A DNA stretch of 64,000 nucleotides from Desmodesmus armatus. Its lineage: Eukaryota > Chlorophyta > Chlorophyceae > Sphaeropleales > Scenedesmaceae. Positions 1 through 64,000 of the stretch are shown here, in pieces. Location of the stretch: NCBI GenBank assembly GCA_007449985.2, contig VIIQ02000020.1, positions 620,001-684,000 on the forward strand, given 5' to 3'. A program made the position numbers and the translations under genes. Position 1 is the first letter of the stretch; the number at the start of each line of letters is the position of its first letter. Under the pieces are notes generated by a model that did no database searches, had not been told where the DNA came from, and saw only the letters and a list, made by a program, of their open reading frames with translations.

Positions 1-821
1 TTGCAAGCATACTGCCTGCCTTGTGCTGTGCTGCTGTTGCTGTGGGTTGCTGTTCTCGTGTTGCTCAGGAACTGCTGGTGCACAGCTAGCTGTGCTAGAA
101 CATGTTGCTCAACAACCTTGCTGCAGAAGGCACCCACCTCAACCGCCTGTCTCGTCTTGCCTCAATGGCTCGGGTTGACGGTTGAAGCAGCAGGGTGCTG
201 GAATGGAAAGAGCAGATGGCACGTAGCTTGGTTCTTGCGTGGCTCAGATCGTCTGTTGTGAAGCTGGCCTGACTTAATTTTGAAACGTGAAGGTCCTCTT
301 CGCCTTGCGCGCTGGCCGCAAAAAGGCTGCCACGCGCTTTGTATACGTGTAAATAGCTCAGAACGGGCTTCAGAACGCCTTTCTCGGTAAACACTCTTAT
401 GACAAGGCGTTCTGTATGCCACCCATTTACTGGGATGAGGCGTTCCACCCACCACCCTAATAATGAGGAGCAGTTGCAGCAGCAGCCTTGGCGCATGAGC
501 CCCACAGATCAGGCAGCAGCTGAGACATGTCTTTGGGACATTGTTGCAGCATCGGACTCGAGGATGACAGGCAGCCGCTTTACAAGGCTGTTTTCCGCCA
601 GCAAGAAGAAGAAGCTGCATAGCAGCTTTGTGCTGGCAGGCCCCTTTGGTAAGCGGCTGCTGCAGAGCTACGAAGCAAAGCAGATGCAGCATGTGGCTTG
701 TTTGGAGGCAAGGGTGTACACACAGCTGTAGTTATCTCGGTAATTGCGCGCACCCACACTGGCCGCGGCATCCATGGCAGTGCCACTGACAACAGTACAT
801 GCTGTCGGCCACCATTTGCAG

Positions 822-2578
822 AGACTGTTCAACAGCTGCTGATGGCTGCCTGTCCCTGCTGTTCGGACTGCTGCGCGCAGGCCTTTACCTGCTCAACAGT
901 TGTGACGACATGGGGCTCGAGCAGAAGGCAGCATATGGTCAGGTTTTGATAGCCTGCAACTGCCTGCAGCGCAAACACTTCACAGCCACGCAGCTTCAGG
1001 ACACACGTGGGGAGGTGCTGCTAGCGGTGTGCATGGTGGAGGCATACCTGCCCGCCAACGAGCTTGACTACAAGCTGCACCTGCTGCGGCACCTCGCACA
1101 GCACATAGCAGACACAGGCCCATCCTGGGTAACCTCTATGTTTGTGTATGAGAGCATGTGGGCCCGGTTGGTCGACTGGGCCACCAACATGGCAGCACCA
1201 GAGCTGACATTGCTCAGGTCTTTTGCCGACTATGAGCTTGCAATGTTTGCTTACTGGCGGGATCCTACTGTGTTTAACCTGCCAGAGTTGCAGCAGTTCA
1301 CGCAGGAGTTTGTCCAGGATGCAGTGCACCGCTACCAGCTGCCCATCAGCGCACCCACAGATGACACTGCAGTGCCAGAGGTGCAGCTGAAAGGTCTGCA
1401 GAACGGGAGGCTGGACGCACAGCTGCGTGGCAGGGTGCGCCTTGCCCTGCACCAGTACTACATGGAGTACGAGCCAGGGTGAGTTGCTGGGCGAGGGTAT
1501 CAGCGGGAGAAATGGGTGCGGGGTTGCAGCTGCTGCCAGCATTGGGGGGTGGGGGGCATGTGACTATAAGTGTAGGCCAGTCGCATGAGTTTGCATGCAT
1601 GCATGCCAAATAGGGTTTGTGCATGCTCAGCTGGGTACTGCAGCCGGTGGCAGCTGGTGTTTGTTTGGCAAGGTGCTTCGCACTGTAGGGATCCTCCTCC
1701 AATGTGTATGTGTGTCTGATGCATATATATTCGTTACAAGTGCTTCTGCCATGCTCGGTCTGTCTGTGTGCAGGTACCTGGATCTGTTCAAGACCTTCCT
1801 ACACTCCTGGTACCAAGGGCTGTCCGCAGCACAGAAGGCCGGACTGAGGATTGACCGCAGCAATGCACACCTGCTGGGTTACCGGTGCAGGATTAGTGAC
1901 CTGCACCAGGCACTGAACAAGTGGCCTGAGTGGGTGCGCCAGCAACAGCAGCAGCTGCAGCAGGCGCCAGACTCCGGCCACACACCGGCACAGTTACAGC
2001 AGCAGGAGGACCTCAAGCAGCATGCAGCATGGGCTGAGAGCATCAGCAATTGCAGCGTGTGGTGGTATGCGGAGGCGGTTGTTGGCAAAACTGTCAGGGT
2101 GGTGCCTGTAGCCCACCGGCGCGCTATTGAGTTCAGCTGGGTGTTGGTGGATCCCTCTGTAGCAGCTGATGAGCCGACAGGTTCCATGACGTTTATGAAG
2201 GTTGATATGATCTTGCAGCATACAGCTGGGCCCACCCTGTGTGGTGAGGCCCGTGGTAGTGAGGTCAACCACACAATCCTGTTTGGTGATCTGCACAGCA
2301 GCAGGAACGAGGCTGGTGGTGTTGTCCTACACCCTTTCATTGGTATGCCAGTGCTGAGTGCCACACCTGATCCCAACCTGCACGGCATCTTGCCCACAGG
2401 GTTCAAGGTGTGTGTGCCTTGTGAGACTGCACGCCTGAGTCGGATGTCTATGCTCCCACTGTTAGGGGAGCAAGACCAACTGGTGTGCCTCACTCGGCAT
2501 CCCCAGACCCTGTTTGAAGCAGCTGGTCTGCCCACCCCTTTTGAGGCAGCTGCACCTGCAATTGCCAAGTTGCACTAG
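822..2578 (+). CDS. Probable Tnp2/CACTA-type transposon protein, 3' part (DUF4218-like)
   Basis: Two exons are clear: one ending at 1478 before a GTGAGT donor, and 1774-2578 after a TGTGTGCAG acceptor. They join in phase (GGG split 2+1) and end at a TAG. The first exon reads HLLRHLAQHIADTGP then SWVTSMFVYESMWARL, which has the pattern of the DUF4218 region of plant Tnp2 transposases (a HL..H....GP....M..E core). The second exon (DLFKTFLHSWYQGL onward) would be the C-terminal, DUF4216-like part. The start is unresolved. An AG at 820-821 is a possible acceptor, and frame-3 sequence at 399-731 may be an upstream exon. The gene is probably 5'-truncated by the window edge. A TGTAA motif at 2613-2617 suits a chlorophyte polyadenylation signal. 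Family assignment comes from pattern recognition only; a domesticated host gene is possible. Confidence 0.5.
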
Positions 2579-2612
2579 GAGTTGTTGGCTTCAGGTCGAG
2601 ACTGCCGTTGAT

Positions 2613-2617
2613 TGTAA
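2613..2617 (+). terminator. Candidate TGTAA polyadenylation signal of the Tnp2-like gene
   Basis: TGTAA lies 35 bases after the stop at 2578. This is the usual green-algal polyadenylation motif and it is well placed, supporting 2578 as a real gene end. No transcript evidence is available here. Confidence 0.4.
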
Positions 2618-2817
2618 CAGGGTGTGACTGTTGGCGGCCATTGATACAGCTTTTATCAGAATGTGTACATGTGTTCATGTACCTGTATGTGCTCGTGCAG
2701 ATGCACATCCATATATATATGTGGAATGCATTCTGCAGCAGCATGCAACCAATGAGGTCACCAACTGCTGTGTCAGATACCTGATGCGACATAGCACTGT
2801 ACTACTCCTGTAGCTAT

Positions 2818-4900
2818 ATGTCCGTGGACAATTACATGCTCTCACAGCAAGAAATCACCAAGGCCCCAACAAACACCAGCACAGTACACAACAGTACCAG
2901 AGAGTAGCTGTCTGCAGAGCCCCCACCTGGGCAGTACCAGCTGCCAGACTGGTTCCCAGGCTGGTTCCTGGGCGGTTCTGCACAAGGTACTAGCCTGGTT
3001 CCTTCTATGTACACCCTAGGAAGCACCCTAGCCCAGGATCCTGGCTCCTAGGGCTGGTAAAGGCAGCAAATGTCCAGGAACTAGCCAAGTTTCAGCCATT
3101 CCCAGGCTAGGAAAGGAAGCAGTGTGTTGGTAGGGCTGCTTGAGAGGTGATACATCTTGTGCAGGGGCACAGCTTTTTGAGAGGTGATACATTTTGTGCT
3201 GGGGCAACCAACAGCCCAGTGGCACCCAACCTTCAGGGTCTGCTGTGCGCCTGCACTTCTGGCAGCAGCCTTGCATGTCTCTTATGCTGGTGTTGCTGCT
3301 GAAGCCACCGGCAACGAGCCTACAGCCGCACCTCAATCCAGTCGCACACCCCTTGTATGTATGCGGCTGTGTGGGTGTCCTGCACTGTGCTGTGCTGCCA
3401 GCAATCAGTCTTTTTGTACTGATTTCTGTACTAGGATACCTGCGGTGTCTGTGCTAATCTTTGTGGTGTGCTGTAGTGCAGAAGAACTTCTGTTTGTGTG
3501 CTGCGCTGCCAGCATGGAGCGCGAGGGACCTGCTGACCTGCTTGGGTTGAGGTCTTTGCAGTGCGATGTTTGGGTTCAGAGCCTGTATCTGTGCATGCTG
3601 GGGTTGAGGCCTTTTTGTGTGCCGTTTCTGACTCAGTGCCTGCGCTCATGCATGCATACGTGCTAAGCTGATGTTTGATGTGCAGTGCTGCTACACCCAA
3701 GTGGCTGTGCGGTGTGAGGTGATTGCATGGATGAGTAGCACATGAGTGGTTGAGCAATCTCGATGCAGGCATTGTGTCTGTGTGTGTGCGTGGAAGGGCA
3801 GGCGACTGCGCTGGGAGGGCGGTTGATGGTGGCAGGTCAGAACGACTGTTCAGCCTGCCGGGTGTGGGGATGTTGACGCCGCCAGCATAATTGAGTGGAT
3901 GGTGTGTCACTCTCTTTGCGACACATTGTGGGGCGGTCTTGTCATGGGATGTGGTGGCCCCAGGCAGTCTGTCAGTTGGCTGATCATACGGGAGGGCTGT
4001 GTGTTTGTGCCTGTGGTGTGCAACGGCGGGTCCGTTGAGCATCAAGCAGCAAGGTGCAGGAGTGGGGCATGTCAGGATGGCCGACCTGCATGTGTGCCTT
4101 GTTGATCCCCTCCCTGCATGCTGTGCAAGGATACTTCTAAGCAGCCAGGTGGCGCAAGCACAGGGCGCGCACGTGTCCACCCATGTATGCTGGCATAGGT
4201 GTCTTGCCAGGGTGTGGAGCTTGAGGACATGTTGAGTCAAGTGCAGGGGACGTTGTGCGCATATTTGTGCATCTCTGAGTGTTGTGCTGTGCTGGTGTGG
4301 ATAGAGACACCTCAATTGTGCTTGTTGAGACTTGATTGACAAACATCATGCATCACCCTTTTCCTGTGAGTGTTGGTTTGTCACAGTCTTGAAAGGTGTG
4401 ACCTTGTGACGCATATCGAATTTGCTGTGGGACAGCTGATCAGGCATGCTGATGTGGCAAGGGATGATGGCACCAGTAGTGCAATATGCCTTCCCTGTGC
4501 ATGGTTTTGCTGGAAGCATGGAGCACGATGATGCCTGAATGAATGACTGCACAGCCATGCGAGTTTCCCCTATAAGAAGCAGGAGCAGCACAAAGTTTGC
4601 TGCGCTTGCATGATGTTGTCTTGTTGCCCTGCAGGGACCCACGCAGCCGCGCATGCGCATGGCCCAGTGCAGAAATGCTACAGCAAAGGATTCTGTTGTT
4701 TTAGGTCCCAGATGTGCTTGCAGCTGCCTCACCCAACCAGAGTTTGGGGCATCTCAATATCCTGCAGCACTAGGCACAAAGACACACATGCCTCTGGCAT
4801 CAGGGTGTGACAGGTTTCTGCAGCGCAGCCCCAGCCATGCTGATGGGCCGAGCCAGGACAATCTGATCAGCAGTCAAGACACATCAACATTGCACACTGA
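2818..4900. other. Gene-poor stretch with low-complexity and dispersed repeat sequence
   Basis: No reading frame here shows recognisable motifs or a convincing splice chain. The visible structure is a short direct repeat, TTGAGAGGTGATACAT.TTGTGC, at about 3139-3161 and 3177-3200, and a copy of a dispersed repeat at 4165-4500 (separate entry). Open frames on both strands are Cys/His/Pro-rich noise typical of this base composition. Confidence 0.5.
4165..4500 (+). repeat. Dispersed repeat family A, copy 1
   Basis: This block is diverged but colinear with 11,465-11,790. Shared landmarks in order are CACGTGTC.ACCC.TGTATGC, GGTGTC..GCCAGGGTGT, GTCAAGTGCAGGGGACG, GAGTGTTGTG.TGTG and GGCA.GCTGATGTGG. 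Both copies point the same way and neither is coding. It looks like an old interspersed element of about 330 bases; ends and target duplications are not visible by eye. Confidence 0.6.
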
Positions 4901-5229
4901 ACTTCCAGAATCTCCAGAATCTCCTTCCAAGTAGTTCTCTCTCTCAGGCTCTGCAGGATCACAATTGCTTGTCCATCGCATGTCATGTGGCGTCGCTAAA
5001 GGGGCATTTCAAGCACTCAAGTAACGTTTTCTATCAGATCTGTTTGCGTTCAAGGCCTTCAGCGGCTGCCAGGCTGTCTCCGACACACACCACTTCTGGT
5101 CCCGCCCTTGCTCGGCAGTGCAGCAAGCAGGGCTCAGGCCCTTCTCACGTGTGGACCGTCTACACGTTTACAGCACCTAGCGTCTGTACAGCAAGCTTCG
5201 GGCCGCAGCGGGCCATGGCAGCTAACTTT

Positions 5230-5677
5230 AGCAGTTAGCAGTTAGCAGTGCGCAACAGCAGCAGCAGATGTTGCAGCACCCCAGCGGGCCCGTCCACAGT
5301 ACCGAGGGCCACCTGCAACATCCACTGCTGTCACAACAGCACCATAATATGCAGTGGTTTGGCCCCAGCAGCAGTATTGGCTGGTGCCCGCAGGCAGCAC
5401 CATGGGTGGGCCACAGGCTGTCCCGTACGAAGGCCCCATGGTTGCGATCAACAGCTCCGCCACACAGGCCTATGCCCCTCATCCCAACAGCCACAGTGCT
5501 GCAGCAGCTGCAAGCCGGGACCGCAGCAGCGCAGGCACCACAGCTTGGGTGCCCATGCAGCAAGCAGCGGGTGTGCTGGCCACTCCTGCACCACTGGGCC
5601 CACGGCTGTATGCACCACAGCCGCTGTACGCGCCAGCCCCTGGGGTGCTGAGTATGCCACTTGGTGTGCGGGTGTAG
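5230..5677 (+). pseudogene. Gln/Pro-rich coding-like remnant upstream of the OPR-RAP gene
   Basis: Protein-like low-complexity sequence is spread over two frames. Frame 3 reads a Gln/His-rich stretch (AQQQQQMLQHPSGPVHSTEG) to about 5355. Frame 2 then continues as QQQYWLVPAGSTMGGPQAV, followed by AYAPHPNSHSAAAAASRDRS, and stops at 5675-5677. The composition bias carries across the frame switch, suggesting a broken 5' exon of the OPR-RAP gene or a separate decayed gene. No domain is recognised. It could also be a first exon whose intron removes the stop, but I could not find a convincing donor. Confidence 0.3.
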
Positions 5678-5785
5678 CGGCAGCAGTTACCAGGTTGTGG
5701 CGGGGGTGCCCTGCAGCAGCGTAGCTGTGTCCGCGGCGTTGCACAACAGCCAGTGCCGCACACCACACACAGGCACACGCCAGCC

Positions 5786-6076
5786 ATGCAGCCAGCACAA
5801 GCAGTAGCAGGGGCAACAGCAGCAGGGGCAGCAGCAGCAGCAGGACAAGAGCACGCCCTGGGCCAGCAGTGCAGCAGCAAGTGGGGTGATACACCACGAC
5901 AGGGCAGGGGTGGGAGGGGGGGGCAGGCATTCAACCCACGCCATCTGACGGTGTGGCTGAAAGCTGCCACCAGCCCTGAACAGCTGCTGCAGCTGGTGCG
6001 GCAGCATGCAGCAGACCTCAACCACATACACCTGAGTGCTGCGTTCACGCAGGCAGTCCAGGTGTGTGGGTGTGGT

Positions 6077-6112
<36 letters not shown>

Positions 6113-7863
6113 CAGCACCAGGCAGCAGCACCACTGCAGCAGCAGCTGCTCTCAGAGCTGCACCAGCTGGCAGTGCAGATGCAGCAGCAGTGTGATGCCA
6201 GGCAGCTGGCCAATATCATATGGTCATGTGGTAAGCTGAGCAGCCCAGTTACGGTCCAGCTGCTGCTGCCACTGCACAGCTTGCTGCAGGCCAGCAACCT
6301 GCAGCAAGCTGTGCCACAGCACGTGTCCAATGTGCTGTGGGTTGCTGCAACCTTGAAGCTGCAGCTGAGCGCTGCTGAGCTGCAGCAGCTGTTGGGCAGG
6401 TTGGAAGAGCTGCTGCCTGGTGCCGAACCACAGCATGTGGCCAACACCCTGTGGGCTGTGGCAACCATGGGGCAGCAGGTGCCGTCACTACAGCTGCTGC
6501 AGCTGTTGGACAGGTTGGAAGCAGTGCTGCCAGGTGCCAACCCACAGGATGTGTCCAACACCCTGTGGGCTGTTGCCACCATGGGGCAGCAGGTGGCGCC
6601 ACAGCAGTTGCTGCAGTTGTTGGGCAGGTTGGAAGCAGTGCTGCCAGGTGCCAACCCACAGGATGTGTCCAACACCCTGTGGGCTGTTGCTACCATGGGG
6701 CAGCAGGTGCCGCCACAGCAGCTGCGACGGCTGATGGGCAGGTTGGAAGCAGTGCTGGCAGTTGCCAACACACAGGCAGTGTCCAACACTCTGTGGGCTG
6801 TTGCCACCATGGGACAGCAGGTGGCACCACAGCAGCTGCAGCAGTTGTTGGGCAGGCTGGAAGCAGTGCTGCCAGGGGCCAACCCACAGGACGTGTCCAA
6901 CACCCTGTGGGCAATGGCCACCATGGGGCTGCAGGTGCCGCCACATCAGCTGCAGCTGGTCCTGGCGGCCTTTCACACAAGGAATACAGCAGCCAAAGCA
7001 CAAGAGGTCGCAAACCTGTTGTGGGCATGTGGCAAGATGCAGCATCTGCCACTGCAGCTGCTGCAGTCCTTGGAGCAGCACCCTCAGCAGCTGCAGCAGC
7101 TCATTACAGCTGCAAACCCACAAGACCTGCCAACATGGCTTGGGCATGTGGTCAGCTGGGGTACGCAGCACAGCTGCTGCCTGGCTTACTGCTGCAGCAG
7201 GCGGTCAAGCTGCTGCATGATAGGGGCACAGGCAGCTTTAAGGCACAGGTCATGTGCAACCTGTGCTGGTCAGCAGCAGTGCTGGACCTGCAGCAGTGTG
7301 TGCCGCAGGTGCTGCAGCTGGCAGCTGCTGCCAGCCAGGTGATCAGCACGGCCAGTGATCAGGACCTGCAGCAGCTGCACCAGGTGCACTTGTGGCTGCT
7401 GGACAGTCAACTGCCTACACCTGGTGATGGGCTGTCGGGTGTGCTGACCCAGCAGCAGCTGGAGCAGTGCAGGGCCAGCTGGGAGCAGTCAATGGTTGCA
7501 AGCGCCAAGCAGCGATCATCCGGCCTGCAGCAGTCAGTGTACGCTGCATTGCTGCATCTGCCACATGGCACCTGAAAGCAGCAGCCACAGCCAGAGCAGC
7601 CCACAGCTGACAATGCATGTTCGATCGACATTCTTGCTGTGACAGCCTCAGGGGTCCAGGTGGCAATAGAGGTGGATGGGCCTTACCACTTTGTGCAGCC
7701 TGGCAATACCCTGACAGGCCCTACCCTGTTCAGGAACCGCGCGCTTGCAGCTCGGGGCTACAAACTTATTAGCGTTCCTTACTGGGAGTGGGATCGGCTG
7801 CGCAGCAATGAGGAGCAGCAGCAGCAGTATCTGCTGGGCAAGCTGCGCAGCCTGGGAGGTTGA
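5786..7863 (+). CDS. Octotricopeptide-repeat (OPR) protein with C-terminal RAP domain, frame-disrupted
   Basis: OPR proteins are nucleus-encoded, usually organelle-targeted RNA-binding factors acting on specific chloroplast or mitochondrial transcripts. From the ATG at 5786 there is an Ala/Gly/Gln-rich leader, a poly-Ala run coded by (GCA)n at 6,078-6,112, then at least six 38-residue helical repeats (about 6,190-7,060) of the type NPQDVSNTLWAVATMGQQV followed by QLLQLLGRLEAVLPGA. 38 residues is the OPR unit length. The C-terminus (about 7,640-7,812) is a RAP domain: VAIEVDGPYHF, then FRNRALAARGYKLISVPYWE. Two lesions interrupt it. Near 7,128 the frame shifts by one base: NPQDL in frame 2 continues as ANMAWACGQLGYA in frame 1 if one G is added. 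An in-frame TGA lies at 7,573-7,575. So it is a pseudogene, or an assembly carrying errors. The N-terminus and any transit peptide are unresolved. Confidence 0.88.
6409..6924 (+). repeat. Array of near-identical 114-bp OPR units
   Basis: Successive units of 114 bases (38 codons) start at the GGTGCCAACCCACAGGATGTG motif and differ at few positions. The units around 6,530 and 6,644 are almost identical in nucleotides, including silent sites. This indicates recent unit duplication or conversion rather than old conserved repeats. Confidence 0.8.
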
Positions 7864-8124
7864 GGGGTGCAGCGATTTAGTTGCCAAGTGTGAAGTGACG
7901 AGTGTCACTAGTGCGCTAGTCCCCACGTGGGGACACTGTGAGGAGCCTGCCACTGTAGGCTGGTGCTCCACTGCAGACATGGGGGGTGGGACAGACCTAA
8001 AACCTTCTCAATTTGATAATTGTGTTGCAGTCGCCAGCAGGCTGGCATAGTGCTGGCTGACCAATTTTGATTTGAGAGAGTGTTGAGGGTTGAGGGTTGA
8101 TTTGGCTGAAACTCTGTACACTCT

Positions 8125-8330
8125 GGTAACCCAGCATTTCCAGATTGCTTCAGATCCCATTCAGATTGTTCAGATTCAGCACAGACTGACTTCAGACTGT
8201 CCGTCACATCTGAAGTGGTGTTTGTGTATCTGAAGCTGTGTTCAGATACAACCCAGTACCACTTCAGACTATCTGGAACGGACTTGAATCTGTATCATGC
8301 GGTGTGGTGCTTCTGCCTCGGCCTGAACTG
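8125..8330 (+). repeat. TTCAGA-rich dispersed repeat family B, copy 1
   Basis: This block is dense in CAGATT/TTCAGA words and shares order and spacing with 10,735-10,960: TTCAGACT.T, CCAG...CAGTTCAGACT, GATTCTG/GAATCTGTA, then TTCTGCCT.G..CTG. It is noncoding, A+T-richer than its surroundings and in the same orientation. It may be a MITE-like or satellite-derived element. Confidence 0.5.
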
Positions 8331-10734
8331 TGGTCAAACGAGGCCACACATAACTGTTATGCGGGGTGCAGCGTCAGTAAACTGTGACATGACTGTATTA
8401 CACTACTTTTAGCTCAAGTATGGACTGTGTTGTGCAGTGGGTGCATACTGTAGTCGTCCGCGCAGTTGCTGCCATGTTGGGGTCGACAGCATAGAGCCTT
8501 CGTTGTTAGGCTTCCAGTTAATTCTGCAAGTAATGGAAGCTAACTAATAGAGGTAGTGCAACACAATGGGTGTCAAGTAAGTCTTGCCAGTCTTTCCCAG
8601 CCATACTATGATAGGTGGCTGAGGACTGTGGCTCTGTCCTTACATAGGCAGTCGACTGTCAACCAAGGTTATACACGCCACACAACTTCTCATTCACCTG
8701 ATAGGCTGCTGAAAGGCGGACTTGCACAGCTGCGCCGGCAGTACCATTCCATTCAACTGTGCTGGTAGTTTGTGGCCTTGAGCGTTGAAGCTGCCAAGCA
8801 ATGCGGTCACACATATAGTCTATTCAACGTGTGGTCTCTGGCCTAGTGTTTCTCGCAAGCGCGTGCTATCCTGTCTTGCTGTCGACCTCAACTACCTCCA
8901 GAGATCTGCAGTCCGTACTGCTGTGAACTCCCGTCAGATTCGCTGGGCTGTGGCCTTCTGGCTTCACTATGATGTTGTTCTATCCTGTCTGCATGGAGAC
9001 TGTACATGGCTGGTTGCAGCACCACTCTCCACCACAATGCAGATCTGTAGCAGTTGGTATGTCTCTAAGAAGGCTGGTCCGCAGATTCACAGCCAGGCGG
9101 CCATGCAATGCGTTCCTTTGCGAACTTTCTACGTGATGACAAGAGAGCAGGCGTCCTGGACACACAGCCGCACGGATCTGGACGCATGCCACTCAACCTC
9201 CAGGAAGCTACAACTGTCCTGCGCACATGGAAGCTTCTCCACAGGTGTGCCCACAGCTAAACTTACTCGGTGATGGTGTCGTCAATGGGTGGTTAATGTT
9301 TTCTGGGTTGTTGCAGACTGCTGCAACTGCCGCATGGTCTATCTGTTCCCAGTTGACAAGCCAGCTGCAGGGCACATGCCAGCAGATGAGTAGGCTGCTG
9401 GCTACGTAACAAGCATGATCAAGCAGAGGCAAAGAGGCAGCAGAGGTTGCTCTCGTTTAACATGCCCCTGAACAAAGGTGCATGTATGGCGCATTGCATG
9501 TATGCAACCCAGATCTCGCCTGTGCTGCCCATTGATGACCGCAGGCAATGCCGTATGCAGCTGAATGACAAGCACCTGTCCCGCAACAGCGAACAGGATA
9601 CTACCAGATCAACGCTGTCATGTGCAGGTTCCAGTGTGGTTGAGTTTGGCCCCTGGTGTGGAGTGTCACCGGCAGCCCACTCAACAAGGGTGATGTAACA
9701 TGAACAACAGGAAGCGGCCTGCTGCATCAGGTGTAGAGCACTGGTGAGCATGCTGCTACAGCCCATCAGCAGTGTATCCTTCTTCTTTTGCAGACACATT
9801 GCTCAGCTGCCTTGACCCAGTCCCGTGCTGTTCAGCTTGCCTAGTTGCACTGTATGCAGCGCCAAGTGCCACATCAACACGCATACTGTACTGCAACCCT
9901 GCAAACGGACGCTGGATGACGGCACAACTGTTGGTCTCGGGGGAGGACCCCAGGTGTCTCCCACGCCCACTTATAAGCTATCAACTGACTTGCATCATCT
10001 GCTTGATGCCTTTGCAGGTGCTTGAAATACATTTGGGTGCTTGTGGCTACTGCAGTGAAGCTGAGTAAGAATGCACCTTACCATGTGGCGACGGCACAGC
10101 GAGCGGCACAGTCCACAAGGCAGCAAGCCAGGAGCACAAGATCGCAAGCAGCAGGCTTGACCTATGTGTTATGTGTCTGGTGGGATGCCAGATCCAGGTG
10201 GTTGAAGACTTGTGCCTGTCGCTGGTCTGGTGCTTGTCAAGAGGCTTGTCGACAGCCCACATGTTGTGGTGTTGGGTTGGTAGTGCAGTCAGCTGAGAGG
10301 GTTGGGTGGTGCCCTGTGTACTGCTTCGCAACCAGTGGTGCTGCCGCAGCTGGTGTTGATGCTCCCGCAACCAGTGTGGCGTCTATTTGTTGCAGCCTCA
10401 GGGTCTGCTGCTGCCTTAGCTGTGGCTTCTTCACTGGCTCAGCCCACACCAACATGCAAGGCTGGTGAAGCCTTGTGCATCGTCTTCCGCCTGGGGTGCT
10501 TTTACATGCTTGGTTTGGCTGTGGAGTTTTTTGTGTACACATGTGCTACTTGTGTTAGGTGTTTGTTATTTGCTGGGTTGTATGTCCAGCTGTGGCGTCA
10601 TGTTGCTTCTGTGTGTGTGCATACCTTGCAAGGTTGGGTTGGGTGTGCATACTGTAGAGCTGAAGTGAATCAGAACTATACGCATGCTCCAGATTGGTTC
10701 AGTAGGTCTGATGCTGATCTGATGCTAATCTGTA

Positions 10735-10960
10735 TCTGTAACTGAATCAGATCTGAATTTGTCATCTGAAATTATTGGATCTGACCCAGCTCCAGAAAGG
10801 CGCAGGATTCACTACAGATGTACTTCAGGTTTGCTTCAGACTAGGTTCAGAATCGGCCCGGATTGCACCCAGAATCAGTTCAGACTGTCTGAATATCTGA
10901 TGCACTTCTGCCTTGATTCTGCCAGTTTCTTCAGATGGGTTTACCAGAGTGGTACCAAAG
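10735..10960 (+). repeat. TTCAGA-rich dispersed repeat family B, copy 2
   Basis: Partner of the block at 8,125-8,330, with the same TCAGA-type words and the same terminal GCACTTCTGCCTTGATTCTG / GTGCTTCTGCCTCGGCCTG landmark. Divergence is high, so it is an old copy. No inverted termini could be fixed by eye. Confidence 0.5.
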
Positions 10961-11156
10961 CATGTGCATGCAAGCCTTATGGAGGTTGCCTTTTCTGGTT
11001 TGGGTGACTCTTTTTCTACTTTGTGACATCAGTGACTGGCTGCCATGAGCTATTCTTGTTCAGTATGTGAGATTGCGAGCTCTTGTGACGCAGCTGCTTG
11101 AACGTCCGGGACGACAACTTCCTTGTTCTTGATTGCACGAGCCATCCTACTCATTG

Positions 11157-11249
11157 GTCTGTGGGGTAGGGTGGCACTGAACTGTGGCACAACACTTTGC
11201 CTTGTCTGTGGGGTGGGGTGGCATTGAATTGTGGCACCACACTTTGCCA
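11157..11249 (+). repeat. 46-bp tandem duplication
   Basis: Two head-to-tail units of GTCTGTGGGGT.GGGTGGCA...GAA.TGTGGCAC.ACACTTTGCC differ at only a few positions. Noncoding. Confidence 0.8.
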
Positions 11250-11464
11250 CTAGAGCCGCGGTGGCTTGCTGCCTGGATGTGGTGTGTTGGGCCTCTTGGC
11301 TACCTCAAGTGAAGGACTGTCACCTTACATGCATGCATGGTGGGTGCCGAGTGACGCTGTGCAGCAAATCTGTATGGTGTTGTGGAAAGCCCAGGTATAG
11401 TGAGAGCGAGTAACGAGTTTGGCGGCCTCGTGTTGCACTGTACTAGTGTGAATTGAGAGTGTTG

Positions 11465-11790
11465 ACGTACACGTGTCTACCCGTGTATGCATGCATGGGT
11501 GTCACGCCAGGGTGTCCAGCCCAAGGACATGCTGACTCACTCGGAGTCAAGTGCAGGGGACGCATACTTGTACAACTATGAGTGTTGTGTTGTGGTCACT
11601 TGTAGTGTTGCTGGAGGCATCGTGTCTGTGCTTGGTGTGGCAGGCTCGCCAGTACATGCATTTGTACACATTGCCCTTTCTTGTGGTGATGGTATGTCAG
11701 GGTCTGAAAAGGTGTGTAGTTGTGAAGCACACCGTATATGCTGTGGAACAGCTGGTGAGGCACGCTGATGTGGTCAGAGCGGTTGGTACC
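11465..11790 (+). repeat. Dispersed repeat family A, copy 2
   Basis: Colinear with 4,165-4,500 in the same orientation (see that entry for landmarks). Identity is clearly partial, with several small indels, so this is an old duplication or element. Confidence 0.6.
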
Positions 11791-13045
11791 ACTGTCGCAA
11801 CAGCCCCTCCCTACTGACGACAATTCCGACGTCAGGATTGTGCAGGGGCTGTGCCGGCGGATGGCAACGCCCTATCTAGTAGCGTTGACCATTGCACGGA
11901 AACGATCAACAGTTACTACTTAAACTAGTAGACACTGCTTGTGTGCAAGGTATGCAAGTGTGGGTGTTTCCACAGGCCTGATGATCCTTGTGCCATCATG
12001 AGTTGCCATCATGAGTGCCACCAGAACGGGCCGTTGGTTCAACCAGTGGATGTTTTTTGTGCCATGTGACATGGATGCCTTCCGCCACCGCAGGGTGCCA
12101 CAGCGTGCCACCCTGTCCCTCTGTCGTTGCCATTGGTGACGTTGAAACCCTTGTCCTTGACATGGCTTGGCTTGAGTTAACGTCCTTGTACAGAACAGCA
12201 AGCTTGTGCAGCTGTTTGTTGCAGGTTTGTGTGGGCAGTTGCGATAGGTGGAGGCGCTCACTGGTTTTTGGTTGGTGTAAAAGGCTTGAAATATGAGCAT
12301 TGTCTGAAGAGAGGACGGGGCCACACTACAGTTAGCGCAGTCATGCCACCATGTAAGATGTGAGTGCACATATTCTGCTGTTTGCTTGCCTAGCATGCAT
12401 GCTATATAGTTCATTCACTAGTGCTGATCAGCAGCAGCTAGGGGTGCTCTGCAGCTGCAGGGCATCTACCAAAGCTTTGAGCAGAATGCGCAGCATGTAT
12501 GAAGTAGAATTGGGCACTGATCTTGCGTTGCTGTGGCTCTCAATCATTTCTATGGCCATAGACGCTCTATGGATGCGAGCGTGCGAATTGATCGCACGAT
12601 GTGCTTCTACAACATTCCGGCGTTGGTGAGTGATATTCTTCCGAGGTTGTGATCACTGTGGCAGCAAACTCAGTCTGCCTATGTGCAAGCCCGGGCCACA
12701 CCTGACTCTGTCTGTTGCAAGGAAGGCTGGTTGAAGGCAGGTCGCCAGCGGCGCCAACGGCTGCAACATACTAATTATACTGTACAGAAACGAATATCTG
12801 ACTTCTGTAGGTTCTGCGAGAGGGCAGCATTGGGCCAGGGTAACTGCAGTTACACGCTGCTGACTCGAAGGTCGGCATCAGGAGCCAGCAATATGCGGGC
12901 ATATGTGAGTGCATGGAAGCTGACACGAAGGTCAGCATCACCCTATATAGTGCGCTGCGCGAAGTGGTTTGGTACATTTACCTGTTGAACTCCGCAAGTG
13001 ACCTGAATTGACCTCACCTCCATAGCCAGCAACGCGGCAACAGAC

Positions 13046-16000
13046 ATGGGTTCACACCGCTCAAAAGCCTCTCCATGCAACAGCAAGCTGCTGTTGCTGG
13101 TCGCTTTGTTCGCTTGCACACTCGGCAGCTTGCCCTCCGCGGTTCATGCACACGCATCTTTGCAGACTCCCACAAGCCGTAACGCAGTCTACTTCACCTC
13201 GTCTGGTAGTCTTCCCGGCCAGGGCCTCGGAGCCTGGTACGCCAATGGAGGCAACGGTCTGGGTCCCACACCATTCCGGCCTGCGGGCAGCCCGGGTGAG
13301 TGCCCTTCTTGTTCCCCCAACCTGCACGCAAAAGTTGCAGCCCTTATTTGCAGTCAACAAGCCTGCACGCAACTGCAAGCTGCATCAGCAGCACAGCAGT
13401 GTGTTTTCCCTTGCAACTGTTGCAAATAGCGCAAGGTGCTGTAGCATGAGGTATGCGACTGACCCACTTCTTTTGTGCGTGTTGCTGTTGCTAGGTGTGT
13501 GTGGAGATCCCTACCAGGAGTCCCCCTGGACCAACATCGCCAACTTCATGGGCGGCCCTGTGACCACCTACACATCCGGCCAGACCATCAGGGTGAACGT
13601 GAGGCTGCAGGTTAACCACGGAGGTCGGCTAACCTTCAGGATCTGTGACAGGAGGACAAGCCTTGATCAGAGCTGCTTCAATGCCCCTGGCCGCACCCTC
13701 CTCAGGTAACACTTTTGGGGCCCTCAACCATGTATCAAGACCGATCTACAGTTTACTCCCCCTGCGGTACATGCTTTTGGGTCAGGGCTGTTGCTAGGGG
13801 TTGCTGTGAAGAGACAGCATGTTTCTCTCCCATCAATGTAACAGCCTTTGCCACCACCACAGTATGGCAGGTGTCCTGTAATGCTGCACAGTCAGATACT
13901 CATGCATGCATGCAAGATCCGCGACACCACACGAGCTCAGTGTCAGGATCTCTTGCCTTGCCACCTGCACTCTTCTGCCTCCTGCACTGCAGGGCTGACA
14001 ACGGCAAGCCTCACTGGTACATCCTTTCCGGAAGCTGGGCCAACACCAACGCAGGGAACCCTGAGTTTGCGGTGATCGACTACAGGCTGCCTTCTGGCTT
14101 CTCATGCCCCACGGCTGCGTCCTGCAGATGTGAGTCTGCACTCGCAACATTTCCCAGCACTGGGGTGTAGCTATCTCGGAGGGCCTTCATGTGTGACTGC
14201 AGGCTGGCTTGCCCTGCGAAGCATGTTGGTGTGGCAGTCATTCAGGCATCCCTAGCCATGCTTTTTGACATTCGACGAGGCCAGCGGTCATGTCATATGT
14301 GATGTTTGTTGTAGGGCCCAGCTTGCACTTATGCATATTATGATAGCAACCATGGCAAGCTGCCTTTGGCAAAGGGTCCAGTGAACTTCACTGGGCCTTT
14401 TCAGGCTGTATATTTCACTAAGTGCCTTTTTGGGCTGTATACTTCACTAAGCATACTTGCTGACAGCTGTGCTGCTGCTGTGCTGCTGCTGTGCATCTGC
14501 AGGGAGTACTTCACCTACAATACCTGGTAAGCGCCCCTGGCAGCGCCAGGTTTCAACACGGTGCAGGATAGTCAGCAAGTAGATTGCATGGCATGATCTG
14601 GCTACTGGGCTGAGGCATATGGTCCACTGTACAAGGGCCTTGACTGTGACAGACTCTCTGAACATAGCAAAATCAAAGGCTATCTGGAGCCTCCAGCGCA
14701 AGATTTGCTTTGTGGGCTACAAAACCAAACTTTGGATTGGTTGGTTGGACTACACTCGGGTACGACTGTAGCTGCTTGCTGCTGGCTGCCTTCTGCTGTC
14801 ATTTGCCGCAGCCTCGAGCAGTGCCCAAGGGAGGACTGCGGGTTCTACGCAGACAGAAGGAATGCCATCACTGGCCAAGCTGGCCCCCTGGCCTTCTGCT
14901 ACACTCCTGGTGCCAACGCACCAGAGATCTTCCTGTGAGTTGTGTGTCAGGCGTCTTGTCAACTGAAAGCATCATGCCTACCTGCTGCAGGCAGGTTGCA
15001 ATTTGTTAGCGCAGGCAGCCTCAACGAGCCCCTGCCAGCAGCCAGCAAATACAACAGTGCATGCACTGCAGAAAACACCATGGTCTGAAGCCAGCCATCA
15101 GCTCCCTTGCCTCTGTAAAAAGAATGTCTGGAAGCAAGCCTTGAGTCAAAGTTTGTCTGTCCGAACCCTACAACCCCTACTCGGATTAGGGTTTGTTCAA
15201 CGGCGGCATTCCCTCTCAGAGGGCCAGGGGTGGGACCATCCCAACACTGTTGGATGGTCCTGCCAATTGTGGCACAATTCGCGAAAGGTTTCAGCAACTT
15301 GCCAGCCTGACGCTCAACATCTGTCGAGGACATGCATGCATGGCCCTGCCCACTGTGCTGTTGTCCCGCTGGTCCTACAGGAACTGTGCTGACATCGTCA
15401 TCAACGGTGGTGGAGGCGGTGGAACTGTCCCCCCTCCATCCCCTCCCACCAACACCTGTGGCAAGTGCAACCTCCCTGCAATGTCAGGAGGGTGCAAGTG
15501 TGACAGCAACTGCAACTGCCTGCCGGGAACAGGTGAGATCATCTCAGATGCAGCCTTGGAGGCTGTGTGCTTACAGTAGGCAGCTTTTTCAATGCTGGTG
15601 ACCTGAGCCCCTCATGTGCATTGTTGCCAACAATGGCATTTGCTACTACATTGGACTCCAATAGTGCAATCGGATTGCACTATCACAGGTCTTTGTGCAA
15701 TCAGCAGTACTATACTCTCACACTGTGCTGGCAGCAGGCTGAAACTTGCCACTGTTGCTACTCTGCCTGTCTGTGCTCTCACACACCCTGACCCTCAGGT
15801 GGCGCCAGGTGTGACAAGTGTAACATCCCTGTGGCTCAAGGAGGGTGCCAGTGCAACAGCAACTGCGACTGCATTACATCAGGTGAGCCTCAAGCCCAAG
15901 TTGCAACCCCAATTGGGGCTTGGCCCCTGCAAACTGCAACACTAGATCTCTTCAAAAAGGCCACATGCCACACATGTTCTGGACTCAGTAGCCTATTGGC

Positions 16001-17477
16001 TAGCCAGCTAGGCATGCATGCATGCCATGCACATGATGTGAATTCAGTGAGTTCTATAAGCCTTGTGGGACCCCTTGGCCAAACTTATGGTGATCAGCTA
16101 GCTAGTCATCAGTCCACGAAAGACTGTGCCTGTGTCACTCCATGCCATTCGGATTCCATGCAATCGGAATGCACAACTAGCCTGTAGAATGTGACCCATG
16201 TGTCACAACGTAATGATTGGTGAAGGCAGCCCTGCATACCGGCACATGTACTGCAGGCCGGGCCTGGCCTGACCCGCCACTGGCCAACTGGCCTGGCTCC
16301 CAGGGACCGAGTCTAACACGACGAATGTGCTGTGCACTCTCCGCCTCACAGGTTGCTCCACAAACTGCCCCACCGTCACCAACTCACAGTGCCAGTCAGG
16401 TGAGACTGTGCTGGTGCTCTGCCATGATGCAATCAATATCGATGATACTCCCACCTCATGTGAAGCCAGCGGCTGCATCACACTCCAGATTTCCCATACC
16501 ATGCCTAGTAGGCACTTGGTTCCATGTCTGCTCAATGTGCATGATTCACAGTGATCCCCTGCGCAGCCGAGTTCGGTCTCCACCACTCACAGTGGGGTGA
16601 AGCCATACGGTACGCCATCATGGGCCCCCCACATCTGTTTCTTGTCAACTGGTAGAAGATGTTCACCATACTGCTGTTGCTGTGCACTGCTTCCTCCTGC
16701 ACAGGTGGTGGCTGCAACACAGCAACAAGGACCTGCAACGCCATCACCAACCGCGCCGACGGCACCACCTGCACCGGAGGAACCTGCAGGGGTGGCGTCT
16801 GCCAGACTTCCTCCACCGGAGGCTCCTGCTCTGGCCTCACCGGTCAAGCCATGGCAACCTGCTTCTGCGGCCGCAACCCTATCGGTTACTACCAAGACAC
16901 AGCTAACGCTTGCCGTGGGGGCATCTGGTGCTACGCTGGCGGTGCACAGTACGTGCCGTGTGCCCAAGGGACCCTGTACGATGCAAATCTGAGGGTTTGC
17001 AACTGGGCAAGCCAAGTCACTTGCCCGGCTGTCCGTACTGCCAGCACGGCTGCATCAACCTCCCGTACTGCCAGGCGCCGTGCCTCCTTGAAGGGTGATG
17101 TCACAAGGACACCAGCTCAGACCGCGGAGGAGGCGGCTGCTGCTGCTGTGGCTGCAGCGGCCGTCGCTGCCGCCCAGCCCGCCGGCATTGACAACAGCAC
17201 TTTTACAGATCCCGCCGCTGCAATCGCAGCTTCTGCTGTGACTGATGGCGTCACTCAGGAGGTTCCTGCTGCATTTGTGGCCCCTGAAGCTATTGGTGCT
17301 GCGGGTGTGAACGCAGCAGAGCCAACAGCTGCTGCTGGCGTTGATGCAGTTGGCGACGTTGCTGCAACTGGGGTGGACGGTGTTGCTGGTGTGGTTGCTG
17401 ATGCCACTGATGCAGCAGTTGTCACTGAGGCAGGAGCTGTGGTGGCTGATCCTGCAGGTGCTACTGTAGCACCCTAG
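13046..17477 (+). CDS. Secreted AA15-like copper monooxygenase (LPMO) with Cys-rich modules and CBM14-like domain
   Basis: Inferred to cleave chitin- or cellulose-like polysaccharide oxidatively outside the cell. Exons: 13046-13295, 13495-13705, 13993-14129, 14503-14526, 14812-14934, 15381-15532, 15799-15882, 16352-16399, 16705-17477 (about 600 aa). A 35-residue signal peptide ends AVHA, leaving His36 as mature N-terminus, as LPMOs need for the copper histidine brace; the second brace His is in QVNHGGRLTFRIC. Other AA15-type landmarks are GVCGDP, EYFTYNTC and PEIFLNCADIVI. Exons 6-8 encode small Cys-rich modules (CGKCNLPAMSGGCKCDSNCN; CDKCNIPVAQGGCQCNSNCD). The last exon has a peritrophin-A/CBM14 pattern (GYYQDTANACRGGIWCYAGG, then CNWASQVTC) and an Ala/Val-rich low-complexity tail. 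One junction, exon 3 to 4, is off by a single base: GGGG rather than GGG at 14,502 would restore the expected Trp-Glu-Tyr. Substrate is unknown. Confidence 0.85.
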
Positions 17478-19800
17478 ACTGGGAAAGCCAATTTCAGTGC
17501 GTGGCTAGGCTGATGACAGCTACTACTACGTGCTGCACGTGCCAGTGCTGTTGATTGGGTTGGCTTGCCTGCCAGCAGCTTGCTTCAAGCAACACTGTGC
17601 CTGCCTGTAGGCCACAGATGGTTCTGGCATACGATGTGATCATGCTTGTTGGTTGACAGGGTGGTTCCTGTTGTGACGTTGTTTGTTTGTGTGGCTAAGC
17701 TGGGGCTACCCCCAGCCCAGCATGCCAGCGCAGGCATGCCTGGAGCGCCAAGATCAATAGGAAGTTTCTAGAGATAGTCTTGCATGCATGTTGTTGCCTT
17801 GGAAGCTTTGGGTGTCAGACTGGCTGCCTGTGCTGCAGGCTGGGCACAGCTGACCAACAACGGATGTGTGAATCATGCCTCACCCATACACCTCCATGCT
17901 GCACTGGTAGCTGTGATGCTCTGAGGGCCAGTGGCAGTCATGCTGGTGTGTCGCAAGGGCCACCCCTTGGCCAAAGGGTCACTCCGTGCTGTACTGCAAA
18001 ATGCATGCCCCTTTCTACAAAAAGCTTGGAGCCTTGGCTCGTCTAAGGCTTGGCTGGTCAAGTTGCTGTTGTGGTTCTGAGGCGAGTGTGGTGGGCAGCT
18101 GGCTTTACAGCCCATGTACACATGTTTGATGTGGTCGTGCTATGGTTTCTTTGTGACCCTGGTGTTTTTATCTGATGAGTACTTTGTGATGTGGTTGTGT
18201 CTGTGGAAGACAACCCAGCATAGCCGCCTATGCCGCTGGTCACCAGCGGTTGCGGGGAGGTGCATTTGCATTGGGGTTCAACCCTGAGGGCGGACAGCTC
18301 AGCACTTATGCGCACTACCCCTTTGTCAGCCTTTCCAGATGTTTCTGATGGGATCGCCACACAGTCAAGCGTCACAAGGTGTGTAGCCTTACCAAGGATG
18401 GTTTGGTTGCCAGTCACTCGGGATGATAATGAGGCACTAGTGAGTACTCACGTGATGCTGGGGTTTGGAGCACACGTGATGTGTGGGTTTGAAGCCCTGT
18501 AAGACGCCTGGTCAAGGGTCAGGAAAGGGCCCCCATACCAATCAGGCATGCATACTTGCGTCGTGGGTGGTTCTGACTGTCTGTTAGGTGGACTGCCTGT
18601 TGGCAGCAGGGGTGTTGGCACCCAAAGTGCAACAATCACCACCACAGCCGGTTGAATGATACCCATGAGGAAGTCCAATGTTCTGCAACCTGTTGACAGT
18701 CCACTGGCGGCGTTGGTTGTGGGCCACCCAGTTGTACGCTTTTGTTGTTGTCATGTGGGCGTTGGGGCAGTTGCCAGTTGAGGCAACCTGGCAGGTTGCT
18801 CAGCAAGGCAAGTTGGATATATCTGGCAGGCTGTGCGCCTCGGCTGGTGTGGTTTGTTCAGTGGCTGATGGCGTGATGCTCTCTATCACCTGCTGTTCAG
18901 GACCCCATACATAGCCAGGATACTGTAACATGTGATCTGGCTGTTTTTAAAAAGTCATCACAGCATGTCGTTTAGTAAGTGACTCGAACCTTCAACAACT
19001 TGTCAGCAACAACACAGTGCAATATTACAATGCACTCACAACTGCACTATACCATCATAATCCCATGAGCAGATCTGCCCGCTGGCTAGTGCGAGGGAAA
19101 AGAGATAACCCCCTGCAATGCTGGTATTGGTATTATAAGCCACAAACAGCCCTGGCACCCTAGGGTAGGCCTACCCCATCAGAGCAATGATGCATACAGC
19201 ATGCCTCCCTGCTTGCCAGGTGTGGCCATGTTTCTAGTCATCTGCACACTTACACAGCTGTGCACCCCAATCACAAAGCATGCTCCTTCACAACCAACGC
19301 CCTTACCCCCACCAACACTGCACAAGCATTGAATAATATCAGCTTTTGGGTATTGCCTATGAGACTAACCCTATAGGTATTTAGTGCACTAGTAGAACAA
19401 GGACCAGGAGTAGGATGGACAGCATATCCTCCTCTTAGTAGTGCATAGAGTCACTCTGGGGCCAGACCGCACTACTACCCACACAAACTTGAGTGGGCGG
19501 CATTGAGCGCTGTATAAGCGGTCCACCACAGTATGATACCGAACACTGCACAACCATGCCCAACGTGCCTGCACCCACAAGACCCCGACAAATGTCAGCG
19601 CAACACAGCAATTGCATAGCTGCATTGGGATAGATCAAGGAGAGTGCGCTAAACTGAGGCCACAGCCGTCTTCACGGCACATAGATGCAATAGAGAATGT
19701 GATGTACAAAGGTTTCAACATGCACCCAATTGTGACAGCACAGCTACAAGCAGCAACAGGGATGAACCAGCCAACACAAAACAAGTACAAGGGTAGCGCT
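17478..19800. other. Intergenic region without a supported gene
   Basis: No frame shows a domain or splice chain. Sequence near 18,900-19,450 is A+T-richer with short repeats. The right edge runs into the tandem copies of the Gln-rich gene's terminal exon (19,800-20,455). No clear TGTAA follows the LPMO stop within 300 bases. Confidence 0.5.
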
Positions 19801-20455
19801 GCTGCATGCCCATCACCCTGTGAAAGCTTTACACCACGAGCTCAACTGGGTCACCCAGCTGAAGCAATGAAGGCAGGCCCCAGCGCTGCTGCAGCTTCTC
19901 ATGACCCCAAATCCACAGCAGCAACCACAACCCGGCTTAGCTGGCAAACACAGCCTGTATAGGTGAGGAAGGACGCCTCCCCCTCACGACGGCGCCCAAA
20001 CCCCGTCCCTAATCCTCTGCTGCTGCTGCTGCTGCTGCTGCTGCAGTGGTGGTGCTGGTGCTGGGGCGCAGGTCGCGCCGCTGCATGCCTGCCACCCTGT
20101 ACAAACTCTGCACCACGAGCTCAACTGGGTCACCCAGCTGAAGCAATGACGGCAGGCCCCAGCGCTGCTGCAGCTTTTCGTGACCCCAAATCCACAGCAG
20201 CAACCACAACCCAGCTTAGCTGGCAAACGCAGCCTGTATAGGTGAGAAAGGACGCCCCCCCACCCACGACGGTGCCCACACCCTACCCCTGACCCTCTGC
20301 TGCTGCTGCAGTGGTGCTGGGGCGCCGGTAGCCGCCGCTGCATGCCTGCCACCCTGTACAAACTCTGCACCACAAGCTCAACTGGATCGCCCAGCTGCAG
20401 CAACGCTGGCAGGCCGTAGCGCTGCTGCAGCTTTTCATGGGCCCCAACCCACAGC
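19800..20455 (-). repeat. Three downstream tandem copies of the Gln-rich gene's terminal exon
   Basis: On the minus strand the block coding HEKLQQRWGLPAL, LGDPVELV and QSLYRVAGMQR, followed by a CAG run and CCTGTATAGG, recurs at about 20,250-20,450, 19,965-20,240 and 19,800-19,955 (partial), in units of roughly 240-280 bases. The same words occur once in the real exon (20,480-20,690). The copies have drifted frames and lie after the stop, so they are probably 3'UTR or intergenic. A TTACA (TGTAA on the minus strand) occurs at about 19,829. Confidence 0.85.
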
Positions 20456-23400
20456 TTAGCTGGCAAACGCAGCCTGTACAGGCGAGATCGGCCGCCCCCC
20501 ACCCACGACGGCGCCCACACCCTGTCCCTGATCCTCTGCTGCTGCTGCTGCAGTGGTGGTGCTGGTGCTGGGGCGCGGGTAGCGCCGCTGCATGCCTGCC
20601 ACCCTATACAAGCTCTGTGTGACAAGCTCAACTGGGTCCCCCAGCTGCATTAATGCAGGCAGGCCCCAGCGCTGCTGCAGCTTCTCGTGCACCCAGGCCT
20701 GCAGGGGGGCTGTGCCATCCTTTTGGAGGATGTAGCGGAAGAGGTTGTCGCAGTGGTCCCGCACCTGCCATAGCTCTGGCTGGGCCATGAAGGCAGCGAG
20801 GTCGTGGGCACCCTGTGGGCAACAAACATGGGAAGGAGGCAGGCAGGCACAACATGATGGGTTGTTGGCAAGCAAGGTGAGGTTCAAGGTATCAGCGCGC
20901 TAGGTTGGAGCAGCATAAGCAACCATGCAAGGTCGCAACAGAGGACAGCTCTGGCTGAGCCATGAATACGGCCAGGTCATGGGCACCCTGTGGGGCCGCA
21001 ACGGGGGATTGGGGGCAAAGGATTGGACGGAGGGAAAGCACATGGCGTGAACTAAAGTGTTGGAAGCTGTGCAGGGTGGAAAAGAGCAACCAAGCAAGTT
21101 GGGTGGAGCAGGATCATCTATCAAACCGCTACAACAAGGCTCTGGCCGAGCCATGAAGGCGGCAAGGGTGTGTGCACCCGTTGGCAGGGGGGGCGGCCGG
21201 AGTGATGAACCACATGAATAAATAAGTGAGTGAGTAGGTGGGTGTGAAAGCACAGCAGGGCGCACGAATGACAGGTTGCACCCAAGTAGGTTGCACAGCA
21301 CAGCTCTGGCGGATCCACTGGGGTCCTTCAGAAGGCAGCGGGCGGGGGGGGGGGGGGGGGTGCACTCTATCACCACTCATTCTAGCCGTATGCAGCTGCC
21401 GATCATACAATTGGCAAGGGCAGAGTGTATTCATGATAAACATTTTCAGGATAAGAATTAATGCCGTAATGATTCTTCGCATGCTTCCAATGTTTCTGCG
21501 GGGATGCCCTGTCTGCAATGCTATGGTGCACTGCGGGTGTGAAACAGGCACTGCAACGTAGCATTGGAGTGCCTGTTTCACACCCGCAGTGCACCATAGC
21601 ACTGGAGACAGGGCATCCCCGCAGAAACATTGGAAGCATGCGAAGCCATGGATGCATTTGGAACCAAGGAGGAAGTCACTACAGTACTCCTTGGAACAGC
21701 AACGTCAAAACAGTCCTCATCAAAGCACAATATCACTTACCCTAGCCGAGTGCAGCTGCCGCCCATCTCCGCAATGCACCATGGCATTGGGGAACATGTT
21801 CTCATGCTCCAGCGGACTGAAATCACCACTTGATAGCACCAGGCAGTCATACACACACCCCACACCACTGCTGCCGCTGCTGCTGCCATTGCTGCCACTG
21901 CCGCCCCCACCACTGCTGCCACTGCTGCTGCTGCTGTCAGTGCTGCAGCGACCTGGTAAGAACCGCAGCCCCTCAACTACCGCCATCGGCTGCTGTCCAA
22001 GATCTGGCCTGTCCTGCAGCTCATACAAGACAGTATCCTTACACCCCGCCGGCCCTGCCACCACCCGTAGCTGCTCTGCATTCAAGGCAGCAGCCCAAGG
22101 CTTTACCCATACTGCTGCTGGCCCTGCCGGCCCCTGTAGCTGGTGCACAGTCACCCACAGCAGCTGCTGATGCTGACCGTACTGGGACTGCAGGGCCCGC
22201 AGCTGCCGCTGCAGCATGCTCAGCTTCGACTGGCCCTTGCTACTGCTGCTGCCACTGCCGTTGCCACTGCTGCTTGTGCCGGAATCCTCAACCTCTGCCT
22301 CTGTTTGAAGGCTGAGGAGGTGGGTTATGTCGACGCTGATGGGACCAGAGTTTGCAGGCAGCTGCTGCAGACCGGGGGGCAGCTCCTGCTGCTGCGGCTG
22401 CTGCTGTTGACGGCTGCCAAATGACCTGCTGCTGCTGCTGTCCCTGAAAACATGCCACAGCGGCTGCTGCGGCTGCTGCTGTTGCTGGCATGGACCTGCT
22501 GAGGACTGGGGGTTGCCGAGTGAGGCTTTGACAGCTTGCTTGGGTGACCTGGGCGATGTGGTCCTGCTGCTGCTGCTGGTGCCACGACGGTAGAGAGCAG
22601 CAGCAGCTTCAGCTTCGGCAGCATAGCTGTCTGCTGCATATGCTGCTATGACAGCAAAGCTGCCTCCCCTGCTGTAGCTGCCGACTTGCGGCTGCACCGC
22701 ATGCTGCTGCTGCTGCAGCTGCTTTGGGACTGGTGCTGCTGCTGCGGCCCGTGGGCTGGCGCAAGCACTGCTGCTGCTGGTGGGTCGGGATGCTGCAGCA
22801 CTCGCATATGCATGCTGCTGCTGCTGCTTCCGCCGCGCCTGCCGAGCAGCTGCCAGCTCCGCATGCGGTGAGGTGAACTGCTGGCGGGTGAGCGCAGGGC
22901 GGGCAGCATTTGCTGCTGCTGGTGCTCCTACTGCTGCTGTTGTGCTGCTGCTGTTGCTGGAGGGGCGGGCCTCCTGTTGCTGCTGCGGTTGGCACTGGGT
23001 TTGCTGCCTACTGTGAGAGGCAGCAGACAGCATGCGGGCTCGATGCTGGCGAATCTGAGCATGTGGGGTAGCAAACTGCTGCTGCTGCTTCAGCGATGCG
23101 TTTAGATGAGGGACCTGCGAACCCTGCTGCTGCAGCAGGTGGGCTGACAGCTGCTGTGGTGACTGTGATGGTTGCAAGTGCTGCTGCTGGGCTAGGCGCG
23201 GTACCCAGGTTTGGGGTCTGCGTGGGCCCTGGGGTCTGCTGCTGCGTAATACTACTTTGGAAGAGGGCTGCCCAGGCCTATTCCCATGCGTTTGAGGGGA
23301 TCTGAAAGCTGGGTTGCTGGCGGGGCCCATGGCTATGCTGCCCTGGCACAACAAACACTGCCAGGAGGGTTCGGTACCTAGCAGTCGTGCTGGAGGCCGC

Positions 23401-23456
23401 AACAGGAGGCTGATGCTTCTAACTGGAGATCCTATGCGAGCCACAACCTTGAGCAT
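20456..23456 (-). CDS. Gln/Ser/Ala-rich protein of unknown function, possibly organelle-targeted
   Basis: Two exons: 23456-21741 and 20812-20456 (about 690 aa), joined in phase 0 across AGG|GTAAGT and CCCACAG|GGTGCC. The open frame extends upstream to a stop near 23,640 without another ATG, so I chose the ATG at 23456. It gives a basic, acid-free leader (MLKVVARIGSPVRS, then LLLRPPARLLG) resembling a mitochondrial or plastid presequence. The middle is poly-Gln/Ser/Ala with a repeated motif QQF(A/T)(T/S)PHA. The conserved-looking part is C-terminal: LLWVTVHQLQGPAG, VLYELQDRPDLG, CLVLSSGDFSPLEHENMF, then across the intron GAHDLAAFMAQPELWQVRDH and LFRYILQKDG. I do not recognise the family. Its intron (20,813-21,740) holds echo copies of both flanking exon ends and a long hairpin. 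It is head-to-head with the makorin gene. Confidence 0.72.
20945..21401 (-). repeat. Exon-edge echoes inside the Gln-rich gene intron
   Basis: Minus-strand copies of the exon 2 start (GAHDLAAFMAQPEL) with its upstream acceptor occur at about 20,947-20,993 (GAHDLAVFMAQPEL), 21,138-21,182 (GAHTLAAFMARPEP) and, decayed, 21,300-21,335 (PPELCC). A copy of the exon 1 end (RQLHTAR for RQLHSAR) lies at 21,381-21,401. A poly-G run sits at 21,343-21,360. Confidence 0.8.
21475..21645. ncRNA. Long near-perfect hairpin carrying a fragment of the host gene's exon
   Basis: Arms 21,475-21,556 and 21,564-21,645 are reverse complements with about three mismatches over 82 bases; the loop is 7 bases. The arm segment 21,516-21,536 matches the Gln-rich gene's own exon (minus strand of 21,769-21,789) at 19 of 21 positions. 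The structure fits a pre-miRNA or inverted-repeat siRNA source, but transcription and processing are not shown. Confidence 0.6.
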
Positions 23457-23833
23457 GAAGGAGCCAGCGTGGCAAGAATGTTGAGGCAGATCTCTGTGCT
23501 GCTCTGCCTGTTCAGAAAAAGGAGACGCAAGCAGGGAGCAGGATGCGTTCAGTTGATTTCCTGAGGTTACGCTAGACTGAAAGTCCCCTGCCGAGGCACG
23601 ACCCACCGCACTTGGGGCGCAAGGCCTTGCCTAGGGCACAAGGTGAGGTGAGGTAAGGGTAGGGAACAGAGTCGCACATACAGTGAATCGGACATAGTAG
23701 CACTGAACGTGTATTCCTCTGCAGCACCTGTCGTGTCCGAAGCAGTTTGCTTACTTTATCGGAACAGCTTTTTGCCTTGAGAGCACGCCGTGGACGCTGG
23801 AACTCTGCAGTTGTTGAGCGTGTGTAGAGCAGG
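23457..23833. promoter_or_regulatory. Shared divergent promoter region between the Gln-rich gene and makorin
   Basis: Only 377 bases separate the two inferred start codons, which point away from each other, so both promoters must lie here or overlap the 5'UTRs. Purine-rich direct repeats GGTGAGGTGAGGTAAGGGTAGGG occur at 23,642-23,665. No TATA box is obvious. Confidence 0.5.
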
Positions 23834-26800
23834 ATGTCGAGCAGGTAAGCGGTGGCGGCATCATGGCCGCAACAGCAGAGCAGCAGCAGAATGCAGCAGA
23901 TCCTGCTGCTGTGTTGTGATGCATGCTGATCAAGGGGTGGAGGGTCTCCGTAACTCTCTCCGTCCCCTGTTCTTGCCTGATCTGCTCCCTTACGTTGCTT
24001 GCGGCCATCACGGCTCTGTTGCTGGTCCGCTTGCAGCGTGGTATGCAGGTACTACCTGCAAGGTGCTTGCGCCTTTGGGGACAAGTGCCGCTTCTCCCAT
24101 AGCAGGGAGTCCTCAGATGAACCATCCAACGTGAGTATCCACAGCAGCTGTTGCTGCTGCACCAGGTCCACCACGTGTGATCAGAGAAAAGGTTCATGCA
24201 GCAGCGTCTCTACACTGCTTTGCATGCCGCATCAGCTGCAGCACAAGCAGTCCCTACTCGGCTGGGGTCCAGTCAACCCTGCGCTTGCCTGTGACTCACT
24301 TTCTGTTGGCATGTGCTGTGTGTATGTGCATGTGGACAGGTCTGTCGATACTATCTGGCCGGCAACTGTGCCTATGGGGACAAGTGCCACTACCAGCACA
24401 GCAAACCCGGATGGAGTGGCAGGGGCCAAGCAGCATCAGCATCCAGGTGTGTGCGTCCTCACTGCTTGTCATACATGATTACGTCATACATGATTACGTT
24501 ATACATGATTACGTTGCTGGTCCTTGCCAGTAATCAGAGGGTGCAGGACTGCATGCAGCTAAGCTTGGAGCAAGCTCCTGCCAACAAGCGGCATGTGCCC
24601 AACTACACTGTGCACAACGTGTCGTGTGCTCGGTCAGCTGACTCGCTGCATAATATGGTGTGGTCCCTCCTCATGGTGTGGTCTCTTTTCAGACCTGCAT
24701 GATCTGGGTCTGTCACCTGCATGGTAGTATTGATAGCTATGGCGTGTCTTTCCTTCTGCTGTCTGTCACCTGCATGCAAGCATTGGTAGGCTGTTGTGCT
24801 GCAGAAGTTGACAGCCTTTGCATCCCGTCAACCCTACACCATAAACTATTACTTGCCAACCCCAGCCCCAACCCCAGCCCCTGATTGAAAAGTGGACATG
24901 AACCTGAATGCGATGGCTGCTCAATCCTGTTGGCAATTGCTGCGCTACGCTCTTCTGTCCTGCAGCAACTACAGTGCGCCCAGTGGCGTGCCCAAGCCCC
25001 CTGTGGGCGGCAGTGGTGCTGGAAACATGGTCAAGCTGCCCAGTGGCGCCAGTGAGTTCGGCATGGTCGAGGCGGCGCCTAACTGGGATGACTACATGAC
25101 GCCAGGTGGGCGGTGCATTGGGTGTTGGGGGCAGCCAGACATGCTCTTGCACTATGGGTGTGTTGGTGGGGTGTTGTGCTTGGTGAGGTGGTGCCAGTGA
25201 ATTTGGCATGGTCTAGGCGGCACTAATTTGGGATGACTACATGACACCAGGTCGGTTGGTATTGGTATTAAAATGGCTATGAGGCTGAGCAACCTTTTGC
25301 GCAGCGGGTGTGTCAGGGGATCCCTAGGCACAGGGTCAACATGCAGCATGCATGCGATGCTACCTAGCGTTCCTGTGGTATGTCATGCTGCTCTGCGGAC
25401 CGACATCATATCAAGGATTGCTCAAGGCTTGCTCCCTGCTGGCAGGTGATGCCTCATGCATCGCCTGCAGATGAGGTGGGCGAGATTGACCGATGGCAGA
25501 CCGTCGTGTGTGCACATAATCACATGTATAATCAACCGACTATCACGTCATCCACATATATTATTGTCTCACACCCCTCCCCCTGCAGATGAGATGGATG
25601 AGTTTGAGCAGTGGCAGAACGAGCAGGCCATGGCAGCAGCGGGCGGCGGTGGCCAGGGCAGCGTTGACGACGGCGACATCATGGACCCCGCAGACATCCC
25701 CCTGTGCAACGAGTATGCAGCGACCGGGGGCTGCAGCGCTGGCGAGGAGTGCTGCTACATACATGGCGACCAGTGCGAGGTGGGTGGGGTGTGTTGATGT
25801 AGGTCCACGAAAGGAGGGTGGTGGTGTGTGTGTGTGTGGGGGGGGGGGGTACAATTTGATACTTTCACCGCTGGGCGATACTCTCCACTCTGGATGACTG
25901 GGTAGACCTGGTTTGAATTGATGTGTAGAGAGGTGCGTGACAAGGGGGGTGAAAATCTTGTCACAAGCGCATCCAGACAGGTCCAGTGCTGCTACATAGA
26001 TGGGGACCAGTGTGAGGTGGGTGGGTGGGGGTAGGAGGGGGGGTGCTGTGTATTCAATAGGATGGTGGTGGAAGTTGGGGTTGAGTGTCCAGAAGGGGGG
26101 AGCGTGAAGACACAGCCAGACAGGACCAGTGCTGCCACATCCATTTTACCATGCGGTGTGTGGGGTGTGTGGGTGCTGTCGGTTCAGAGAGAGAAGGGTG
26201 GCCAAGGGGTTTGTGAGTGTGTTGGGAGGGGCGCAGACAGCATATTGTACACACGTTCAGGGAGGACCCCGTTGTTTGGGGGCTTTCCGGTGGCAAAACT
26301 CTTATGAAAAGGTCACATAGGCGCCATGGCTTTGGATGGAAGGCAGGCAGGCATCGCAATGCAACCGTCGATGAAGGGGCTGGCAGGGCTAGTGTGTCAG
26401 GCTACACAACCATCACATGTTTGAGGTATCAGCCTCACTGCAGTGAGGCTGATACCTCAAACATGTGATGGTTGTGTAGCCTGACACACCAGCCCTGCCG
26501 GCCCCTCCACAGACAAGGGATTTGCCCCGCATTGGCAATGCGAGTATGGACCAGGGCACAGTTGTTCCTTCACTGGTCTTCCGCTTCTGCAGAGGCAGAA
26601 ACAGGTGAAGGAAAACCTCGTACTCAAGTGGTTGCACTCACATGACCCACTTCCATCAGCTTTGAGAACCAGCACAGGGGTGGCAGTGCTGCACTGTCAC
26701 CTGCAGCGGAATGGTCACTCCCCTGTTAGAAGACTGTGTAGCTGTTGTGGTTTGGCACATGCTAGCAGATGTTGGGACCGTGTGTTGTGTGTTGGGCAAG

Positions 26801-29800
26801 GTCAGTGGTAGTGGCAGTAGCAACAGCCCCATGCACAAGCTGAATTGAAACAATGAAAGGGGTGGGGCAAAGTGCAAGCCACCAAGCTGCACCATGATCT
26901 TTGCAGCTGGAGGGCTGCGGTGCAAATGATGTGGCAAGCAACACTACCAGGGTCGAAATCAAACCAAAACAAATGGGGCTGTTGCTGCTGCCCTGCTGCT
27001 GCCATTCATTTGATTGCACAGATCTGCGGCTACTTCTGCATCCACCCGTATAACCCGGACGTGACAGCACACCATCAGGCAGTCTGCTCAGAGGCCATGG
27101 CAGCTGCTGCAGCTGGTGGGGACGGCAGCTGTAATGGCAGCGCGCCGGCAGCAGCAGCGCCGGCAGCAGCGCCGGCAGCAGCGCCACAGGGAGGCAAGAA
27201 GGCTGCTGCAGCAGCAGCAGCGGCAGACAGCAGTGCAGAGGACACTGCTGCTGCTGAGGGCTCAGCTGCTGCTGCAGCTGCTGGGGGTGAGGGTGAGGAA
27301 GGCAAGGAGGCTTTGTCGGAGGGTGCAGCGGTCGCAGAAATGCAGAATGGGAAGGAGGAGGGGGAGAAGAAGGGTGATGCTGTGGATGCGGCAGCAGCAG
27401 AGGAGGGGGACAAGGGTGGGGACGGCAAGGGCGAGGGTGAGGCAGCAGCAGCTGATAAGCTTGCAGACAAGCTGGCACAAGCCAAGGTGGACAGCTAGCT
27501 CATGAGGCCTGGCGCTGCTGCTGCAGCGGGGTGAGGCGTCTGGCTGTTGACACTGTGTGGCGCGTGCGTCAGTGTGTGGGGGGACAGCCATGCAGGCAGC
27601 GCTGCTGACGCAGTAGGGTGTGGCGGGCCTGGGCGTCGGCACTAGCTGGTGCGTGCGGGTGTGCTTGTAGGCAGGCAGTGGAGTGCCAGGGTTTGGCGGG
27701 ATGTTGTGCTTGGGCGTTGTAGCATGTGTCATTGCAGTTTCGTGTTGTTTGTATTGTTGCGTGTAGCTTCGTGTTTTGTTTGTGTTGCTAGTAGGCGTGT
27801 GTGGCTAGTGGCTTGGGTACGGCGTGGGCAGGTGTGTGGTAACTGGCTGGCTCACAGGTCCCGGCCTCCGAGGGGTGTGCAGTGGGTGTACCATCAGGTG
27901 GTGGCTGGCTGCCAGTGCAGCCCTAGCTATTATGCTGGTTGGCCCCAAGTGACACTCCGTAAAGGTGGACGGCAGCGGGCATTGCTAGCATATGCACCAG
28001 TCAAGCAACTGTCAGCTGATGTATACCTTGGCAGCACCCGCTGGGGAGTGCCTTGACAAGTTGCGTGGCTGGATGTGTTGCGTGCGTGTGTGCTGCACAG
28101 TGTGCTGGGCGCGCAGGCTGTCGCGATACACCGCATGCTGGGGCACTTGTTGACAACGTTTGACAGGCACACGCAGCATGTGGCGGTCATGGCTGCTACT
28201 GTTAAGTGTGCTGCACAGCAGCCCTCATGTTGGTTGGTACCTCCTGCTTGTCGCCGAGTTGTGTACTCGTGTGTTTCATCATTGGACGTGTGATTGGCTC
28301 CTGCGGGAGATGAATAACCTCAAGGCCTCCTGGCGCCATGCAGTGGAGTGCTGCGCTAGCCTAGTAGTTGGCCCAACTCTGGGAGGGCAGCCCTGTTGCA
28401 CACCTGCTGTGGCTGCCTTCTTGTAACAGATGCTTGTAACAGACTGGCGCCGGTTGAGTTGTAGGGTGTAGCAGCTTGTAAGGTCATGTTCAGCAGCATC
28501 CCTGCCGTTGTGTCGTGTACCCTTGCCCGCGTGTTGTTTCTTCCCTGTTTCCTCACTGTCAATCCATGGTAGGGGGCATGTTTGTGTAAGCAAGGGGCTG
28601 TTTGTGGTTGGTGTATGCCTGCATGGGTTGCTGCAGTTTTTGCCGCCTGGTCAGCCTTCCGTTTCTAGCTGGAAGAGTTGTCAGGGGGCCTGCTGTGTTT
28701 GCACTGCTGTTGGTGTGCATTTGTCCGCATTGCAGTCGTCTGGTTGGCTAGGACGGGTGCTAGGTTTTTGGGGCACTTGATATTGAGGGATGTTTGTTGT
28801 CATCTCGCACTGTAACGTCCCATTTGCAGCAGTGTGTTAAAAATGAAGGAAAGTGTGGCTTCCAGCATGCGGCAACATCACTCGGCTTCCGCTTTGGTGG
28901 TCAGTACCACTCAACGTCGCCCAAGGAGTGGTGGCTGCTGCAAGAGGCGTGCAGGTGTTGCTTTTCTGCTCTCTTGGTGCTGCTCAGCTTGCAAAGTCTG
29001 TGCTAGCAGAATACCACAGCCATTGCAAGCTGAGCAGCAACGAGAGAGCAGAAACAGAGCGCCTGCACGATTCTTGCAGAGGCACCGAGGTGTGGCCGAA
29101 GGTCAAGCAGCGGTGGCCAACCCTGAGCAGCTCATGCGTGGCCACGTCCACCAAGCTATGAAGCACTGATAGTGCAGCTGTCAAGCCATCCTACTGCAGC
29201 TCGTCAGCCTTCAACCGGTTTTGGAGGGACCGTGTGATGAAGGAGAAGCGGCCACATGCGGGGCTCCCTTCGTGGCTGAAGCTGGAAACAGCTTGCTGGC
29301 GCATTCGCTCACACACTTTTGCTGTCCTAAGGATACGGGTTGATGGTGTTCGTCATGTGACGAGCGATCACCAGTGCCTCCCAGATCAAAAAATAAGCCC
29401 GTATGCAACCCAACAACTGTTTGCGAATACTTTGCGGCTGTCATCGCAGGTGTGCAAACAATTTGTCATCGATCCCACTGACGCGAAGAAGGCCCAATCA
29501 CACCGCGACGACTGCAGCACACTAGCGGCCAAGCTCGCCAAGCGGGTTCGAGACAGCAGCGTCGAATGCGGCATCTGTTTGGAGAAGGTCATGGCGAAAG
29601 CAGAGATGTCACAACGGCGGTTTGGTCTCATGGCGTGCGAGCATGCATTCTGCTTGGGCTGCATCCGCAACTGGCGTGCCACTGGAGAAGTCAACGCAAA
29701 AACGGTGAGCTGCAGTGGGGGCAAGTAAGGAGGAATGTATAGGCTTGAGGCGTTGCCTGATGTATCTGTGACAGTGCAGCTTGCAGTAGGATGCAGGTTG

Positions 29801-32800
29801 CAGTGACTCAACATTCGTACATCCCTTGCAGTCTCACTATTTCAGCAGCTCAGCAGTATACGCGTCCGTTCAGTGAATGCTCGCCGTCTGGCGGCGTCTT
29901 TGTGCTCCACCTCATGTTTCATGCCGCAATTTCGTATGATCCCTAATGAATGGTTCGTCGGAAAAATTCGGGGTGTTGATTAAACCAGCGCGAGTGTTGA
30001 TGCAACCACGCTTTAGTTAACGAGGACATCAACCGGGTTGACGAGTCGGTTTAATCAACCAGCACGTCGTCAACCCGGTTGATGGACGGCCAGTTGACGT
30101 CAACCGCGCGGGGGTGTTTAATCAACCGGGTTTGTTTGAAGCCAGTTGACGTCCTTGTTGATATAATCACGGTCGAGTGGCAGGCATATCTAGTTGTTCC
30201 AACCGGGTTGCCGCCAGGCTCTGCTAGACCTTGGCTGGCTCGTTTGCTGCTGCTGCTGCAAAGCCCATTGTGACCAGTCTATGGTGCTAGCAGGCTGTGC
30301 GTATGCCTGAGACGTTGGCTGAGAGCATTCGCCATATGGTGATGCATCAACTTGCAGCAGCTCATGGCTGGGCACAGTGCCAGTCTGTTTGCCATACAGC
30401 AACACTCTTGAGAGTGTCAACTTTGACACATCAGTGCCAGCGTTGCAGAGCCAGCAGTGGTATCACAACATGCCTAACACAAAGGCCAACAGCACTGCTG
30501 AGGTGATCACCAGTTTGTCAGATATGCAGTGCAGCCCTCAACAGCATATCATATGCACATGCATTGCGAGCACACGAGCTGAAGCTCTACCAACGCACTG
30601 CCTGTTACGCATTTCCCGGAGCCTAAGGTCCTGAGAACACAATCAAGAGTTGCTTTGTCCTACTGTCGGATGCAAGAGCAACTGAAGGCAAGGCCCAGCA
30701 GTCAACCACCCTGCTGGGTGCGCACCTGCTGTTGCAACAGTTGCTGTGTCCTGTTGGCACCAGCACTCACGTATCCATATGATCAACCTGCTGGGGACTT
30801 GATATTTCTGAAAAATAGCACTTATGTGAGCAGAATTAGTGGGAGGGGCAAGATTCGAATCTGTGTTATCCCTGCATTCAGCGTGCCTAAGGCCAGGACT
30901 CTGCCGTTTGTGTGAAACGGCAACAAGACATGGATGTAGAATCTTGTCACCTCTGCGACCCAACATATGTGCCAGCCATGACCTGACAGTCTGCAACATC
31001 AGCCAGAATGTAATTTGCATGCTGCCCAGGACAGTCAGCATGCACTCTGTCAGCGACATGTGTGCAGCTGCACCTGCATGGCATGACTGCCACCAGGCTT
31101 GCGTACTGATGCAGGCAGGCTGAGAAGTTTAGGTGGGCCTGACTTAGGTATTGCAGCAGGTCATACTGCACTGCATATTTTGTACAGTAAGGGTGACACC
31201 TGCAGCACCCCAGTCGATGTTGTGTGCACAGAATTCTAGGTGGTCTGCCAACATCACTATGATGACAGCAACGCCGTTATGCATGTCATGCTGGCGCCAC
31301 TGTCAGGTGTTCACCCTCAGTTGTTGATGTGGTGAGATGACTAGGTGAATGGCCACCAAGCAATGCTGCCATGCACAAGAACTGTCAAAGCAGCTGAGCA
31401 GGATTTGGTGCTCACGACCTGACGACCTTCACTGTCGTGAATTGCATCAACCGACGTCAAAGGGCATGCAGCTTCCGCGGCTTATGTATATATGTAAAAC
31501 TACGTATGCAGTTACTACAGCCAAGCAACCTTAGCAGCCCACCAGCATGGGCCACGGCAGGCACCTGCCATCGACGGCGATGGGCTGCTGTCACCCGGCG
31601 TCAACGTGCCTGACCGCGAGCAAAAGGGTGTCAAGCAGTAGAAATTGTAATACTTGTGCATCACTACAGCCGATCTGGCTTGACAGCCAAGCAACCTTAG
31701 CAGCATGTGCCACGGCACCGGCGATCGACGGATGTCCACCTGTCCCCCGGCGCTAACCTGGCCTATTCACAGGCATCCTGGCATCAAACAGTAGCTATTA
31801 TGCTGCAGTTTACACTGGTGTGCACCGCCGGCCCAGCCGAGGCACGGATAGGCCGGGAGCAGCACGTCACTCTTTCAGAATAAAAAGCTAATTCTTTTCC
31901 TATGGCACAAGACGTGAAAGTTAAATCTTGCAATGACTGCACATAGGCCTGCATTGAAAGCTGTGAGACAAACCTGACAGCAGCAACTGTAGTCTGCACA
32001 TGTACAGGCAGGTTGCTCATGGCATTTAGGTGCATGTTCCTGCGTCACAAGACTGGCTGATTGTTTGCTTGAGCCATTGTCGTTGTTCTAACAAGGCATT
32101 TCGTCCAGCTGCGTTATGTTCAACGTTTGGTTGTTGGTGAGCTGAAAAAGTGCGCTGGAAGAAGGTCGGTGTGTGTATGAGCAGCATTTCACGATGTCTC
32201 ATGCTTCATACGAGTCAAGGCGCGCTGTATCATGCACTGAGGATCTGCCGCTTGACAGCCAACACCCCGTGCATCAACCCGCTTATAAAAACACTCTCCT
32301 TGGGCGACCGAGTTGAAGCAAGCCACGTCGCTGTCAACCTGGTTTAGCAAAGCGCCCGCACCGCAGGTTTATTCAACGGTCGGTTGAATCAACCGGCGCG
32401 CCAGGCAACCCGGTTGATTAAACACTCTCGGCCGGTTGATCGGGGAGTGTTGATTGAGGCCGGTTTACTCAACCCCCGAAATTTTCCGACGCTTCCCTCT
32501 GGTTTGCTAACCCAGCTCCGTGATATCAGTAAATGCTGGCATGAGCTCTCAAGCTTCATAGCTGCGTATTTAGGTGCACCATCGACAGATTGATGCCACT
32601 GCACACCTGCTGCTGCTCTGCTGCGCCGCAGGCTCTGCGCACGTGTCCCATCTGTCGCACCACCACCCACTTCATCACCCCCAGCACGTCCTGGCCTGAG
32701 AGCCCCGCAGAGAAGGAGGAGATCGTAGAAGCCTACAAGGCCAGCATGGCTGAGAAGGTCAGTATTGCTGTTACACACAGTTAGTTTGTTACTATTGCTG

Positions 32801-33682
32801 TTCTGTTCTCAGTAATCAGCAGCTGAAGCTCTGAAATCATGTCGACAGTGACGTCACTTGTTGAGCAGGACGCAGCAGAGCCATTGCACTGATTGGTGTA
32901 GCAATGTTAGATTCAGTGGGTTGTCACCGTTGATTCTTGATTCAAGTACAACATGGCATTCAACCAGATTCAAATGTCGGTCAACCAAAGCCTTGTGTGC
33001 TGCTGCCCCGTCCGCACTTGCTGGTGGCTGTGCAGGACTGTGTACACTTTGACTTCGGTGATGGGACCTGCCCCTTTGGCACCAGCTGCTTCTACAGGCA
33101 CGCCTACAAGGACGGCAGGCTACAGGTGAGTGGGCCCTGTAGTACCAATTGTGCATTCAGTGACGCTCCTGTATAGTGCAGGCACTGTAGTAAACACAGC
33201 CGGCAGTGGACTATTCAACATACATGTCACTGGACCGGCGGTGAAAACACTGCTTGTGACAAGCTTTGTTTCTTTTCAGTCAACACACAACAAGTAGCGA
33301 TCAATAAGAGATTGGCTGTCATGATTGTGATTTGCAGGAGGTCCAGCTGCGTCGTGCTGGCAATGCAGACGGGGATGTCAAGGTGATCGCACCCGTCACA
33401 CTGTCTAGCTTCCTTGAGGCATCTCTCACCGCCCAGCTGGCTCTCAGCAGCGGCAGGCGCTCACACAGGCCACAGCAGCGGCGGCAGCAGCAGACGCAGA
33501 GCACGGCACAGCAGCAGCAGACGCAGAGCTCAGCACAGCAACAGGGTGGGGAGCAGGAGCAGGGTGGGGAGCAGCAGCAGCCGGAGCAACAGCTGCAGGA
33601 GCAGCAGGAGCAGGAGCAGCAGGAGCAGGAGCAGGAGCAAGAGCAGCAGGAGCAGCAGCAGGATGAAGACGAAGGCCTGTAG
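23834..33682 (+). CDS. Makorin-type E3 ubiquitin ligase (CCCH zinc fingers, Cys-His motif, RING, CCCH)
   Basis: RNA-binding RING E3 ligase. Exons: 23834-23844, 24037-24130, 24340-24446, 24966-25105, 25589-25779, 29450-29704, 32632-32757, 33036-33125, 33338-33682. All phases agree (about 452 aa, normal for makorins). Domain order is canonical: CCCH1 ([19 protein letters not shown]), CCCH2 ([19 protein letters not shown]), acidic linker, CCCH3 ([20 protein letters not shown]), Cys-His motif ([11 protein letters not shown]...H...C), C3HC4 RING ([30 protein letters not shown]), CCCH4 ([21 protein letters not shown]) and a Gln/Glu-rich tail. An alternative Cys-His exon lies at 27,022-27,498. Introns contain exon-edge echoes, two hairpins and a TIR element. 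TGTAA occurs at about 34,025. The first coding exon is only 11 bases. Confidence 0.95.
24475..24513 (+). repeat. Three tandem 14-bp units in a makorin intron
   Basis: CATACATGATTACGT-type units occur three times head to tail, just downstream of exon 3. Confidence 0.85.
25198..25503 (+). repeat. Exon-edge echoes in makorin intron 4
   Basis: 25,198-25,252 repeats the end of exon 4 (GAATTTGGCATGGTCTAGGC ... GATGACTACATGACACCAGG, compare 25,051-25,107), now with an in-frame stop. 25,467-25,503 repeats the start of exon 5 with its acceptor (CCTGCAGATGAGGTGGGCGA, compare 25,581-25,605). Confidence 0.85.
25980..26150 (+). repeat. Exon-edge echoes in makorin intron 5
   Basis: 25,980-26,023 repeats the end of exon 5 including its GTGGGTGG donor (AGTGCTGCTACATAGATGGG ... 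CAGTGTGAGGTGGGTGG, compare 25,748-25,790). A second, weaker copy lies at about 26,120-26,142. Confidence 0.8.
26371..26510. repeat. Perfect spacerless palindrome in a makorin intron
   Basis: The centre lies between 26,440 and 26,441 (CTG|CAG). The inner 49 bases of each arm are exact reverse complements; outward to about 69 bases there are only a few mismatches. An RNA copy would fold into a long hairpin; as DNA it could extrude a cruciform. Confidence 0.9.
27022..27498 (+). CDS. Alternative makorin Cys-His exon ending in an Ala/Glu/Lys-rich tail
   Basis: After a TTGCACAG acceptor the exon opens [21 protein letters not shown] followed by C, which is closer to the makorin Cys-His consensus (CG....HP........H...C) than the copy attached to the RING. 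It then runs into Ala-, Glu- and Lys-rich sequence to a TAG at 27496-27498. Its phase (0) is correct for splicing from exon 5 (...HGDQCE|), the same partner as exon 29450-29704. It would give a RING-less makorin of about 340 residues. It may instead mark the end of a separate gene. Confidence 0.6.
   Translation: MCGYFCIHPYNPDVTAHHQAVCSEAMAAAAAGGDGSCNGSAPAAAAPAAAPAAAPQGGKKAAAAAAAADSSAEDTAAAEGSAAAAAAGGEGEEGKEALSEGAAVAEMQNGKEEGEKKGDAVDAAAAEEGDKGGDGKGEGEAAAADKLADKLAQAKVDS
28930..29087. ncRNA. Imperfect stem-loop in a makorin intron
   Basis: Arms of about 65 bases (28,930-28,994 and 29,023-29,087) pair with scattered mismatches around a 28-base loop; the inner GCTGCTCAGCTTGCAA pairs perfectly with TTGCAAGCTGAGCAGC. 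The length and bulges resemble a plant or algal pre-miRNA. Expression is not known. Confidence 0.45.
29956..32491. mobile_element. Non-autonomous terminal-inverted-repeat element in a makorin intron
   Basis: The ends are inverted: CGTCGGAAAAATTCGGGGTG at 29,956 and, read from the other strand, CGTCGGAAAATTTCGGGGGT at 32,491. Both continue into about 150-200 bases packed with GGTTGATTAAAC, TTGACGTCAACC and CAACCCGGTTGAT words. The roughly 2.1-kb interior has no transposase-like frame. The element occupies 2,536 of the 2,927 bases of this intron; without it a normal 390-base intron remains. No clear target-site duplication is visible. Confidence 0.75.
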
Positions 33683-34462
33683 AGTGATAGGCAGGATTAG
33701 TCACTAACGTCGAAAAAGACTTGAGGGCAGTGAGAACAGCGACAGCAGCGGGGTTGAGTTGACTAGCAGCAGCAGGATGGCGCTTGCATGGAGTGGTTGG
33801 TTGATAGGTTTGGAGGGCAGCAGTAGCAGTGGGCAGCAGTGGCAGTGGGCAGCACTAGCAGTGGGCAGCAGCAGGAAGAGGGGGCCATGCGGGATATATT
33901 GCTTGTGCAACATTGCTGTTGCAGGACATGCGGCAGGCTGGGGGCTTGTGGAGCGCGGCTGCAGTTGTGCGATGCAACTGAGAGGTCCATCAGACTGTCA
34001 CAGTGTGGTGTTTGAGAAGCAAGCTGTAAAGCTTGCACTCGTACAATTGTTGTCATCGCTATGATGCAATTGGAATGTGGTTCGTGTAACAGGCTCTCTG
34101 GTGCAGTTTGTTGGGGCTTAGGGCTGGCAACGCCACCATGTTGGTGGTGGTCCTGCTTGTACAGTGTTTTGATGCAATCGCAGTGAAGTTGGGATCTGCA
34201 GTGCAGTGCCTGTGTGTCTGATTGGAAGGTGCTGCTGAATGAACAAGCTTTGACGGGTGCATTACGAGATAGCAAGACACTGTGACTTTTCCTCCAGCCA
34301 ACTGACAGCTGATTGCTACAGCTGTCAGTTTGAAGCAGCGGCCCCTTCAACGTCAAGCAGGCCATTGGATCTTGAGGTCGAAAGCTTAACTTGTGGTCAA
34401 AGACTGTCCATGCAGGACCTGCAACACTGTCGGCACTGACTCATTTTCCTGTGTTGTTCCCG
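33683..34462. other. Short intergenic region between makorin and the P450
   Basis: Contains a small GGCAGTGGGCAGCA minisatellite (about 33,822-33,875) and TGTAA at about 34,025, usable as the makorin polyadenylation signal. The P450 promoter and 5'UTR must lie toward its right end. No further gene seen. Confidence 0.5.
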
Positions 34463-42305
<7,843 letters not shown>

Positions 42306-42314
42306 GGCCCTCCG

Positions 42315-42475
42315 GTTTACTGTACAGTACACTAAAGTACAGTACAGTACTTTGGGGACAGGGTCCCAACCCCGGCACTAGCCAGCGAGCAAAGGGCTCA
42401 TGAGGGTGCCCCGAAGGGCCTTCAACTTGTCGTATCCCAGTCTCTCAGGTCAGGTGTGGGGGCGATCGAGATCAC
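42315..42475 (+). repeat. Inverted dispersed repeat C, copy 1
   Basis: Landmarks in order: TACAGTAC words, CAGCGAGC.AAGGGCTCATG, GTGCCCCGAAGGGCC, GTCGTA.CCC.GTCTCTC.GG and TCAGGTGTG. The same series occurs on the opposite strand at 46,760-46,905. Confidence 0.8.
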
Positions 42476-43799
42476 CGGCAATTGGCTCCTGAGAGTGTAC
42501 CACCTGTAGCCTGTTGGCAGCGTCAATTGAGGCCCGAAAAACTCAGAAGCGTTGCAGCACGTGCAGCCAAGGGCGGTGGTCACACCAGCGATGGCAGCCG
42601 CCCACCCTCAAGAGGGGGTGAGTAGTCAGCTAAGTCTCATGGTATCCGGTACCAGTATATGGTAGGGTGGCACTGCCTGTGGTTGGTGACTGGATATAGT
42701 GTTGCTGATCAGTGTATCGAGGGTGAGTGCAGACCTGAACTGTACTTGTAGCTGGGGCAGTATCTGTCGAGGGGTGTGCTTTTGTTTGCAGTGTGAGAAG
42801 TTGTGGAGGTCACATCCTATTCGGTTGAATCGAGGGCTGTTGTTCATGAGTTTGAGAGGGCAGGTGTGCAGTTTGCTTGTGCAGCCTGGCGATGCGTCTG
42901 TCTATGAATATGGCGCTGCAGGAACATTGGTTGGTGTGGTGTGTGCAGAAGCTGATTGTTGCCGTTCATGGAACGAGCATCAACAAGTGCTGCCAAGTCC
43001 AAGGTGCTGTTAGAAAGCTGGCGTGTTGCCATATACATGCACCCAATCAGTCAATGGAAACAGAAAGCCAATGGATGGTGGGCACTCACACCTCGGTCTG
43101 ATGTGCTATCATTGACAGATTTGGGGTTGAGGGTTTGACCTGCCATTGGTTGGCAGTTGTCTGCATAGCACAGCACACTGGTGCAGCTGCGTGCCAATCG
43201 AGCTGTTGCATTTTTCAATGTGTTGAGTCAACCTGGCCTGGCAAGGGTTTAGTAAACCCAAAACCCTAGTGTGCTGGTGGTGTTTGGGTTGACCTGGGAA
43301 GGTTGGGGTGGCCTTGAGTCACAACCGCAGGACGTGGGATTGGGTGCTGGGGCTTGCATTGGGTTGTCTGCTCCTCTCAAAGCTCTTTGGCCTGAAACAG
43401 TTGAACAGTTTGGGGAATAAGTTGAACAACACTGACAGACTGACTTGCAGCTGCAGCACTGACTTGCAAAGCTGCTGCGTCCATCGATGAAAGTGGTTGC
43501 TGTGTGGTGTAGTGGGGTGGAGATGCTGTGGGGCCGTGGGGTTTCTGCCACACAAAATGCTTGCAGCTGCACTCTGGAGGCAATGCAAGATGCAGCAAGA
43601 AAGCTTCATATCCTGATGATATGTAGACCAAATATACCACAGGGGTTGCCATCATGTGCATAACATGCAATTGTAATCCAAAGTCACAACCTTCTCAGCT
43701 CCTGACCCTGCTGACGGCAGCGAAGCACACCCCCAAACACAGCTAGAGGTGCCGACGCAGCAGCAGCAGCAGCAGCGACGCATGCTCACATTGTATATG

Positions 43800-44308
43800 C
43801 CCTCTAGCACTTTGCTGCTAGGCATCACCCCCTAGTAAGCACCTCCTAAGCGCTGCTCCATCCACAACAGTCGGAAAAGATGGCTGCTGCCGGGGCAACG
43901 CTGCTTGCAGGTCCCACTGCTGCTGCTGCTGCTTGGCATTACACCAGTCAGCCCGTGCAAATCGCCGCTACCTTCATACAACAGTGGGAATGCAGCTGCT
44001 GCTGCTGCTGCGGTGCTGGGGCGAACCACCAGTGATGCTCGCAGGTCCCACCAACCAAAACCCTTCAATCACTCATGTCATCGTCCAAGTGGTGCTCTGG
44101 CGGGCTGTTGCACGAACATTACACCGGTCAATCAAGCATCACGCCACCAACCTATCGAGCGCTGCTGCCGCTGCTGCTGCTTAGCATCACACCAGTTAGC
44201 ACCTGCAAAGCGCTGGTAATCCCCACAACAGTGGGGCTGCTACTGCTGCAGCTGTTGCTGCTGTGCAGATCACCAGTGATGCTTGCAGGTCCCATCAACC
44301 AAAACCCC
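43800..44308 (-). repeat. Tandem copies of the HDAC terminal exon end and 3'UTR
   Basis: On the minus strand the GAGCACCACT.GGACGATGAC ATGAG.GATTGA end of HDAC plus following TTTTGGTTG.TGGGACCTGC is present at about 44,270-44,345 (true) and 44,030-44,105. A weaker, shorter third copy of the flanking part lies near 43,810-43,870. TTACA (TGTAA on the minus strand) at 44,119-44,123 is a candidate polyadenylation signal. Confidence 0.8.
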
Positions 44309-52494
<8,186 letters not shown>

Positions 52495-55130
52495 GGCTGT
52501 TGTCTGCTACTTCCAAGGTCACTGCTCAGTAGTGCTGTTGCCTAGTGCCACCCAATCTGCTTCCGCTCTCCCGGCCTGAAAACATGTACGCTGCGGCAGC
52601 TTATAAGAAGAGGAACACAAGGAAGGCGAGCAGATGTGTCGGTCTTGGCCAGCGCGAAGCAGATGATGTGGATGAATAAATTCGCAAGCGATGCGCGCCG
52701 TGAGCAGGTGCGATGTCAAGGGTCAGAACAAGTAGCTGGAGTACATGCAATACTTCTGGAAGAGTGAGACGGACTACCGAGCATGTTGAGCTACACGGTG
52801 GTTCAGGGCTCATTTCAAACTTCTGTTCACGAGCCTGTTCCACGGTAAACTGTGCCAGGTACCTACGTTTTTAGGTGCCGTCAACCTCTGCAAGGATTCA
52901 TTATCTGAGCACCAGGCTTTTCCTGCTTTAAACACTCACTGAGCCAGCGAGCAGCAAACCGGGTTGCAACCCATTGCCAAGGATCATGCATCTCACTGTT
53001 TCATGCTTCACTTGCTGGCCACGCCACTTGGTAGGAGTGTGTTTTTATACCACTTACAAACGAAAGCAGCGTTGGAAGTGGCCGAAGAGCTGTTGGGGCC
53101 GGTCTCAGGGACCCAGCAGCAACATTCCTGCCCCTCCCAAGATGACAATGCGCCACTGTTTCAAAGGCGCAATCTGCCAGCCCCAGCTGCCTCCCACCTC
53201 ATCTGATGGCCACGCCACTCACTTGGAGGTTGTGACTATACTGTGTCAACACTCCCACAGCCTGATCTTGCTTGCACACGATCAGGCACCACATACAAAT
53301 ACTATGAAAGGTTTGGCCAAACTGTCACTTTACAGTCTGCCGTCTCCACCATGTCTGCAGCCTCCCCACAGTACCCCAACTGACAAGGTAGCGCCAAAGC
53401 CCTCTGGCGGCACCTAGGCATCACCAGCAGGCAAAGGCATGCAACAAAACAGCAGCACAACATGCATCAAACAACAGAAAATGCTGGTGTGGCCACGATC
53501 AGTGAAACAGTCATGAAAATCAATCTGCAGCAATCAGCGTCTTCAAAGGTATGCTGTCACCATAGTCCCGCAATACAGTCACCCAGTCACAGGCGGTAAT
53601 AGCCTCACAGTGACACGTCAATCAGCGGCGTTGTGTGTGTAGTCAGCAACAGACGTCTAGGTACAAAGCATGCAAATGTGTGATGTGAACCCTAAACCCC
53701 AGCTGAAAACGACATGCTGTGATCAGTGATCATCCGGCTGTGTGATATGTCGCTCATGCAGCCAGTCACTGGGCAGCCTTAGCCAGTCACTGGGCTGATC
53801 AGCCGAAGTGTCAGCCTCATGACTGAACAGTAGGAGCTCATGCGGCAGCGAATGCCCCTGGAATGTCCCCTCCCCTACACAAACATGTACCCTTGCATGC
53901 ATGGCACACACATGACATGTATCATCAATGTGAACACACACAATGCAAATACACTGACACACCCCAGATCACCTCAAGTAGCCTCACAGGAAAGAGAATC
54001 TATTTCCAGTGGGCCAGCCAGCCAGCTGTGCTTGGCTCAGGTTACACACAACCTGCTGCTGCTGCTGACCAAGTACTGACCCCCCGGCACCACCCCAAAA
54101 TCGCCCCTGGTCAACACCACCATGTGGGGCGGGTGGGAACGAGGCCCCCTGTGCTTCAAGCACAAGCTCCCTTGAGCTGGCGTTGATGCCCTTTAAGCCT
54201 GCTTTGCCCCCGACAGGCTGGTCAGGCTGGGCCCTAACCCGGTGCAGTAGTACTTGTAGCCTACAGCTGAGCTTTGAGGCTGGAACAAACCACCCATCAA
54301 CCTTCATGAATCCAGCTCACAAGTGAGGGACGTCAACAGATCGTGTGTACCCAAAACACTGTGTGACTTTAACCTCCCCAGCCAACGTATCCTTGCTGCC
54401 ATGCTGCAAATCATGTGACTGTGCCAGCCCCAATCAAGCAACGAGATCTCCATACCGAGCATTTGCTTCAAGCAGTGCTTTGCATCGATGGCTGCTGAAT
54501 ACTCGCACTGCACTGAACTAGCCCCACAAGATGGAGCAGGTGCCAGCCAGACAACATACCAGTGCTGGGGGCGACTTGAGAAAGTGGGGTGGGGGCCTTA
54601 CGGCGTGTCCCGCTGACAAGGCTGTGCCTCAGCCCACCACCTCAAGCTGACGTCGCTGGACCACGTGCAGGCTACAACACGGCCTGCGGTGCATATGTGT
54701 CACTGCAGACTTAGAACCCCAAATAGATGCCTTTGGCATCACAAACAGAACGCAGCACTGACCCACCCACACACAGATGCCCAGTCCCCACGCACTCTGC
54801 AAATCAACACACACAAGTCCCCACATATGATCTCACCTATGCCCAGGCACAATGAGGCCCCTATCTGAGGCTTGGATCACCCTGCAACACTACCAAGGTC
54901 CAAGGTTGACTACCAAAAGGTCCAAGGTTGACGCAAACATGCAGCACATGGCTGACACGTTGCCCTCAGAATGTTGTGGACTGAACCTCCTCCATCAAAA
55001 TGCAGTGCCGCTGTTGCAATTGCCGATGCAGACTTCCAGACAGTGGCTGGAATGCTGCAGCAAGAGTCAAGCCTTGTGTTTTTTAGGGTCCCCCCGGGGG
55101 GGGGGGGGGGGGGGGGGGGGCTGGCTGGCC
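52495..55130. other. Region upstream of HDAC without a supported gene
   Basis: Must include the HDAC promoter and 5'UTR just above 52,494. Open frames (for example 52,974-53,417 +) show no motifs. A short direct repeat AGCCAGTCACTGGGC occurs twice at 53,760-53,795. A poly-G run sits at 55,086-55,120. Confidence 0.5.
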
Positions 55131-55500
55131 ACACAAAACTCAGCCAAGTAACCCCGACTGCCCTGTGTTTCCTAGGAAGCCAGCTGGCAGCTAACTGCTC
55201 ACAGCCAGTCCGAGGCGAGGCAAGGGTGGGGCCACCGCTGTGCTGTCAGTGCTTCAGGGCTACGTTGTGCTTGGCTAGCACAGCCACAGTCAACATGCAC
55301 GGGGGAGCCCGACCACACCACCGATATACAGAACATGCTGCCATCTTCAACCCTAAGGATTCCCAGAAAGCCAGCTGGCAGCTAGCTGCCTGCAGCCAAC
55401 AAGTGGCCGAGGCAGGGGCCCAGGGGTGGGGCCACCGCCGTGCTGTCAGTGCTTCAGGGCTATGTTGTGCTTCGCTAGCACGGCAGCCACAATCGACGCC
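55130..55500 (-). repeat. Tandem duplicate of the coiled-coil gene's terminal exon end and 3'UTR
   Basis: 55,145-55,300 and 55,360-55,500 are colinear: AGCCAGCTGGCAGCTA.CTG, GTGGGGCCACCGC.GTGCTG, then CAGTGCTTCAGGGCTA.GTTG. The latter is the minus-strand end AKHNIALKH followed by stop; the copy reads AKHNVALKH then stop. Confidence 0.85.
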
Positions 55501-55593
55501 CTGTCTTTCCTACCCTCACCACCCACAGGAGACCCCCGCCCATCCACTCCCACTGACCCCAGCTGTGAGGAGGTCCCACTCGCCCTGACTAAC

Positions 55594-55624
<31 letters not shown>

Positions 55625-56253
55625 TTCTCATGGCTTTGGCCACCCCCAGCAGCAGCACCCCCAACGCCCCCAGCAGTAGTGAGTGACGCCCTCTTTGCCA
55701 TCACAGCAGCAACAATGGCGGCCCTGTCACCCCCCGCTGCTGCCAGGGATCCTGCCCTGCTGCCGTTCAAGCTCATGCTGGTGGAGCCACTCGCCCTAGC
55801 ACTGACAACACTGTCCCTTGCTGCTGCTGACAGTGCCGCAGCCGGATACGATCCTCCTGCCACGCCTGCTCCCCCACTGCCAGACCACAGTGCTGTATCA
55901 TTACCTGCTGCTGGTGCTGTAACTGCCATGTCACCTGCTGTTCCCACGCCCATCAAGCTGCTGCTGCTGTTGTTGGCGCTCTTTCCACAGACAGCGAGCC
56001 TCCAAGCCCTCCTGCTGCTGCAGCCGCCAAGCTGCTGCGTTTAGACTGCTGCCGCTGCAGCACCGCACTGATCAGTGCAGCTCGATCCAACCGGCCCCCG
56101 CTGCCGCTGCTACCCAAGCTTCTACTCTCAATGCCCTCAGCATACTGCTGCTGCTGCAGCTGCTGCTGCTGCTGCTGCTGGTTCTCGAGAACATCACGAC
56201 CTGTTGCCGCAGCTGTGCTTGCCCAGCACCATCACCACCACCACCACCACCAC

Positions 56254-56294
<41 letters not shown>

Positions 56295-58582
56295 ACAGCA
56301 GCAACAGCAGCAGCAGCAGCAGCAGGGGTGCCGTCACCAGCACCCAAAGCAGCAGCTGCTGCTGCGGGGCTGCTCCTGCCTGATCTCTGTCTCTGCAGCA
56401 CTGCAGCAACGATTGAGGCCCGGTCAAGACCACTCCAGCCCCCTCCAGCAGCAGCACCAGCAGCAGCACTACCAGCAGCACCATCCCCGCTGCCTGCCAC
56501 ATCAGCATGTGCATGCTGCTGCACATCTTGCTGGTGACTGCGATGATCGGCAGCAGCAGCAGCAGCAGCACCATCGTCAACAATCCTGACTGACTCCCTG
56601 CTGCGTGAACGCTGCAGGGCCGAAGCAATCAGCTCCTGCCGCTGCTGCTGCTGCTGGTCATCTTGCTGCTGTGGCGGCTGATGCCCCTGCTGCTGCTGCT
56701 GCTGTTCATGCTGCTGCTGCACAGCAGGGCCCCTCATCTCCTGCCTCTCACTCAGCCATCCTTGCCCTCCCTCTGCTGCTGCTGCTGCTGCTGCGGGCCC
56801 ATCTACTGCTGCTGCTGGTGTGACTATGAAGGTGGCAGCAGGCAGGGGACTCCAGCTGCTATTCTGCCTCGACCAACGCCCAGTGGGACTGCAGCTGCCA
56901 CTCGACGGCCCTGGCCGCTCCGACGGCTCCGCCATTGCTGCCGCCGATGCCTCTACACCAGCCGCCGACGGCTGCAGAACTGCTGCTGCTGCTGCTGGTG
57001 ATGATTGGCCGTAGAGCTGCACTGTGTTGAGCTGGGTGGCCCATGACACCCGGGCACTCCTGCTGCCCCCCAGGCCTCCTGCAGCAGCAACAGCACCATG
57101 GACGGCAGCAGCAGAGGGTGTGCAGCGTTGCATGTCAGCGATATACACACAAGCACACATACATCGTGTGTCGACAGAGGGAGTACTTGGATACATGCAA
57201 GCACACTAAGGCTGTCCTACTAGATAGGCAAGCAACAGTGACGTAATCCCTCAGTACCGAACAGTGCGTCGGTGGCAGATGGCAACGCTAGACATCATGT
57301 GTGTTAAACACATGAGTTACAACCATCAAGTGCATGTCATGATGATAGGCTTGTGTGTGGCTCATGTTGAATACACACTTGCAGACCCTCCCAGTTCCCT
57401 GGCCCCCAAGATATGCGACACCCACACCAAGAGATCACGCCCTATTCCAGCAGAAAGCTTACCCTGTCTAATCACATTGACGTTGACTCCACCAAAGCCG
57501 TCGCCACCAGCGCCAGCATCGCCACCAAACGCCATCCAGCCACCGCCACCACCACCACCACCACCAGCAGCACCACCAGCAGCACCGTCACCACCATCAG
57601 CAGCAGCAGCAGCAGCCACAGTGCTGCCAAAGGATGCAGAGCTGCCACCCCTCCCAGAGCTGCCAGTCATTTTAGAAAGGCTCGGCTCACGCAGAGAGCT
57701 CACCCTACCGCTGCTGCTGCTGTGGTCACCCCTGGCCGTCATCGCCTCCTCTCGCTGCTGCTGCTGCTGCTGCCCCGGCGGCGACGGCGGCTGGAACTCT
57801 TGCTGTAGCTGCTGCAGCTGAAGCAGCGGCACGCTGCGGCGGCTGTCGCGCTGACTGCCTGACAAACCGTCACCCGCTGTTGCTGCTGCTGCTGGTGCTG
57901 CCGGTGTGTACTTTGCTTCTGCCAGCTGGGCCCTCAGATCTGCAGCCTCATCAAGTAGCCGGGTTAACTCCTGCAGGTGCGGCAGGCAGACACACGCACA
58001 TGTAGCATGCGACGTTACGATTGCATGTTGCAGACTCATCGCCAGGTGTTTGTCCCGCAGGCGGGCGCGTACGCGCAGATAATTTGTGTTACCAGCAAGC
58101 TACCTCATGAATAATGCACATCATCAGTACCCAATGACGCACCAGCAGCAGTGCAATGTTCTGTGCATTTATCTTTTTGGCCGCCGCCCTCGTCCACCAG
58201 CTGGCCCAACAGCACCTCACGCTCCAAACGCACCCGCTTAGCCACCCAACCACAGTGCCTGGCTTACGTATGAAAATACGAATACCGAAATTGCAGGGGT
58301 TAACCCTCTTCCCCGGCACTAGCCAGCCAGCAGATCTGCTCATGGGGGTACACATACTGACATTCGAAAGTGGAGGACATAGCGGGCGCAGTCAAAAACA
58401 AAGGCAAAGAGGCATGCACACGCACCTGCAGTAGTGCCCTGTTTTTGGCATCCAGCTCCTCCACCGCCGTCCTGTCCACCAACTGCCCCAGCAGCACCTC
58501 ACGCTCCACACTCAGCTGCCTCACAGCAGCCAGCGCCTCAGACAGCAGCAGCCGCAGCTGATCAGCCTCCCGGCGAGCCTCA

Positions 58583-58616
<34 letters not shown>

Positions 58617-61600
58617 AAGGCGTGTCAGCCACCGCTGCCGCTGCTGCTGCTGGTGCGGAGTGACTTCCTGGGGGTGGTGACGATACCCGTTTCTGCAGGC
58701 CATGGCGAGACACCTTGCTGCTGCTGCTGCCCGGCCCACCGGACCTAGCATAGCTCTTGTCAGCAGCAGCAGCAGCGGCGGCGGCGGCCACCTGCTGCTG
58801 CTGCTGCTGCTCGAACCTGCTGGCCAGCACCGCTGCGTGCTCCTGCTGCAGCCGAGCCAGTGCCTGCAGCGCCTCCAGCAGCTGCTGCTGCTGCTGGCTG
58901 ATCTTGTCCCGCTGCTGCTGCGACAGCACAGCAGCGGACGACACCTGGTCCCTCACACACACCAGCTGACTCACCAGCAGCTGCAGCCTCTGCTGCTGCT
59001 GCTGCTGCTGCTCAGGCTGCTGGCCGTCATAGTGCTGCTGCTGCTGCTGGGTGGCGCTCTCTGCGAGTGCTACTGCCAGGTGCGCATTGTCAGCAGCAAG
59101 GCTGACCAGCTGCTGCCGCAGCAGCAGCAGCTGCTCTTGCAACACCCCCTCAGACACCCTCGCAGCTGCTGCTGCTGCTGCTGCTGCTGCTGCGTCACCA
59201 CACCGCTCTGCTGCATCCTCTGCCGCGGCGTGTGCAGCACCGCCCACCATCAGCGCCTGCTGCTGCTGCTGTGCTGCTGCTTCTGCCCTGGCAGATTCCA
59301 TTTCTGCAGTGAGCTGTGTCGCTTGTGCTCGTGCCTGCAGCAGCTGTTCCTCCACGGTGAGCAGCTGCTGCCTCAGGCTGCTGCGCTGGCTGGTTACACC
59401 CACCTGCCTGCTCAATAGCTGGGCATGCTCCTCGGTAAGCACCTTGTGGGCAGCCTGTAGCAGGAGGAAATGGGAGTAGCCAAGAAGGGGGGGGGGAGGG
59501 GGGGGGAGGAAGGTCAGGCACTGGGTATGGGCAGACATGGGGTTGGCTGGTCACACCCGCCTGCCTGCTCAGCAGCAGGGCATGCTCCTCAGCACCTTGT
59601 GGGCAGCCTGGGAACAAGGGGGAAGGGGAGTAGCCAAGGAGGGGTTGGGCAATCATCTAGCCTCACTCACCATGAGGTGTCCATGCTGCTGCTGCAGCTC
59701 CCCATATGCCTCCTGCATTTCCTGCAGATCAGCAGCAGCAGCAGCCTTGCCCGCTGCCGCAGCCTCCGCAGCAGCTGCAGCAGCCTCCGCTGCTGACTTT
59801 GCCTCCCTGCTGGCTGCCTGCAGCTGCTGTGTGTGGCCAGTGAAGGGCTGCAGAGCGGAAACAAGCTCAACGCCGACACCAGAAACTGCGGGGCCTGGGA
59901 AAAGGTAAGTCAGCATGCAGCGCAGGGGCAGGACAGAAGAATGCACGCAGTTGGTGACTTGCTTATCAGTGTATCCGTGTGGCCTTTGAAGTGCTGCAGG
60001 ATGGGAAACAAGCTCCAGGCTGACACGAGAGACTGCGGGACCTGCGCAGAATCACACAACATGCAGGGAAGGGGCAGGACAGAGGCATGTGCGCAGATGG
60101 TAACTTGCGTGTCAATGTGCCCATGTGGCCTGTGAAGTGCTGCAGGGTGGAAACAAGCTCCACACCGACACCAGAGACTGCAGGGCCTGAAAGCACAAGG
60201 TGCAGGGGCAGGACAGAAGCAGCAGCGGCAAAAGAATGCGTGCAATTGTTGACTTGTTGCGTATTGATGCATCTGTAAGGCTTGTTAGGTGCGCAAGGAC
60301 TGGTACAAAATCCATGCCGACACCTGAGACAGCACGGCCTGCGCAAAAGCAACCAATGCGCAGTAGAAGGGCGAAAACACCACAGCACAGCACAGCACAG
60401 CACAGCAAGCGCAGTCAGCCACTGGCAACGCACACCATCGCTGCATGTCAACGCCCCAGCTCACAAGCTGCCCCTGCAGGGGCCGCTGCTGCTGCATAAC
60501 CCCGCATGTAGACCTCAGCTGCGCAACAGCTGCTGCAACAGCATCACTGCCCTTACAGAGGAATGCAGGCTTGCATGGCCAGGCACACTGCAGCCCCTGT
60601 GTAGGGCCGACACCCGCCACCCACTACAAGTGCAAACAACACGTTCACCCCCCACCCCCCCCCTCTGCTTGCGATCCGGACGCCCCAGCTGCGACGCGGC
60701 AGCGATCTGACGGTCTGCCCTCATGCCCGCCCTCTGCAGCCGCCGCCGCCGCCACTGCTGCAGCCGCAGCTCTCACAGATGACAACATGCCAAGTTGCAG
60801 CTCTCCCCATATGACCCAGCAAACACCCGGCACCCACTACAAGTTGCAACACCACACCTTTGCCCGCCAACACCTTCTCGGCTCACCATCGGGGCGCCCC
60901 AGCTGCGACACTGCAGCCATTCTGCCCTCATGCCCGTCCTCTGCCGCCGCCGCAGCGGCCACTGCAGCAACCGCAGCCCTGACAGATGACAGCCGGCTCG
61001 TTCGGCTAGGGGAGCAGCTGCCTCTGAGGATTGCTGGTCCCAGCTCGTCATGGAGGTCCACGATCTGCTCGTTTGCGTCTTGCAGGTGGGCCAGCAGCTG
61101 CCGCCGCTCCGACTGCAGGCGAGCCACCTCATTTGCCAAGCCATCTGTTGGCATAAGGAGACGTGGTGGCAAAAGAAGGGATCAGGAGAGGGTGGGAGCG
61201 CAAAGGGGAGGAAGGCAGGAAGGCGACACGACTGACTGAGGCCAGCAAAGCCCCCCCCCCCCTCAACCTGCACCTGAACCCTCAACCCCTGCCAGTGCCG
61301 CTCAGACCGATATTCTGAAAGACTGCCAGGCATTCAGATTTGGTTAGAGAAAGGACCCCGTGTGACCAGCAATTGCAATCATCACGGCCCCACCGCAGCC
61401 TGAGCTACTTACCTCTTTCCAGCTTGCTGGCCTCCAGCTCCGCCCCAACCATTCACTTCAGATTGGTCTGTGAGTGGCAAAGGTCGCGGCTTTGCAGGCA
61501 GGTTGTGGCATTTGTTTGCCTCGTTCTGGCTTGGGGCCTTCCTGCCTTCCTCCCTCACCACATCCCCCACTCATCACGTCCCCCACCAAAGCCCTAGCCA

Positions 61601-64000
61601 CCCACCTCTCTCCTGTTTGCTGGCCTCCAGTTCCGCCCCAACCTCCTTCATCGCCCGGTCATGCTCCTGCAGCGCCGCCAACCCTGCTGCTGCTGCAGCT
61701 GCCTGTGCCGCTGCTAGCGCATCCCGCTGCTGCTCCAGCTGCTGCTTCAGCCGGTCTGTGCAGCCTCTGCCTCCCTGCTGGTGCGCAGCGCTTCACGCAC
61801 AGCAGTCTGAAGCATGCGGGGCAGGGGGCGGTTTGGGGGGGTATGCAGTTTGATGTTGGTGTGTGGGGGTGCATGGGTAGACACAGGGTGTGCATGTGTT
61901 AGCACAGGGAGTACTTGTGTAGCTAGCACACTATGAACATGCAAGTGCATGTGTGTATGTTGTAGTGGATGTGTGCAGCCTCTGCCTCCCTGCTGGTGCG
62001 CAGTGCCTCACGCACAGCAGTCTGCAGCATGCAGGGCAGTGGACGGGATGAATGGGGGGAGGGGGTGTCAGTTCCTGAGCACACCTGCGGTTTGTGTGTT
62101 AAGCAGAGAGGTTACAAGTATAGCTAGCATGTAGGCAACATGTGTGTATGTGATGGCGAATCTATGCAGCTTCTGCATTCCTGCTGGTACGCAGCGCCTC
62201 GTGCGCAGCGATTTGCGGTGGCTGCAGGCAAAGCACAAACAAGCTCTTGCGCTGGAGTGGAGCAGAACCTCAGGGAGAATCGTGGCCAAGGTGGGCTGAA
62301 GGGGCTGAAGGTGCTCAGAAGTCAACCACGAGGGTAGTGCATGAATGCATGCCCATCCACCCACCCATCCACGCCCGCATGCAGACCCACAGTGCCATTT
62401 CACTCCCCAGTGACCCACGTACAGTTACAGTTATAGTGATTGGCTCAGCAAAAAGCTGAACAACCCCCAAGGCAGCTAGAGGCTCATGGGGGACCAAAAA
62501 AGAAACCAGGCACCTCCGCAACAGCATACACATACACACCTGTGCCAGCTCCCTCAGTCGCTCCAGCTCATCAGCCGCCAGCTGCAGCTGCTGGTTCCTG
62601 GCAGCCAGGGAGGCGTGCGCCTCAGCCAGCGCCTCACCGCTGCTGTCGGCCTTGGCAGCGCGCGCACGCAGGTGGTGCGTCTGGGACTCAAGCTCTGGGG
62701 GGGGGGGTGGAAGATGTGATTGGTGGGTGAGTGTGGGGGGGGGGGGTGGAAGATGAGATCAATGGGGTGCAGGGGAGGGAGCAGTGAGAAACGGGTGAAG
62801 GGGACGGGCCGGTGAGGTGGGGTGGAGGTGGTGCGTCTGGAGCTTTTGAGGGTGTGTTTGCAGGGGGGGGGGACCGTGGTGGAGAAAAATGTGGTGGTGG
62901 CAACAGCGGTATTGGGGTGGGCCGACAGCAGCAGCAGTCACTGTGAACCAAATCATGCAGGGGCGCAATTGGTACAGAAGCAGGGCCGGCTATTGCAGTC
63001 CTCCCTCCATCATGGTCTTCATCAATACACTGATCAACATGCACGCACAACATATGCGCACCACCCCACTCACAGTCATAGCCTCCAACCCCCCATAGTC
63101 TGGATTTTTCAAAACACCAGGAGCCACCCCACCAACCACCACAACACAACACAACTTGACGTGACGTCACACTACAAGACACCACACCAAGGCCCACCCC
63201 ACAGCACCCACCCACAATCGTGCATGAAAGCTTCCCTCCCTCCCCAACTGTGATCATAGCCTTCAGCTCCTTTATCGTCTCAGCCTGGCCTCTATCACCC
63301 CCTGCAGCTCCCACACCTGTACACTTCTTTGCAACCACCACACCACGCCACACCACGCTACATAAAACCACACCACACTACACCAACCCCACCGCATCTC
63401 ATCACACCACCCACCCAAACATGTGGACGCCCTCATGCCCTCCCCCCCCCCCCACACACACACACACACCTGTGATCATAGCCTTCAGCTCCTTTATCGT
63501 CTCAGCCTGGTCCTCAATGACCCCCTGCTGCTCCTGCACCTGCACCGCCAGCTGCTGCTGCGCACTGCACCACTAAAGTCACAGCTTGCAAACATTATCG
63601 CTGGATACTTGAAAACACCAGAAGCCACCCCACCAACCACCGCAACACGTCACACTACAAGACCCCACACCAGTCCCACCCCACACCACCCACCCAAAAT
63701 CGTGCACGCCAACACGCCCCCCTCCCACCCCACACACACACACCTGTGATCATAGCCTTCAGTTCCTTTATCGTCTCAGCCTGGTCCTCTATGACCCCTG
63801 CTGCTCCTGCACCTGCACCGCCAGCTGCTGCTGCGGCACCAACGGCAGCCCATGAGTGACACCAGCCCCACGCCGCCCCCTGGGGCTCACACTCGCTGGA
63901 CCCCTGCTGCTGCTGCTGCAGGCAGCAGCAGCAGCAGTAGCCCTGGTACCGCCAGGCGAGGGGCTGCTGCTGCTGTGGTGTAGGTGGTTACGTGGGCTGC
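55446..64000 (-). CDS. Large Ala/Gln-rich coiled-coil protein, 5' end beyond the window
   Basis: Probably a cytoskeletal, Golgin-like or centrosomal scaffold; no motor or enzyme domain is visible. Well-phased exons from 5': an ELKAMIT exon in 63,470-63,830 (copy ambiguous), 62694-62540, 61806-61606, 61144-60887, 59885-59671, 59454-58426, 57970-57463, 57078 to about 56,400, with the last stop at 55,446-55,448. Heptad-rich segments include VIEDQAETIKELKAMI, LAARNQQLQLAADELERLRE, LANEVARLQSERRQLLAHLQ, KVLTEEHAQLLSRQ, LRLLLSEALAAVRQLSVERE and ELTRLLDEAADLRAQLAEAK. The C-terminal third is poly-Gln/Ala/Gly with three copies of a DRA(S/A)IVAAV(L/M) motif (near 56,430, 55,715 and 55,480). Exon 61806-61606 needs one extra base near 61,755 to join AVREALRTSREAEAA to DRLKQQLEQQRDA. 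The exon structure between 56,400 and 55,450 is unresolved. Confidence 0.82.
58090..58250 (-). repeat. Echo of the 58,426-59,454 exon 3' end
   Basis: Minus-strand GAGGTGCTGTTGGGCCAGCT ... ATTGCACTGCTGCTGGTGCG repeats the real exon end EREVLLGQLVD ... NRALLQ|GTGCGTG, with one frame slip. Confidence 0.85.
59490..60345 (-). repeat. Echoes of coiled-coil exon starts
   Basis: 59,545-59,612 repeats the start of exon 59,454 (with acceptor). The start of exon 59,885 (GCAG|TTTCTGGTGTCGGCGT to GGCCACA) recurs at 59,981-60,045, 60,127-60,190 and, decayed, 60,280-60,345, each with CCTGCAG-type acceptors in the first two. Confidence 0.9.
60608..60790 (-). repeat. Echo of the 60,887-61,144 exon 3' end
   Basis: The Ala-rich exon end (SSVRAAVAAVAAAAAAEDGH EGR) is repeated as SSVRAAAAAVAAAAAAEGGH at 60,700-60,790, and the intron sequence after it (CACCCACTACAAGT.GCAACA) is copied too; period about 215 bases. 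Confidence 0.85.
61960..62230 (-). repeat. Echoes of the 61,606-61,806 exon 5' start
   Basis: Minus-strand GCAG|ACTGCTGTGCGTGAGG ... AGGCAGAGGCTGCA at 61,975-62,032 and a weaker copy at 62,165-62,222 precede the real start at 61,806. Confidence 0.88.
63235..63835 (-). repeat. Three tandem copies of an exon end (VIEDQAETIKELKAMIT)
   Basis: Copies at about 63,235-63,305, 63,466-63,560 and 63,743-63,815, period 230-275. Two keep the CACAG|GTGTGTG donor; the leftmost has lost it (CAG|TTGGGG). I cannot say which is the used exon. Confidence 0.9.

What the first reader, a model, noticed from the sequence alone, without database searches (positions are those of the whole stretch)
20945..63835. Window-wide 'exon-edge echo' architecture: intron growth by boundary-spanning tandem duplication in five unrelated genes
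In the Gln-rich gene, makorin, P450, HDAC and the coiled-coil gene, exon 3' ends plus donor are copied into the following intron, and acceptor plus exon 5' starts into the preceding intron, up to five copies, with poly-G/C or GT tracts in the spacers. LPMO and OPR-RAP, in the left part, do not show it. This rule does not match ordinary minisatellites or introner elements. I infer slippage or template switching at G-rich tracts near exon edges. A consequence would be many decoy splice sites matching real ones.
Basis: partly seen in the sequence, partly recalled or inferred. Interest (0 to 1): 0.85.

Follow-up and report, generated by a model that had tools for sequence, protein, structure and literature searches.

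The report
Exon-edge copies piled up in introns
In some genes of a green alga, short tandem duplications that straddle exon ends have left partial copies of those ends, splice signals included, inside the neighbouring introns, and in the best-resolved case the working exon end appears to have recombined with its copies; the kind of event is known, but so many in one place is unusual.

Summary
The window (an unnamed 115.8-Mb eukaryotic assembly, P450 closest to Scenedesmaceae algae) holds 25 local direct-repeat arrays. By my gene models 19 straddle a splice-site exon edge (one with uncertain frame), 3 a stop-codon edge, 2 are in-frame coding repeats, 1 is intron-only. Echoes also occur elsewhere (a UPF1-like helicase, three HDAC paralogue loci, a transporter, and a P450 paralogue with 5 upstream and 7 downstream echoes of one exon), but 8 of 8 compact kinesin genes and 11 of 20 sampled 10-kb stretches have no array.

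Best reading: recurrent tandem duplication of roughly 80-290-bp units. Surplus copies are tolerated when they fall in intron or UTR, and their exon part stays recognisable longest. Of 39 scored echoes, 17 carry frame-breaking gaps or stops, so they are not spare exons. Arrays are mosaic: in the C145 paralogue the working exon's 3' half and flanking intron nearly match echo 1 while its 5' half differs by 26%. The G-tract trigger is not supported in general (per-array junction test P=0.47), though tracts and arrays correlate across loci. Unexplained: exon-echo differences are more often synonymous than a neutral echo allows. New variant of a known kind.

The parts
34725..42305 (+). P450 gene, 12 exons, host of seven echoed edges
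   Evidence: Complete open frame, GT-AG introns; Pfam p450 E=7.6e-59
34979..36021 (+). P450 exon 1 3' end + donor (working edge 35045) and echoes at 35207-35271, 35374-35423, 35495-35561, 35971-36021
38784..38833 (+). Echo of acceptor + exon 8 5' start (working copy 38927-38976), 98% identical over 50 bp
39361..39455 (+). Echo of exon 9 5' part (working copy 39610-39698), frame broken by 5- and 1-base insertions
39687..40719 (+). P450 exon 9 3' end + donor and four tandem echoes (39917, 40159, 40391, 40614), spacing about 230 bp; mosaic array
41276..41318 (+). Echo of exon 10 3' end + donor (working copy 41096-41139)
41491..41545 (+). Echo of acceptor + exon 11 5' start (working copy 41605-41659)
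41871..41948 (+). Echo of exon 11 3' end + donor (working copy 41683-41759)
44914..45038 (-). HDAC: echo of exon 12 3' end + donor (working copy 45155-45279)
46135..46516 (-). HDAC: echoes of exon 11 5' start (working exon about 45930-46044) in the preceding intron
47861..48300 (-). HDAC: four echoes of exon 8 3' end (working exon 48364-48460) in the following intron; one has a stop codon
48620..48667 (-). HDAC: echo of exon 7 3' end + donor (working exon 48822-48940)
25188..25255 (+). CCCH gene: echo of exon 3' end + donor (working copy 25043-25110), with an in-frame stop
25985..26025 (+). CCCH gene: echo of exon 3' end + donor (working copy 25748-25788); a shorter third copy near 26110-26160
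20947..20994 (-). Gln-rich gene: echo of acceptor + exon 5' start (working copy 20772-20819); another near 21120-21180
19791..20695 (-). Terminal coding exon with stop codon and its downstream copies, spacing about 279 bp (stop-codon edge)
43917..44355 (-). HDAC CDS end + stop and its copy in the 3'UTR
55169..55497 (-). Coiled-coil gene CDS end + stop and its downstream copy
58137..63835 (-). Coiled-coil gene arrays: 58137-58514, 59387-59644, 59831-60371, 60610-60991, 61376-61643, 61757-62209 (frame uncertain), 63055-63835
   Evidence: exon models not homology-checked
31517..31760 (.). Intron-only array in the RING-CCCH gene (spacing 166 bp, 73% identity)

Best explanation
In a subset of this alga's genes, units of about 80-290 bp are duplicated head to tail again and again. 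A unit that starts inside an exon and ends in the intron (or the reverse) leaves the reading frame intact, because the surplus exon piece sits inside the intron (or beyond the stop codon) and the original edge can still be used. Intron-only units should be tolerated as well but vanish from view sooner, because both copies drift, whereas one side of an exon copy is held by selection. The arrays stay recombinationally active: exon and intron parts are shuffled between copies, and in the C145 P450 paralogue the working exon's own 3' half, donor and intron flank have been exchanged with, or recently copied to, an echo. Introns lengthen and decoy donors and acceptors accumulate. Shown: tandem units, edge-spanning copies, decay by frameshift and stop, mosaic copies. 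Inferred: the tolerance filter, that splicing uses the original edge, and that unequal exchange or gene conversion is the shuffling step. The initiating lesion is not identified.
For: 25 arrays in the window, 19 on splice edges and 3 on stop codons by my models. 17 of 39 scored echoes have frame-breaking gaps or stops. Whole-unit tandem array in C145, 8 copies. Mosaicism: C145 working copy vs echo 1 differ 17/65 in the exon 5' half but 1/67 and 3/88 in the exon 3' half and intron (P=4e-7); echoes 1 and 3 differ 3/132 exon, 30/83 intron (P=2e-11); window E9 e3-e4 exon 10/106, intron 40/79, e2-e4 exon 17/123, intron 17/88. Visibility: 2 of 11 arrays detectable once exon-derived parts are masked.
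Against: Exon-echo differences are too synonymous for a neutral echo (59 N: 90 S over 22 arrays, null N fraction 0.563, observed 0.396). Intron flanks of several echoes (P450 E9 5', E10, both E11 edges, HDAC E7) show no similarity to the working edge's flank, more decay than plain duplication predicts. After correcting for visibility about 3 intron-only arrays would be expected beside the 11 in P450 and HDAC; none was seen there (P about 0.04, my arithmetic). C145 echo 3 vs echo 5 mosaicism is only P=0.059.
Confidence: 0.6

Rival explanations
1. Edge-directed template switching: replication or repair stalls at intronic G or C tracts, GT runs or CTG repeats near exon edges and restarts inside the exon, so that echoes are made preferentially at exon edges.
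For: A G run lies just before 3 of 4 window E9 echoes and 6 of 7 C145 E9 echoes; CTG-rich sequence follows all 5 C145 5' echoes. Pooled junctions P=0.017. Loci with more tracts have more arrays (rho 0.41-0.51). Window arrays contain tracts more often than random spans (P=0.026).
Against: Counted once per array, no enrichment (P=0.47). P450 introns 10 and 11 have three echoed edges and no G9/C9 tract, while several introns have tracts and no echo. Tracts are copied with the unit, so the correlation is partly circular.
Confidence: 0.17
2. Diverged-template origin: echoes were copied from a diverged homologue (another haplotype or a hybrid parent), so exon differences were already mostly silent and introns already dissimilar when the copy was made.
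For: Accounts for the silent-site excess and for dissimilar intron flanks; UPF1-like exon 12 S: 3 N.
Against: No second copy of the UPF1-like or P450 region in the assembly; the implied silent divergence between haplotypes, about 10% by my arithmetic, would be high.
Confidence: 0.1
3. Echoes are or were functional alternative exons kept by purifying selection.
For: Silent-site excess; amino-acid sequence of several echoes nearly intact; 5' and 3' echoes meet inside exon 9 and the UPF1-like exon.
Against: Echoes are partial exons; the C145 5' echoes have no GT donor at their end; 17 of 39 scored echoes have frame-breaking gaps or stops.
Confidence: 0.05
4. Assembly artefact: false tandem duplication of haplotypes or mis-assembled repeats.
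For: Simple-sequence tracts are hard to assemble; only one assembly was available.
Against: Copies differ by 2-25% with many ages, are partial exons, recur in independent genes on several contigs, and no separate haplotype copy was found.
Confidence: 0.03
5. Introner or other transposable element.
For: Copies carry splice sites and lie in introns.
Against: Each echo matches its own neighbouring exon; two array queries over the assembly gave only paralogous exons and short matches.
Confidence: 0.01

Closest known systems
[quoted passage not shown] content recalled, seen only as a reference in PMC3443670; the paper is not held)
   Same: Local tandem duplication inside genes, often touching exon-intron structure
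   Different: Here the copies mostly stay inside existing introns, several per edge, and arrays are mosaic
Tandem duplication crossing an intron-exon boundary in potato RdRp (PMC4974935; abstract and Results section read)
   Same: The duplicated unit spans intron end and exon start and carries splice signals
   Different: There it made one new intron and exon; here the original structure is kept in the P450 model and copies are decoys
Minisatellite giving multiple splice donor sites in the human interferon-induced 6-16 transcript (title seen in the reference list of PMC2572611; details recalled)
   Same: Tandem array over a donor, giving several donors
   Different: Much shorter unit (recalled as about 12 bp), one gene; here 80-290-bp units at donors, acceptors and stops of many genes
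Internal tandem repeats at exon-intron boundaries of human paralogues (PMC2812944; passages read)
   Same: Repeats at exon-intron boundaries alter gene structure
   Different: There units average 30 bp and many lengthen exons or form novel introns
Introners (PMC9860276; passages read)
   Same: Repeated sequence with splice sites in introns; that paper mentions green algae as a fast-evolving lineage with introners
   Different: Introners are dispersed families that create introns; these copies are local and exon-derived

Membership tests
Intragenic tandem duplication | Head-to-tail copies within one gene | tested here: met
Intragenic tandem duplication | Intron and exon parts of the unit both duplicated | tested here: inconclusive
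   Met in C145 E9, window E9 and HDAC E8, E11, E12; flank similarity not detected for P450 E9 5', E10, E11 or HDAC E7
[quoted passage not shown]
   Echoes lie inside introns of a P450 model whose frame is complete without them; not tested against a relative's intron positions
Mutually exclusive tandem exons | Complete alternative exons with both splice sites and an intact frame | tested here: not met
   Partial exons, 17 of 39 echoes with frame breaks or stops; no donor on C145 5' echoes
Mutually exclusive tandem exons | Used in transcripts | not testable with these tools
   No RNA data
Introner elements | Dispersed copies at many genes | tested here: not met
   Two array queries only
Ordinary minisatellite | Short unit (about 10-100 bp), many copies, not tied to exons | tested here: not met
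   Units mostly 114-290 bp, 2-8 copies, 22 of 25 window arrays on a coding edge by my models; an 83-bp unit in L004
G-tract-triggered duplication | Junctions at G/C tracts or other simple sequence | tested here: not met
   Per-array P=0.47 over 23 arrays; pooled 50 junctions P=0.017

The most novel reading that the evidence does not exclude
Certain genes of this alga carry long-lived, recombining exon-edge arrays in which the working exon edge and its intronic copies evolve in concert: echoes are repeatedly rewritten from, and donate to, the working exon, so that part of a coding exon evolves inside a noncoding repeat array. The arrays at the same exon with about the same 230-bp period in two diverged P450 paralogues would then be inherited, not independent.
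Probability: 0.2. Interest if true: 0.75.

Novelty: new variant of a known kind. Interest (0 to 1): 0.48.

Why it matters
It offers a natural system for two open questions: how introns lengthen without transposons, and how a spliceosome picks one donor among up to eight near-identical ones. Recombination between a working exon and its own decayed copies would also be a route by which introns feed variation back into proteins. It is a trap for gene predictors, because echoes read as coding. One annotated genome with a close relative would give birth and death rates.

Tried and rejected
Neutral-echo test: I expected a neutral model to hold; it did not, and I could not decide between context-dependent mutation, a diverged template and partial constraint. 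It used 22 arrays, one best echo each. Left out: window array 61757, the C145 arrays, and arrays of L003, L004, L005, L025, L029-L031 and the other sampled stretches. The three stop-codon arrays were scored apart (15 N: 16 S; not different from the rest, Fisher P=0.42).

Mutually exclusive exons: considered because 5' and 3' echoes meet inside exon 9 and the UPF1-like exon; dropped because the C145 5' echoes lack a donor.

Shared ancestry of the two P450 E9 arrays: the tree groups copies by gene and intron parts are not convincingly more alike than controls (mean 17.7 vs 13.7), so undecided.

Hybrid or second haplotype: no second copy of two queried regions.

Species: not identified. Literature: eight searches, judged from their listings, showed no description of this in green algae; the library holds open-licence papers only.

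Sampling limits: the 20 stretches are round coordinates on contigs known, not a random draw. The 8 kinesin genes were picked by me from the 121 matches as compact clusters (1.9-3.2 kb), which may bias against long, echo-bearing introns. One of the 23 introns (44420-45203) has an approximate end.

One search's inverted-repeat count was wrong (self-symmetric hairpins dropped) and was redone.

Full report
What was checked. The window is G000:C18:620001-684000 of an unnamed 115.8-Mb, 831-contig assembly. The P450's best relatives are Tetradesmus obliquus proteins at 57-58% identity, so the host is taken as a Scenedesmaceae-like green alga; this is inference. Self-BLAST found 43 direct-repeat pairs, 42 spaced 60-800 bp, merging into 25 arrays. 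I classed these by hand from gene models and translations: 19 straddle a splice-site exon edge (one, 61757-62209, with uncertain frame; coiled-coil and Gln-rich models rest on open frames and splice dinucleotides only), 3 straddle a stop codon, 2 are in-frame coding repeats (6314-6956, 15457-15872) and 1 is intron-only (31517-31760). One search, run on the P450 and HDAC stretches alone, added the HDAC exon 7 echo.

Gene models. The P450 has 12 exons, GT-AG introns and one open frame, Pfam p450 E=7.6e-59; the HDAC model scores Hist_deacetyl E=1.6e-88, with one junction (exons 9-10) that my model does not close. Within these two genes 11 edges are echoed: P450 E1 3', E8 5', E9 5', E9 3', E10 3', E11 5', E11 3'; HDAC E7 3', E8 3', E11 5', E12 3'.

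Is it more than chance? Dropping 11 units of the observed spacings at random on the two genes puts 37% on edges, 61% in introns only and 2% in exons; none of 20,000 draws gave 11 of 11 edges. But there is a visibility bias. With working exons and echo exon parts masked, only 2 of the 11 arrays still show intron-to-intron similarity at E 1e-6. By my arithmetic from these two calls, about 18 intron-only events would accompany 11 edge events, about 3 of them visible; none was seen in these genes (Poisson P about 0.04). So the 'rule' is mostly geometry plus visibility, with a borderline remainder. The stop-codon arrays (19791-20695, 43917-44355, 55169-55497) fit this: any boundary between coding and noncoding will do.

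How general is it? Twenty 10-kb stretches hold 17 arrays, in 9 of 20 stretches, against 25 in the 64-kb window. Three stretches further right on the same contig hold 4, 6 and 4. Eight compact kinesin genes hold none. Of six HDAC paralogue loci, three hold arrays (L003, L004, L005). Exon-edge echoes were read from alignments or translations in a UPF1-like helicase (L018 9018-9985; Pfam AAA_12 on the exon; the name UPF1 is recalled), in the HDAC paralogues (L003 421-756, L004 2465-2728, L005 1595-1957), in a transporter that looks like a triose-phosphate transporter (L030 6712-6950; name recalled, no family search), and in a P450 paralogue. So the feature is real outside the window but patchy. 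In the window it is concentrated at 32-64 kb, where G9/C9 tracts are also dense.

The C145 paralogue. A DNA search with the window's E9 array led to a P450 gene on C145 (read in L042, G000:C145:11501-18000). Its exon 9 homologue has 5 upstream echoes and 7 downstream echoes, the latter spaced 229-274 bp, against about 230 bp in the window's E9 array; further copies lie around exons 3-4, 6-7, 8 (whole exon) and at the start of exon 12. A paralogue on C63 has the exon once, with one weak 41-bp repeat pair in 4 kb and no array at E 1e-6. Whole units align, so tandem duplication is shown there. The eight downstream copies are mosaic: working copy vs echo 1 differ at 17/65 in the 5' half of the exon part, 1/67 in the 3' half and 3/88 in the intron part (P=4e-7 for the 5' half against the rest); echoes 1 and 3 differ at 3/132 in exon and 30/83 in intron (P=2e-11); echoes 3 and 5 differ at 29/129 in exon and 13/106 in intron (P=0.059); working copy vs echo 6 shows no contrast (25/132, 16/87, P=1). 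The window's E9 array looks mosaic too: e3-e4 exon 10/106, intron 40/79; e2-e4 exon 17/123, intron 17/88. Unequal exchange or gene conversion among copies, including the working exon, is the simplest account (inference). Whether the two E9 arrays are inherited or independent is undecided.

What happens to the copies? Of 39 scored echoes, 17 have a frame-breaking gap or a stop in the aligned stretch: as a class they are not maintained as exons. Among changes private to one echo, 43 are N and 32 S, fewer N than about 0.7 expected under neutrality (my estimate); changes separating the exon from all its echoes are 4 N and 10 S. Between working exon and best echo, one per array, 59 N and 90 S were counted over 22 arrays; a model with a neutral echo and a constrained exon, using the observed substitution spectrum, gives an N fraction of 0.563 (sd 0.04) against 0.396 observed (bootstrap over arrays P about 5e-5). 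Restricting to P450, HDAC, CCCH and UPF1-like arrays (15) gives 0.43 (P 0.004-0.01). The three stop-codon arrays gave 15 N: 16 S, compatible with neutral and not significantly different from the rest (Fisher P=0.42). This excess of silent change is unexplained. Intron flanks point the same way: beside the echoes of P450 E9 5' (echo acceptor position uncertain), E10, both E11 edges and HDAC E7, the intron is no more like the one beside the working edge than random flanks are, while HDAC E8, E11, E12 (first echo) and P450 E8 are among the best few per cent.

Trigger. A G run lies just before 3 of 4 window and 6 of 7 C145 E9 3' echoes, and CTG-rich sequence follows the five C145 5' echoes. But over 23 arrays, counted once each, simple sequence at junctions equals background (0.112 vs 0.113, P=0.47); the 50 junctions pooled give P=0.017; arrays 61376 and 61757 were not in this test. 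Tract presence does not separate introns with and without echoes (8 of 10 vs 7 of 13, P=0.38). Window arrays contain a tract more often than random spans (10 of 25, P=0.026), sampled ones do not (2 of 17, P=0.32). The correlation across loci (rho 0.31-0.51) could be cause or consequence, because tracts are copied with the unit.

Verdict. The kind of event is known (intragenic tandem duplication; potato RdRp, PMC4974935, abstract and Results read; the donor-spanning minisatellite of human 6-16, title only). What is unusual is the density, the unit length, occurrence at donors, acceptors and stop codons alike, and the apparent recombination of a working exon with its echoes.

Noticed in passing
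39687-39698; L018 9307-9314; L042 near 3630-3645: Where one exon has both 5' and 3' echoes, the two sets meet at nearly the same mid-exon point (P450 E9, UPF1-like exon, C145 E9; gap of 24 bp in P450 E11; not so in the 1-kb coiled-coil exon). Cause unknown.
   Followed up: partly
21475-21645, 26372-26509, 28930-29086: Three local hairpins (inverted repeats, 78-96% self-complementary) of 138-171 bp, possibly small mobile elements.
   Followed up: no
42322-42458 and 46773-46900: Inverted copies of about 130 bp at 77.5% identity, 4.5 kb apart, beside the P450 end and in the HDAC gene.
   Followed up: no
4170-4496 and 11470-11812: Direct repeat of about 340 bp, 7.3 kb apart, 69% identity; possibly dispersed element copies.
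   Followed up: no
L042 1926-2765: Exon 8 of the C145 P450 stands three times as a whole exon; which copy is spliced is unknown.
   Followed up: no
L004 2465-2728: HDAC paralogue on C827 with an 83-bp unit at 98.8% identity carrying an exon start; looks very recent.
   Followed up: no
47635-46934 (HDAC exons 9-10): With the GT-AG junction that I placed, the HDAC frame misses one base; the donor may lie a few bases downstream or the model is wrong (and my reading).
   Followed up: no
35060-35177 and 35631-35948: Very long GT and G runs in P450 intron 1, the latter 161 GT copies.
   Followed up: no
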